Of a DNA stretch of 64,000 nt, positions 1-64,000 are shown piece by piece. The stretch lies in NCBI GenBank assembly GCA_030272585.1, contig BSYQ01000006.1, positions 4,737,001 to 4,801,000 on the forward strand, given 5' to 3'. The stretch's first letter is position 1. Each line of letters starts with the position of its first letter. This stretch comes from Bryopsis sp. KO-2023 (lineage: Eukaryota > Chlorophyta > Ulvophyceae > Bryopsidales > Bryopsidaceae). Under the pieces are notes generated by a model, which worked only from the letters and a program-made list of their open reading frames with translations, did not search any database and was not told the origin of the DNA. Made by a program: the position numbers and the translations under genes.

Positions 1-141
1 TGCCTGTATCGGCAGTCCGACAGCAGGTAATTCCTGGGCGACGATCAGCGGATATAGCGGCGGGCCATCTGGGGCGTCGCGCTCTTGCTGATTGTCTTCG
101 ATACCGTATTCCAGGTATAGCTGCTCGTCGTTTCCGCTCAT
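1..141 (-). CDS. gag: gag N-terminus of element E (partial)
   Basis: The ATG is at 141 on the minus strand and the frame runs off the window after about 47 codons. The encoded start (MSG followed by an acidic stretch) matches the Gag start of elements A (6166) and C (28851). Only the acidic N-terminal part is present. It would encode the structural Gag protein of an LTR retrotransposon. Confidence 0.85.
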   Translation of the reverse strand, partial: MSGNDEQLYLEYGIEDNQQERDAPDGPPLYPLIVAQELPAVGLPIQA

Positions 142-643
142 GGTGGATGTCTTGATTCGTCGGCGGTAGAATCACGTGTCCGTTTGGTGGATTCCGTTGG
201 CGGGTAATCCACGTGACTAATTGGTCACTCTTTGTCAGCGGTTTCTGGCAGCGGTTTCTGGCACGTAATTTCTGGCGGGAACGTATTCGTCCGCAGAAAC
301 GTCCGCTGGCAGACTCGTTTTGTCCGCTCTGCGGTAACCGCGTGCAGTGTCGACAACTCTCCGACAAACGGAAGTACTACTACGCCGTGCTGTGGTCGTA
401 GCGTCCAAGGATCTATAGATCCTGTGATCTTGAGAGGGATGATCGAGCGCAGCAACGTGCGTTCTCTTTCGTCCAGCGTTTGGTTGGTGCGCAGCAACAC
501 GAAGTAGGTTCCAGACACGAGGGGAAACCTTCTTCGACCTAGCCGACCCTGATCTTTTGCACCTCGACTGCAAAATCTCCTGTCGATCTCTTCCACTAAG
601 TAGACTCGACTTGCAGGAAGGGTGCTTCGGCTCCGAAACCAGT

Positions 644-816
644 TGTTAGGTCCCTGTAGGTTTTAGTGAGTCGTTGCTGAAGTTGAGACTGGGGTCACAC
701 ACTTTCACAAACCAGAGAATTAATTTACAAGTGTTCTCTCTGAACTTAACCCCCTAGAACCCGTACTAACCCGTACTACACACTCGTACTGCAAAATGAG
801 TGCGATCAACGTATCA
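644..816 (-). repeat. 5' LTR of element E
   Basis: A 173-bp LTR that begins TGATACG and ends CCTAACA on the minus strand (TG...CA ends). It is nearly the same as the LTRs of A and C, with small differences such as one extra base near the start. A primer-binding site (TGGTTTCGGAGC on the minus strand, 630-641) follows after two bases. Confidence 0.9.
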
Positions 817-1703
817 TTTCCCGTCCTTCACCACCTTCACTATGAGCCTCGTGTCGAGTCTGCCCGTGATGCTCTCTGCCTGGGTACTCTTGATAGATGG
901 CAAACGAGCAGGCGTGGGAGTCGCCATAGCGACGAGCATCTCCTTCGCCGCCTCGACCACAGCCTGTACACCGCACAAAGGCGTTACCACCCCGCACCAC
1001 AGTGTTTCAACCCCGCACAGAGACACAAAAAACATGAAACACGCAACACCGCACAGAAGCACAACAGCACCGCAGATGAGAACATCCACCCCGCACACAC
1101 TCACCATATCGATGGGCTCTATCACTGCATAGCCGATGGATTCCACCACGTGCAGGTAGGTCTCCATATTTTGGATGGTGGAAACGAGGGCTTCGTCGAT
1201 GACGTTGAATATGGGCTTGTTTATCGTCTTCGTCGACCAGAAGTGTATTTTTCTGCCTGTGAAAGTCTGAACAAAAAGACAACATAGAATTTAGAGACAA
1301 CCCCGCACACGGTCCCTGTGGCCCCGCACAAATCGAGAAGGAATTCCCTGTACCCCCGCACAACAATCCGTGAAGCCCGCACGGAGATATGGACACACCG
1401 CACAAAAACCCTGTACCCCGCACAGCGTAAAACGTTTACCACACAGATCACAAGTTGTTAAACCGAGCCGCCTTTGCGAATAACAGTCGTCTTCGTGGAA
1501 CCAGATTTTTTCCTCACCGCAATAAGAGCCGACGCCGTAAAAGGCCTCAGTTCGCCGTACTCCTCGAGGATCTCGCGCTCCCTGCCCTCGTTGTCGCCAG
1601 TCATTTTGTTAAGCACTTCCTCAAGTGCTCCGATCTCGTTAAGGGTAAGCACAAGAAAGAAAACAATCATTTTTGCAAAACGATAGAAAGGTAGGCCGCA
1701 CAC
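817..1703 (-). pseudogene. Unrecognised spliced gene fragment, truncated by element E
   Basis: Minus-strand coding segments with good splice sites: exon 1256-1105 (contains METYLHVVESIGYAVIEP) joins in phase to exon 963-817 (AVVEAAKEMLVAMATP...), which is cut off at the LTR edge at 816. A further open stretch at about 1703-1458 (EEVLNKMTGDNEGRE...) may be an upstream exon, but its donor and phase are not clear. The intervening introns are full of the word CCCCGCACA and its complement. I recognise no domain. The gene is divergent from the Tnp2-like transposase at 1865 and could be a second gene of the same transposon. That link is inference. Confidence 0.4.
963..1440. repeat. CCCCGCACA word clusters in introns
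   Basis: The words ACCCCGCACA and close variants are repeated about a dozen times on the plus strand at 968-1100 and 1300-1430, within the two introns of the minus-strand gene fragment. The same word occurs in the introns of the Tnp2-like gene (2110-2160, 3450-3530, 3800-3950), there in both orientations, and makes up the element at 45811-46459. Confidence 0.7.
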
Positions 1704-2217
1704 ACCGAGTTCACCAGGGTTCTCGAGCTCGATTGCCCCGCATGAAGCGCCAGGGGTGGGTTACATTATTTATAAACTAATTAGTGTGACTTGCGTAATG
1801 TGGACTGCTTTAGTTTCTGTCCCATTCCGTCTCACCTGTTGTTTCCTTGCCGTTAGCGTTAAAGATGCCCAAGCGCGTGGGCTACACCGCCTTGAAGAGA
1901 TACCTGCAAACTGAAGACCCCTGCTGTCCAGCATGTGGACAGCGAATCGGCAGCGACACTTCCTGGAAGAGACATAAGCGCGACGGTGGAACTTGCCCGA
2001 ACAAGGATCGCCTTGAAAGGGAGCTGCATAACCTTGGAAATATGTTTTTTTCGCTTCCTTTCCACACCTGACGCGCGTGCGGTGTCCCGACAGCGCGTGA
2101 CGGCGGCACAGACCCGGCACAGAACCAGGTGGACCCCGCACAGAACACGGTGGACCCCACAGGAACATCCGTGGTGCCCGTACAGATTGCGGTGGACCCC
2201 GCAGGACCATCCGTGGA

Positions 2218-3189
2218 CCACGAGCTAGAGCTGGGCTGTACCGTAACGACCCCCAAAACACGGTGCGAACCGTACCGTACCGTACCGTACCGTAAGGGGT
2301 CGTTACGGTACGGTATCGGATATTTTCACGTTACGGTACAACATCGGTACAGGGTCGGTACAATACGTTGTCGCCAATGACTGGCACCCGTTAAAGGGTC
2401 GTTGTTGCAACGTGTCATTGGCGTTGTTGTACCGCCCTAGACGGTTCGAGTAACGATGTTCGTTACAACAACGTAATGACGTTGCAATAACGTCATGTGG
2501 ATGACGTACAAAGTGACCCCCGCAAGGTCCCCAGAACCCAAGGGAACCGAGTGGGATTCGAACACCGTACCGCACGGTGCCGAGTCATCTACACTGAGCG
2601 CTAAGCCAAGTGGACCACGATGATTCTGTGGTTGTTGCAATGATATACCCCAATTTCACAGAATTACAAACAGATTAAGGTATATCATCGCAACAGCCAC
2701 AAAATCATCGTGGTCCACTTGGCTTAGCGCTCAGTGTAGATGACTCGGCACCGTGCGGTACGATGTTCGAATCCCACTCGGTTCCCTTGGGTTCTGGGGA
2801 CCCTGCGGGGGTCACTTTGTACGTCATCCACATGACGTTACTGCAACGCCATTACGTTGTTGTACCGACCTGGCCGTTGTTGTAACGTGTTATCGTTACA
2901 CGTAACGCAACCGATCGTTGTTGTAACGTCTTGCCTCGGTGCGGACGTTACAGCAGCCGGCGTAGACGTTACTGATAACGCACTGCGTTACAACAACGCT
3001 TTGGCGTTACAGTAATGTCTGATCGTTGTTGTACCGGACTTGGACGTTGTTGTACCGACTGGGTCGTTGTTGTAACGTGTGCAACGTGTTGTAACGTCCG
3101 GTCGGTGCGTGCACCGACCGGACACGTTACTGTACCGACCCTGTGCGTTACGGTACGGTGCGTTACAAACGGGTTACTGCCCAGCTCTG
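2218..3189. mobile_element. Word-palindrome element R1 (hAT-like ends, tRNA-like core)
   Basis: A non-coding insertion of about 970 bp in intron 1 of the Tnp2-like gene. The outer ends are inverted copies of YAGAGCTGGGC, and the word TCCGTGG(A/T) flanks it (2210-2217 and 3190-3197), which suggests an 8-bp target duplication. The left end seems to hold a short extra duplication. The arms are made of GTAACG/CGTTAC and TACGGTA words in both orientations. The centre is a head-to-head pair of tRNA-like modules. Confidence 0.6.
2517..2818. repeat. Head-to-head tRNA-like core of R1
   Basis: Two near-identical ~130-bp modules in inverted orientation around an AT-rich spacer (2640-2695). The right module has a pol III A-box-like TGGCTTAGCGC (about 2718) and a B-box-like GTTCGAATCCC (about 2766) some 45 bases apart. 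The left module has the same on the minus strand. The order is divergent, outward from the centre. The spacer is almost the reverse complement of that in R4 at 38518-39584. A proper clover leaf does not form, so this is tRNA-related and not a tRNA gene. Confidence 0.7.
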
Positions 3190-3999
3190 TCCGTGGTGCA
3201 CGCACAGGATGGGGATGCGGCTCTTTTCGAAGACGGCTTTGCTGATGACATTCCTGATGATTTTGCTGATGAACATGTTGAGGAGGGGGATGAAGAGGAA
3301 GAGGAGGAGGAGGAGGAGGAAGAGGAAGGGGAACAGGGAGACGAGGAGGAGGAGTTTGACGTACAGGGAAACGCCGTCCTCAGGCAACCCCTGTACGCCA
3401 CATGCAGCATGTCCCTTGTCCAGGTACGTGTGCGGCGCATTGTGACTTGTGTGCGGGGTTTTTTGACAACCCCGCACAGAGGAACTGGGACCCCTTCACA
3501 GGCAACCAGAAACCCCGCACAGAAGTCGTTTTACCTTATTCCCATCTCATTGCTCTTCTAACCCTTCTAACCTTCTGTTTCAGGTGATGATAGTCCTTTG
3601 GCATCTGAAAGTCCACTCGGGAATGACACGGGAGACATTCGAGACCCTTCTGAGGTTGATGGCCGCGGTACTTCCGAAGCCCAACTCCTTACCGACGACA
3701 TTCGCATCGTTCAAGGGGATGATGAAGGTGCGCCACCTGAAGAAACAAATCTACCTGATGTGTCAAAAGGGTTACCAAGCCTACAAGGAGAACAGGTAAG
3801 AGAAATGTCTGTGCGGTGTGAACGTACCTCTGTGCGGGGTTGTGTTGTCGTTGTGCCGGGTGAGGCTGATTAGGTTGTCGGATGTGTTTGTGGGCCAGGG
3901 GGCTTCTGTGCGGGGTCAAAGAAGCCCTGTGCGGGGTATAATGGCTGTTGTGCCGGGTCAGGCTGTAGCAAGAAAACAATAGAGAAAAAAAAGAAAAAA

Positions 4000-4737
4000 A
4001 AGTAAACCCACAAAATTCAGAATATAGCGGGACTCGAACCCACCACCAGCAAAGCTACAATCATACGTTCTAACAACGCAAACCAAGCGAACACGATATC
4101 CTTAAATCTAAACGCTTCCTATCACCCCCTTTAGCGTTATAACGCCTGATTAGGGGTTAACTCACAAACACTTACCCCCCCCACACACACCAATTGTGCT
4201 CTAAGGGAATCGAACCCTCGACCACACCGCCTAAGGTTATTCACCTTATCGGTGGAGCACCCTAAGCCACGATACTTCATCGATGTTAAGTTATTTTGTA
4301 ACACTCTTTTAATCTTATTTTTATAGAATTGCAAAAAAATTAAGGTATATTATTGCAACAGCAAAGATTCCGTCGTGGTCCGCTTGGATTAGTGCTCAGT
4401 GTAGTATGACTTGACACCGTGTGGGACGGTGTTCGAACCCTACTTGGTGCCCTTGGGTTTAGGTTTTGTATTCGTACAAGAGAACCCGTTTTAACCCGTT
4501 TCAACCTGTTTTCGGTTTTATTACGGTCTAGTAGAGCATAGCCACAGAAGCCCCTAAACAATTGTGGTGCGGTGGCCTAGAGTATTAGAGCGCATGGTTA
4601 TAGTCTTAAAGGTTGTAGGTTCGAATCTCAATAGGTTCTTATGAGTTTGGGGGTAGAATTGTGTGCCGTTGCAACGGTTTTCCGTGATCTGATCGGGGAT
4701 CGGAACAGTCGGTCTCCAGTGTCGGATCCCTAGTATG
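4000..4737. mobile_element. tRNA-like module array R2 in intron of Tnp2-like gene
   Basis: Four tRNA-like modules with TTCGA B-box-like cores: two on the minus strand (about 4022-4105 and 4195-4270) and two on the plus strand (about 4366-4450 and 4562-4640), arranged outward from an AT-rich centre near 4330. The right end, TCGGATCCCTAGTATGG (4722-4738), matches the right end of R4 (39569-39585) over 17 bases. I could not find the matching left end, so the left boundary is approximate. Confidence 0.5.
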
Positions 4738-5495
4738 GAAAGAGTTGCCATATTGAATTCTTTGTTGTTCTCAATCGATTTTACTCTTCAGGACCACCGC
4801 CACTCCCCAGAGCGTTTGCGAGTGTGGCCTTCCTTTGTTCCATCTCTCCGGGACCGTCCTCACGCCGGTGAGAAGGATCTTCTACTTCGGCGTGAAGTCC
4901 GTCCTTCGCATCATGCATGGTAGCTATGCATTTTGCGAGGCGAGGATTCATGCCGCGATGAGATCCTTCTCGGTGAAGTCCACCCCTGTCATGCAGATAT
5001 TGGGAGATTTGCTTCCCGACGGGGTGGATCTTCAGGATATCACCACCGGCCTCTATGAGGTCGGTGGTGACTATTTCGGCCTGGGTACAGGGAGGCGCCG
5101 CAATTACTCGATCGGCGCCTTCTTTATCAGATGTGGTGAGCTGATATATATGTATATATTGGTTGTTTCTCGTTCCTATTGAGGTGATTGATGTGAAAAA
5201 ACACTGGTGTACTGAAGGTTTTCACGTGTGTTCGAATTTTTTCAGACGACCTCCATGACTCCGTCCGGATGCAGGTGGAGAACCACTACCCCATTGCCCT
5301 CATCCCCGGTCCGAAGGAGCCCGAGAGCTTACAGGGAGTCCTGCGGTTGATTGTGCAGGACTTCCTGAAGCTCATACCTGGTGGGCCGGGGATGAGGTTG
5401 AGTGGATGGTCGCCCCCCGCCGCCGGATCCGTTGGACCCTTGACGCGTTCTGACAGTGTGGAGCACTGGGCGTTGCTGTCCAGTGTGACCGGTGA

Positions 5496-5664
5496 TGATA
5501 CGTTGTCGCACTCATTTTGCAGAGTGTGTAGTACGGGGTAGTACGGGTTCTAGGGGTTAAGTTCAGAGAGAACACTTGTAAAAATTAATTCTCTGGTTTG
5601 TAGTGTGTGTGACCCCAGTCTCAACCTCAGCAACGACTTCACTAAAACCTACAGGGACCTAACA
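5496..5664 (+). repeat. 5' LTR of element A
   Basis: A 169-bp LTR, TGATACG...CCTAACA. It differs from the 3' LTR at 26144 only by a missing TACG and one extra A, and both share subfamily bases that differ from C. The PBS TGGTTTCGGAGC starts at 5667. Confidence 0.93.
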
Positions 5665-8493
5665 ACTGGTTTCGGAGCCGAAGCACCCTTCCTGCAAGTC
5701 GAGTCTACTTAGTGAAGAGATCGACAGGAGATTTTGCAGTCGAGGTGCAAAAGATCAGGGTCGGCTAGGTCGAAGAAGGTTTCCCCTCGTGTCTGGCACC
5801 TACTTCGTGTTGTTGCGCACCAACCAAACGCTGGACGAAAGAGAACGCACGTTGCTGCGCTCGATCATCCCTCTTAGAATCACAGGATCTATAGATCCTT
5901 GGACGCTACGACCACAGCACGGCGTAGTAGTACTTCCGTTTGTCGGAGAGTTGTCGACACTGAACGCGGTTACCGCAGAGCGGACAAAACGAGTCTGCCA
6001 GCGGACGTTTCTGCGGACGAATACGTTTCCGCCAGAAAGTACGTGCCAGAAACCGCTGCCAGAAACCGCTGACAAAGAGTGACCAATTAGTCACGTGGAT
6101 TACCCGCCAACGGAATCCACCAAACGGACACGTGATTCTACCGCCGACAAATCAAGACATCCACCATGAGCGGAAACGACGAGCAGCTATACCTGGAATA
6201 CGGTATCGAAGACAATCAGCAAGAGCGCGACGCCCCAGATGGCCCGCCGCTATATCCGCTGATCGTCGCCCAGGAATTACCTGCTGTCGGACTGCCGATA
6301 CAGGCAGAAATGGACCAGCCTTTACAGGCATACGGTGTCCCCGCGCACCCGGACATGGTGGAGGAGGCAGGCGATGAGGAAGCGGACATTGGCCCGGAGT
6401 TTGATGAGGAGATGGAAGAAGAGCCAGGAGTCTTCATCAATCAACAAACGCAGCACCTGCAACAGAGCCAAGTGAACGTGCATAACCAGACCTTGCACGT
6501 GCACAATAACGGCCTGCGGGAGCGCGATCTCCATGAATCGCAAGAGCGGTTATACAGCCAATTGTCCGATGAGGCTGCCCAGCGGACAGCCCAGGTCGCC
6601 GAGCACCTTGATAGCCGGATGGAGGGAGCTTGTTCAAGCATGGCTTCCCAAGTACATGATGTGTTGGACTCTACTCTACAGTCCCGCCATCACCAGATCG
6701 AAGGACAGCTCAGTGAAAGGTTGGATGAGCGGATACAAGATCTGGATGCTGCAGCCAAGGGGAGGCTCAGCCAAATGGAAGCTGGCTTGGCGAATATCCG
6801 TGATGTCGCCCAGAAAGAGGTGGACGAAGCCAAAGAGGCTCAGCGGATATTGGCTGAACAAGTAGCTGACACGGACGAAAAAAGGAAAAAACTTGAAGAA
6901 GAGTATGACCGGCAATATAACGACGCCCTTTGGGGGTTGGATACGGTTCAACAAGAACTGAGAGAGACACAGGCGCAAGTGGATGCGGGTCAAGATAAAC
7001 AGTTCAAGGAAATCGTTCGTGTTAAGTATGATCTCAAAGAGACGCAAGAAAGAGCGGAAAGTTTTCAGATACAGCATCATGCGGAAGTAGCCTATTTGTT
7101 AAAGGAGGCAGCGGCTGCAAAAGAAGCAGCGGCTAGATTACAAGCGGAAATGGAGGAGTTGAAAAGAAGTCAAAGTCGGTCTTCAAGGAGAAGCAGATCA
7201 AGAAGCTCAACAAGGAGCAGAGAACCGCGGGAAATGTTACAAGACATGCTACAAGATCCGGAAACAGCACAAGAGCTAAAGAAGGTGTTTGAAGATGTAG
7301 CGGACACAAAGTTCACGGCGAATTTTGAGTTTTGGCGGAAGAAAGATGCTGCAGCAGTTGCCACACAAATGGCATCCGCTGCTCAACAAACACCTCTTGT
7401 GGCTGCTATGGCGGGAGCGGGAACCAGAACGATGGCACAACCACCAAGATTGTCCGAAGTACAAATTCCATTCGGTCAACCGCCCCAAACCTCATCCGGC
7501 TTTGCCCCGGATTCAGTAGGTTTTCCGCCAATACCACCAGTATTCCCGCGGGCAAATAGACCGATTACCCGACCTGCATCACCCCCAGTCATTATTCCTG
7601 GAGTGGGGCGAGGCAGTGCAATCAGCGGACAGGGAAATGTACCTAGGCCGATCGTGAGGCCTAGCGCTGTGTTTGGACAAACACCAAATACAAGACCACC
7701 AGCGGTATTACAGCCAGTACAACCGCCACAGCGTACGCAGGCTTCTCCCGTGGTACAAACTGTTCCGCTGACAACTCCAACCACCACGTCACCCGAGCCA
7801 CCTAGAACATTACCCATGCCACCACCAGTTTCTCAGCCAGTGTTATCACATCCATCAATGATTTCACCACCCGGCTATTATGCCATGGGAGCATCATACA
7901 TTCGGCCTTCTATCTTAGGTCACTCCGTGAATGTATACGGAGCTCCATCATCCGGAAACCCCTATGTTGGATGGGGATCCTATCCGCGTATTCCTCAACG
8001 CGCAGGCGGAGGAGGCGGAGGAGGCGGAGGTGGAGATGATGATGGTTCCGGTGATGGAAGTGGCGGAGGCCCATCGGACAGAAGTGGCCGTGGGTCTGCA
8101 CCTGGACCACATATTGGTGGAGGAAGAGAAGGACCATCTAGGAACCCAGGAGGCGGTCCTGGAGATGGTGGTGGTGGAGGTGGCGGAGGAGGCGGACCTC
8201 CTGGTCCCCCAGGCGGGGGCCCCGATTTTATGGGCTATGCACGTCCAGAAAATCGTTTGCTTCACATTCCAAATGCGGTCAAATTCCCGATGCCGAAACC
8301 GTATACTGGCGCTGGAGATCGCTGGATTCGGGATTGGCAGGCAGAACTCACCAACTTCTGTAAAGTTTATGATTTGGATGAGTCTGTTTGGCTTAAAGTA
8401 TTCCGCACAAATCTCTCTGGTTCAGCCGCCACATGGCGGAATATGCAAGAGATGCGGATTCGGGAAGGAGTTCGTCCGATGTTCCAGGACTGG

Positions 8494-8498
8494 GTACA
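8494..8498. other. Target-site duplication of element B (left)
   Basis: GTACA at 8494-8498 is repeated as GTACA at 19638-19642, directly outside the two LTRs of B. The uninterrupted site, with one GTACA, is seen in element C near 31180. Confidence 0.95.
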
Positions 8499-8601
8499 TG
8501 ATAGTAGTAACTCGGGTTTAGGGTTTTGTGTAGTACAATGGGATGTACGACAGGGTTTATAGGGCAGGGGGCCCTCCTGTAAAAATTAATCTTCCCAGTG
8601 A

Positions 8602-8638
<37 letters not shown>

Positions 8639-8672
8639 TGCTTGTGTCTCGGGGTCCTAGACCCCCTTATCA
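8499..8672 (+). repeat. 5' LTR of element B
   Basis: 174 bp, TGATAG...TTATCA, with a (CT)n(GT)n stretch near its end. It appears identical to the 3' LTR at 19464-19637. Confidence 0.95.
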
Positions 8673-9415
8673 TTTGGTTTCGGAGCAGGCGAGGCCAGGC
8701 GCACCCCACAGGAGAACTCGCGAACCCCCCCCAAAGATCTGACCTTAGGGATTACTAAATCCCACAGATCTGGAACTCTGTGTTCCAGGGGTCGCGAGGA
8801 GAGCTATCCTTCGAACGACGTGCTCGCGTCGTCGTTCGAAAACGTCAGGCGAAGTCGCAAAAGAATCGGAGTCCAGTGAACGAATTTCTGGAAACCTACA
8901 GATCTGTAGATCTAAAGGAAAACAAGGCGAAAGCACTACAACAGTGCAAGGAGAGCAACGATCGGCGTAAACCCGAAACGCGCAGGCGAACAACCGAAAG
9001 TGCGAACCGGCGTAGGAAAGAACGTCGTCCGGAACGACCAACTTCCGTCGACTGACGCTTCTGCCAGTAACACGAAAAACAGTCGTTCTGGCAGGTGACT
9101 CATTGTCACTCTTTCCAGCGCGCAATCGGTTACCGCACCGCCTGAGTCACGACTGGTTCTACAGGTAGTCGTAGACTGAATCACCGGCCAAGGTACTAAC
9201 CTAGTCGGCTGACAGAACGCGAACGGGAAAGTAACACCCGACGTTGTCAAGTGTAAAACTCCTATCTATTTCTGACCTAGTAAGGTTCAAGAAAAGATAG
9301 CGACTAGGATTGCAACCAGAACTGAAACAAGTTCGCATCCAAGTCACCAGAAAGTTTGGAAACTTTCCGGACACACTCCTATTACGTCAAAATTCCAGGA
9401 AATTCAAACAAAAAC
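8673..9415 (+). promoter_or_regulatory. Leader of element B with palindrome
   Basis: An untranslated leader of about 740 bases between the PBS and the gag ATG at 9416, with no long conserved ORF. At 8896-8909 lies the perfect 14-base palindrome CTACAGATCTGTAG. The leader of C has a different perfect 14-base palindrome at 28556-28569. By analogy with retroviral dimer-initiation loops, these may help pair two RNA copies. That role is inference. Confidence 0.45.
8675..8686 (+). other. Primer-binding site of element B
   Basis: TGGTTTCGGAGC starts two bases after the LTR. The same 12 bases follow the 5' LTRs of A (5667), C (28337), E (630-641, minus) and D (20786). It matches the plant initiator-Met PBS (TGGTATCAGAGC) at 10 of 12 positions, so the primer is either a variant initiator tRNA or another tRNA. 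Confidence 0.75.
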
Positions 9416-12253
9416 ATGTCCGGCCAGACGCCGCCACAGCTACCACCTATTCCACCTCCTGAGGAGGAAGAGGTGGTGGATAACCAACTAATTCCCGTGG
9501 TTTATCCAGATGTGGTGCACCCACCAGCGCAGCAAATACAGGATTTGCAGTGGGACAGACATGTACCCGACCAGGTTGAGGAACCGGACGAAGACTTAGA
9601 CTCTGAACAAGAGTCGGAAGAGTCCGGGGACGAGGAGTATGATGAGGATATGGAGGACGTCCCGACAATAGAAGTCACCAACATCCTTCACCATGAACAT
9701 CAGCACATAAACGTCCACCAGCAGGAGGTGCACGTTCATGGTGTGGACGAGGGACAACTTAGGGACACAGCTGAGCATGTGTATGCCGCTGTCTCCTCGA
9801 ATGTGCAAGAGGTCGCACAAAACCTGGAAGGACAAGTTCACGAGCAGGTTCAGCGTGCAGAGTCGACCTTAAAAGGCGACCTGAAAGAGGAATATGAGCA
9901 GTTCGTGCTCTATGTCAGGAAGGAGGCCCAGAAGCTGGTCAACCAAAATACTGAGTCTATAGAAAGACAACAGAAATTGTTAGACCACCAGCACAAATTG
10001 CTGGAACAGAATATAAAGTCCACAGAGCGGATCGACAGAAATCTGTTGGGTAAATACGATAACGAGGCTATTCTGCAAGAGCGACTCGATCGACTGCAGG
10101 AATCAGCCCGTACCCAAGCTGAAGCTGTTGATCAGACCAATGCGCTCAGGGAGAAACAAATTCTGTCTCTGCAAGCCTCTCTGACAAAAGTTGCTGAAGG
10201 TATGCGCCTACAGCAGACAACGCTGGATAACCTAGCTCGGACTACTGATGAGTCTCGGTGCGAGCAAGTCGACCACCAAGGCCAGCTAGACACACTCTCA
10301 GGCTTGGTAAGCCAGAGCCTAAAAGTGTTGCGGGACTTACACCAGGCCGAAGAACAACGCAAACAAAGAAGAGCGGAACGAGGCAGTGTGAGTTCTGATG
10401 ACACTGCAGGAGGACACAGGTCGATGCAACTGATGGAGAAATTTCTATCAGACGCGACAGAGAAACAGCAGACTTTGGAAAGTAATCTCTCCAAGTATGT
10501 TGATTCGAAGTTCAAAGAAACACTGAGTGCGTGGAAAAAACGGGAGAAAGTTCGAGTCCCGGCTCAGGACCCAGTTGTAGTGGGTATGATGGGAGCAGGA
10601 ACTGGCACGGTCACTTTGCCGGCCACGACAGCTGCAGCCACAAGCGTTCCTTTTGTGTCATCCACTCCTCTGACCAGTATCCCATTTCCGGTACCACCTG
10701 TTCCGGATCTGAGTACTTTTACTGGTCTAACCACGTTAGGAGGATTGGGTGGTCGCAGCCCATCGACAACTGTCGCAGACTCCGTGGGTGGAGGTTCTCC
10801 ATCTTCCTGGGGTTTATTTACATCCCCAAGAACACGGACGGCATGGAGTCTTGCGCCGCCACAAACTATGGCAATGGGCGCACCATTCGGCCAAGCGGGT
10901 CAACTTGGCACAGCCAGACCCATACTTAGTGTCCCTGTAACGAGTGTGTTACCACCAACGACATCCATGTTAACACAACCACTGACGACAGTTCCGCTGT
11001 CTGTCTTCTATCCAATCCCGGCTCTTAACACCCAACCTGGTATCCAACCAGGAAACCAACCAGGCACCCAACCAAGTTTGGGACAATCCGTAAACCAATA
11101 CGGAGCACCTTCCGCGAGTAACCCGTATTACGGGTGGGGTTCTTATCCCTTAACTCCATCAAGCCAGCCACAGGGTGGAAATCGATCTGGTGGTGGTGGA
11201 GGGGGACCCGGAGGTGGGCCTGGGGGTGGAGGCGGAGGCGGAGGAGGACCACCTGGAAGCGGAGGGGGATCTCTCCTTTCCGGACCAGGTGGAGGTGGGG
11301 GTGGTGGATGGCCGTACCACCCAGGTGGAGGTGGAGGTGGCGGAGGTGGAGGTGGGGGTCCTCCAGACCCTAACCAAGGCTTTGCTGCTCCGCAAGATCG
11401 CCACGGACGGATTCCGTCATCCGTTCGTATTCCTTTCCCAAAGGCCTTCTCAGGTTATGGTCAGCGATGGATCAGAGATTGGCAACTAGAAATGACGGTC
11501 TATTGCCAGACTTTGGACATCGATGAGAGCGTATGGTTCAGGCTCTTCCGCAGTAACCTGACCGGAGCTGCTGCTCAGTGGCGAAACGTCCAGGATCTGC
11601 GTACAAGGGAAGGAAAAAGACATCCAATCACAAATTGGATTGAGTTTGTTGAGGAACTGGTCCAAGCATTTGAACCCACCAGAATGTCTGATGTAGCCAG
11701 GCGCTCCTTACGGAACCTGAAACAGACTGGATCAGTGCACCAGTACATTGTTGCTTTCCGAGAACAAGTGCTGAGGATTCCCAACATGACAGATGAAGAA
11801 CAATACTTCTTCTTCGTGGACGGGTTAAAGTTCCATATCAAACAACAAACTGTGGCTCAAGTGCCGCACGGCATTGAGTTGGCGATCCAGACGGCGGCTC
11901 GTCTTGATGCTATTGCCTCATCCGGAGGAGGAAACTTTCGTGGCCGCGGACGGTGGCGCGGAGGTAAAGGCCGAGGCCAAAATAAAAAGCAAAACCAACC
12001 CCAGACTGATAAGGCAAACCAGATGGGTGGCCAACAGCAACCTCAGCCAGACCAGGCACAAAACATTGGCCAAGGTCGAGGTCGGGGAAGGGGTGGTGGC
12101 CGAGGTCGCGGACGAGGTGGTGGCAGGAATCAAGGACGTGGAGGTGGAGGCGTAAATCCTAAATGCTATATGTGTGGAAAAACTGGACATATTCAAAGTA
12201 AGTGTCCAGAGGGCGAAAAGTTCAAGAAATGGTTAAACGAAAAAGCCGGATGA
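9416..12253 (+). CDS. gag: Gag of element B (945 aa)
   Basis: The structural protein of an LTR retrotransposon, expected to form cytoplasmic particles. I chose the ATG at 9416 because it gives MSG..., like the Gag of C. Order: Pro/acidic N-terminus (1-90), long coiled coil (about 95-370), Pro/Thr/Ser-rich middle, Gly-rich blocks (about 590-660), Gag core with WIRDWQLEMTVYCQ (about 685) and FRLFRSNLTGAAAQW, an RG-rich tail, and the CCHC knuckle CYMCGKTGHIQSKC just before the end. The core plus knuckle is typical for Ty3/Gypsy. The ~600-residue N-terminal extension is far longer than usual. The last 25 bases overlap pol, which is in the -1 frame. Confidence 0.93.
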   Translation: MSGQTPPQLPPIPPPEEEEVVDNQLIPVVYPDVVHPPAQQIQDLQWDRHVPDQVEEPDEDLDSEQESEESGDEEYDEDMEDVPTIEVTNILHHEHQHINVHQQEVHVHGVDEGQLRDTAEHVYAAVSSNVQEVAQNLEGQVHEQVQRAESTLKGDLKEEYEQFVLYVRKEAQKLVNQNTESIERQQKLLDHQHKLLEQNIKSTERIDRNLLGKYDNEAILQERLDRLQESARTQAEAVDQTNALREKQILSLQASLTKVAEGMRLQQTTLDNLARTTDESRCEQVDHQGQLDTLSGLVSQSLKVLRDLHQAEEQRKQRRAERGSVSSDDTAGGHRSMQLMEKFLSDATEKQQTLESNLSKYVDSKFKETLSAWKKREKVRVPAQDPVVVGMMGAGTGTVTLPATTAAATSVPFVSSTPLTSIPFPVPPVPDLSTFTGLTTLGGLGGRSPSTTVADSVGGGSPSSWGLFTSPRTRTAWSLAPPQTMAMGAPFGQAGQLGTARPILSVPVTSVLPPTTSMLTQPLTTVPLSVFYPIPALNTQPGIQPGNQPGTQPSLGQSVNQYGAPSASNPYYGWGSYPLTPSSQPQGGNRSGGGGGGPGGGPGGGGGGGGGPPGSGGGSLLSGPGGGGGGGWPYHPGGGGGGGGGGGGPPDPNQGFAAPQDRHGRIPSSVRIPFPKAFSGYGQRWIRDWQLEMTVYCQTLDIDESVWFRLFRSNLTGAAAQWRNVQDLRTREGKRHPITNWIEFVEELVQAFEPTRMSDVARRSLRNLKQTGSVHQYIVAFREQVLRIPNMTDEEQYFFFVDGLKFHIKQQTVAQVPHGIELAIQTAARLDAIASSGGGNFRGRGRWRGGKGRGQNKKQNQPQTDKANQMGGQQQPQPDQAQNIGQGRGRGRGGGRGRGRGGGRNQGRGGGGVNPKCYMCGKTGHIQSKCPEGEKFKKWLNEKAG

Positions 12254-15200
12254 ACAGAGCCCAGACTCGTTCGGCGAAACGCAGAAGGGCACGCCGTCAC
12301 AGATATAAGCAGCGCCAGAAACTTCTTAGAAAAGAAAGGTTAGCTCGAAATGCAGAAGTGAATAAAAGAGCACAAGGGGAAATAGAAAAGAATGCTACCC
12401 AAGGTGCAGAGGGATCGATTATGAGTGCTAAGTTGGAAACTCGATCCAGTAAGTGCAGCACGCTTACTAGGACAAGTTCAGAATCAAGTTCGGAACCTGT
12501 CGACTCTGTTCATGGAGACCTTGGTAGTCCTGAAGGAACTGAGAATTCGGTATCGTTCCCGCCTCAAGGAACGAAACGAAGTCCGGAAGGAAGGGAACCC
12601 GCAAGGGAATCAAATAAGCCTGCCACTCGTTCACCACCAACTGACGAGTCAGCAGCCCCTGTTCAGGGAACAGGTAGAGGACAAAAAGTGGAAGAAGGTC
12701 AGTATTCACCTTCTGAGCGTATGTTACCACTAGGAGGTCCTAGCCATTTGAAATTTATGGGATATGAGATCCGAGCCAGATTAGGAGGAGTACCGATCTC
12801 CGCCTATGTTGATTGTGGTGCAACGGAGAACTACATTACCAAGAAACTAGTCACGAGACTGAAACTCGAAACAACCGAGTGCAAAAAGGGAGTTACTTTG
12901 GCGGACGGAACCCTATGTTCACTTGATCGGCGATGCGAAGACTTGCAGCTCAGGATGGGTACTTATACCACAACCCTTTCCGCAGACGTCTTCCCAAACC
13001 TTTCATATGACATGATACTAGGGCTTCCTTGGTTGATGCAGACCAATCCCAAACTGGACTTTGCAACAGGCACGCTCAAAGTTCCAGTGGGTGCTGGATG
13101 GACAACTGTTCCTATGAAGGAACGACCATCAGATTACTTACAGCACCTAGCACCGGCTATTGATACAGTCTCAGCGAAGAAGTTATTCTCGCTCGTGAAG
13201 AACAGTCCAGAAGTTGATCAGGCATACCTTGTGGTTGTGCGACCAACCACCCCGGACGATATGGCACATCTCATGCAGTATCCATATCCGGGAATTCCAG
13301 AAGAGCGTTTGAACGCTACTGGAACCACACCAGCTTATCTCCAGCCGGATGTGGAAAAGGTAATGCATTCGGGTCTCGACCCAAGGATCAAGGCTGTCCT
13401 CACAAGTTTCAAGGATGTGTTCCCGAAAGACTTACCACCCGGCGTTCCTCCAGTCAGAAAAGGCCACGAATTTAAGGTGGACCTGGAGGACGAACAAATG
13501 ACCCCAATCCACCGTCCCTTGTACAAACTCTCTCCAGCCGAGCTGGACGAAGTTAGGACACAGGTGGATTACCTCCTCGAACAAAGGAAGATCCGACCCT
13601 CCGAGAGTCCCTGGGGCGCACCCATACTCTTTGTTCCCAAGAAAGACGGAGGGTTGAGAATGTGTGTGGATTACCGTTGGATAAACAAATTCACGGTAAA
13701 GAATAGGTATCCACTCCCTCTTCCTGAGGAGTTAATGGACCGTCTCGCCAGAGCGAAGATCTATACGAAGATCGACCTCCGCTCAGGCTACTGGCAGTTT
13801 CCCGTTCGACCCAAGGATACTCCCAAGACGGCATTCCGGACGAGATACGGACATTTCGAATTTCTCGTGTGTCCGTTCGGAATGACCAACTGCCCAGCCC
13901 AGTTCCAGACCATGGTTCAGGATTTGCTGGGGGAGTTCCTTGACGAGTTTGTAGTGGTGTTTATCGACGACATCTTGGTCTTTTCCAACTCGGTGGAAGA
14001 GCACGTCGAGCACCTAAAACTGGTCTTTGAACGGTTGCGGAAACATAAGTTGTACGCAAAAGCCAGTAAGTGCGAAGTAGGGGTAGCAGAGACGGACTAC
14101 CTGGGGTATCATTTGTCGGAAAAAGGCCTTCAACCGATGCAGGATAAGGTTAAGGCTATTCAACAATGGAAGGAGTTAACTTCGGTCACTGATGTGCGAA
14201 GTTTCCTGGGAATGGTGTCTTACTATCGTAAGTTCATTCCTGAGTTCGCTAGGATTGCGAGTCCCTTGACAGATCTAACCAAGAAGGATACTGTCTGGGA
14301 ATGGGGGCTGAACCAACGCAATGCCTACAACGAACTTAAGGATCGGATTAGCCGCGCACCGATCTTACTCCTTCCTGATCCGGTTAAGGAGTACACCGTA
14401 ATAACGGATGCATCTGGAACTGCATATGGAGCGGTTCTTACCCAGGATCATGGGAAAGGTTTGCAACCAATTGCATACCTTTCCAGACGATTAAAACCAG
14501 CTGAAACGCGATACTCCGCATATGAGCGGGAGCTGGGGGCAATAGCATATGCTTTAGCCCAGTGGCGACACTACCTTGAGGGATGCGATGGGGGTGTGAA
14601 GGTGTTGACGGACCACAAACCGATCACCCACTTCATGAACCAGAGCACGTTGTCGCGGACCCAAACCCGGTGGTTAAACTCAGGGTTTTTCCAATCCATA
14701 GGTCCAAAAATCGTCTATATCCAGGGGAAAGCCAATGTCTTGGCTGATGCGTTATCCCGGAGCCTTCCTGGTCCGCCAGACCAGCTCAATAACCTCTCCA
14801 CTTGGGAAGTGGCAGAGAAGGAGGCATGGAAAGAGGCTTTGAGAAGTGATGAACAACTCAAGCCTATCTTTGAAAGGATGGAACGAGGGGTTTCTCCGCA
14901 ATACAAGCTGGACGACGGGTTCTTGTATTATACCAAGACAGACCCAGGTCCTAGTTTGCTTGTGGTCCCTGCTTCTTTCCAGAAACGGATTCTGGAAGAG
15001 CATCACGACGTTCCCAGTGCCGGTCATGTTGGAGCAGACCGCATGACCGAAGTACTTACCCGCAGTTACTGGTGGAAAGGCGTTGGGTTAGCCGTAAAGG
15101 CATACGTGAAAACGTGCCCAACTTGTCAACTAAACAAATCGGACTTGCAAAGACAGAAAGGTCTTTTGCAGCCGTTGCCTATCCCAGACCAGAAATGGGA

Positions 15201-16320
15201 ACAGATCACGACGGACTTGGTTACCGACCTACCGTCTTCCCATGGCTTCACAGCAATCGCTGTCTTTGTAGACCGATTGACGAAGTATGCGAGGTTCGTA
15301 CCCTGTAACAAAACTATCACGGCGCCAGAATACGCAAAGCTGTTCGTGGAGAACATATACAAACACTACGGGCTGCCTAAAATCATAGTTTCGGATCGGG
15401 ATCCAAGGTTCACAAGTTTGTTCTGGACCTCCCTTTTCAAACTTTTAGGTACCCAGCTCCGGATGAGCACTGCATACCATCCGCAAACGGATGGGCAGTC
15501 GGAAGTCACCATCCGGGTGCTGGAGGATTTCCTGCGTCCGTATGTGGAACGGTACCCAGACCGTTGGGTGGATTATTTGCCGACCGCGGAATTTGCCGCA
15601 AATAATTCACGAAATGTCTCCACAGGCTACGCGCCAGCCCATCTTCTGTATGGCCAGAACATGGGGCAGATAGTTGTTGCCAGGAAGGGAGTTCGGACGG
15701 GCGATGAATCGGAAATGGCGGCTGAGATGGTACGTCGAATGGACGACCAAATGCGAAACGCTAAGGCGAAATACGCAGAGGCACAGAACCGCATGTGCAC
15801 CTCAGCAAACAAACGTCGAAGGAAAGTGGATTTTCAGCTTGGCGATGAAGTGCTGGTACAAAGCAAGTATATTCCCCTTGCTTCACTTCAGAAAATCCCA
15901 CCGAAAATCCGCCGGCGATTTGTTGGACCTTTCCGGGTGGCTAGCCGAATTGGGGCTGTCGCCTACCGTCTTGACCTTCCCGACCACTGGAAAATCCACC
16001 CAACTTTCCATGTGTCGAAACTGAAGGCTTACTCTCGGCTTGATGACGATCAGCGAGAGATAGACGCTCCAGAGGGGGAGCTAGTGGATGGAACCATCGA
16101 ATTCGAGGTCGAGCGCATCCTTAGAGATCGGGGCACTACTCGCAAGGAGTACCTGATCCTTTGGAAGGGCTACGATTTGATGGAATCCACCTGGGAGCCA
16201 GAAAGCCACCTGGCCAATGCCCAGGACTTGCTTAAGGAGTACTTAGCCAACAAACCGGAGGATAAACAAGTGACCCAGTCTAAGAAAAAGACTAGGGCCC
16301 AACGCAGAACTCGAACCTAA
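12229..16320 (+). CDS. pol: Pol of element B: protease, RT, RNase H, integrase, chromodomain
   Basis: This frame is -1 relative to gag and overlaps its end. The first ATG (12229, context AGAAATGG) lies inside the last codons of gag. Open for about 1360 residues. Order: very basic start (possible nuclear signal); aspartic protease with YVDCGATENY (Cys in place of the usual Ser/Thr); RT with FIDDILVFSN; RNase H with VITDASGTAYG and LADALSRS; HHCC integrase with CPTCQ; DDE core (TTDLVTDLP, SDRDPRF, DGQSEVT); a GPF motif (RRFVGPF); and a C-terminal chromodomain (YLILWKGYDLMESTWEPE). The chromodomain places it in the chromovirus branch, which targets chromatin. No inactivating change seen. Confidence 0.95.
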   Translation: MVKRKSRMNRAQTRSAKRRRARRHRYKQRQKLLRKERLARNAEVNKRAQGEIEKNATQGAEGSIMSAKLETRSSKCSTLTRTSSESSSEPVDSVHGDLGSPEGTENSVSFPPQGTKRSPEGREPARESNKPATRSPPTDESAAPVQGTGRGQKVEEGQYSPSERMLPLGGPSHLKFMGYEIRARLGGVPISAYVDCGATENYITKKLVTRLKLETTECKKGVTLADGTLCSLDRRCEDLQLRMGTYTTTLSADVFPNLSYDMILGLPWLMQTNPKLDFATGTLKVPVGAGWTTVPMKERPSDYLQHLAPAIDTVSAKKLFSLVKNSPEVDQAYLVVVRPTTPDDMAHLMQYPYPGIPEERLNATGTTPAYLQPDVEKVMHSGLDPRIKAVLTSFKDVFPKDLPPGVPPVRKGHEFKVDLEDEQMTPIHRPLYKLSPAELDEVRTQVDYLLEQRKIRPSESPWGAPILFVPKKDGGLRMCVDYRWINKFTVKNRYPLPLPEELMDRLARAKIYTKIDLRSGYWQFPVRPKDTPKTAFRTRYGHFEFLVCPFGMTNCPAQFQTMVQDLLGEFLDEFVVVFIDDILVFSNSVEEHVEHLKLVFERLRKHKLYAKASKCEVGVAETDYLGYHLSEKGLQPMQDKVKAIQQWKELTSVTDVRSFLGMVSYYRKFIPEFARIASPLTDLTKKDTVWEWGLNQRNAYNELKDRISRAPILLLPDPVKEYTVITDASGTAYGAVLTQDHGKGLQPIAYLSRRLKPAETRYSAYERELGAIAYALAQWRHYLEGCDGGVKVLTDHKPITHFMNQSTLSRTQTRWLNSGFFQSIGPKIVYIQGKANVLADALSRSLPGPPDQLNNLSTWEVAEKEAWKEALRSDEQLKPIFERMERGVSPQYKLDDGFLYYTKTDPGPSLLVVPASFQKRILEEHHDVPSAGHVGADRMTEVLTRSYWWKGVGLAVKAYVKTCPTCQLNKSDLQRQKGLLQPLPIPDQKWEQITTDLVTDLPSSHGFTAIAVFVDRLTKYARFVPCNKTITAPEYAKLFVENIYKHYGLPKIIVSDRDPRFTSLFWTSLFKLLGTQLRMSTAYHPQTDGQSEVTIRVLEDFLRPYVERYPDRWVDYLPTAEFAANNSRNVSTGYAPAHLLYGQNMGQIVVARKGVRTGDESEMAAEMVRRMDDQMRNAKAKYAEAQNRMCTSANKRRRKVDFQLGDEVLVQSKYIPLASLQKIPPKIRRRFVGPFRVASRIGAVAYRLDLPDHWKIHPTFHVSKLKAYSRLDDDQREIDAPEGELVDGTIEFEVERILRDRGTTRKEYLILWKGYDLMESTWEPESHLANAQDLLKEYLANKPEDKQVTQSKKKTRAQRRTRT

Positions 16321-16946
16321 ACAGGGATCATTACCACTCTGTTCACGCTCGACTTAATACTATCCTTCCAGCTGGGGGAAAAATATTAAGCCGAGAAAGT
16401 CGATTTGGAACGCTATCCAGATGGGATACCAAAAAGACTTAGGAAAAGAGCACCAAGTAGAACTCCCGGAAAAGCCTAGGGAAAGTTTCCATCTTTTCCT
16501 AGGGAAAGTTTCCATCTTTTCCGGCGAACGGGTTGCTATCTTTTCCCGTGACAGAACTGTGAACGGTTCGCAGGACGGGCTAGGGGTCAGTTTTCTTTCC
16601 GGGGAGGTTTACCGAACGCACAACTCACACGCTCATAGCGACTGACAACAGGTGATGGGGACATTGGATCAAGTGATGGGTTAATGTCCGACCTGGAGGT
16701 CACGTGATTGCGCCGCAGGTGGAACTGAGTTGACATAAGCACGTTAGGGTAAAATCAAATAGGCACAAACCCGTGTGGTGACGGCGACCTCCATAGAGTG
16801 TCACGTTACCGAGGTACGTTAGCTAATACGCCTAGCGTATCTTAAAGCGGACTTGCGATCATTTTGTCCTGGTTATTCTCGGCGCGCATACAGAAAAGTC
16901 GGAGACTAGTCGGAGAACAAAGCGCAGCCAACACAAAAAAAAGAGA
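16321..16946. other. Spacer between pol and ORF3 of element B
   Basis: 626 bases without a convincing gene. It holds a direct repeat of 23 bases (CCTAGGGAAAGTTTCCATC and four T) at 16475-16497 and 16498-16520. The spacer at the same place in C (35903-36223) is about half as long. If ORF3 is made from its own mRNA, its promoter would lie here. Confidence 0.6.
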
Positions 16947-19178
16947 ATGCCAAAGCACAGCCCGATCATGTGGCGCAGTGGTGATAAGGCGGTTGAGGGA
17001 AAGGAGTCGAGTGGAAAACAACTGGGTGGCAGCGGAAAAACGAAAGGCAGTGGCGGCGAGAAAGGCGGAAAAGGAAAAAGTGGAACTCTCGCCGACGCTT
17101 GCCCACCCAGAGGGGAACCCAAACCACTTATCACACCACCTAAGGCGAAAATCATGAAAACTCTCCCAGCTCCTTCGGTGCTTTCGAAACTTCGGAACTT
17201 CGAAACATCGCTGCTCAAAGGAACCTCCAAGATCGTAATTCGCCCACCGACAGAGTTGCCGGAAAAACTGCCGGAAAAACCTAGTTCCAGAACAGGAAAA
17301 ACACTCGACCGGGACGCCGACCCAGCTACTCTCCAAGCTAGGTGTCAACGGTTACAAGACGATGTGTTGGAACTCCGTGCAGAACGCGACGCACAACGCG
17401 CGCGGGCGGATCAGGCAGAGAAGCACCTGAAAAAGTTTGAGGGTGTAGCTCAAAGACTCTGCAATCAAGTAACCCAACTTGAACACGATCTGGAAATCGC
17501 CCGGCAGGCGAGAGGAACCGCTGAACAGGAGCTGAAACAGCTTCACAAAGAACTCGATTCTGCGAACCAGACGCAGAAGAAGCTGAAAGCGCAGCTGACG
17601 AAACAGCAGCCGCACCTGACCAGAGATAGGACTTGGGCCAAAATTCTGGTCCGGCTACGGTCCGGTCCGGTTACGGTCGAGTTACGGTTCCGTATTACGG
17701 CCGTAACTCCGTACCGTAACCGGAGTAATATGTTGTTTTTACGGTACGGAACAGGTACGGTATAGCTACGGTAGCCCCTAAATCATCGTGAAGTAGTGTG
17801 GTTCAGTGCTAAAGCATTAGGCTGTAGTCTGTAAGGTCGTGGGTTCGAATCCCCCTAGGTTCCTTTGGGTTCTTGGGACCCTGCGGGGGTTACTATTTAC
17901 GGTTTACGGTTGGTACGGTGGTTACGGTCGGTACGGTCCGGTACCGGAGCAGTACGGAGTGGTACGGTGGTCCGGTTCCGAGCACGAAAACCACTCCGGT
18001 CCGGACCGTAACTACCGTAACCGTAAGTGACCGGAGTGGGGTTACGGTACGGTTTACGGTACCGTAACCGGAAAGTCCTATCTCTGCACCTGATGTCCAC
18101 AGACGAAAGGTCGGCCTGGCAAACGGCTGTGTACTCGTCCGAGGCACAGTCCGGGTTGATGAGCCGGTTGCTCCACAGCGTTCCCGCACGCCTTGGGGAC
18201 TATGTGGAAAACCTTTGTCGGGCGACGATGGACGACATCATCGAGCAGGGTGCTGGAGCTGCTGCTGCGATCAGAGACGGAGAGGAGCCGGTCTACTACG
18301 GCAAGGGAAACGTTCCGGTTAACCACCGGCTTGCCGGGTATGACTATGCGCAGGTGGACAAAACGCTCGATAGAATCAGAAATCGTGCACCGGGGCACTT
18401 TGACGTTCCCGACGTTGCAGACGATATGATCTCAGAGCCACAACCCAGGAGAATCCGCGACCTGACCGGGGGACAGACCGGGGGAAAGACCGACGAAAAG
18501 TCGGCGCCCAAGAAAAGGAAGGAGAGAGAGGAAGAGGAGGCGCTCGCCGACATGTCCAAGAGGTTCAAGGACAGGCGTGGGGAAAAGCCACCGATCTGCT
18601 TGTGGTGCTATTCGCCGCCGGCGCTGGCGGATAGCTACGTGATCACCACATGCACGAGCCACACGGTGTGCCGAACCCACTGGAACCTCATGATTATCCT
18701 CGTGCGCTTATACGGGGTGTGGCAGGAACAGCGAATCGACCCGCCACAGGTTCAGCTGAAGGACCTACATTTGGACATGCGGGAGCCAGACTTCCAGCCA
18801 CTCCTTCAGGCTCCACCCACGACCCAGACTCTCACCGAGTGCTATCAGTGCTTGCGAAGGGACATGGGCTTTCCGAAAGGCCTTGCCCTGAAGCGCTTGG
18901 GTCCGTTGGTGAAAAAGTGGGCGGAGGAGTATGAGAAGCAGGAAAAAGAGAGAACACCCGAACCAGAAACAAAAGGAGAACAGGACCCAGAACAGGACGA
19001 AGGAAAAAGTCCTTCCGTGTCCAGCAAGAGTCCATCCTCGGAGCCCTCGTCTTTGGGACCTCTTCCTCCACCTTTGGATGAGGATTTCCCTCCTTTGGAT
19101 GTGGATGAGGACGAGCCTCCGATCGACTTGGTGGCAGAGCCAGTCGATGCACCAGCTGAACAACCAGCTGGCGGCTGA
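16947..19178 (+). pseudogene. ORF3 of element B, broken by a hAT-like insertion
   Basis: Two open parts in the same frame, 16947-17620 and 18095-19178, are separated by the 466-bp element R3 plus one target copy (474 bases, a multiple of three). The insert brings a stop at 17763. The first part is basic/Lys-Gly rich and then a coiled coil (about residues 120-220, heptads with RAERDAQRARADQAEKHLK). The second part has a Cys/His cluster: CLWC, 14 residues, CTSHTVCRTHW, and later CYQC. The same spacing occurs in ORF3 of C. The C-terminus is acidic and Pro-rich. I know no family. The position after pol is where env-like genes sit, but I see no signal peptide or membrane segment. Confidence 0.75.
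17621..18086. mobile_element. hAT-like word-palindrome element R3 with a tRNA-like module
   Basis: A 466-bp insertion. The inverted ends are CAGAGATAGGACTT and AAGTCCTATCTCTG, flanked by CACCTGAC (17613-17620) and CACCTGAT (18087-18094), an 8-bp duplication with one mismatch. Ends of the form YARNG and 8-bp duplications are typical of hAT. The arms consist of TACGGT/ACCGTA and CCGG words. One tRNA-like module (about 17800-17870, B-box-like GGTTCGAATCC) leads into TTGGGACCCTGCGGGGGTTAC, which is shared with R1 and R4. It has no coding capacity. Confidence 0.8.
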
Positions 19179-19463
19179 GATGGGTTCTGGAGTGACAACG
19201 AAAAGCAGACCAAGCCGGAGACCAAGCTACCGTCCAAGCCAGAGACCAAGCCTCAAGACAGAACGGGGTTTTTCTGTGGGGTTGAGCATGGGTTTGGTTT
19301 GGGATTTTTCATCGGTTTGTTTGGGGTTTAGTTTGACGTTTAGTTGGGGTTTTTGTTGTGGGTTTGTTTGGGGTTTCTTTTTCTTCTAGTTCGACCTTTT
19401 TCTTTCTTTCTTTCCAGGGTTGTGACGGGTGTGGACACCCTCTCGTGGGGGGGGGGGACAAAT
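19179..19463 (+). promoter_or_regulatory. 3' untranslated part of element B with hairpin and G-run
   Basis: T-rich sequence ending in the inverted repeat GGGTGTGGACACCC (19427-19440), then a run of G (about 19447-19457) and ACAAAT before the 3' LTR. The G-run is the likely polypurine tract that primes plus-strand DNA. The same hairpin and G-run occur at the same place in A (26106-26119) and C (38220-38233). Confidence 0.7.
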
Positions 19464-19566
19464 TGATAGTAGTAACTCGGGTTTAGGGTTTTGTGTAGTA
19501 CAATGGGATGTACGACAGGGTTTATAGGGCAGGGGGCCCTCCTGTAAAAATTAATCTTCCCAGTGA

Positions 19567-19601
<35 letters not shown>

Positions 19602-19637
19602 TGTGCTTGTGTCTCGGGGTCCTAGACCCCCTTATCA
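19464..19637 (+). repeat. 3' LTR of element B
   Basis: 174 bp, appearing identical to the 5' LTR at 8499-8672 by eye. The target copy GTACA follows at 19638-19642, then gag of element A resumes. Confidence 0.95.
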
Positions 19638-20318
19638 GTACAACTTGTGGAAGAGTTAGCTATTGCTTTCGAACCTACAAGGATGTCCGATGTTTCGCGT
19701 AGGAAGCTGCGGAAACTTCAACAAACGGGGACTGTTCGTTCCTACATTAACGCATTTCGGGATCTCATACTCAGAATTCCGAATATGACGGAGGAGGAGC
19801 AGTACTTAACGTTTGTTGACGGACTACGGCCCCAGATCCGACATCAAGTTGTTACAATGGTGACAGAAGGAGTGGAAGCGGCGATAGTCACTGCCGAAAG
19901 AATCGATTCGTTGGGTGGCCAACCTCAAAACAACCGCGGACGTGGTCGCGGACGAGGGCGATGGAATTGGAATTGGAAAAACAAGCCCAAAGCTGACCAG
20001 AACCAGCAAATGCAAGGTCAGCAACCGCAACCACCACCTCCACCCCAAGATCAAAATCAGCAAATGGGAGGAGGCAACAGAGGTGGAGGCGGCCGTGGCC
20101 GCGGAAGAGGCGGAAGACGAGGTGGCGGACGAAATCGAGGTGGTGGCGGAAGGCAGCAACAAGGCGGAGCTAGAGGCGGAGGCGCATGTTACATCTGCGG
20201 TGAAGTGGGTCATGGCTTTGGAAAATGTCCTAAAGGCCCAACTTTTCAAAAATGGCTAAAAGATCACGCCGCATAGAGGAGACTTCACTCCATGCGGCCA
20301 GAAGAAAAAGAGCCAGAC

Positions 20319-20784
20319 TGTAACCCCAAACCACGTCGCCTTAACCGATTTGGTCACCTCCACGGGAGGAGTGCTGCCACAGAACTGGGACTGTGGCAGC
20401 AGTGCAGTAATGATTGTGGTGAAGGAGCAGTCCTGCCACAGCAGGGTTTTTTATCATAATTTGTCAAGGTTTCTAAGGGCAGTTGGGTAGTAGTTAGACC
20501 GTCCATTTGTTAGGTTCAATAAGGGTTAGTAAGGGTTATTATAGGTCAAAGAGGTAGCTAGGTTGTAGCTGAAGTCCATTGGGGCTGAAGCTACAGTTTT
20601 TGTATTTATAAAGCACCTCTGAACATATTCGATGTAAGCTCTCTTTTTGTTCGAGTGTTTGTCTTCCCCTATCCGACCTTTGCACACTACCACGTTCAAC
20701 CACGAGCCCTTAGGCTCTTTTCCGTTCTCCCCACGATCAGTCCCTCCGCAGGGGTGACCCAATAGGGAGAGACGACGTCATTTG
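20319..20784 (+). repeat. 5' LTR of element D
   Basis: A 466-bp LTR beginning TGTAACCCC. It holds a TATA-like TATTTATAAAG near 20602. Compared with the 3' LTR it lacks the terminal TGGTTACA. A small deletion between two TGGTT copies at the LTR/PBS border would explain this. Confidence 0.88.
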
Positions 20785-20862
20785 TTGGTTTCGGAGCCAG
20801 GTTACAGCGTTCTGGAGAACTTAAGTTTTCGTGGGAGACTACTCCAAAGACTACAAGGAAGA

Positions 20863-22161
20863 ATGGCGGGGATACCATCACCATCTCTGGATAAGATATG
20901 TCGATATGAGACTATCACTTCCAGAAATTTTCGGTATGCGTTTCAGCGCTCAAGGATCTACGCGACATATCAGCAGTTCTGCGCATCAGTGGTGGACCAC
21001 TATGTCCCAGAAGGACCCGGAGAGAATATTTTGGCAATACTGTACGAAGTTAACAATGTTCTGATGGCCGACTTCGACGCAGCGTATCCTCCAGGATCAC
21101 ACGGGAGGCCCGCAGCTTCTCCAGCAGCAGTGGCTGGAAATATTGATGCGTTAAAGATGAACGTGGCAGGATTTCTCGTAACGGAAAGAGCTATCTTGGA
21201 GAGTCCTTCAGAAAAGGAAGCAGTCCTTCGCAAATGTGTCAAGAAAAAGGGGCAAACGTGGCTGCAGTGGATCGAGCAGTTTCGCCAAGAAGCAATGGCA
21301 GTGGAACAGGATGTGGATGATGCGAAAATAAAAGAAATTTTCTTCAAACTACTTCCAAAGGATTGCAGAGTCGGAACGGCAGCAATGGTGACCGCCACAT
21401 ATGTAGACGCTATCGCAAACGCAAAGGAATGGATCATCAACGTGTTTCGCCTCGAAGATACAACAGCGAAACTCCAAGGGGACGCAATGGACATTGGAGC
21501 GGTAGGCGAGACTACAGCACCTGCAGAAAAGGAATCGCCGGTGAGACAAGGAGAACTTCCGCAGACCGATTGGCAACAAAAGCTGAAAGAGGTACCGTTT
21601 GGCTCTCTCAAGTTTTTCATCACTCAATTGAGTAAGAGAGATCGAAGATTCAAAGGGTTTTTGAGCTGGTTGGCAAAGAGCGGCGGCGGCGGAAGCGGAG
21701 GCAACAGCGGATTCAGGAACAACGGAGGTGGATTCAGAAGAGGAGGAACGCCGTATCGTGGAATGCCTACGAGAACCGTTCAATTCGACGAACCCCAATT
21801 CGAAGACAACAACGAGTTTGAAGGATTGGAAGAAGAAGATCTCTATCAGCCCGAGACAAACTATGTCGGGACCATTTCTGCCGTGCCCGCGGCAAAAGTG
21901 CCGACGAGGAAATGGAAGAAGTCCGAGAGAACCCAGTACCGCCGTGGGAACCCAACCAGTGGACCAAAGCAAACAAGGAGTTCCAAGAGTCCTGAAACCG
22001 GAGGGATTTTGAAGACCAAAACTTACAAGGAAGTTTTGACTGTGGGAAAATCAGCAGGACTCCTGACAACCAAGATGTCTCTCGTGTCTACAGCCGCAGA
22101 AAGTGTGGAAGAATTCGCTATTATCGACACGGGAGCAGCCGTCAATGTGATTTCAAGATAG
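20863..22161 (+). pseudogene. gag: Gag and start of protease of element D
   Basis: Open for 432 residues from the ATG at 20863. The first ~240 residues are a helical Gag-like region (includes KGQTWLQWIEQFRQEAMAVE). Next comes a Gly/Arg-rich stretch (GGGGSGGNSGFRNNGGGFRR) in place of a CCHC knuckle, then a protease start with AIIDTGAAVNVIS. The frame stops at 22159-22161 in the middle of the protease. The following protease strands continue in another frame at 22152-22712, so roughly 40 residues and the frame are lost. This points to a defective copy. Confidence 0.7.
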
Positions 22162-22712
22162 GAACCGAGGGGAAGAAGGTTTCCGCGGATTTTTACGTGA
22201 TGAAGGAGCCCGGATACGAGCTGTTGGTCGGCATGCCTATTCTCAACTCGTTGAACGCCGTGATCGATGTTCGAAGGAAGAAGATCCACATAGGATCTGG
22301 AAAAACTCTCCAATGCATGGTCACAAGATTGCCTGAGGAAGTAGTGCTTCCAGAAAGGGAGAAAACGGACGAAGAGAGTGTGGAGCTGAATTCTGCCAAA
22401 CGACATCTCAAGATTGTCAACGTTGCAAAGGATCGCTATTCTGTACCTCTGGGGAGAAACTTGGTGCTCAAGCCGCATTCACTCTCCACGATTTGGATAC
22501 CGATCAAGACATCCAAGGAGATCGAGCTCAGTCCAGTCGTTCCGAATGGCAGTATCGCCATTCATGCAGGATTGAATTATAAGGGTCAGTACCTCCGCGT
22601 CCAAATCAGCAATTGGAATGACCTGCCCGTCCAATTGCCGAGCAACTATAAGGTTGCGACTTTCGTGCACGAGGGACCCGTCAAGTTCAATGACCGGGAG
22701 GTATCAAACTAG
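22152..22712 (+). pseudogene. Protease remainder and linker of element D
   Basis: The open frame encodes the second half of a retropepsin-like domain (SADFYVM... then ELLVGMPILNSLNAVIDVRR, the usual LLGMPWL-like strand), then about 130 residues without a domain that I recognise. It ends at TAG 22710-22712. The RT frame is -1 relative to it and overlaps it from 22694. A strong stem-loop starts three bases after the stop. Confidence 0.6.
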
Positions 22713-24277
22713 AAAGGCCCGTCGAAAGGGGACTTCGGACGGGCCTAACTAGATCCGAACAAGACAAAGAAGCCATGGCAGAAGCACTAAAGGATATGGT
22801 GAGGAAACACCCGGAGGTATTCGGCCCGATCATACCTCCGCAGCAAACGAAAATGGAGGAACTAGCGGTATCGATGGAGGAGTGCGGCTATAGGAGAGAG
22901 CCGCCAAAGTCGAACGTCCCCCAAAGGAGCATCCAAGACCAGAGATTGTCCGAGGAACAAGTGAAGGAGTGGTTAAAGGAACAGGTGGAACTCGGGTTCA
23001 TAGAACCTTTGCAACGGAAGGACTATCCTCGCGGCGTATACTGGAATCCATCCCAGATAAGCTACTGCGAAAGGAGAAAGGGACCGAGGCCGATAATAGA
23101 CTTCAGGAAGCTCAACACCTACGGCAGCGATGAGCACCAACCGGGCATTCAAGACGCAAGAAGACTGGTGCGATCTATCCCGGGCAAGTGGAAGTACTTC
23201 ATCGTCGTGGACATAGCCAAGGCATACAATAAAGTGCCGATCAAGAAGGAGGTCAAGGCATTGACGGCGTTCAAAGTGGGGAGCAAAGAGTTTGTCAACA
23301 GCACCATTCCCCACGGCACTTCGTGGTCCGTGAGGGTATTCAACGACAAGATGTGCCGGGTATTCGAAGGTTTGGAGGAGTTCCGCCACTACATGGATGA
23401 TCTGCTCATTGGCGGCGCTACTGTGGAGGAGTGCTTCCAGAACTTCGGTAGAATAGTTTCTCGATGCAAGGAATACGGACTTCAAATCAACCAAAGGAAA
23501 ATCGTCAGTGGAACTGAGGTGAAGTTTCTCGGATTCCACATTCAACAAGGAAAGTTTCATCCGGATATACCTTGGGAAAAAGTGAATGAAACTATTGCTA
23601 AACTGGTTGGAACGGCGGAACTGAGGGAAATTCAGCAGCTCCGCGGTCTGCTGAACGCCTTCAAGAACTCGACTCTGGAATGGGACATGCAACATTTGCT
23701 ATCCAGGATGGAAGCCAATCAAGTACCGCCACAGGAGATAAAGGCGGAACTACAAAGTAAGGTATCGCAATGGCTGAGTCGTTGCTATTGCCGTGCATTT
23801 TCTGCCGGCGATACTCAACGGAAGTTGTTTGTTGATTGGGCTTCTATTGATACATCAGAGTATTTTGGATATATTTTGACAGATGGATCGGGGAGGATTT
23901 TATACCTCGGACACGGAAAAATAAGTGGACAACATTCAAGTTTCTTGGGGGAAGTATTGGCAGCTATGAGCGCCGTTAAGGAAATACCCACAGATTTGTG
24001 GAGGGGAACTGCCGTTCAGATTTTTTCCGATAATTGGGCGGCAGTGAAAAGTCTATGGGCTCACCTCACCCAAGAGGGGAAAGAAGCAGCACCTATTAAG
24101 GATTTGAGAACTTTGAGAGCGGTAACGGGAATCAAAGAAATTTTGCAGTTCAGCGGTTGTTCGAGTATCTCCGTACAACACATAGATGGGAAAGCCAATT
24201 TTGTGGCTGATCATTTGAGTAGATGGTATGAAATTCGGAGTACTTCACAGTGGAAACGAAGTGGGTTACAGCTGTAA
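22694..24277 (+). CDS. pol: Reverse transcriptase and RNase H of element D
   Basis: Open from 22694, with the first ATG at 22775, for about 500 residues. RT motifs: RPIIDFRKLN, FIVVDIAKAYNKVPI, FVNSTIPHGTSWSV and the catalytic YMDDLLIGG (YMDD where plant Ty3 elements usually have FIDD). RNase H: LFVDWASIDTSEYFGYILTD, IFSDNWAAVKSL and IDGKANFVADHLSRW. The stop codon (24275-24277) overlaps the first bases of the 3' LTR. No integrase follows. The RT is far from those of B and C. It could work with an integrase supplied in trans. Confidence 0.85.
   Translation, partial: PGGIKLERPVERGLRTGLTRSEQDKEAMAEALKDMVRKHPEVFGPIIPPQQTKMEELAVSMEECGYRREPPKSNVPQRSIQDQRLSEEQVKEWLKEQVELGFIEPLQRKDYPRGVYWNPSQISYCERRKGPRPIIDFRKLNTYGSDEHQPGIQDARRLVRSIPGKWKYFIVVDIAKAYNKVPIKKEVKALTAFKVGSKEFVNSTIPHGTSWSVRVFNDKMCRVFEGLEEFRHYMDDLLIGGATVEECFQNFGRIVSRCKEYGLQINQRKIVSGTEVKFLGFHIQQGKFHPDIPWEKVNETIAKLVGTAELREIQQLRGLLNAFKNSTLEWDMQHLLSRMEANQVPPQEIKAELQSKVSQWLSRCYCRAFSAGDTQRKLFVDWASIDTSEYFGYILTDGSGRILYLGHGKISGQHSSFLGEVLAAMSAVKEIPTDLWRGTAVQIFSDNWAAVKSLWAHLTQEGKEAAPIKDLRTLRAVTGIKEILQFSGCSSISVQHIDGKANFVADHLSRWYEIRSTSQWKRSGLQL
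22715..22746 (+). promoter_or_regulatory. Stem-loop after the protease-frame stop of element D
   Basis: AGGCCCGTC (22715-22723) pairs perfectly with GACGGGCCT (22738-22746) around a 14-base loop that can pair further. It lies directly downstream of the stop TAG and in the overlap region before the RT ATG at 22775. Such a hairpin could promote readthrough or frameshifting. No classic slippery heptamer is visible. Confidence 0.4.
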
Positions 24278-24746
24278 CCCCAAACCACGTCGCCTTAACC
24301 GATTTGGTCACCTCCACGGGAGGAGTGCTGCCACAGAACTGGGACTGTGGCAGCAGTGCAGTAATGATTGTGGTGAAGGAGCAGTCCTGCCACAGCAGGG
24401 TTTTTTATCATAATTTGTCAAGGTTTCTAAGGGCAGTTGGGTAGTAGTTAGACCGTCCATTTGTTAGGTTCAATAAGGGTTAGTAAGGGTTATTATAGGT
24501 CAAAGAGGTAGCTAGGTTGTAGCTGAAGTCCATTGGGGCTGAAGCTACAGTTTTTGTATTTATAAAGCACCTCTGAACATATTCGATGTAAGCTCTCTTT
24601 TTGTTCGAGTGTTTGTCTTCCCCTATCCGACCTTTGCACACTACCACGTTCAACCACGAGCCCTTAGGCTCTTTTCCGTTCTCCCCACGATCAGTCCCTC
24701 CGCAGGGGTGACCCAATAGGGAGAGACGACGTCATTTGTGGTTACA
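24273..24746 (+). repeat. 3' LTR of element D
   Basis: 474 bp, TGTAACC...GGTTACA, followed by the target copy CCAGAC. The sequence just before it, together with its start, forms the perfect 18-base palindrome GGGTTACAGCTGTAACCC (24263-24280), which looks like an LTR end joined to an LTR start. Confidence 0.88.
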
Positions 24747-25403
24747 CCAGACGCCGAAGATACAGACATCGCAGACGTCAGAAGCTCCGGGAGTCACGAG
24801 CAAGAGAACGAGAGGGGAATAAAAAGACCGAGAAAGAGTCAAAAAGAAATCCCGCCCAGAGGGCTGAAAATCCGCTGATGAGTACAAAACTTGGTGACAA
24901 AGAGCGGATGGATGATTCAAGTACGGTCATCCTAAGCACTTCCGGCAGAGAGTTGGCGGAAAGTGTTGGTTCAGTACATGAAGACTCTGGAAGTTCCTCC
25001 GGAGATAGCAACCTGGAATCTATCCCGCCTTGTGGAGAGAAACAGGCTTCGGAAGGAAGTGTAAAAAGTTTAGACCGGACCAGCCCAAGGGTTCCGTCTG
25101 ACGCCGATGCAAGGGAGGCAGCGGACAGGAAGAAACAACCAGGGGTTGAAGGTGGGGATTACCTTCAAGACAGTTTTAACCCGCTGGTAAATAATCACCA
25201 CCTTAAGTTCATGGGATATGAGCTTAAGGGGCGGATAGGGGGAGTTTCAATCTCCGCTTATTTGGACTGTGGAGCTACGGAAAATTATGTAGCGCAGAAA
25301 CTTGTGGATCGTTTGGGGTTAGAGTTTTCCTCGTGTAATAAGACCGTTTCGTTAGCCAACGGGTCTGTTTGCAATGTGGACAAACGATGCGGAAACATCA
25401 ACA

Positions 25404-25953
25404 CAAAAGAAAAACGGCGGACGCGGAAAAAGTGACGGAAGCGGAAAAAAAGAAGGGCGCGGAGAAAAGCACAAAACGGGGAAAGAAACGCACACGTGCT
25501 AAAGACGCAAAAGAGCTGCGCAATGCGCTCAAAAAGATTAAAGGCACGCACGATCCAGCACTCGCAGGGATGAAGTGCTATTACTGCGCGGGAACGCAAC
25601 ATGGTGTCGGGGTAAAAACCAGTTGTGGGGCACACTACGTTTGCCCTACACACTGGCCCCATCATCATGTAATGGATCGGGTCATTAATCGGTGGCACGC
25701 GGATAAAAGTATCCGGCCTCTCGATATGACCGCGGAGCATCTTCGCCTCAGGAAACGTGCTGAGGACTTTCTCCCGCTCCCAACGCTTCCACCGCCGGAG
25801 ACCACGGATCAGATCACCCTGCCATGTCAGGTGTGCCGGGTCAAAGCCGCCGCCTTCCCTTCGAAAACCGGTGTCAAGGAGCTTGGATCCCGGCTGACAT
25901 ACATCCTACGAACGATGTGGGATCTCGAGGGCTTGGACTCGGATTCCGCTTAA
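25404..25953 (+). pseudogene. C-terminal third of ORF3 of element A
   Basis: Joined by the internal deletion to the pol remnant, but in a frame open to TAA 25951-25953. It encodes the Lys-rich end of the coiled coil and the Cys/His cluster KCYYCAGTQHG..., CGAHYVCPTHW and, about 80 residues on, PCQVC. It is almost the same as the C-terminus of ORF3 in C. The upstream two thirds are missing. Confidence 0.85.
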
Positions 25954-26143
25954 GCACGCGGAATTCATCAACAGAGTGAGCGAGAGCGAGAGCCAGAGCC
26001 AGAGATTCAGAGCCGGATAGAGACAGTTTTTCCTTGGGGGTTTTCGTTCTTTCTTTTCTTTTCTTTTCTTTTCTTTTCTTTTTCTTTCCTTTTGGGTTCT
26101 TCTACGGGTGTGGACACCCTGTGGGGGGGGGGGGGGGAGTAGT

Positions 26144-26315
26144 TGATACGTTGTCGCACTCATTTTGCAGTACGAGTGTGTAGTACGGGGTAGTACGGGT
26201 TCTAGGGGTTAAGTTCAGAGAGAACACTTGTAAAATTAATTCTCTGGTTTGTAGTGTGTGTGACCCCAGTCTCAACCTCAGCAACGACTTCACTAAAACC
26301 TACAGGGACCTAACA
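26144..26315 (+). repeat. 3' LTR of element A
   Basis: 172 bp, TGATACG...CCTAACA, preceded by the GGGTGTGGACACCC hairpin (26106-26119) and a G-run. Shares subfamily bases with the 5' LTR at 5496. Confidence 0.93.
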
Positions 26316-26555
26316 GGGCCCCTCCAGATTTCAAGAATTTTAGGATACCTCCAAAAAGCGGTCGAGCGTTTGCCGCCGCCTTTCGGAGAAACACCCATCA
26401 GACGTCAATGGCGCTTGGATAATATCCACAAACACTTTAGCGTCAAACGGGTAGCTCCCGTAGGGGTTGAGAAAACTTCCCCCATGACTTAAGTGTAGGA
26501 AGATTGCAAAGGGAGTAGAGCTAACTGGAGCTTCTTCTGTAGGCAATATGGTGGT

Positions 26556-27056
26556 GTGAACTATATTGATAAAATATATGGGATTTATCTTACATCCCGT
26601 GAGCTCTCAAGCCTGAACGAGCACACGTACGCCTTATTTATCGCTTTGACTGGCTGCAGCCTGCAGGCCATTAGCAGCAAAGTGAATGGTGGATCACCAT
26701 TGGTGATGTCAGATTTTCCCAAGCTCAGTGAAGATGTTCAAGAATACAACACTGTGAATGCAACGATTGTGCTACAATCGATACGGAGAACGGAATTGGA
26801 TTACCTTGGAAGACGAACATGCAAGGCTTGCATGTGCCTGGAGGTTCAGAGGAATGGCGAGATCCACTGCCACTGAAGTGAAGATTCCTCACTGAAGAAT
26901 CACAAAAAGCTTCTACTCAATCTCCCTGAGTATATTGCTTCCTTATCTCCGTTGCACAAGACGGCGGTGCAATGCCGTGAGTGTGGTTTGTTTCTGAACA
27001 TTCCCTTCGATATTGATGATTGTTTATATCGTTGTGATCACTCGTGGCAACATTGA
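26556..27056 (+). pseudogene. Unrecognised ORF with one in-frame TGA and two Cys clusters
   Basis: One frame runs from the ATG at 26556 to the stop at 27054-27056, interrupted by a single TGA at 26874-26876. Before it the protein has a beta-rich segment and CKACMC...CH. After it comes VQCRECGLFLNIPFDI and CDHSWQH, which could bind zinc. The overall look, a beta-barrel-like part with a Cys cluster, is faintly like the C-terminal domain of RPA large subunits, but I cannot claim this. The TGA suggests a decayed gene. It lies between elements A and C, in older host or transposon DNA. Confidence 0.35.
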
Positions 27057-28160
27057 TTGCCCCTCACTCAGTTTTGAATCCTATTGTTAGGCAAGGGACT
27101 GCCTAAAGCTGGTGGGGAGGGGGCTTTCAGCGGGTTTTTCAACACGAGTTTAGTGCAGCAAGTGTATGGTTTATTTTTGGGACATCAGTCTCGGGGCTGA
27201 TGTTGTTTTGAGCATCTGATGTTGAGTCTCACTTGGGACAGTGAGGCTTGATGACTGGAAAAAAGAACATATGATTTTGAGTTCCACTTGGAACAGTGGG
27301 GCTTGATGAATGGGGAACGAGAGAGTATGGAATGAAAGAAAAGGGAAGGAACAGAGTGAGAGTGAATATTTTGTGGATACCCACAGAAGGCAGCAAAATT
27401 TCTGAAGGGAAAAAATGCTATGGAAATTTTCAGGCATTCATTTGGTGCCCCAATGAAGGGAGCACAAGTAAAAAAAGAAAAAAAGAAAACATGAGAGCAA
27501 CCCTCTGGATATTTTATTTTATTTTCAGGTGCCTCGTTGGTGGGAGCACATAATTCCAGAGAGGGAAGAATAGTGGACAGAGTTGGTTAATTTTCTGGTA
27601 GCCCTTGAGGGCAATGGAACCAACTGGATGTTTCTATTGAAGTGCTGAGAATCGAATCAGTTCGTTGACATGAAACTGATTCAAATGAATGTTTCGGATA
27701 TCTCGAACTTTGTTCGAGGTTAGAACATATTGTGGAGAACAATATGGTTCTCTGAACATTGCTTCTGATGTTCTTGAAGTATCAAGAGGTTGTCAAAATT
27801 CGACAGCAGTGGAACATGTTGTAATAAGCGTGGATTAAGGAGAGTACATCGCAGAAATTCTGGAGTGCGATGGAAGTGCAAAAATTCTGGAGAATGGAAG
27901 TGCAGAAATTCTGGAGAAAGCTTGATGATGGAGACTGCATTGCAGAAATTCTGGAGAAAGCTTGATGATGGAGACTGCATTGCAGAAATTCTGGAGTGCA
28001 ATCGAGGTGAAGAAACTTGCAGTTCGGGAAAGCAAACAGCGGGACTCCATAAAAGCTTATGCGCTGTCGAATCAAGAGATCAGAAGCCAAGGAATTAAGT
28101 GAAGCTGGAATGTGACAAACTGGAGAGTCTCTAGTGGAGACAAATCAGGCTGCAGCATGG
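27057..28160. repeat. Gene-poor stretch with a ~42-bp tandem repeat
   Basis: I see no convincing gene. At about 27855-28005 a unit GCAGAAATTCTGGAG followed by AAAGCTTGATGATGGAGACT is repeated, twice almost exactly (42-bp period at 27911-27990) and more loosely on both sides. The stretch ends at the target site CATGG (28156-28160) of element C. Confidence 0.55.
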
Positions 28161-28334
28161 TGATACGTTGTCGCACTCATTTTGCAGTACGAGTGTGTAG
28201 TACGGGTTAGTACGGGTTCTAGGGGGTTAAGTTCAGAGAGAACACCTTGTAAAATTAATTCTCTGGTTTGTAGTGTGTGTGACCCCAGTCTCAGACTCAG
28301 CAACGACTTCACTAAAACCTACAGGGGCCTAACA
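28161..28334 (+). repeat. 5' LTR of element C
   Basis: 174 bp, TGATACG...CCTAACA. It is very short for a 10-kb element. PBS TGGTTTCGGAGC at 28337-28348. Confidence 0.95.
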
Positions 28335-28850
28335 ACTGGTTTCGGAGCCGAAGCACCCTATCTGCAAGTCGAGTCTACTTAGTGGAAGAGATCGACAGGA
28401 GATTTTGCAGTCGAGGTGCAAAAGATCAGGGTCGGCTAGGTCGAAGAAGGTTTCCCCTCGTGTCTGGAACCTACTTCGTGTTGCTGCGCACCAACCAAAC
28501 GCTGGACGAAAGAGAACGCACGTTGCTGCGCTCGATCATCCCTCCCAAAATCACAGGATCTATAGATCCTTGGACGCTACGACCACAGCACGGCGTAGTA
28601 GTACTTCCGTTTGTCGGAGAGTTGTCGACACTGCACGCGGTTACCGCAGAGCGGACAAAACGAGTCTGCCAGCGGACGTTTCTGCGGACGAATACGTTTC
28701 CGCCAGAAATTACGTGCCAGAAATTACGTGCCAGAAACCGCTGCCAGAAACCGCTGACAAAGAGTGACCAATTAGTCACGTGGATTACCCGCCAACGGAA
28801 TCCACCAAACGGACACGTGATTCTACCGCCGACGAATCAAGACATCCACC
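28335..28850 (+). promoter_or_regulatory. Leader of element C with palindrome and long upstream ORF
   Basis: 516 bases between LTR and gag. It has the perfect 14-base palindrome GGATCTATAGATCC (28556-28569), kept in A (5885-5898) and E (409-422). An upstream frame opens at ATG 28382 and runs past the gag ATG to 29062. In A a different length of the short repeat near 28710-28735 changes this frame, so it is probably not a conserved protein, but it could reduce gag translation. Confidence 0.45.
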
Positions 28851-31817
28851 ATGAGCGGACACGACGAGCAGCTATACCTGGAATACGGTATCGAAGACAA
28901 TCAGCAAGAGCGCGACGCCCCAGATGGCCCGCCGCTATATCCGCTGATCGTCGCCCAGGAATTACCTGCTGTCGGACTGCCAATACAGGCAGAAATGGAC
29001 CGGCCATTACAGGCATACGGTATCCCCGCACACCCGGACATGGTGGAGGAAGCAGGCGATGAGGAAGCGGACATTGGCCCGGAGTTTGATGAGGAGATGG
29101 AGGAAGAACCAGGAGTCTTCATCAATCAACAAACGCAGCACCTGCAACAGAGCCAAGTAAACGTGCATAACCAGACCCTGCACGTGCACAACGATGGCCT
29201 GCAGGAGCGCGATCTCCATGAATCGCAAGAGCGGTTATACAGCCAATTGTCCGAGGAGGCTGCCCAGCGGACAGCCCAGGTCGCCGAGCACCTTGATAGT
29301 CGGATGGAGGGAGCTTGTTCAAGCATGGCTTCCCAAGTACATGATGTGTTGGACTCTACTCTACAGTCCCGCCATCACCAGATCGAAGGACAGCTCAGTG
29401 AAAGGTTGGATGAGCGGATACAAGATCTGGATGCTGCAGCCAAGGGGAGGCTCAGCCAAATGGAAGCTGGCTTGGCGAATATCCGTGATGTCGCCCAGAA
29501 AGAGGTGGACGAAGCCAAAGAGGCTCAGCGGATATTGGCCGAACAAGTAGCGGACACGGATGAGCAAAGAAGGAAACTCGAAGAAGAGTTTGACCGGCAA
29601 CATGCCGACGCCCTTTGGGGGTTGGATACGGTTCAACAAGAACTGAGAGAGACCCAGGCATTAGTGGATGCGGGTCAGAGTAAACAGTTCAAAGAACTCA
29701 TTCGTGTTAAGCATGATCTTGAAGCGACTAAAGACAGAGCGGAAAGTTTTCAAACACAGCATCATGCGGAAGTAGCCTATTTGTTAAAGGAGGCAGCGGC
29801 TGCGAAAGAAGCGGCGGCTAGATTACAAATGGAAATGGAGGAGTTGAAAAGAAGTCAAAGTCGGTCTTCAAGGAGAAGCAGATCGAGAAGCTCAACAAGG
29901 AGCAGAGAGCCGCGGGAAATGCTACAAGAAATGCTACAAGATCCGGAAACAGCGCAAGAGCTAAAGAAGGTGTTTGAGGATGTAGCGGACACAAAGTTCA
30001 CGTCGAATTTTGAGTTTTGGCGGAAGAAAGATGCTGCAGCAGTTGCCACACAAATGGCATCCGCTGCTCAACAAACACCTCTTGTGGCTGCTATGGCGGG
30101 AGCGGGAACCAGAACGGTGGCACAACCACCAAGCTTGGCCGAAGTACAAGTTCCATTCGGTCAACCGCCCCAAACCTCATCCGGCTTTGCCCCGGATTCG
30201 GTAGGTTTCCCGCCAATACCACCAGTATTCCCGCGGGCAAATAGACCGATTACCCGACCTGCATCACCCCCAGTCATTATTCCTGGAGTGGGGCGAGGCA
30301 GTGCAATCAGCGGACAGGGAAATGTACCTAGGCCGATCGTGAGGCCTAGCGCTGTGTTTGGACAAACACCAAATACAAGACCACCAGCGGTATTACAGCC
30401 AGTACAACCGCCACAGCGTACGCAGGCTTCTCCCGTGGTACAAACTGTTCCGCTGACAACTCCAACAACCACGTCACCCGAGCCACCTAGAACATTACCC
30501 ATGCCACCACCAGTTTCTCAGCCAGTGTTATCACATCCATCAATGATTTCACCACCCGGCTATTATGCCATGGGAGCATCATACATTCGGCCTTCTATCT
30601 TAGGTCACTCCGTGAATGTATACGGAGCTCCATCATCCGGAAACCCCTATGTTGGATGGGGATCCTATCCGCGTATTCCTCAACGCGCAGGCGGAGGAGG
30701 CGGAGGAGGCGGAGGTGGAGATGATGATGGTTCCGGTGATGGAAGTGGCGGAGGCCCATCGGACAGAAGTGGCCGTGGGTCTGCACCTGGACCACATATT
30801 GGTGGAGGAGGAGAAGGACCATCTAGGAACCCAGGAGGCGGTCCTGGAGATGGTGGTGGTGGAGGTGGCGGAGGAGGCGGACCTCCTGGTCCCCCAGGTG
30901 GGGTCCCAGATTTTATGGGCTATGCACGTCCAGAAAATCGTTTGCTTCACATTCCCAATACGGTCAAATTCCCGATGCCGAAACCGTATACTGGCGCTGG
31001 AGATCGCTGGATTCGGGATTGGCAGGCAGAACTCACCAACTTCTGTAAAGTTTATGATTTGGATGAGTCTGTTTGGCTTAAAGTATTCCGCACAAATCTC
31101 TCTGGTTCAGCCGCCACATGGCGGAATATGCAAGAGATGCGGATTCGGGAAGGAGTTCGTCCGATGTTCCAGGACTGGGTACAACTTGTGGAAGAGTTAG
31201 CTATTGCTTTCGAACCAACAAGAATGTCCGATGTTTCACGTAGGAAGCTGCGGAAACTTCAACAAACGGGGACTGTTCGTTCCTACATTAACGCATTTCG
31301 GGATCTCATACTCAGAATTCCGAATATGACGGAGGAGGAGCAGTACTTGACGTTTGTTGACGGATTACGGCCCCAGATCCGACATCAAGTTGTTACAATG
31401 GTGACAGAAGGAGTGGAAGCGGCGATAGTCACTGCCGAAAGAATCGATTCGTTGGGTAGCCAATCTCAAAACAACCGCGGACGTGGTCGCGGACGAGGGC
31501 GATGGAACTGGAATTGGAAAAACAAGCCCAAAGCTGATCAGAACCAGCAAATGCAAGGTCAGCAACCGCAACCACCACCTCCACCCCAAGATCAAAATCA
31601 GCAAATGGGAGGAGGCAACAGAGGTGGAGGCGGCCGTGGCCGCGGAAGAGGCGGAAGACGAGGTGGCGGACGAAATCGAGGTGGTGGCGGAAGGCAGCAA
31701 CAAGGCGGAGCTAGAGGCGGAGGCGCATGTTACATCTGCGGTGAAGTGGGTCATGGCTTTGGAAAATGTCCTAAAGGCCCAACTTTTCAAAAATGGCTAA
31801 AAGATCACGCCGCATAG
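28851..31817 (+). CDS. gag: Gag of element C (988 aa)
   Basis: Particle protein of the retrotransposon. The ATG at 28851 sits in a good context (CACCATGAG). Order: acidic N-terminus (to ~90), long coiled coil (~120-330), an Arg/Ser dipeptide block (about 333-353, RSQSRSSRRSRSRSS) like those of splicing factors, a Pro-rich part, Gly runs (~613-700), Gag core (WIRDWQAELTNFCKVYDLDE, ~720), RG-rich tail (~875-950) and a CCHC knuckle CYICGEVGHGFGKC (~960-973). The core and knuckle are standard for Ty3/Gypsy. The SR block and the ~600-residue N-terminal extension are not. It overlaps pol by 25 bases. Confidence 0.95.
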   Translation: MSGHDEQLYLEYGIEDNQQERDAPDGPPLYPLIVAQELPAVGLPIQAEMDRPLQAYGIPAHPDMVEEAGDEEADIGPEFDEEMEEEPGVFINQQTQHLQQSQVNVHNQTLHVHNDGLQERDLHESQERLYSQLSEEAAQRTAQVAEHLDSRMEGACSSMASQVHDVLDSTLQSRHHQIEGQLSERLDERIQDLDAAAKGRLSQMEAGLANIRDVAQKEVDEAKEAQRILAEQVADTDEQRRKLEEEFDRQHADALWGLDTVQQELRETQALVDAGQSKQFKELIRVKHDLEATKDRAESFQTQHHAEVAYLLKEAAAAKEAAARLQMEMEELKRSQSRSSRRSRSRSSTRSREPREMLQEMLQDPETAQELKKVFEDVADTKFTSNFEFWRKKDAAAVATQMASAAQQTPLVAAMAGAGTRTVAQPPSLAEVQVPFGQPPQTSSGFAPDSVGFPPIPPVFPRANRPITRPASPPVIIPGVGRGSAISGQGNVPRPIVRPSAVFGQTPNTRPPAVLQPVQPPQRTQASPVVQTVPLTTPTTTSPEPPRTLPMPPPVSQPVLSHPSMISPPGYYAMGASYIRPSILGHSVNVYGAPSSGNPYVGWGSYPRIPQRAGGGGGGGGGGDDDGSGDGSGGGPSDRSGRGSAPGPHIGGGGEGPSRNPGGGPGDGGGGGGGGGGPPGPPGGVPDFMGYARPENRLLHIPNTVKFPMPKPYTGAGDRWIRDWQAELTNFCKVYDLDESVWLKVFRTNLSGSAATWRNMQEMRIREGVRPMFQDWVQLVEELAIAFEPTRMSDVSRRKLRKLQQTGTVRSYINAFRDLILRIPNMTEEEQYLTFVDGLRPQIRHQVVTMVTEGVEAAIVTAERIDSLGSQSQNNRGRGRGRGRWNWNWKNKPKADQNQQMQGQQPQPPPPPQDQNQQMGGGNRGGGGRGRGRGGRRGGGRNRGGGGRQQQGGARGGGACYICGEVGHGFGKCPKGPTFQKWLKDHAA

Positions 31818-34800
31818 AGGAGACTTCACTCCATGCGGCCAGAAGAAAAAGAGCCAGACGCCGAAGATATAGACATCGCAGACGTCAGAAGCTCCGGGAG
31901 TCACGAGCAAGAGAACGAGAGGGGAATAAAAAGACCGAGAAAGAGTCAAAAAGAAATCCCGCCCAGAGGGCTGAAAATCCGCTGATGAGTACAAAACTTG
32001 GTGACAAAGAGCGGATGGATGATTCAAGTACGGTCATCCTAAGCACTTCCGGCAGAGAGTTGGCGGAAAGTGTTGGTTCAGTACATGAAGACTCTGGAAG
32101 TTCCTCCGGAGATAGCAACCTGGAATCTGTCCCGCCTTGTGGAGAGAAACAGGCTTCGGAAGGAAGTGTAAAAAGTTTAGACCGGACCAGCCCAAGGGTT
32201 CCGTCTGACGCCGATGCAAGGGAGGCATCGGACAGAAAGAAACAACCAGGGGTTGAAGGTGGGGATTACCTTCAAGACAGTTTTAACCCGCTGGTAAATA
32301 ATCACCACCTTAAGTTCATGGGATATGAGCTTAAGGGGCGGATAGGGGGAGTTTCAATCTCCGCTTATTTGGACTGTGGAGCTACGGAAAATTATGTAGC
32401 GCAGAAACTTGTGGATCGTTTGGGGTTAGAGTTCTCCTCGTGTAATAAGACCGTTTCATTAGCCAACGGGTCTGTTTGCAATGTGGACAAACGATGCGGA
32501 AACATCAACATGCAGTTGGGCGGATACAAAACCCAGTTTTCTGCGGATGTTTTTCCTCATCTCACATATGACATCGTGTTAGGGTTACCGTGGCTCATCG
32601 CCAATAACCCGTCCATAGACTTTGCACAGGGAACTATCAACATTCGCCAAGGTCAAGGTTGGATAACAGTACCGGTAAAGGAAAGACCGACTGATTATCT
32701 TCAACTTGCGAATGAAACCACACCTCTCATCACCCACAAGAAGATATTCCGCTACATCAAGAAGCAAACTGAAGCCACAGATAGTTTGGCTTACTTGGTG
32801 GTGGTGCGTGAATCTGACCCCACGGATAGCAATCACTTGATGCAATATCCGTATGAGGGGGTAACCGTTGATAGCCTTCAAACTTCAGCGGGCACCAACA
32901 CACCACAAGAGACGGAGGTACCGAAGTTGCTGCATGATCAGATGCACCCGGATATCCGCTCTGTGGTGGAGGAATATAGCCACATTTTTCCAAAAGATCT
33001 CCCGCCTGGCATACCTCCCGTCCGCAAGGGTCATGAATTTAAGATCGACCTTGAGGATGAGAGTATGAGCCCAATCCACCGTCCCCTGTACAAACTTTCT
33101 CCGGCTGAATTGGATGAAGTTCGGACACAAGTGGATTATCTCCTCGAGCAACGGAAGATTAGGCCGTCAGAGAGTCCCTGGGGAGCTCCCATACTCTTTG
33201 TCCCTAAGAAAGACGGCGGACTGCGGATGTGTGTTGATTACAGATGGATCAACCACTACACCATTAAAAACCGCTATCCACTTCCGCTCCCCGAAGAGTT
33301 AATGGACCGGCTCGCGAAAGCAAAGATCTACACCAAGATCGACCTCCGCTCGGGCTACTGGCAATTTCCAGTCCGGCCAAAGGATACCCCAAAAACTGCA
33401 TTCCGCACACGATACGGGCATTTCGAGTTCCTCGTTTGTCCCTTCGGAATGTCCAACTGTCCGGCCCAGTTTCAGACTATGGTGCAGGATTTGTTGGGGG
33501 AGTTTTTGGACCACTTTGTGGTTGTTTTCATTGACGACATTCTGGTGTTTTCCAATTCAGTGGAAGAACATGTCGATCATTTGAAACAGGTATTCGAGCG
33601 GTTACACAAACACAAGCTCTACGCGAAAGCGAGCAAGTGTGAAGTGGGGGTCAGCGAGACCGATTATCTGGGATATCATTTGTCAGGAAAAGGCCTGCAA
33701 CCAATGAGTGATAAAGTGCGGGCTATTCAAGAATGGAAGGAGTTGAGCTCAGTTGGGGATGTGCGAAGTTTTCTGGGCATGGTATCTTACTATCGTAAGT
33801 TTATACCAGAGTTTGCGCGGATTGCAGGACCCTTACATGATCTGATCAAAAAGAATCATGTGTGGACATGGGGGCCTATTCAGCGCGAAGCCTTCAGCAA
33901 ACTCAAGCAAAAGATCACCCGCACCCCCATACTTCTCCTACCCGATCCGCTTCTTAGGTACACCGTAATAACGGACGCATCAGGAACTGCATATGGAGCA
34001 GTTCTGTGTCAGGACCATGGAAAGGGGCTACAGCCAATAGCCTACCTTTCAAGACGATTAAAACCAGCTGAGACACGATATTCCGCATATGAGCGGGAGC
34101 TGGGGGCTGTAGCATATGCGCTCAGCCAATGGCGGCATTACCTCGAAGGAGCGCCTGGGGAGGTTACGGTTCTGACAGACCATCAGCCGATAACCCACTT
34201 CATGACCCAAGCTAAAATGTCGCGGACACAATCCCGATGGTACACGTCAGGGTATTTTGATTCCATAGATCCAAAAATCGTCTATGTGCCTGGTAAAGCC
34301 AATGTACTGGCGGATGCGTTATCCCGAAGCCTTCCTGATTCACAGGATCAACTTCATGCTTTGTCCGCCTGGGTGGTGGATGAAGCGGATGCATGGAAGA
34401 CCGCTATTGCAGCAGATCAAAAACTGCAAGCGGAAGTCGCGAAAATCCAAGAGGGTAAACCCACGAAACTTTCGTTCGAGGATGGCTGGTTGTACTATCA
34501 AGCAACTCCCACCTCAGACAAAGTACTAGTGGTTCCAAATGGATACCGGAAAAAGGTTATGGGGGAGTTCCATGATGTTCCGAGCGCTGGACACGCAGGT
34601 GCCGCCCGGACATCGGATGTGCTACAGCGATACTACTGGTGGAAAGGAGTTGGAAAGGATGTCCAAGCATATGTGCGGACATGTCCTGTCTGTCAGCGGA
34701 CAAAAGCTGATACGACGAAGCAGAAAGGGCTTCTGCATCCACTCCCGATACCGACAACAAAGTGGGAACAGATCACCACTGACCTCGTGACTGATTTACC

Positions 34801-35902
34801 AAAGTCACGTGGGTTCACCGCCATCGCGGTATTTGTTGATCGGTTAACCAAGTACGTTCGCTTCGCACCCTGCACTAAGGAAATAACCGCCCCGGAATAT
34901 GCTAAGTTGTTTGTGGACAAAATATACAAACACTATGGCCTCCCCAAAGTGATAATTTCCGATCGAGACCCCAGATTCACAAGTTCCTTCTGGCGGTCTT
35001 TATTTTCACTTCTGGGAACCCAACTCCGAATGAGCACAGCCTACCACCCACAAACAGATGGGCAGTCAGAGGTTACTATTCGGGTGTTGGAAGACTTTTT
35101 GCGGCCTTATGTGGAGCGGTATCCAGACCGCTGGGTTGATTTCTTGGCGACAGCGGAATTTGCTGCCAACAACTCCCGCAATGTGTCAACCGGCTATGCC
35201 CCAGCACACTTGTTGTATGGGCAGCATATGGGACAAATTACCGTGCAGAAAAAGTTAACGGCGAAAGAAGAGTCCGAAATGGCAACCGAAATGGTGAAAC
35301 GAATGGACGAGCAACTGCAGCAGGCAAAGCAGCAGTATGCAACCGCACAAGAGCGGATGTGTGTCCAAGCGAACAAACGGCGGCGGGAAGTAATCTTCAA
35401 AGAAGGGGATGAAGTTTTGGTGCGGAGTACATTTATTCCGCTGCAATCCTTACAAAAGATCCCACCAAAAATCCGCCGGAGGTTTGTCGGGCCATTCAAA
35501 GTGGACAAAGCGATATCCACAGTCGCTTATCGCCTGCAACTACCACCCCATTGGACTATTCATTCTACCTTCCATGTCTCCAAGCTGAAGGCATACAACC
35601 GCTTGTCAGAAGATGATGAGCGGGAGGTGGAACCTCCCGAAGGGGAGTTGGTGGATGGCGCCATTGAATATGAGGTCGAGCGTATTCTGCGGGATCGAGG
35701 TACACCCAACCGTCGGGAGTACTTGATTCTGTGGAAGGGCTATGATTTGATGGAAGCCACCTGGGAGCCAGAAGCCCACCTGGCCAATGCCAGCGATATC
35801 TTGGCAGAGTATCTCAGAAACCGCACGCGCTTGCCGACCAAAGAAGAAATCCGCTCTAAGCGGGAAGAAAGGCGGACAAGGCGGCGGAAACAACCTCTTT
35901 AG
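31793..35902 (+). CDS. pol: Pol of element C (1369 aa): PR, RT, RNase H, IN, chromodomain
   Basis: In the -1 frame relative to gag. The ATG at 31793 has the strong context AAAAATGGC. A highly basic N-terminus (RRKRARRRRYRHRRR). Protease ~190 with YLDCGATENY. RT FIDDILVFSNSVEEH ~578. RNase H VITDASGTAYG ~725 and VLADALSRS. Integrase zinc finger (FHDVPSAGHAG ... CPVCQ, ~925-964), DDE residues in TTDLVTDLP (~995), SDRDPRF (~1056) and DGQSEVT (~1092), GPF motif, and chromodomain EYLILWKGYDLMEATWEPE (~1305-1335). All catalytic residues that I can check are present and no stop is seen, so the copy may be active. Confidence 0.96.
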   Translation: MAKRSRRIEETSLHAARRKRARRRRYRHRRRQKLRESRAREREGNKKTEKESKRNPAQRAENPLMSTKLGDKERMDDSSTVILSTSGRELAESVGSVHEDSGSSSGDSNLESVPPCGEKQASEGSVKSLDRTSPRVPSDADAREASDRKKQPGVEGGDYLQDSFNPLVNNHHLKFMGYELKGRIGGVSISAYLDCGATENYVAQKLVDRLGLEFSSCNKTVSLANGSVCNVDKRCGNINMQLGGYKTQFSADVFPHLTYDIVLGLPWLIANNPSIDFAQGTINIRQGQGWITVPVKERPTDYLQLANETTPLITHKKIFRYIKKQTEATDSLAYLVVVRESDPTDSNHLMQYPYEGVTVDSLQTSAGTNTPQETEVPKLLHDQMHPDIRSVVEEYSHIFPKDLPPGIPPVRKGHEFKIDLEDESMSPIHRPLYKLSPAELDEVRTQVDYLLEQRKIRPSESPWGAPILFVPKKDGGLRMCVDYRWINHYTIKNRYPLPLPEELMDRLAKAKIYTKIDLRSGYWQFPVRPKDTPKTAFRTRYGHFEFLVCPFGMSNCPAQFQTMVQDLLGEFLDHFVVVFIDDILVFSNSVEEHVDHLKQVFERLHKHKLYAKASKCEVGVSETDYLGYHLSGKGLQPMSDKVRAIQEWKELSSVGDVRSFLGMVSYYRKFIPEFARIAGPLHDLIKKNHVWTWGPIQREAFSKLKQKITRTPILLLPDPLLRYTVITDASGTAYGAVLCQDHGKGLQPIAYLSRRLKPAETRYSAYERELGAVAYALSQWRHYLEGAPGEVTVLTDHQPITHFMTQAKMSRTQSRWYTSGYFDSIDPKIVYVPGKANVLADALSRSLPDSQDQLHALSAWVVDEADAWKTAIAADQKLQAEVAKIQEGKPTKLSFEDGWLYYQATPTSDKVLVVPNGYRKKVMGEFHDVPSAGHAGAARTSDVLQRYYWWKGVGKDVQAYVRTCPVCQRTKADTTKQKGLLHPLPIPTTKWEQITTDLVTDLPKSRGFTAIAVFVDRLTKYVRFAPCTKEITAPEYAKLFVDKIYKHYGLPKVIISDRDPRFTSSFWRSLFSLLGTQLRMSTAYHPQTDGQSEVTIRVLEDFLRPYVERYPDRWVDFLATAEFAANNSRNVSTGYAPAHLLYGQHMGQITVQKKLTAKEESEMATEMVKRMDEQLQQAKQQYATAQERMCVQANKRRREVIFKEGDEVLVRSTFIPLQSLQKIPPKIRRRFVGPFKVDKAISTVAYRLQLPPHWTIHSTFHVSKLKAYNRLSEDDEREVEPPEGELVDGAIEYEVERILRDRGTPNRREYLILWKGYDLMEATWEPEAHLANASDILAEYLRNRTRLPTKEEIRSKREERRTRRRKQPL

Positions 35903-36223
35903 ATGATACAGGTTGATATGGGGAAGGGAACGATGGTTGATGTGTTGGTATCAGTTCACCCATAATCAAATACATCTAAGAGCGAGCTACAGGGAGCTGA
36001 GTCAAGATAGCGAGGGTAATATCAAAGCGGGCTAGAACCTTGGATGAGACGACACTCAATAGAGGAAGTCTTCCATCAATGACAAGTGAGTGACTCTATC
36101 ACTTGTATAAACTAGCTAGGCTGCAACCCTCCAGCCCTATTTCGTCAAAAGTTTACGCCGAGCGCACTGAACCTTCAGAAGCAACCGCCACCAGAGCAAC
36201 ACATTCAAAGCATTTGCATAAAA
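35903..36223. other. Spacer between pol and ORF3 of element C
   Basis: 321 bases without an ORF of note. A start of a separate ORF3 transcript could lie here. I see no clear TATA box. Confidence 0.5.
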
Positions 36224-38107
36224 ATGTCTGGAACATCCGAGCATTTGGAGCGACTCCGTCAGCAGAGGGATGAGTGGAAAGCAAAGGCAGAGGCCTTGGA
36301 AACGGAGCTCGCGGAAGCCTTAGAATCTGGAACTGAGGCGGTGGAATCACATGCAAATGTGGCGGCGGATTACGAAAAGTTACACAAGAAGCTTCAGGAG
36401 GGTGTGACAAAAAGAGATGAGCAGGAGGCGGAAATCTGTGAGCTGGCGGCGGAACTCCGGGAAGCAAAAGAGGAAAGGGCGGCGGAAAAAACTAAGCTGG
36501 AGGCGGATTGGACCAACCGATACCGGGCTCTTCAACAGCAGTTGAGTGACGCTCAAGTGAAAGCCCGCGGTGCGGAAGCGGAACTCAAGACCATCAAACG
36601 AGAGTTATCCGCGCTAGAGGAAGAAAATTCCGCAAAGGATCAAGTAATTTCCGCGCGGGATCAAGAAATTTCCGCGAAATCCAAGGAAATTACCCAGCTG
36701 ACCACCGACCTAACCCTCTCCCGGAAAGCAGCCACGAAAGCTCAGGCGGATACCGAATGGTATCATAAAGAAAACAAGCAGCTCATCAGCGAGGCGGAGA
36801 AACGCTATCGGAACCTCGTCACGGTCCAAAAAGAGCTGGCGGCCACAAAAGCAGCTCTCGCCAAGGCGGAGAAGGGAGACGATTTCTGCAGCAGCACGAC
36901 CGCCCGTGTGCTGATGTCAGAACTCGTCGCGTCCAAAGTTGAGGTCAACCGGCTTCGGGCCAACCTCATGGACATCCCGCAGTCACTCGCGAGTTTTTCA
37001 CACGGACTCGTGGGAGTACGGCTGGATACCGCGAAGGCGCAGGCGCAGTTGGTGCGAGACGGCCGGATAAAAGATCAGGTCGATATGCATAAGGTCAAGG
37101 AGATCACCATCACGAACGTGGACCTTACGAAGGCGCACAATTTGGACCAAGTGAACGACTGGTTGAGCCGGATAGACGGGGCAGCGGAAAATATCTCACA
37201 GCAGTTGGCGAAACCACCCCAGAGTTCCCTTGACGATGACGACAACGAAGACGTCATAGCGGAAGAGCCGACAGGTTCAAAACCACCGCTGAGCGCGGAG
37301 GACGCACAAACAAAAGCACTCGTCAAAGCAGCAATGCTCAAAGCACTTGCGGAGAAAAAGAAAGCAGCCGCGGAGAAAAAGGCGGACGCGGAAAAACAAC
37401 AGGCGGACGCGGAGAAAACACATGCGGAGAAAAAGGCGGCTGCGGAAAAACAAAAGGCGGACGCGGAGAAAACACATGCGGACGCGGGAAAACAAAAGAA
37501 GGCGGACGCGGAGAAAACGACAACCGCTGAAACCAAGAAAGGGGAGCCGTCGACTCAGGCGGATGCGGAAAAAGTGAAGGAAGCGGAAAAAAAGGGCGCG
37601 GAGAAAAAGGGCGCGGAGAAAAGCACCAAGCGGGGGAAGAAACGCACACGCGCGAAGGACGCGAAAGAGTTGCGTGCAGCGCTCAAGAAGATCAAAGGCA
37701 CGCACGATCCAGCACTCGCGGGAACGAAGTGCTATTACTGCGCGGGAACGCAACATGGTGTCGGGGTAAAAACCAGTTGTGGGGCACACTACGTTTGCCC
37801 TACACACTGGCCCCATCATCATGTAATGGATCGGGTCATCAATCGGTGGCTCGCGGATAAAACTATCCGGCCGCTCGATATGACCGCGGAGCATCTTCGC
37901 CTCGGGAAACGTGCAGAGGATTTTCTTCCGCTCCCATCGCTTCCATCCCCGGATACCACTGATCAGCTCACCTTACCATGTCAGGTGTGTCGGGTCAAAT
38001 CCGCAGCCTTCCCTTCAAAAACCGGTGTCAAGGAGCTTGGATCCCGGCTGACATACATCCTACGAACGATGTGGGATCTCGAGGGCTTGGACTCGGAGAC
38101 AGAGTGA
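36224..38107 (+). CDS. ORF3 of element C: coiled-coil protein with Cys/His cluster (627 aa)
   Basis: An extra gene after pol, not part of the usual chromovirus set. Residues ~1-230 are a coiled coil (LERLRQQRDEWKAKAEALE...). A middle globular part (~220-330) follows, then a Lys/Ala/Glu repeat made of ADAEK-type units (~370-470), and a basic patch (KRGKKRTRAKDAKEL). At ~505 comes C-x2-C, 12 residues, then CGAHYVCPTHW; about 80 residues on, PCQVC; then a final helix. The cluster C-x2-C-x(12-14)-C-x2-H-x2-C-x2-H-W is kept in ORF3 of the diverged element B, so it is under selection and probably binds zinc. No membrane segment or signal peptide, so it is not an envelope protein. I recognise no family. 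Confidence 0.88.
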   Translation: MSGTSEHLERLRQQRDEWKAKAEALETELAEALESGTEAVESHANVAADYEKLHKKLQEGVTKRDEQEAEICELAAELREAKEERAAEKTKLEADWTNRYRALQQQLSDAQVKARGAEAELKTIKRELSALEEENSAKDQVISARDQEISAKSKEITQLTTDLTLSRKAATKAQADTEWYHKENKQLISEAEKRYRNLVTVQKELAATKAALAKAEKGDDFCSSTTARVLMSELVASKVEVNRLRANLMDIPQSLASFSHGLVGVRLDTAKAQAQLVRDGRIKDQVDMHKVKEITITNVDLTKAHNLDQVNDWLSRIDGAAENISQQLAKPPQSSLDDDDNEDVIAEEPTGSKPPLSAEDAQTKALVKAAMLKALAEKKKAAAEKKADAEKQQADAEKTHAEKKAAAEKQKADAEKTHADAGKQKKADAEKTTTAETKKGEPSTQADAEKVKEAEKKGAEKKGAEKSTKRGKKRTRAKDAKELRAALKKIKGTHDPALAGTKCYYCAGTQHGVGVKTSCGAHYVCPTHWPHHHVMDRVINRWLADKTIRPLDMTAEHLRLGKRAEDFLPLPSLPSPDTTDQLTLPCQVCRVKSAAFPSKTGVKELGSRLTYILRTMWDLEGLDSETE

Positions 38108-38258
38108 GCGAGAGCGGAGCCAGAGCCAGAGAGTCAGAGCCGGACAGAGACAGTTTTTCCTTGGGGGTTTTCTTTTCTTTTCTTTTCTTTTATTTTTCTT
38201 TCTTTTTGGGTTCTTCTACGGGTGTGGACACCCTTTGGGGGGGGGGGGGGGGAGTAGT
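38108..38258 (+). promoter_or_regulatory. 3' untranslated part of element C with hairpin and G-run
   Basis: A TTTTC-rich stretch, then the inverted repeat GGGTGTGGACACCC (38220-38233), a run of about 16 G and AGTAGT before the 3' LTR. The G-run is the likely polypurine tract. Confidence 0.7.
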
Positions 38259-38432
38259 TGATACGTTGTCGCACTCATTTTGCAGTACGAGTGTGTAGTA
38301 CGGGTTAGTACGGGTTCTAGGGGGTTAAGTTCAGAGAGAACACCTTGTAAAATTAATTCTCTGGTTTGTAGTGTGTGTGACCCCAGTCTCAGACTCAGCA
38401 ACGACTTCACTAAAACCTACAGGGGCCTAACA
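38259..38432 (+). repeat. 3' LTR of element C
   Basis: 174 bp, the same as the 5' LTR by eye. Target copy CATGG follows at 38433-38437. Confidence 0.95.
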
Positions 38433-38517
38433 CATGGTGCAGCAGCAGCAATCCATGGGAGTCTCAAGTGATGATAAACGAGGTTGCGTTAGATGCAGCA
38501 ACAGCAGCAGCAGCAGC

Positions 38518-39584
38518 CATACTAGGGATATGATAGGCAATGATCGGCCTGCTAAAAATAGGTCTAAACGGGATCGGATCGGGATCGGATTTTCACTAAT
38601 GTCTATTATAGGGTGATACAAAAATAATCGGTTTTTTTTTTTTTTTTTTTTTACCGATCATGATCGGTGCCGATCATCGGTGATCGGTGTCTTGATCGGA
38701 CCGATTAATCGGGATCGGCGACCGATCCGATCAAAGAACGGCGTCGGCCGATCCCGATCCCGATCCGATCAAGGCGCGGAGCTGTGATCGGAATAGTCGG
38801 CCGATCAAAGTCGGCGTTTTTTTTTTGATCGGTACAATGATCGGGGAGAACCGATCATGATCGGTATGAAAGGCGCGAAGTCGGTGAATTTGATAAATTT
38901 CCGATCAGATCGAATCTGCCGATCACCCACCGATCCCGATCCGATCATGATCGGAAATCGGGTGACGCGCAAAGTAACCCCCGCAGGGTCCCCAGAACCC
39001 AAGGGAACCGAGTGGGATTCGAACACCGTACCGCACGGTGTCGAGTCATCTACACTGAGCGCTAAGCCAAGTGGACCACGATGATTATGTGGCTGTTGCG
39101 ATGATATACCTTAATCTGTTTGTAATTCTGTGAAATTAGGGTATATTATTGCAACAACCACAAAATCATCGTGGTCCACTTGGCTTAGCGCTCAGTGTAG
39201 ATGACTCGACACCGTGCGGTACGGTGTTCGAATCCCACTCGGTTCCCTTGGGTTCTGGGGACCCTGCGGGGGTTACTTTGTGCGTCACCCGATTTCCGAT
39301 CATGATCGGATCGGGATCGGTGGGTGATCAGCAGATTCGATCTGATCGGAAAACGCCGATCCCGATCCCGATCCGATCTGGTTTCCGAGGCAGAATTGGG
39401 TGATCGGCCGATTTTGATCGGAAAAGTCGGACCGATTTTTGTGATCGGTCCGATTTTGATCGGTGATCGGTTTGATCGGACCGATCTGATCGATGATCGA
39501 TTTGATCGGAAATTACGGGTGCCGATCTTGATCGGAGATCGGTTTGATCGATGACCGACAGATCGGGATCGGATCCCTAGTATG
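38518..39584. mobile_element. Word-palindrome element R4 (GATCGG arms, tRNA-like core)
   Basis: 1067 bp. Inverted ends CATACTAGGGAT and ATCCCTAGTATG, with GCAGCAGC on both sides (38510-38517 and 39585-39592). The duplication is inside a CAG run, so it is weak evidence alone. The arms are dense in GATCGG/CCGATC in both orientations. The core (about 38970-39275) is a head-to-head pair of tRNA-like modules almost the same as in R1, with the central spacer reversed. It has no coding capacity. Confidence 0.7.
38970..39275. repeat. Head-to-head tRNA-like core of R4
   Basis: The right module (from about 39160, plus strand) has TGGCTTAGCGC and GTTCGAATCCC, A- and B-box-like, and ends in GGGACCCTGCGGGGGTTAC. 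The left module is its inverted copy. Between them lies the AT-rich spacer with TATACC and GGTATA. Compared by eye, most positions agree with the R1 core. Confidence 0.7.
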
Positions 39585-39592
39585 GCAGCAGC

Positions 39593-40788
39593 AGCAGCAA
39601 TCCAAATATTGCAAGAAGAGGAGCTCTGGAAACTCAAGAGCAGAGAAAGGATATTTCAGTGTGCGGAAGAGAGATTTGAAAGAAATAAAATAAAAAAAGA
39701 ATGCTGATTTTTCAAGAGATTATTCAGTGACTTGGAGGTGAATGAATGGTTCAAAGAAAGAGCATGATTAGTTGTCCTTTCACCTGGTTTGAGAAAAGAT
39801 ATATATGAGCAAAGGAAAACATTGGTGGAATACTTGATGGACAGAAGTATATTTTTGGAGTGATACAAGATGATTTTCTGAATGTTAAAGGATTTTCTTT
39901 TCAGCCAGATGTTTTTCATTTTCATTTTCAGTTTGAAGTAAAGAGATGATTTTCTCGATTTTATGGACAAAGCGAAAGAAAATATTATGCCAGTCTCGTA
40001 CTCTTTTCGTGTTTGGACACTGAAAGATATTCTGATTTGGATTGTGAGATGCCTTATGGATTGTGATACTTTATGCAACGGGTTTTATTTGAGACATGCT
40101 CTCCACGGCAGTGTTGGAACTTACTGCCAACCTGGTGGGGAGGAATGTAACGGTTGGTTATCGCAGCACTCGAGCTGGAACTACAAGAGTAGTTGCCATG
40201 CTTCCTGCAGCTGAAAAAGAGAAGGTTGCAAGAGTGCAACGTGTAGGAGCAGCGTGCGAGAGTGCGGCGTGTAGGAGTGCAGCGTGCAGCGGTGGATGCA
40301 GCGTGCAGCAGTGCAGCAGTGCAGAGGTGCAGCAGTGCAGAGGTGCAGAGGTGCAGAGGTGCAGCGGTGCAGGTGCAGCGGTGCAGAGGTGCAACGGTGT
40401 AATCGTGCAGCGGTGTAACACCCTTGGAGCCACGATTGCAACCAAGCTCGACGGAGTTTGATGGATGATGATGTGGCAGCCATCAGAGTCGAGTTGTCGA
40501 TTGGATGTGTGAATTCTTATGGACGTTCACAGTTGAGGTGGCGAGGAGATGTGTGAATTCCTAGTGAATAGTGACACGTCGACAGGGAGAAGGGTTTGAT
40601 GCGCTGTGGCGCTAGGGTATAAGAGTGTGGAAGGAAAAGGTCGTTGTATCTTCTTTATAACTTTATTCGTGTAAGGAAGTTCTATCTAACGAGACGCTTG
40701 AGGAAGGCACTCGTCCTCCTCTAGGAGGGCGAGGGGACCTTGAAAAAAGTAGCCTCGTTTCACTAAGCTACCATTGATGTGTTCGTAG
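39593..40788. repeat. Gene-poor stretch with a GTGCAG tandem region
   Basis: AT-rich DNA without a gene that I can support. At about 40240-40420 lies a degenerate tandem repeat of GTGCAGC/GTGCAGAG units. A PPT-like GGTGGGGAGGAA followed by TGTAAC at 40133-40150 and a TATA-like sequence near 40617 hint at an old LTR, but I found no second copy. Confidence 0.5.
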
Positions 40789-41363
40789 GTGGGGCTTCTC
40801 TCTTCCGGGGTGGACGGTGGGCGACCTGCTGCCATACGCCATCCACCGGACTTTCCGGGTCACTCGAGACACGATCCAGGGACGCGAGGAGTTTTTTGCG
40901 ACTGGGTGGTCCTCCACGGAGCGAGGTATTAACCTCAAACCGTGTTGCACACTCAAATTTTGGTAAAGGGAATCTCCCCAAGAGTGGTATATTACCTGCT
41001 ATGAGCTATTGTTTTAAAATGTTGTGTTTTGCAGGTGACGACTCGACGTGTCTTTACGTCGAGTACGAGGACGACGAGGGCAGGAAGACGATGTACGGGG
41101 GACACGTCCGTGCCTTGTACACTGTCCGGGATGCTGGGTTCGGACGGTGTCCCCCTCGGGTCGTTGCGATGGTGGACTTGTACCAGCTCGTCTACGTGGA
41201 TGCTCGATTCAGGCAGGGTCGTCCGGTCAGGCTCACGAACTTGTTCAAGACGAGGGGGAGAAAGCTTGAGGGTTATCCGGTGCTCTTGGAGGACGCCTTG
41301 TCGAAGCTGATGTGTTTGAGGGAGGGCCAGTCGAGATATTATTGTTTTTACACAGGGGTTTGA
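40789..41363 (+). pseudogene. Two terminal exons of an unrecognised protein, possibly a Tnp2-type transposase C-terminus
   Basis: Exon 40789-40925 starts after TAG and encodes GFSLPGWTVGDLLPYAIHRT... Exon 41035-41363 starts after GCAG and joins in phase. It encodes LYVEYEDDEGRKTMYGGHV, then VVAMVDLYQLVYVDARFRQG, and ends at TGA 41361-41363. A small beta-rich domain with YG..V and a VDLY-like strand near the end is seen in many Tnp2-type transposases, so this could be the tail of such a gene, even the displaced end of the one at 1865-5495. That is inference. The upstream exons are not visible. Confidence 0.4.
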
Positions 41364-41511
41364 TGTTGGGTGTTTCGTTCTTTCTTTATTTTCATTTTTG
41401 TCCTTTTTTGTGTTATAATCCGACGGCCGTAACATTTTATCTATGTTCTTCAACATAACGATCACGAAGCTACACTTGAAGCCAACACTCAGATAAACTT
41501 AAAGTCGCAAG

Positions 41512-42803
41512 CAGACGTGGGCGCCGGCAAGTTTTAAAGGACCGGACCGGACCGGAAAACCTGTCTTGGACCGGATTTGACCTTTCTTAGACAGGTCAAA
41601 CCGGTCTGGAAAGGTCAAATCCGGTCTAAGAAAGGTCAAATCCGGTCTAGTAAAGAACACCTTTCTTAGACCGGATTTGACCTTTCTAGACCGGTCTGAC
41701 CTGTCCAGACAGGTTGTCGCCTGTCTGGACAGGTCATACTCGTGTGACCTGTTTTAGACCGGTGTGACCCTGTTTTAGACCGGTGTGACGCCTAGTGTGA
41801 CCTGTTTTAGACCGCCTCCAGGTCGGTCTGGACAGGTGGGCTGCCTGTCCAGACCGACCTGGAGCCTGTCTAGAACAGGTCGCACAATTAAGCACATAAC
41901 TGGGAATCAATCAGTTGGGAAGTGATTGAATTAATTAAAGCACCAAGTAATACTATTATACATATTTTTAGTGGATGAATAACGTGAGCCAAGCTCACCA
42001 GCCACCGACTAGAGGGAGTCGGTCGACTCTAGGAGGACTCGAACTCAGGTTGGCTAAGTCCGAGTCAAGAGCACTATAAGGTAGCGGACCCCACCATAGG
42101 GACGCTCAAATGGGGTCCGCTACCTTTAAGTACCTACTTTTTGTAATAAAAAATAACGGGTACTTAAAGGTAGCGGACCCCATATGAGCGTCCCTATGGT
42201 GGGGTCCGCTACCTTGTAGTGCTCTCGACTCGGACTTAGCCAACCCGAGTTCGAATCCTCCCAGAGTCGACCGACTCCCTCCAGTCGGTGGCTGGTGAGC
42301 TTGGCTCACGTCATTCATGCAATGAAAATACATGTAACAATATTATTTGTTGTTTAATTAATTAACTCAGTTCCCAGTCAATTGATACACAATTGGCACG
42401 TTAAAAGTGCTTAATTGTGTGACCTATTCTAGACAGGCGCCAGGTCGGTCTGGACAGGCAGCCCACCTGTCCAGACCGACCTGGAGCCGGTCTAAAACAG
42501 GAGAACAACCCTGTCAAGACAGGGTCGTTCCGGTTTTAGACAGGTCACATCGCCGGTCTAATAAAGGCGAAATGTGGGTGTGACCTGTCTAAAAACGGAA
42601 AATCTGTCAGAAAACCGGTCCAGATTTCTGCAGATTTCCGAGGTTGACTGGACCGGAGTGGACAGGACCGGACAGGTCGCAACCTGTCCGGTCTTGCAAG
42701 GACCGGCGTTTTTTCGTAGGACCGGACAGGTCGGCCGGTCCTTAGACAGGTTGGACCGGACCGGACCGGTTTTTCGCTGCCGGTCCGGTCGGGCCCAGGT
42801 CTG
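41512..42803. mobile_element. hAT-like word-palindrome element R5 (CCGGTC arms, tRNA-like core)
   Basis: 1292 bp, bounded by a perfect 8-bp duplication GTCGCAAG (41504-41511 and 42804-42811). The inverted ends are CAGACGTGGGC and GCCCAGGTCTG (10 of 11 paired). The arms repeat CCGGTC/GACCGG and CCTGTCTAGACAGG-like words in both orientations. The core (about 41985-42310) is an inverted pair with TTCGAATCC/GGACTCGAA boxes and an inner inverted repeat GGTAGCGGACCCCA/TGGGGTCCGCTACC. It has no ORF of note. Confidence 0.85.
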
Positions 42804-42811
42804 GTCGCAAG

Positions 42812-44361
42812 TCATCGATGAAGCCAATTAGTAAGGAGATCAACCACGAAGAAGAAACAAATATGGAACATTATCGGACTCAAGTGACCCGAGTTCAAAC
42901 CCCACTCCTCCCACTTAACGACCCACAATACCCATGGAAAAATCCCTCTTCCCCAAGCCCCGCTTCACGAAAACTGGGCGTCCCTTCATTGTCGTCAACT
43001 CCATGCAGACGTCAAATCCGGCCGTCACATCATTCGACGTCGTCAGACATGCGCATTTTGACACGTGACTAAGGTTTTCAAACTTTTTCTGTTCGCCACA
43101 ATCGGGTAAGCGAAGGCTTCTGGAAGAGCGCCACGCTGGGGTCGGCGGAAAGGTATTGTTTCACTGTTTCAGGTATGGATCCCAGCCACCAGAATCTCTC
43201 CCGAACACGAGAACTCGACGACAGGGCCCATCACTTCTTGACACCTCACAGCGTCGGTTTCTTATGATGGCCGTTGCAAGGTACACAATTGAAAGTGGAC
43301 TTCGTGTGACAAGTGGTTTTATGGTGCTTCCAGGGGAGGTCACAGTCGGAAGGGAATCGGAAGCTGAATGCAGTTGGGTGCACCGACCAGCACATTTGAA
43401 CAGGAGAAGAAAAAGATAAAGTGGATGGAGGAGGAGTTTAAACAGGGAAGGAGGAGGAGGGATGCGGAGATGGCCGAAATGGAAACGCAAGTGCGACTGG
43501 CCAAGTACAAATCCAAGCTGAGGTGCGAGCCGCCGTCGAACCGCCGTCGAACTGGTTCCCCCAGATTGATCACCTTCAAATATCCAGAGGCTGTAAGCCA
43601 CTCCAAATAAAAATTATATATATATAGACCTGGTTAGCTTTGCCTCCATGTGTCTGTGTTGCAACAGTTGAACTTGAGGGTTAAGTCTGTTCTGTTTTTT
43701 GCATTACAGACACCACAATAAAAGGAGAGAGAAGTCCACCCCTCGAGGTTCCGACCCCCCTGATGAAAGTGTTTTCCAGTGCAAAACACCAAATTGTGGA
43801 CCAGGTATAATCTGTGGAGAAACGATACTCAGGAGGAAGTCGAAGGTGGGAAATTCAATCAGCAACGTCTCTGCCATTGGGCTGACTTGGACAGTCCCCA
43901 AAAAAATATCAAATGTGTTAAAACCCCCCCCCAAAAAAATGCCCTGATGTGTTACAGGGAATTATGCTGTGGGTGCATCAGGAAATGCTGGGAGTATCTA
44001 CCTTGGGGGGATGGCTAGGAATATCTATGATTCGTGCATCATGAATTTTATGGTAATTTTTCTCGCAGGCTTAGGAAGGAGGATGACAGAGATTTTTCCA
44101 GTGCAAAACACCAAATTGTGGACCAGGTATAATCTGTGGAGAAACGATACTCAGGAGGAAGTCGAAGGTGGGAAATTCAATGAGCAATATCTCTGCCATG
44201 GGGTCGACATGGACAGTCCCCAAAAAAATATCAAATATCTCATCAGGGCTCATTGGACTCTGCATGTCTAAGGGCAGATATTTCAGAATAACAGGTTCGA
44301 CATACCATTAGTAATCAAATATGTATTTTCATTCCCTATTTCTCGGTGTTGTTTTTTCCAG
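42812..44361. repeat. Gene-poor stretch with a 143-bp direct repeat
   Basis: Copies at 43772-43914 and 44094-44236 (beginning TTTTCCAGTGCAAAACACCA) differ at only a few positions. A possible exon lies after TTTCAG at about 43172 (open to 43419) and another open frame at 43368-43610 with a charged helix. I recognise neither. A second, shorter direct repeat (TGATGTGTTACAGGGAATTA and on) occurs at 43944 and 45072. Confidence 0.5.
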
Positions 44362-45025
44362 ATTTTGTTTTGTTCGCTGACGAAAGAGCAAAGGGAACTG
44401 TACAGAGCTTACATTCATTCCAAAGATGTGATCGAAATAATCAACAAAAAGAGGCATGCACTGGCGGGAATCGACGTCATGAGGAAAATATGCAATCACC
44501 CCGATTTGCTGGACTTGGCAAAATCAGAAATCTCGGAAGACTACGGGGATCCGGAGAGAAGCGGAAAAATGACCATCATGGCGAAAGTGCTCAAACACTG
44601 GAAAGAAGAGGTGAATTTATAAAAAGATGGGTTTGCCAAGAAGCCTGTTGTCTGCCTATGTGTGTTGAGCATGATATTTTGACCACATATTTCACAGCTG
44701 CAACGTTTTTTTCCCCTCGTTCGAAAGGGGAGGAGAAAAAAAGGGTATTTTTCGATTTCTCCTGAAGTTGCATTAATTTTTTTTTATCTTCTAGCCGGGA
44801 TTATATTTTGAGGATGGGTGCATCTGGTGTTTGTTTAAGCAGGGGCACAAGGTGTTGCTCTTCAGTCAAACTCAACAGATGCTGGATATTTTTGAAAAAT
44901 TTGCTCAGAAGGAAGGCTATGTTTACCACAGAATGGATGGCTCCACCAGCATTGGAATAAGAGGCACCTTGATGGACGATTTCAACGAAAACCCAGACAT
45001 ATTCTTATTTTTATTAACGACCAAG
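44362..45025 (+). pseudogene. CSB/ERCC6-like SNF2 helicase fragment
   Basis: Two exons with good splice sites, 44362-44610 and 44843-45025, both an exact number of codons. The first encodes the start of the C-terminal helicase lobe (LTKEQRELYRAYIHSKDV, then DVMRKICNHPDLL). The second has VLLFSQTQQMLDIFE (motif IV), VYHRMDGSTSIGIRG and ends in TTKVGG (motif V). In Cockayne syndrome B/Rad26 proteins, which remodel stalled RNA polymerase II for repair, motif VI and the C-terminus follow, but I cannot find them, nor the N-terminal lobe upstream. It is probably a fragment left by duplication or a decayed gene. Confidence 0.7.
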
Positions 45026-45810
45026 GTAGGGGGAAACCCACTACCTCATTGGACTCATACCTCATTGCCCTGATGTGTTACAGGGAATTATGCTGTGGGT
45101 GCATCAGCAAGATGCATCTCATATGACAGGAACCTTTTTTTGCAGTAATGGAAGAGGCAAAAAAGAAAAAATGTTGAGTTGGCTTTTAGTTATCTTCAAA
45201 TAATTGATTTTTTCCAACCCTTGGACGCAGGAAATGTACAAAATTCGCATGATACAGTACACAGGGCTAATCAGCTCATGGGTCCATGGGAGGGGGGATG
45301 TATTCTTTTGTTCGTAAAGATGAGGTACAGTGGAGATTATTCGAGGATTCAAAAGACCAATCCCGACAGAAAAAGGAAGATGGAGGTGTGTTAGAATGGG
45401 CAGCCTGCCCACCCCATGAAAAGGGAAGCAGGAATAGGGTGATTTCCGCCCCCCCTTTTTTCCACTATGGTGCAACATGCTTCTTTTGTTTCTGGTATCA
45501 TACGTGCGCATTGGCTGAAAAAACAATTAAAAAATGGTTAGAAGTGGGTCAGATGGGTATTTATATGTTGAACGAGCTCTGTATTATTGAAATACAAGCG
45601 CAGGGTTGGAATGGCAGGATCAGAGTTCATGGTTCTGGGCTATTTTTTTGGTTTCTATTTCTGTTTTGGAATAAGTGGGAATGGACAAGTGTTCTATCAT
45701 AAAATGGGGTGTACATTTCAAAAGGGGTTTTGTGATTGTTGTTTTATTGTAACAACCATTTTGTCACCATAAATCTGCACAAATGTGTTTCTACAATCAC
45801 TAAGCATATA
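45026..45810. other. No supported gene
   Basis: Short open frames only, no splice-supported coding sequence. It contains the second copy of the short direct repeat at about 45070-45113. Confidence 0.5.
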
Positions 45811-46459
45811 CACAGTGGAACCCCGCACAGCGACCCCGCACACGAACGAAAAAACCCCGCACAGCCACCCCGCACACTGCTGTAACAATCACCCCGCACA
45901 CTCATGAGAGGAGCCCGCACAGGGCTATAACAAACACCCCGCACACACACATAAGGAGCCCGCACACTCACCCCGCACAGTCACCCCGCACAGTTCTGCG
46001 GGGGCCTGGACCCCGTGTGCGGGGTGGTCCATGATTCGCACAGACGACTGAAACCCGTGCACAGAGAAAACAAAAACCCGCACAGCTCTGTTCCCCGGTT
46101 TGGCCGGTTTTTGTGCGGGGTCCCAATTTGACCCCGCACAGATTGGAACCCCGCACACAGAACCTGACGTCTATCATATCCACCCCGCACGGCACCCCCG
46201 CACGGAGGATAGGGTACCCCGCACACTGTACGGGGCTATGTTCTATCTGTGCGGGGTCCCACAACGGGGAAGACGTCAGGTTCTGTGTGCGGGGTTCCAA
46301 TCTGTGCGGGGTCAAATTGGGACCCCGCACAAAAACCGGCCAAACCGGGGAACAGAGCTGTGCGGGGCTATTCTGGCCCAGTGCGTGGCAAAACACGGGT
46401 TTCAGAGTTCTGTACGGGGTTTCAAAAACACCCCGCACAGAACGCGACTTCCCATAGTG
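45811..46459. mobile_element. CCCCGCACA palindromic element R6, possible CACTA-type MITE
   Basis: 649 bp made of the word CCCCGCACA and its complement. The ends CACAGTGGAACC and (complement of the right end) CACTATGGGAAG resemble CACTA-type ends, with TA on both sides. Inside, 46084-46172 and 46271-46359 are perfect 89-base inverted copies around a 98-base spacer. The transcript would fold into one long hairpin. The same word fills the introns of the Tnp2-like gene at 1865-5495. No coding capacity. Confidence 0.6.
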
Positions 46460-47576
46460 TAAGCTCCAGAAGGACTTCCTGAAAAAAGGGGGGTCAGATG
46501 CACAATCAGCTTGAGTCCATCTAATGAGCACAAGAAAGTAATTCAGAAGGTATTCTACTTAGAAAATATCTTATAAGATATTTGAAATGTCATCATCCGA
46601 CTCCTCCAGAACATCGCCTTCGGTCGGCAAGCACAGGGCTCCGCTCCAGTCCCAAGCCTCGCCCAGCCAGCTGCAGCTGTGAATGTGGATAAAAATCATC
46701 CGGGTGGTGGAAAAAGTTCAGGCAAGGAAAGCCCCAACCACTGTTTTCAGCATTCGAAATACCAGCTCCAGACGTTGGAGGAACGACTGACCCACAGTAG
46801 GAAAAGCATGATGGTGTTCAGCTAAGCAGAAACAAACAAGAAGCACAACAGAATAGTTTGCTCGTCCAAAAAGTGAGTCTGTTAAAAAAAAGAGATGCTG
46901 TCATGGATGGCTCAGACAGTGGATGTTGCCAGCACGGAGCATCAAGATGAACAGATGCATCCACTCTTGCAAGAGTGACAATTGACAAGTGAGATGAGCG
47001 ACAGCATGAGCACGACTTGTTTCTGATCTACAGCCTGCATATCTTCGGCACCAAGCAGCATTTCTGCCACTTCAAACACTCGCATGCGATTGTTGTTCGC
47101 CACCGATGAAAAGGTGCTCGGGCCATGCCCTCCAAAATTCACCATCGGGGTCTGAGCAACTTGTTCCAAAAGTGGCTGCAAGCTGCTCAAGATCCCCGTG
47201 GCTAGGTGACAGGCTGGATGGGGTGATCTTTCTGAACAAACCTCTTACTATGAGCAAACAGCAAGTCCGATTCGCAACTGTATTATATTATATTTTATAT
47301 TATATTATATTTAGGCAAGCTTCATCACTCCCCCCATCAAAAACTCGAGGTGCCACACCGACAAAAAAAAGACACCTTTCGCAGCAAACATGCAACAGCC
47401 AAAAAACGTGGAAACTTTGACATTCAATCAGCAGAACCCCCCCCAAAAAAATAGGAAATAATAAAATAAATAAAAATAAAACAATTCCAGCCATGTTGCA
47501 TGAGAAACCAGAAGTTGATACGACACAACAAGAGCATGCTAAAATTAGATTCAAAAACAGAGCAAGTGCTGCATAC
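46460..47576. other. No recognised gene; one minus-strand open frame
   Basis: A minus-strand frame at 47190-46942 (VFEVAEMLLGAEDMQAVDQK...) could be an exon, but I know no match. It lies downstream of the N-terminal half of the O-methyltransferase and does not encode the missing middle part. TATAT-rich DNA at 47280-47310. Confidence 0.4.
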
Positions 47577-48822
47577 CTGAGCCACAGCAATCGCAGAGTA
47601 GCCAGTGAAAACCCCAATCTCAATCGCCCGCTTAGCTTTCATGGTTTCCACCAACCAGCTCATGAACCTCGCATGCTCAGGCGTCACTTGAATCAGAGCC
47701 CTTTCCCTTTTATGCGTTTCCACCCGGAGCTCGGCCAACACCCTCGATCACCAATTCAAATGCTTGTCAGGGAGAAAAACAAAGGGTCAAACAAATTCCA
47801 ACAAAGATTGGTATTTTGATCTGTGATGCAGGGGTGCGATGAAAATTGTGGGGGAGGGGGTAATCTCAGAAATATCACCTGGGGTTCGTGGTTGTGGTCT
47901 AAGACGTACTCCAGCACCTGACTTTTTATACCCATCCTTTCCGCATCCTTGTTGAGAATCCTAGCAGGTCCTCTGCAGGCATGGGGAAAAAAAAAGAAAA
48001 CACCCTCAAAAAAGAGGGAAAAAAGAAACGATATGTACATACATCTACGTTTTCATGGCCGAAAGCAAAGGGTACCATCCGAATAGTGAAGTGATGTAAA
48101 TAATATATATATAATATTTTTCCAGTGCCTAAATTTTCTATTTGAGCGAGCATCGGAGCATTGAGGAAAATCAGAATTTATATGTAAATGTATATATTTT
48201 ATTTATTTCCAAATTTGGGATTTATCCCCAAACTGCATCGAAAAGAAAAAAGAAAAACTTTCAAATTATGGGCCAGGGGGAAAATAGGATTACTGGTGAT
48301 GGTTATTTTGGCGAGACAAGTTTTGGTCCCATCCAATTGGGGATTGTTGATATTTATCTGTGTGATTGATTTATTGATCAATTTGTGGCAGTCGAGGGGT
48401 GGGCGAAGGGGGTTTTCAAGAGGGTATTCCCAGCCACTCTGTCCCCACCTCCCATTTTATTGGGTTAGTCCTTTTGGTTCTATTTGATGTGTTCACCATA
48501 GGTTGGCACAAATCACACTTTTCTGAGGGGAGGGGGAGGGATTGGTCACTCTGGGCAATGTCCCAAATGCCCTGTAGCCAAATCCCACAACACAGCCAGT
48601 TTTTTTTGTTTTTTTTTTGTGAATAGTTTCACAACAGGCGAGACTCACCCCTTGGTCGCGGAGTCCATTGCGGAGCAGCACACGCACCGTTGTCCCGACC
48701 TCGAGACTGGAAGAACTGAAGAACTGGAGACGTGAGATCTGAAGCGAGGTCTGTCTTGCACAGTCTAAACACAAGCACCCCAAACTCACGTGGCTTCCCT
48801 GGATCGACCAACACACAGCCAA
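47577..48822 (-). pseudogene. N-terminal half of a caffeoyl-CoA-type O-methyltransferase, minus strand
   Basis: Minus-strand coding parts: possible first exon about 48822-48645 (Ser-rich, then a GTGAGT donor; could be a transit peptide); 47972-47879 (KSQVLEYVLDHNHEPQ); and 47741-47577 (VLAELRVETHKRE, then AIEIGVFTGYSAIAVAQ, the SAM-binding motif I). In the family, EPQ-VL-EL is continuous. Here the acceptor AG before the last exon leaves one extra base, so the frame may be broken. The middle (acidic loop of the SAM site) and the C-terminal half do not follow on this strand. The C-terminal half lies on the plus strand at 49537-50553. See findings for the inversion model. Confidence 0.7.
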
Positions 48823-48835
48823 CGTCCAGAGCTTA

Positions 48836-48918
48836 GGGCCTGTTCAGATTGAACGAACGCGCGCTTACTAACGAACGAACGAACGCGCGTTCGTGTTCAG
48901 ATCGAATTACACAGGCCC
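48836..48918. mobile_element. 83-bp Harbinger/Tourist-like MITE
   Basis: The ends GGGCCTGTTCAGAT and (complement of right end) GGGCCTGTGTAATT, flanked by TTA (48833-48835 and 48919-48921). A 3-bp TTA duplication and GGGCCTGT-like ends are typical of PIF/Harbinger MITEs. The inside is ACGAACGAACG and CGCGCGTTCG palindromic sequence. Confidence 0.6.
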
Positions 48919-48984
48919 TTACACACAGTGGTTTCATAACAAATCACCGTCTCAGCCTGGCGGACATGTGCATGAGGAAACATC

Positions 48985-49190
48985 GCAAAAAATTCGATCA
49001 CTTGCAATCCACTTGTCGCTGTCACTTGCAAGCTAATAATACAGCAAGTGGCACTTGCAGGCAAGTGGTTGGTAACGCCCACAAGCACTTGCTGTATCAC
49101 TTGCGTGCAAATGGACGTTCACTTGCACTGTAATTTGCGTGCAAGCGGGTGCTGACTTGCCAACCCGCTCCCTCGCAAGTGAGAAATCTG
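48985..49190. repeat. CACTTGCAAGTG word cluster
   Basis: About 200 bases with CACTTGC or GCAAGTG repeated more than ten times in both orientations. It has the same style as the arms of R1-R6, with yet another word. I see no clear ends. Confidence 0.55.
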
Positions 49191-49536
49191 TGGAAGATGA
49201 TTCACCTAATAATATTCTCGTTCAAACTATTATAACATCATTCTCAAACAAATGGATTCATTGAACATTGTTTTTCAAAAAAGCTGGCATTGATCACAAA
49301 GTATGTCATTGGCGGTGATATTTTTTACATAAAAAATGGCAACGCAATATCGCTTTCAGTGATGCATGTTTTTCTTGAAAAAGAAAAACTGGGGGTCTTG
49401 GTACTGTGCTCTCGTTTTCAAACCTGGAAAACCCTGAAGTATTTCCACACAGAATATTTTGAGCATCTTTGGGTGTGGGTGTGGGCTGTTTTTTAAAGTG
49501 ACATTTTTATTCTCTTGAATTCAAATACCAAAACAG

Positions 49537-50553
49537 GTGATTCCCAGGATAGGAAATGGACAAGAAGAAATCGACAAGGTGCTGGAAGAGGAGGGTCCGG
49601 ACTCGTTCGATTTTGTTTTCATCGGTACGCTAAACCTCACGATATGTTTCAATTAAAAAAAAAGCAACTCAATGGTGGTTGAAAAAAATAAAAAAATAAA
49701 AACATAAACATAAACAAAATCAATAATATCAAAAATATGCCCGAATGCTCTTCTGGTTTTTGCGTCCAGATGCTGAAAAGTTTGGGTACGATGGCTTCTA
49801 TGAAACTTCCTTGAAACTGCTGAGGGTGGGGGGAGTTGTCGTTCTGGACAACATGCTTTGGGCAGGGAGGGTTGCGGATCCTGAGGTAATGTTTTTTCTG
49901 ATAGAAATTTTAGTCTTAGGACGAAATCCAATGATGGACAGTGTTTTCAGAAAGAGTGAGCCAAAAACTCAAAATTTTTCAGAGGGCAAATGAAAAGATG
50001 AGAACGAATGATGGTGTGATGTGATGGAGGTCAGTTGGTAGGCGAACAAAACTTGATCGATTGATGATTAATTTGCATAATGGACAAACTCGCTGCATCA
50101 GCTTCGGTGTTTGTTTTAATTTCTTGACCCTCCCCCCCCCCACCTCCCAAGAAAAAAAAAGAGAAAGAAAAAAACAGAGTCCGTAGTCTTTTTTTTACTA
50201 TTTTTTTCAAGGTGGGGACCTGGATCAATTATTTTGCTCTGTGGAAAAACAGCAGCAGCAATTTTCAATTCAGACAGCTCTTGTGAATGTGGTGTTTGAA
50301 GGCATCAACAAAAACCAGCCCATGCTGTCTTTCCACAAGATAATTTTTTTGTTTCTGGTTTTTTTTTCGAAAGGGGGGGGGGGGGAAGCCCAGGGCCTTT
50401 TCACGGATTTTTTTTTTCTTTCCTCTTTTACAGAACACGGAAAGAGCCACCGTTGCTGTAAGGGATATGAACAAAAAAATATTCAACGACAAGAGGGTGT
50501 CTTCCACACTTCTTCAGATCGGTGATGGCGTGATGCTCTGCCGCAAGCTCTAG
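49537..50553 (+). pseudogene. C-terminal half of a caffeoyl-CoA-type O-methyltransferase, plus strand
   Basis: Three exons with exact phases: 49537-49624 (DSFDFVFI), 49770-49885 (DAEKFGYDGFYETSLKLL, then VGGVVVLDNMLWAGRVADPE) and 50434-50553 (TVAVRDMNKKIFNDKRVSST, then IGDGVMLCRKL and stop). These are the metal-binding FVFIDAEK, the DN.LW.G.VADP strand and the terminal IGDG...CRK motif of class I cation-dependent O-methyltransferases. The family start and motif I do not precede it on this strand; they lie on the minus strand at 47577-47972. Enzymes of this family methylate catechol-type phenolics with SAM. Confidence 0.8.
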
Positions 50554-51970
50554 CGTGCAGAATCCAGTTTCTTTTTTTGTTTTCTTTGTTTTTTTTTGGG
50601 GGGGGGGGTTGCTTGGAATGAAAATTGTTTATTCTCCAAAATTTAGAGTAGAAAATTTTTGACCCAAGAAAGAATGAATCATCGCCGACAGCAGCACAGC
50701 ACTATCAATTTATTTCTTTATTTTGCTTTTGAGGGGTGGGGTGGAGAAGCTCTGCACTCGGGCATCAGGGAAAGAATTCAATGCTGTAAAAAAAAGCAAC
50801 CCTTTTTGTCAATCCAGTGGCATCCTGTTTCCTTTTCCACAGCAAGTTCTCATTTTTCATGGAATGATGAAAAAACGTTTTGAAGGTTTCATGGAACGCT
50901 TTTGCAGAAGGAAGAATAATTTCTAAACCATATCCTCCTTTCCTTTCCTTTTTTTCCATGGATGAAAAAGGCTCATCTTTAAGATTTCTGTTCGTGTCGT
51001 TCCAATTTCCACTTATTATTCTTTTTTAATTTGTTTTTTGGCTCCAGTATTTATTCAAGGGGTGCCATTCCTCACAATGTCAGAAATCTCGAGGACGGTG
51101 AAGCTGTACTGAATCAACGTAAATAATTTACTTTCTTTTTTTTTCTTTTGGTGATCTCAAGAGGAAGACTAAAGTTGGCGGTGTGCCATGCATGGAAATG
51201 TACATTATTGCCTGAATGTTTTATAAGGAAATAAAACTACACAAATAAATAATAACATTTATTTGGAAAACTAACAGGCCAGATTTTCCGTAGATCGAGA
51301 TTAAGAAACTCCTTTTAACTTTTGTGTCAAACTTGTTCGTACTCCATGGTTGATCCTGGAAATAGAAAATGCTGAGATGCACCCTTGGAAGTATTTCGAT
51401 CAAGTATAAAAAAAAGATATTCTTACTTTCCCACAGCGATGGACCGTTAAATTCAGCTTTTTTTGCATTTTAATCTTCAGAATAACCCTAACATTCAAAT
51501 CAAGCCAACACTTCACACAGAAGCCAAGCGATCAATTCTCTTCCTCTACAATATTTTCCTTTGTTCACCACAAAAGCATTTCGACTTTTTAACCTCGAGC
51601 ATAATTTTTTTTCCCCCATCATCACATACAATCCTGACCTACCCACTACCCTCCATGCAAAAATTTTCTGGACTGATTTAGAGCAAAAAAAATAATTCCG
51701 GATTGCTCAGACGATCAAGAATTCAAAAACAAATTGGCGGAAACAAAAACCTACCTATATTTTGGTGTTTTTCGATTGGTTTTTTTTTCCCACGAATGCA
51801 AACTCAATAACGAAGTGCCATACAGCCCCTCCATAACACATCCTCCCCCCTCCCCCCCCCAAAAAAAAAGATTTTCCCTACTAAACCAAGAGTGAAAAAC
51901 CATCCACCTGATCGAAACACCAGTGAGTATATCTATTTTTGGATCCAACAGGGAGGGGGGCAAAAACCGC
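50554..51970. other. Intergenic, no gene seen
   Basis: AT-rich, with many homopolymer runs. Only short open frames without splice support. A polyadenylation-like AATAAA lies near 51229-51250. This is probably the 3' flanks of the converging O-methyltransferase and XS-type genes. Confidence 0.5.
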
Positions 51971-54340
51971 TCATGGCTGGTGGAGAGCTGCCGCCTCGTA
52001 GGCTTCCTCCTCCATCCTCGAAACCGCCATTTCCAGGTCCATCAGTTCTTTTACTCGTTTGGTGATAACCGAAACGAGGTCGGCACTCAGAAAAGAGTCC
52101 CCCTCTCCGATCGCCTTTTCGTATTCTCCTGTCAACTGAAACACACAACATGCAACACGTTGGGAAAAGCTTTGGATAGACATACATGCATATTTATATC
52201 TATCTATATATGTACTCCATTTTAATGTAGGGGTCGAATCAATGATGGCAGATCTTTCCAGCCAGCCACACAAAAACGGTGCTGTACTTTGTCGGTTAAA
52301 AAAAGAAATGAAAAAATCACAATGGTGGAGAGAGCCGCTGTTGCACTTTGCATCAAGGGCCTACCAACTCCAAAAACAGAAAACACTGAGAAATACTGCT
52401 GGAATCTTCTCAACGTTTTACAGTCGCTTTTTTCAGTTTACCTTGGTAACGCATGTTTCGTAGGCATGGTTCATTTCCTCGGCGTCGGATTCCAGCTCTT
52501 TCAGTTGGTGATCGAGCCCAGCTGGTCCGCATTCAACATGCAACGATTCTGGGACGGAGGCCGAAAGCATCAATGATGACAGCCTGGCTTGCAGACCAGC
52601 CAAGTCTGTCGCCAGAACCTGAACCAATCGACCAAGTGCTTTTAGCAGGAATAAAACAACCAACAAATCGAGAAAGGAAAACAAACAGAGTCGGTGGAGA
52701 TGTTTTTTATTTTCGGGGGATGGGTGGAAACATGATCGAACAGTATAGAAAAAAACACAAAAAAGAGAGATTTTTTTTAACTGATGGATTATTCGAGGTG
52801 TTTGAAGAAAGCTGGATAAATCAGTTTGGTCGGAAAAAAACAACAGGATATGTATTTTTTTTTTTTTATTTTTTTTTCCGGAAGGTTGAAGTGTAACAAG
52901 TTTTTCTCTTTTCTTTCTTTCTGTCAACTTGGACAAATCAGAAGCATCCCTGTTTTCAAAAGCTAGTTTACCTTGGCATCCTTTTCCATTGCTTTCAGCA
53001 TTTGGTTTGCTAAATCTTGCCTTTCGCCAAGCAATTCCACGTTTTGACTCGTTTCAGCCATACATGCAGCCATCTCTGTTTATTTTGCCCCCCCAGAACA
53101 CACATTCAAAATCAAACAAAAGATTGCGAAAAGATATGCAGAAACTTGGATTCAGAATTGTTGGAGCAAATTCATTGATCCAGAAGCAATTCACTTTGCT
53201 TCTAAATTTAATTTTCCTTTTAAAAAAGCCATTCGAATCGAAAATTCAAATTTAGCTTTACCTTCTTTGGTCATCGTAAAATTTGGATCGTCCCACTCCT
53301 CCCTCACACTGTTTTCCTGCAAAGACAAAAAAAAACAAAACTTTAAACAGCATATAACAAAAGACAAAAAAATTCAAATCAAATACGAACGTCTGTATGT
53401 CGCACGCTAATTCAATATGTATATTCTTTATATATATATATATATAGAAAATGAAGAAATTGCAGGGGTGTGTTTAGCAATGATTTTTTTTTCTTAAATA
53501 AACTGCATTATTCCAAGGTCATTATCAAAGAAGATTATTTCCGCCACAACCAATCTATCCTATTGATGTTTCTTAAAAAACAAAAAGGGGGGGAAAGCGG
53601 GGGGGGGGAGAATTCTCTAATTTTCTGTTTCAAAGAGTGACCTTGCCTCGTGTCTGGAATTTCCCCCATTGCGCAAACCACCATTCGACGCTTCAACATC
53701 TGGATAAAAAGCATCAACAAATAAATACCCCCCCCCGCCCAATCAAACTACTGCATCTGTCAAAGAAGAGCTGCACAAATGCATCCCAAAATAAACAAAT
53801 ATAAAAAAAATTAGACATGGACATTGGGATGAAACGGTGGTCTATTTCTGAGTCAGTCTGACACATTTCCGCGAATGGGCTTTGAATCGAAAATATTTTC
53901 AATTCAAATTATGGAACAGGTCTACACCAGGGCAATTCTAAAAAAAGGAAATAATAATAATAATAATTAAAACAACAGAATGAAATTAAATAAAAACGAA
54001 ACAAAAATCCTGCCCCACCGCGTTCCCCACGACGACCACGCAAGATGTCGCCCAACCTCCTGTGCGCTCTCCCGCTTCCCACCGTGCAGCTCCGGCAATG
54101 TTGCAAGAGTCCATCGAAATCTGAAACGTGGCCTCTTTTGTTTTCGCGACGACACGCGAAACAATAGAACTCCCTTCCCATGGGCGCAATTTCGGGAAGC
54201 GCCAGGATTTCATCCAGGTATGACGTCAACCCTGGGTCGCTCTCCAGCGAGCAACAACTGACGGTATCCGCGTCGCTCTCCATCGATAGTTCCTCTCTGT
54301 CCGTCTCGTTCTCTGGAGGGCTGCCAGTAAAAGACGTCAA
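51971..54340 (-). CDS. XS-type zinc finger and coiled-coil protein
   Basis: Minus strand, six exons: 54340-about 54040, 53699-53642, 53316-53262, 53075-52972, 52618-52442, 52135-51971 (stop TGA at 51973-51971). The last four join in phase. The end of exon 1 is uncertain. The N-terminus is acidic/Ser-rich, followed by EFYCFACRRENKRGHVSDF, then GLLQHCRSC and HRRLGDIL. This C-x2-C with a downstream LLQH resembles the zinc finger that precedes the XS domain in SGS3-like plant proteins (RNA silencing). The rest (MAETSQNVELLGERQDLANQ; LKELESDAEEMNHAYETC) is coiled coil. I see no XS domain, so the function is open. It is divergent from MED17. Confidence 0.6.
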
Positions 54341-54534
54341 GGGCGCAAAAAGAAGCTTTGTGAAGCATTGATGGATGCACTTCTGTACGACATGGGGGGT
54401 GAGCCGATGTGTATGTCCGCCATAGAGGGAATGAGGTTTGGGTCAATCGACTTTTTCGTTTTTCCGGGAGGGACAGGGTGAACGGGAGTGTGTTCGCTTC
54501 TGGTCAGGGGGAAAACGAGTGAAAGCGATCGAGA
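54341..54534. promoter_or_regulatory. Divergent promoter of XS-type gene and MED17
   Basis: Only 194 bases separate the two start codons, so the genes probably share a bidirectional promoter and 5' untranslated regions. No clear TATA box is visible. Confidence 0.55.
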
Positions 54535-57500
54535 ATGAAGCAGGAGCGAGGTTTCGAGGTTGCGCTGCGTCACTCCAAGCGCGTGCGTCTGATCGACGTT
54601 GAGGGAAAGGAGGAGTTTTTCGAGACCGACGTGTGGCAGCGCCTCGGGGCGACGGAGGGGGCGCGTAAGGTCGAGGATCAGCCCAAGAAGCTCGAGCAGA
54701 CCGAAATATCACAAGAGAACGAACGTTTGGGGGATGAAGGGAAAGCCGAGGTCGACAGCAAGGAAGATGGGGATGACCAGGTACTTTGATCGTTTGCCTG
54801 TTCAAAATAACCAATAGGAAGCCTTCTAGCGATCTGCCATTCGTTTTTTGCCACAAAGAAAAAGAAAACATGTTGCATGTCACACTTATTCACACTTGCT
54901 TGACTCACACTTATTGGTATGACTAAGATTGTGACTGATGCACTTACAAAAAACATTCTAGGGATTTTGTTGTGTTCCCATGTTCGTTTGTTTGTTTTTC
55001 CCTGAACTGCTTCCCTTTTTTTTAGTTTGAAGAAGTTTTCGCCTAAACTGATGCATCGACAAGAATACATATGACTTTGAGCGGCACATTTGTTTTGTAA
55101 AGAATTCCAGAAATGTCGAAATCTGTGTGAACATCCTGCACATTGCATCTCTTCTCGGTGGAGTGGAGTGCCAAAATTTGATTTTTTTTTCTTTAATAGG
55201 TCGATGAAATTCCCACCCCAATGGAGGCAATCGAAAATCTTTCTGCAGCTAGGGTAGGCCGAGAAAAAAGTCAAGCAAAGCAAATCTCACAGTTTTCAAA
55301 ACTGATGGAATTACGGAAAACGATTCGGTTTACAGTGGGCAGCATCGAAGGCTTGAAATATTTTCACCTCGATTTTTTTTCGTAAAGAAGTATTTTATTT
55401 TATTTTTTTTGAATTAAACACAAATTGGATAGGATTTTCTTTGTCGATTTCCAAGCTTTCCACAAAAAAGAAACTATTCTCCAAGCGTTTTTTCGTTTTT
55501 TGAATTCCATGCTTCCCCAATCAGGATTTTTCGTTTCTTTTTTCTTTTTTTTTTGGGGGGGGGAGTCGAGTCTGCTACAATTTGCTTGTCTTTTTTTTTT
55601 TTTTTTTTTCAAATCCTTTGTTCGTTTGGTAGGGTGAACTTCAGCTGGTGCTGGATTTGATCGGCAAAGTCGAGCAACACCAAGAGGTGAGCGTACCTAA
55701 CATCCCTGACAAGCGAACTCATGCCGACAGACTGGGCTCAATGGCCAAAGAAGCCGCCTTAAGGTGCACTGCAAAAATCTGTTTGGGGGCATGCACACTT
55801 TTGCCATTTGAAATTTCCAGGCTCTCCTATGCCCTTCCAGATTCTGTCAATCACAGCCCTTGTAATATATATATGAGGTATAATATTTTTTTGAATTTTC
55901 AATATCTTATCTTTACATATGGTTGGATCCCTATTTTGGATTTTCGCGTTTTTTTCAGAAACACCAGTCAGGTCAGGTGATTAATTTTGGGCAACTAACA
56001 GCAATACATTAGCTGTTTACATAAAAGGATTTCTTTTTTTTGTTGTTGCACTTTTCAAACATATTTTTATGTTTGGTTGTATTTTGTTAGGTGTGGGGCT
56101 AAACAGCGAACTCTGAAAGCAGCCTCCAGCACTTTGAAGGGCGGGTTTCAAGCATTGAAGGAGCGATGCCGGCGGGAGAACAATTTCTATGAAGAGTTGG
56201 CCAAGCTGCAAGGCTTTTGGAAAGTAAGAGGTACTCCTTGTCATTTTTCTTTTTTTTCAGTGTCTAGTTTCTTTGATCAACTTTGGGAATGGAAGAGGAG
56301 CAAGGTTCAACGAAAAAAAAACAAGTTGCAAATCAAAATCAAGAATATAGCTGCCTGGAGGAGTTGCAACGATTTGAGCCTTGTTTTAACGATTTGGTGG
56401 TGGTGGTGGTGGTTTTCTTCTAGATTCATTTTCAATGTTTTTTTTTTTTTTTTCTCAATTCGTTTCCAGTGTTTTCGTCTCTTTATCGTTTTTCAATTAT
56501 TATTATTTTATTTTCTTATGTGTATCCAGATTCAACACAATCCTGCAGTAGGGTCTCGAACAGCCTTTTCGGTGGACCTTTCCCTCGGAAGGGTTGCTGA
56601 GCAAAAGAACAACCCACCCCCTCCGGCCGTCAAGATCGACATTTACCAGGACCCCAGAGGCAAAGTGAAAATCCAAGTGCCGGAGGAGCACCAAACATTG
56701 AACATCCAAACCGATCAAGCGGATGCCAGGCAAGGGGTGGGAAATGAGCAAGAAGCAGCCGGAGCGATGGAGATCGATGGGAGCGAATCTGATGCACAGG
56801 AGGAGGGTTGCGATGGGAGGTTTCAGCAGGTGGTGATTGTAGGGGGGCGAGCGGTGCATGAGTATTTGCTGAACAGGCAGAAGAGGATAATTTGGGACCT
56901 GTTGGGGAAAACGCTCAGTCACCAGGGATCCTACAGCCCCCATGGAGGCTATTTCAATGCTTTGGTGCACAAGGTATGATTTCCAGAATCGAAAACCTGA
57001 AAGGCTTAGTCAAGTGCTGACGATAGGGCTCAATCCGTTTTATTTATTTTTTTCAGGATTTTCCTACCCTAGCTGACTCTTTCTTTCTGTTCTTTTTTTC
57101 ATTTTTTCTTGTTTCAGGTTTTGGTTCATACAGAAACCTATTCCGATCCTCGAGTCGCAACTTTCCGGCCCTTTTTGCTGCTTCGATTTCTGACGCATTT
57201 GTTCCAGACCCCCATGTCATCCTCGATTGCATGTCAGCCAGAGGGAAGCACCATGCTGACGGAAGTCGTGGAATGGATCAAGCACGTTTTATGGTCCAGG
57301 AAAATAGTGTGGCAAACCATCGATAAGGAGGTGAGAAAATTAAATTTCAACTTTTTCATTTTTTTTTTAACAATTTTTTGGGGGATTTTCAATGTTCTCT
57401 CCCCCGCCCCTTGAAAAAAGAAAAAGATGTTGAGTTTCTGGATTCATGATGAAGGAAAACCGAGGGAACAGTAAATGGATTAGTAAAGGGGTCATATTAG

Positions 57501-57897
57501 TAATATTTCCAAGTACATGGGTGACATGAGGTGTGGATACACTCACTACATGTGCCAAAGAAGCAAGCAAATGTGTTGAAAAACAGAAGTGCTCCATGAA
57601 AAAAAGAAAAGATGCGAAAAAACAAGCTTTTGGATGGTGTTTGATGGGAACTTTCAGGTGGTAGGTCTCGATGGGGTGGCGTTGCATTGGCAAGTGACTT
57701 GGCACCCCTACCTTTCCGGTCTGCGAGTCATCGTCCAAAACAGATTCAATGGAGTTTTGCTCGTTCGAGGTGCTTTTTCAGAGCTGGAAGGCACGCTGGC
57801 AAGAAATGACGGCTCCACCAACCATTTTTGCCTCAGGGTTGGCCAAAACGAAGCGGCAAGTCTTTTAAGGTCGATTGCCGGAGAGGCTACCGATTAG
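54535..57897 (+). CDS. MED17: Mediator subunit 17
   Basis: Seven exons: 54535-54780, 55200-55253, 55633-55763, 56091-56223, 56530-56973, 57118-57330, 57658-57897, all with GT-AG borders and matching phases, giving about 486 residues. The central helices (ELQLVLDLIGKVEQHQE; ENNFYEELAKLQGFWK) match the MED17 (Srb4) core, where FY..L..LQ..WK is a hallmark. A beta-rich part with VGSRTAFSVDLSLG follows, and the C-terminus ends with LEGTLARNDGSTNHFCLRVG. MED17 is a scaffold of the Mediator head that links activators to RNA polymerase II. It is shorter than land-plant versions (about 650 residues); exon 5 could hide a missed segment. The frame is open throughout. Confidence 0.75.
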
Positions 57898-58668
57898 GCA
57901 GTGGATCGCTGCTGTTTCAGGAGGGAGGGGGGGTTAGGCATACGTGTTTGTAATATAGTTTGTCCAATCGATTTGTGCAAGTTTTGAATGATTCTGAGTC
58001 CTGCCCTTCCAGCCATGAAAAAGTTGTAGCAAGGGGAGTCTGGTTGATGCTTTTTATCACCTTGTAGCCGTGCATTTCTTCCCCCAATTTTTTCCTCGAT
58101 TTTGTTCAACTGAACTCTTCAGATCCTCGGAATGGCCTTTTCTTGATTCACCAGCAATGGGCGTTCTGGTCTGACTCGCCCTTCTCCACAACTCAAGCGA
58201 GAGAACAGGTCGCCATTCCTAAAAAAAAAGACCCACGTGCCCGCGGATGCGCTTGTCTGGCGCAAAAGTCGTCAAGACTCACAATGCTTGGCACGACCCG
58301 TTTCCTTCCAGGGATTTCCATCATTTTCGGAATGGGGCCGTTGTAGCCAGTTTTCCCGAACGACAGTCGCGCGTTGCGTGGGTGGCTTCTACCGGAGCGC
58401 AACCACAAGAAAGAGTCCAGACCGCTTGTTCTCTCCAGCATCGGTCCCGCTGTGGCTTTTTCTGCGCCAGGAATTCTCGTGTATGGGTTCTTGGAAAGTG
58501 CTGTGTCACGATTCAGTTTCTGGGAAAGAGCGGCGCGAACTGCGTTCGGCGCCCGGGTTTGATTGCGCGGTGCTGACATCTGGCGGTTCGGAATACGAAA
58601 CCGAGCGTGGAGAACAGGGAGCGAGGAAATCCACGCGAAGGTAGACGAAAAAACGAAGTCGGGAAGCG
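57898..58668. other. Intergenic between MED17 and MEX1
   Basis: Short open frames on both strands overlap at 58190-58640, GC-richer than the rest, which suits a 5' untranslated region or promoter of MEX1. No TATA box is clear. Confidence 0.5.
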
Positions 58669-61438
58669 ATGTTGGAGACGAAGTGCGTGCCTGAGGTGTC
58701 GGCGGCGCCGCCGATCAAGGTCGCACGCTACGAAGCTCTGCGTCCCGCACAGCGCAGGAGTGTCACGCGGGGCGAGCGCGATGCCAGACGCAGGATGTCG
58801 ACGTTGGCGAAAGCGGGCCGGGGCGCCCCGGTGGTGGTAGGGGACGACGGAAAGCAGTGGTGGGAGCAGGTCACGCAAGATTTGGTGCAAATTTCGACGG
58901 TGCCCTTCGTCGTGCTGCTGATGCCACAAGTCGTCAGGAACGCGATCAACATGGCGTCCGGAAACTTGACCGCTCTGTCGATTTTGTCGTGGATGGTGAG
59001 AAGAAGGGGGTGGGGGAGGTCGGGAAGCATGCTCGGTTGTGAGTTGTCGCTACCCTCCTGTCTTGCTCGCATGGCCTTCAATGCCTGAGTATAGTTTTTT
59101 TTCTCTTTTTCCTAATTTTTCTTTTAAAAAAATATATATATATTCGAAACAGTTGGGCGCTGGGGCTCCACACAACGAAAGAGCGTCAAGAAACTAAATC
59201 GAGGAGCTTTATTCACAACGCATTTCAAAGGCGTCCTATCTACCGCGATTGAGACTGGAGTTTTGCGTCGCTAGGGTTTCGTGACGTCCCTGCTGGGCAA
59301 CACTCTTCTGTTGAGTTACTTCGTCAGCAAAGGCGAGCGCGGGGCAGCCCTGATTCAAGCCATAGGGGTCGCGAGCAACATCGTGATGCTGGCGCAGGTG
59401 ATCCAACCCGTGCACTGGAAAAACAACCCTGCCAATCTCTGAAAAGTCCATCAACCCCCTTCCCGTGTTGTTGCGCTTCCATCTGTTGGCGCTGGAGAAT
59501 AACTTCACAGAAACACTCTTGAAAAGAAAAGAAAAGAAAAAAAAACTGTTGATGCTTCTGTTGGGAAGTATGGAGTTACATAAGGAAGAGCAACAATAAA
59601 CCTTGGACACACAAAGGTCTGAAAGGTTTTCTCAAATGCTCATTTCGCTCGCACATATTTTTTTTGGCCTTGCATTTTTCCAAGTCAAAGGCACACTTGA
59701 TCCCCATCCAAGAATGAAAAAAAAAAATCATTTTTATGTTGATAAGCCCAACATAAAAATGCTCTACAATAAGCAAGGGGCTTCGCTCCGATATCCTTTG
59801 AGCTACGTGAAGTCAACTTGCATTCAAGTTTTATGTCGCTCAATTTCAACAATTTTATTTTATTTTTTATTTTCAACTTTCTAGTTTAATTTTATTTTTT
59901 GTTATTTTGCCCCCTGCAGATATGTTTGGCAGGATACCTGCAAGCTTCCGTCTTTTGGACCACCGCCACTTTCACAGCCGTCAGTTGCTTTTTCAACTCT
60001 GCGTATGTCATGGGGGCATTAAACGCGATGGCCTGGGGCCTGTGGGAAAATTTTCTTGGGATCATCGGACTGGGGGTGCTCGTGCAAGTGCTGTGGAGCA
60101 CCTTCGGGCCTGTTCAATCAATACTACCAGGTGTCGGGGCAGGATCCTCTGCTCTGGTGCTGTCCATTTTGGTGAGTTTGAGCAGGCTGTCCAATGCCTG
60201 TTTGAGTTTGCTGCACCAAACAACCCCATCTATTTTTTTAGTACTGTTTTGGGGGGGTGGGGGTGTTTTTTTGGTTTTTTGAGAACTCTGGTTGAATCTT
60301 ATGGGGTCATTATTGGTTGATGCAATTTGTAGGATCGCCGTGGATACCTGTCCAGTGATTTGAAAGATATCTGGGGTGGTCTTTCAGCCTGGACTGCAAC
60401 TCTACTCTTCGGGTTCCAGCCCGTAGGGCAATTGGTGCGTGTGTGTGTGTTCCGAGTTTTGCTTGCAAGCAAAACTCGTGTGTGTTTATAATTTATTATT
60501 TTTCTTTTCTGCCTGTCTATCATTATTTCTATACCAGTGGGCTTGCCATTTTGTTTTGTTTTGTTTTTTCCCACCATCTCATTCTTAAAACACTAATACA
60601 AACAAAAAACTTTTTTTTTTTGTTTTTTTTTTTAACAAAGCAAAACGAAACAAAATTTGCAACCATTTTGTTTGAAAAATGCTGCCATTGGGAATCGGGG
60701 TGTGTGGGTGTGTTTCTTTTGAGAGAGAGATGGTGATTTTTAGGTTCGTAATTTCATGGATCCTTCGAGCCTGCAAGGCTTATCGATGGGGACTATTTTG
60801 TTGGCAATGGCGGGGAACGGTCTCATGGTTCCCCGTGCTTTAAGAACCAGGGATAAAATCTGGCTGACCGGAACGCTGTGGGGTTCCCTGCTGATGGGGT
60901 GGGCTCAATTGCTGAGCATGCATCTGGGCAGTTTCAGCACTGGGTAAGCACGCTCCCCTTTTTTTACTGTATGATCAGCTTCATACAAATCGGAAATTCA
61001 GTTCCATCATCGTGATGTTTTCGACTCATTTAAAATATAGAACCTTGCTAATTTATGTGTGTGTGTTTATTTCTGCTGGTTCCTGCCTGTATTTTTTTCC
61101 GTATTTTTTCGTGAGTGTGTTTACGGGCAGACTTTTCAAGAGTTTTCTTTTCTCTGGTTTTGTGAAGGGGGTGTTATATCTGCACGACTGTTGCATCCCA
61201 AAATCTTTTTTTTTTCTTTTTTCATTCACAAAATACGAATAATTTTAAATTTATCCTGGCTCAGTTCTGTGTCTTTTTTTTTTTTCCCTGCAGACTACAA
61301 TACATGCGTCCCGTAACGTTCTATCTGGTGTCAGTCATCGTGGCATTTTACTTCGCAGCTGTTTTCACAATTGACTCAAGAATGGCCGGCCTCCCTTCAC
61401 CGTGGTCTTCTTTTTTGCAAACATATAGGGGCAGGTAA
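58669..61438 (+). CDS. MEX1: Chloroplast maltose exporter (MEX1)
   Basis: Six exons: 58669-58995, 59275-59397, 59920-60171, 60333-60434, 60744-60943, 61294-61438, all in phase, giving 382 residues. The basic N-terminus (~60 residues) would serve as a plastid transit peptide. Then several membrane helices follow: FVTSLLGNTLLLSYFVSKGE, ENFLGIIGLGVLVQVLWSTF, LSAWTATLLFGFQPVGQL, LSMGTILLAMAGNGLMVPRAL and WLTGTLWGSLLMGWAQLL. These fit MEX1, the inner-envelope carrier that exports maltose from starch breakdown at night. Arabidopsis MEX1 is about 415 residues, so length agrees. The last intron donor and stop (TAA 61436-61438) could shift slightly. This gene is good evidence for a plastid-bearing green plant. 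Confidence 0.85.
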
Positions 61439-63280
61439 AAAAAAAAAAAAAAAAAACCACACCAGTTCAACCACGCTCAAAAACACACGACTCTCAATAT
61501 CAATCACCATGAAGCGAAAAAAAAAAAAAAAAAAAGTTACAAAAAAAAGCCCACGTAAAAAAAGAACTACAAAAAGAATTTGAAAGGATGTAGATTTTCT
61601 TTATAAAAAAAAAACAAAAAAAGCTTTGGAACCCCAGAGAAGAAAAGGCCAATGAGGGAGGGGGAAAAAAGAGTGAAAAAAAAAGAAACATGGTACCTTG
61701 TTTTTCGTATGAAAAAGGATGCTGAAGAAACGTAAGAAAAAGAAAAGAAAAATTGTTGGGAACAGAAGGTGTGTTGAACTTCAAAAAGAGGAAAAAAAAG
61801 GGAAAGGAAAGGTAAAGCTGTATACATGATGACTCATGAAAAGTTGCAGAGGAAAAAAAGAGTATTGGGGTCGTTTACCAAAAAAAAAAAGATTGGGAAA
61901 AGTGGTAGGGAAATAGAAAGGGTTTCAAAAAATTAAGACTTCATTGAGGGCTTCACGTATCTTTTGAATGAAGTGTCTTTTGTTTTTTAAAATTATGTTT
62001 TTCTTAATAATAACTGAGTTTCGGTTTTTCCGCTGGACTTTTGTGTGGGGAATTTGGGTGAGGCCTTTTTATTTCCACGCTATTTTTCTCTCTTTTTTTT
62101 TTTTAATTTTATCCTCTTATTCTTGCTCTGGGGAAAAGGAAAAGGTGGAGAATGAGGAAACAAAAAGGGAAGAAAAAGATGAATCGAAAAAGTTTGGTTG
62201 AGGTTGAATCGCTTTCATGCTTGTAGTTTCTGTGTTGTGAAATGCTGGGGGGGTGGATTGGATTCTCTTTTTTTCTTGTTTTTTTTTCTTGTTTTTTTTC
62301 AGGCAGTTCATTGGTCGAGTACAGAAAGGGTTGTAAGAGAGAATGAGATGGATGAAAAACATTGCTGTTGGTTTTTAAAAACAGAACGCACTTACAAATG
62401 CTCAAACTGTGTCGTAAATGCTCAAAGAATCCATTTTTTTTTTAAAGTAAAAAACACTTGGAAAATTGCAAAATAGCTCCATACCTTCGGAAGAAGAAGG
62501 TTGGTAGTAGTGCTGCTTTAGCAAGGTAGATGTTACATTTTAGGAGGTTTTCACTACAAAAAAAACTTGAAAAATTCAAAAATAAATCAATTCAATCTTA
62601 ACTGTCTGATCTTAAGTACAGGTTCCAACCACTTCAAAAACAATGGATTCACCTCAAATCGGATTGGATAATCCCTTTGCTGAATTAGAATTAAAAAAAT
62701 AATAAAGAAAAAAGAAACGAAATGAAGGTTAGAGTGGACGGGCATAAAAAAGGGTGAAGCCATTGTATTGGACCAACTTTTTGACATGGTTTTTTTACAT
62801 AAAGAGCATCCGTTGAAAAGCAGCTCGAACCAAAGCCAGAGTCTCCCGCTCTGTGTCAAAGGGTCGCATAAATCACTCTGGACACAAGTTTCACCTCGAA
62901 CCCAGGTTTGGGTGATAATGGCCCCGATCCAGCACAATCGTTGAACAGCCTTTGGACTGATGGTCGACGTGTTCAGCGCCGCCGTCTTGGCACCGTCCAC
63001 CCTCCTTTCCCAATCCTCTCTCCTGCTTGGGGTGCTTCTGACCAAAATTGAAATTTCCGTTACAAGCCTCTGAATTGAGCGTTCAGGGGAAAAAGAAGAG
63101 GGCTGCGAAACCAAACCAAAAAGTTGCTGACGAAAGCGTCGGCGCTGGATTGGCTCTAATGATAATGATTACACTTTTACTGGCATCGATATCACATCCA
63201 AGAACGCCAACCCGACGGGCGGGTCCGATTCACAGGCAAGGTCTTTTCTTACGTTGTGTGGGTCCAAAGTTATTTGGAAC
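61439..63280. other. AT-rich intergenic stretch, one weak minus-strand ORF
   Basis: Many A and T homopolymers. A minus-strand open frame of 175 codons at 63114-62587 has a Lys/Arg/Ser-rich start and a hydrophobic stretch near the end. It has no recognisable domain or splice support and is probably chance. Confidence 0.4.
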
Positions 63281-63290
63281 TATAAAAAAA
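63281..63290 (+). promoter_or_regulatory. TATA box of the secreted-protein gene
   Basis: TATAAAAAAA lies 80 bases before the ATG at 63361, a normal distance for a TATA box plus a short leader. Confidence 0.6.
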
Positions 63291-63360
63291 GCGTAGTGGA
63301 GAGGAAAGGCGAACTGGGTTAGCTTGCTTTGCTTCTTGACTTCGACAGTTGAACAGAAAA

Positions 63361-64000
63361 ATGATGAAGTCGGCTCTTTGCATTGCTGTGGTGGCGCTCT
63401 TGTGTGGTGGGTAGCTGATAGGCCTCTGCTAAAGACAGCAAGTTTGCGCCGCTTGAATGCAATGATCAAATTTTCAACGCTGCTCGTGTTTTTGCAGGAA
63501 GCGGCCTCGCCGTGGATTGCCCCGGAGCCGCCGATCCCAGCTGCAGTGCTTTCGCTTCGCTGCAAATTTTCGTGACTGCTGGTAACTGCAAGGGCCAAGC
63601 TGGTGCCGATTGCGAGGTGATCTTTGTTGCGATGCCTTTGTATTTTGGTGCTGGCGTTTTTACAAGAGAATCGACTCGACTTTTGTGTGTGGTTTTTCAC
63701 CGTTGACAGGCGGTGAGCAGCTCTCAGAGCAAGTTCAAGGAGGCGTATGCCGACTGGTGGGGCGAGGGAAAGGACGCTTGCGAGGGAGGAAAGGTCGAGG
63801 CCGCCGCCACCGCAGTCGCCACCGCGATCGCCGAAGTCTGGTCGAACGCAGCGGCCAAGGTCACGTGCGACGGCAGGGGTTTCGCATGCGGCTGGTCCGC
63901 CTCCGGCGGTAACACCTTCGCATTGGGTTTCGCCGAAGCGCTCGCCCAAGCCGCTGCCGATGCCTTCGATGGCGAATTCGCCACTGCCTTCTGCTACGCC
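63361..64000 (+). CDS. Secreted Ala-rich Cys-containing protein (partial)
   Basis: Exons 63361-63406, 63498-63616 and from 63710 to the window end, with GT-AG borders and exact phases. The protein starts with a signal peptide (MKSALCIAVVALLCGSGLA), so it should be secreted or enter the wall. The mature part has paired Cys (CPGAADPSC; CKGQAGADC; CEGG; C...CGW) and Ala-rich helices (EAAATAVATAIAEVWSNAAA; FAEALAQAAADAFDG). I know no family. The coding exons are GC-rich with strong codon bias, as in a highly expressed gene. The 3' end lies outside the window. Confidence 0.75.

What the first reader, a model, noticed from the sequence alone, without database searches (positions are those of the whole stretch)
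2218..42803. Word-palindrome elements: same tRNA-like core, but each with arms of a different short word
R1 (2218-3189), R2 (4000-4737), R3 (17621-18086), R4 (38518-39584) and R5 (41512-42803) have tRNA-like modules, mostly head-to-head, flanked by arms that repeat one word and its complement: GTAACG, TACGGT, GATCGG, CCGGTC. R1 and R4 cores are nearly the same over about 280 bases although their arms share no word. The arms must therefore be replaced or re-amplified much faster than the core. I know of no described family with this behaviour.
Basis: seen in the sequence. Interest (0 to 1): 0.88.

Follow-up and report, generated by a model that had tools for sequence, protein, structure and literature searches.

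The report
hAT mini-transposons sharing tRNA-like promoter cores
These are small, protein-less jumping genes of the hAT class: the repeated words in their arms are the calling cards of several different parent transposons, and a two-way tRNA-like promoter cassette appears to have been passed between their middles.

Summary
R1, R3, R4 and R5 are non-autonomous hAT transposons; R2 is an old remnant copied along with a host intron. Of 55 elements with both ends found, 47 have a perfect 8-bp target duplication. The words are explained: each arm type matches the end zones of its own hAT family, like the hexamer arrays of Ac/Ds. Arms do not evolve faster than cores: in five R4-family copies identity is 0.990, 0.982 and 0.986 for left arm, core and right arm. 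R1 and R4 differ because they descend from different hATs. What remains unusual is the core: tRNA-like modules with TATA-like leader, A box and B box, mostly head to head. The same core lies between different words (R1 and GATCGG; R5-type core next to CTGTGC words), the word GATCGG goes with two different cores (in sister families), and core and left-arm trees conflict, so parts recombine. The one parent read in full (R3 type) has no core. Pol III activity is inferred, not shown. Verdict: new variant of a known kind (Ds-like hAT elements), with an exchangeable pol III-type cassette that seven literature searches did not turn up.

The parts
2226..3189 (+). R1: non-autonomous hAT element, TIR TAGAGCTGGGC (family: CAGAGCTGGGC) .. 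GCCCAGCTCTG; arms CGGTAC/CGTTAC
   Evidence: own flanks damaged: TCCGTGGA 2210-2217 vs TCCGTGGT 3190-3197 with 8 extra bases at 2218-2225 (read by eye)
2499..2829 (.). R1 core: head-to-head tRNA-like modules
   Evidence: 40 places at 95% or more in the genome, the 40 scored of 494 candidates
2554..2564 (-). R1 left module B box; A box 2598-2608 (-), TATA-like 2644-2649 (-)
   Evidence: sequence; alignment
2765..2775 (+). R1 right module B box; A box 2720-2730 (+), GGTATA 2679-2684 (+)
   Evidence: sequence; alignment
2830..3189 (+). R1 right arm, CGTTAC word array
   Evidence: 14 words vs shuffle mean 1.67, max 6; 2892-3189 is 94.3% identical over 298 bp to L072, the 3' flank of a hAT-domain hit
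4026..4737 (.). R2: degenerate remnant with four tRNA-like B-box-like sites (about 4030 -, 4205 -, 4431 +, 4619 +) and one R4-type terminus ATCCCTAGTATG at 4726-4737; left limit not determined
   Evidence: copies share the surrounding host intron
17621..18086 (+). R3: non-autonomous hAT element, TIR CAGAGATAGGACTT, one tRNA-like module (B box 17843-17853), arms TACGGT
   Evidence: duplication CACCTGAC/CACCTGAT, one mismatch; transposase-bearing relative L088
38518..39584 (+). R4: non-autonomous hAT element, TIR CATACTAGGGAT, arms GATCGG, duplication GCAGCAGC (inside a CAG repeat, so weak by itself)
38960..39290 (.). R4 core, head-to-head modules (B boxes 39015 -, 39226 +)
41512..42803 (+). R5: non-autonomous hAT element, TIR CAGACGTGGGC..GCCCAGGTCTG, duplication GTCGCAAG, arms CCGGTC/CCTGTC
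41990..42325 (.). R5 core, head-to-head modules (B boxes 42035 -, 42249 +)

Best explanation
Each element is a non-autonomous hAT transposon (Ds-like, MITE-sized). The terminal inverted repeats and the arms, packed with a family-specific word in both orientations, are the end zones of one hAT family; by analogy with Ac the words are the transposase binding sites. The middle is not hAT sequence but a tRNA-like pol III-type promoter cassette (TATA-like leader, A box, B box, conserved GC-rich tail), mostly duplicated head to head so that both copies point outward into the arms. The cassette has moved between elements of different hAT families by recombination or gap repair in the repeat-rich arms. 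Shown: ends, target duplications, related transposase-bearing elements, shared cores, conflicting trees, loss of a core. Inferred: transposase binding of the words; pol III transcription; a benefit of the cassette (for example keeping the element's chromatin open); the exact exchange reaction and its direction.
For: Target duplications perfect in 47 of 55 elements with both ends. hAT C-terminal domain PF05699: 150 scored hits; it is found again in the 3 C-terminal parent exons rescanned (an upstream ORF of L088 had no Pfam hit). Parents: R3 type, L088, 5,066 bp end to end with R3 TIRs, duplication CTCACGGC and 18 and 20 words in its ends; R1 type, arm match in L072 plus an R1 5' terminus 4.2-5.2 kb upstream in 5 of 6 listed copies of that domain group; R4 type, 784-aa hAT between CATACTAGGGAT ends, arms of R4 88% over 368 bp and 92% over 248 bp, duplication GTTGTATC read by eye; R5 type, L075, 78% over 196 bp. 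Same core, different arm words: R1/R4; R5-type core beside CTGTGC words in L124 and L125. Same word, different core: L089, L090, L092-L094, L096 and the insert in L086 vs R4. In the core tree a 95/91 branch puts three R1-arm cores with L080 on one side and the other 29 R1-arm cores with the five 784-type GATCGG cores and L001 on the other, while the one of the three with a scorable left arm (L081) lies inside a 100/100 left-arm group with 13 of the others. Core loss: L095, duplication intact, arms joined at a 114-bp overlap.
Against: No RNA data. The A-box region is not well conserved between R1 and R3 modules (11 of 20), and the modules do not score as tRNA. No T4 terminator follows the modules closely in most of the 14 arms checked (nearest 16 and 57 bases; several arms have none), and outward vs inward T4 runs, 21 vs 36 over seven elements, give no firm asymmetry. 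L095 and L091 show that elements without a recognisable core have moved. The trees are shallow: few starred branches, bootstrap not settled, long branches for L001 and L080, one flipped copy in the left-arm tree; starred branches force only one change per group. R5's 5' parent terminus was not found in L087. The ends of the L124/L125 elements were not read.
Confidence: 0.85

Rival explanations
1. Rival only on the meaning of the core: it is a passive passenger, a tRNA-derived SINE that once inserted into a MITE and now hitchhikes, as V-SINE did in MER6. Its presence in several families is accident plus recombination, without benefit.
For: Modules have A- and B-box-like stretches and a conserved tail; precedent MER6 (PMC6887750, abstract and passages); two elements without a recognisable core have moved.
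Against: No free copy of these modules in 16 regions around GTTCGAATCCC sites on C1 chosen as not obviously paired: 4 were R3-type elements, 4 share another repeat, 8 gave nothing recognised (small sample). At least three kinds of head-to-head core (R1/R4, L096 and R5 types) is much coincidence. Of 18 MITE-sized pairs of R4-type ends among the first 100 of 572 places, 14 carry a core (8 read, 3, 3), 2 lack it (read), 2 undetermined.
Confidence: 0.45
2. One reading: one element family whose arms are re-amplified or hypermutable, changing word while the core is conserved.
For: R1 and R4 cores 95.5% identical with unrelated arms; the R1 left arm varies more (0.921) than its core (0.969).
Against: Arms match separate hAT families; within-family arms are otherwise as conserved as cores; TIRs differ between families.
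Confidence: 0.04
3. Functional host tRNA gene pairs, or host boundary elements, that happen to be carried by transposons.
For: TATA-like leader, A and B boxes in order.
Against: No tRNA call by ARAGORN or Rfam in the window or the loci scanned; cores lie between transposon ends.
Confidence: 0.03

Closest known systems
Ac/Ds (hAT) of maize, Ds2 and other Ds elements
   Same: 8-bp target duplications, short TIRs, end zones with many copies of a short word that the transposase binds (AAACGG), unrelated filler inside (PMC3260210, passages)
   Different: Here the filler is a tRNA-like cassette shared between several hAT families, often head to head
MER6 MITE carrying a V-SINE (Tc1/Mariner)
   Same: A SINE-derived sequence inside a MITE (PMC6887750, abstract and passages)
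   Different: MER6 lacks the SINE's tRNA head and belongs to another superfamily; the passages I saw mention no head-to-head pair and no exchange between families
tRNA-derived SINEs
   Same: A-box and B-box-like stretches, tRNA-like head, conserved tail
   Different: No free copies or own target duplication seen in a small sample; moves inside hAT ends
Foldback elements (recalled, from no call)
   Same: Long inverted ends built from short repeated units
   Different: Here the ends belong to hAT families with transposase-bearing relatives; the strong palindrome is central

Membership tests
hAT superfamily | 8-bp target site duplication | tested here: met
   47 of 55 perfect, 1 with one and 1 with two mismatches, 6 with five or more (where several ends were possible the script kept the best); R5 GTCGCAAG read by eye; window R1 has no clean duplication
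hAT superfamily | related transposase with PF05699 between the same ends | tested here: met
   R3 type end to end (L088); 784- and 839-aa groups between R4-type ends by position and end reads; R1 type by position; R5 type one end only
hAT superfamily | short TIR of hAT type (consensus recalled) | tested here: met
   CAGAG/CAGAC for R1, R3, R5; R4's CATACTA[GT]GGAT is less typical but encloses PF05699 elements
Ds-like non-autonomous element | word-rich end zones shared with the autonomous relative | tested here: met
Ds-like non-autonomous element | mobilised by the relative's transposase, which binds the word | not testable with these tools
   needs an assay
tRNA-derived SINE | internal pol III promoter boxes | tested here: inconclusive
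   TATA-like leader and B box aligned in 15 modules of ten elements, A box less conserved; function not tested
tRNA-derived SINE | free copies with own target duplication | tested here: inconclusive
   none of these modules free in 16 sampled regions; small sample of one contig
tRNA gene | cloverleaf recognised by ARAGORN or Rfam | tested here: not met

The most novel reading that the evidence does not exclude
A divergent pol III-type promoter cassette acts as an interchangeable engine of hAT mini-transposons: several hAT lineages in one genome have taken up or exchanged it because TFIIIC/pol III occupancy keeps the element open to transposase or shields it from silencing, while the transposons' own word arrays, which also fill putative introns of the transposase genes, set the family identity.
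Probability: 0.3. Interest if true: 0.78.

Novelty: new variant of a known kind. Interest (0 to 1): 0.6.

Why it matters
It gives a clear case where transposon ends and interior evolve as exchangeable modules, with the parents at hand, so the exchange route can be reconstructed. If the cassette helps, it would be a pol III promoter put to use by DNA transposons, a mirror image of SINEs. The word arrays of the hAT groups in this genome (six different words seen, two of them, in L074 and L077, on one side only) are also a natural table of candidate transposase binding specificities.

Tried and rejected
Rfam and ARAGORN for true tRNAs: nothing. miRNA-like Rfam hits at 41595-41700 and elsewhere lie below gathering scores; I read them as hairpins of the element. 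Terminator asymmetry: inconclusive. Viral contigs: no exact match to one 29-base core stretch. Organism: the Gypsy protein search gave plant, animal and metagenome-type records, the closest by identity (59-64% over 99-100% of the query stretch) from metagenome-type records; organism not identified. Papers: seven searches; I saw listings for all, passages of PMC3260210, PMC3849761 and PMC2374699, and abstract plus passages of PMC6887750. Nothing I saw describes tRNA-like cores shared by hAT elements, but the library omits most subscription papers.

Dropped rows: 5 repeat reads of the same loci were removed before the core tree (39 of 44 rows). For the arm trees 30 of 32 right arms (L028, L079 lost) and 21 of 32 left arms were scorable; the window R1, L078 and L079 are among the left arms lost. 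In one search the R1 arms used 28 and 22 of 29 copies; the three flipped copies were not in that set.

Limits: only the best 40 candidates are scored per DNA search (150 for the PF05699 search) and at most 100 places listed per pattern search, so copy numbers are lower bounds and contig C1 is over-sampled. The 14 control genomes (0 hits) are unnamed in the answer and may be no fair control for a eukaryote. The word for the R1-parent intron in L026 is weak (3 vs shuffle maximum 3). 'Intron' for the word-rich stretches in L087, L088 and L026 rests on position and splice-like borders, not on transcripts.

After the filing check I corrected: which side of the core-tree branch the GATCGG_784 cores lie on; that the two cores with the word GATCGG sit in sister families, not one; that L072 and L075 are flanks of domain hits; SINE rows set to inconclusive.
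Full report
Observation. The window is part of a 91-Mb assembly in 28 contigs, eukaryotic by content (Gypsy elements).

What bounds the elements. R1-type copies end in CAGAGCTGGGC/GCCCAGCTCTG, R3 in CAGAGATAGGACTT, R4 in CATACTA[GT]GGAT, R5 in CAGACGTGGGC/GCCCAGGTCTG. Of 55 elements of the first three types with both ends in the fetched loci or the window, 47 have a perfect 8-bp duplication, 1 has one mismatch, 1 has two and 6 have five or more (one of the 55 is the transposase-bearing L088). R5 has GTCGCAAG on both sides. This is the signature of hAT transposons. Window R1 itself has damaged flanks and a changed first base, and is not among the 55.

What the words are. The hAT dimerisation domain PF05699 gave 150 scored hits of 185 candidates. 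Groups of these hits carry the ends of our elements. R3: 24 of the 28 loci L040-L067 show the exact R3 end within reach, and L088 runs from end to end, 5,066 bp, duplication CTCACGGC, with 18 and 20 words in its two ends. R1: L072, the 3' flank of a domain hit, matches the R1 right arm at 94.3% over 298 bp; 5 of the 6 listed copies of that group have an R1 5' end 4.2-5.2 kb upstream, and in the sixth an R1 mini-element abuts what looks like its 5' arm. R5: L075, 78% over 196 bp. R4: the 784-aa group, 88% over 368 bp and 92% over 248 bp; sister elements such as L096 match the ends around an 839-aa hit at 87% over 379 bp and 95% over 265 bp. Those two parents also show 8-bp duplications by eye, GTTGTATC and ACGACGAC. 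Two more hAT hits have other words beside them (CTGTGC in L077, GGATA in L074, ends not established). [quoted passage not shown] I infer the same role here. The parents of R1, R3 and R5 share 37-51% identity over 60-92 residues of the transposase end.

Are arms faster than cores? No. In five R4-family copies mean identity is 0.990 (left arm), 0.982 (core), 0.986 (right arm). In the R1 family core is 0.969 (29 copies), right arm 0.985 (28), left arm 0.921 (22); the left arm comes in distinct variants.

What the core is. In 15 modules from ten elements the invariant or nearly invariant stretches are GGTATA about 30 bases before the tRNA-like start, CGTG at that start, GTTCGAA of the B box, and, in all but R2, much of the tail. 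R1 and R3 modules agree at 69% overall against a shuffle maximum of 58%; by block 11 of 11 in the B box, 30 of 37 in the tail, 25 of 35 in the leader, 16 of 25 before it, 12 of 15 after the B box, but only 11 of 20 in the A-box region and 15 of 32 between the boxes. So R3's single module is a distant relative of the R1 module, and the A box is the least supported promoter part. L096-type elements have another head-to-head pair, with a TATATAAT leader and a Ser/Leu-looking start (my reading), and R5 a third. None is a tRNA by ARAGORN or Rfam in what was scanned.

Exchange. The same core type lies in R1 arms and in three GATCGG subfamilies (784 type, L001, L080). The word GATCGG also goes with the Ser-like core, in the sister family of the 839-aa parent. 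R5-type cores in L124 and L125 keep an inner CCTGTC stretch but have CTGTGC words further out; that outer stretch has only 23- and 32-bp matches to L077 in L124 and none in L125, so the donor is not pinned down, and the ends of these copies were not read. In the core tree a 95/91 branch puts L078, L079 and L081 (R1 arms, spacer inverted) together with L080, and the other 29 R1-arm cores together with the five 784-type cores and L001; in the left-arm tree L081 lies inside a 100/100 group with 13 others. Counting by hand, two or three transfers between R1 and GATCGG arms explain the core tree, but its starred branches force only one change per group and the bootstrap had not settled. I take this as good, not final, evidence. 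L095 shows loss of a core between homologous arm stretches. Nesting is seen: R3-type elements sit inside the cores of L092 and L097, and an R4-type element with Ser-like core inside the arm of an R1 copy in L030.

Do parents carry the core? No B box or tail was found in L088 or in the 39 hAT loci L039-L077, which mostly cover only the 3' side. Two 839-aa elements on C1 with both ends contain no GTTCGAATCCC by position. Others were not read in full.

How it most likely works. A hAT transposase recognises ends and words and moves the element; the core rides along. The recurrent divergent pol III-type layout in several families makes a benefit plausible, but elements without a recognisable core have moved, so it is optional. 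Of 18 MITE-sized pairs of R4-type ends among the first 100 of 572 places, 14 carry a core, 2 do not, 2 are undetermined. Transcripts from the modules would mostly run far into the arms, since T4 runs are distant or absent in most of the 14 arms checked.

R2. It has an R4-type right end and four module remnants, but its copies share the surrounding intron, so they spread with the host sequence.

Novelty. hAT elements with word-rich ends and filler are known; SINE pieces in a MITE are known (MER6). A tRNA-like divergent cassette shared and exchanged among several hAT families did not turn up in seven searches of this library.

Noticed in passing
L087 about 620-905 and 2740-3050; L088 about 3080-3385: Stretches between transposase ORF segments are packed with the family's own word (CCTGTC 15 and 19 vs shuffle maxima 3 and 4; ACGGT 12 vs 8), so the word seems to fill putative introns as well as ends.
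   Followed up: partly
L092 566-1029; L097 688-1152: R3-type elements inserted inside the tRNA-like cores of two other elements, with perfect 8-bp duplications; possible insertion preference.
   Followed up: partly
G000 C4 6097600, 6143190, 6189034, 6235568: Four R5-type core hits 45-47 kb apart, perhaps a tandem segmental duplication.
   Followed up: no
L105-L108: Another repeated tRNA-like unit with a GTTCGAATCCC box, with no match to the reference elements used here.
   Followed up: no
L085 about 650-1140: An R1 copy whose core centre holds an inserted stretch with two further tRNA-like sequences.
   Followed up: partly
window 9356-16317 and 28851-35902: Two Ty3/Gypsy retrotransposons: the first with gag, RT, integrase and chromodomain by Pfam, the second by its gag and by 73% similarity to the first.
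   Followed up: partly
window 45869-45994, also around 960-1440 and 3440-3960: CCCGCACA-type words in tandem or scattered in apparently non-coding stretches.
   Followed up: no
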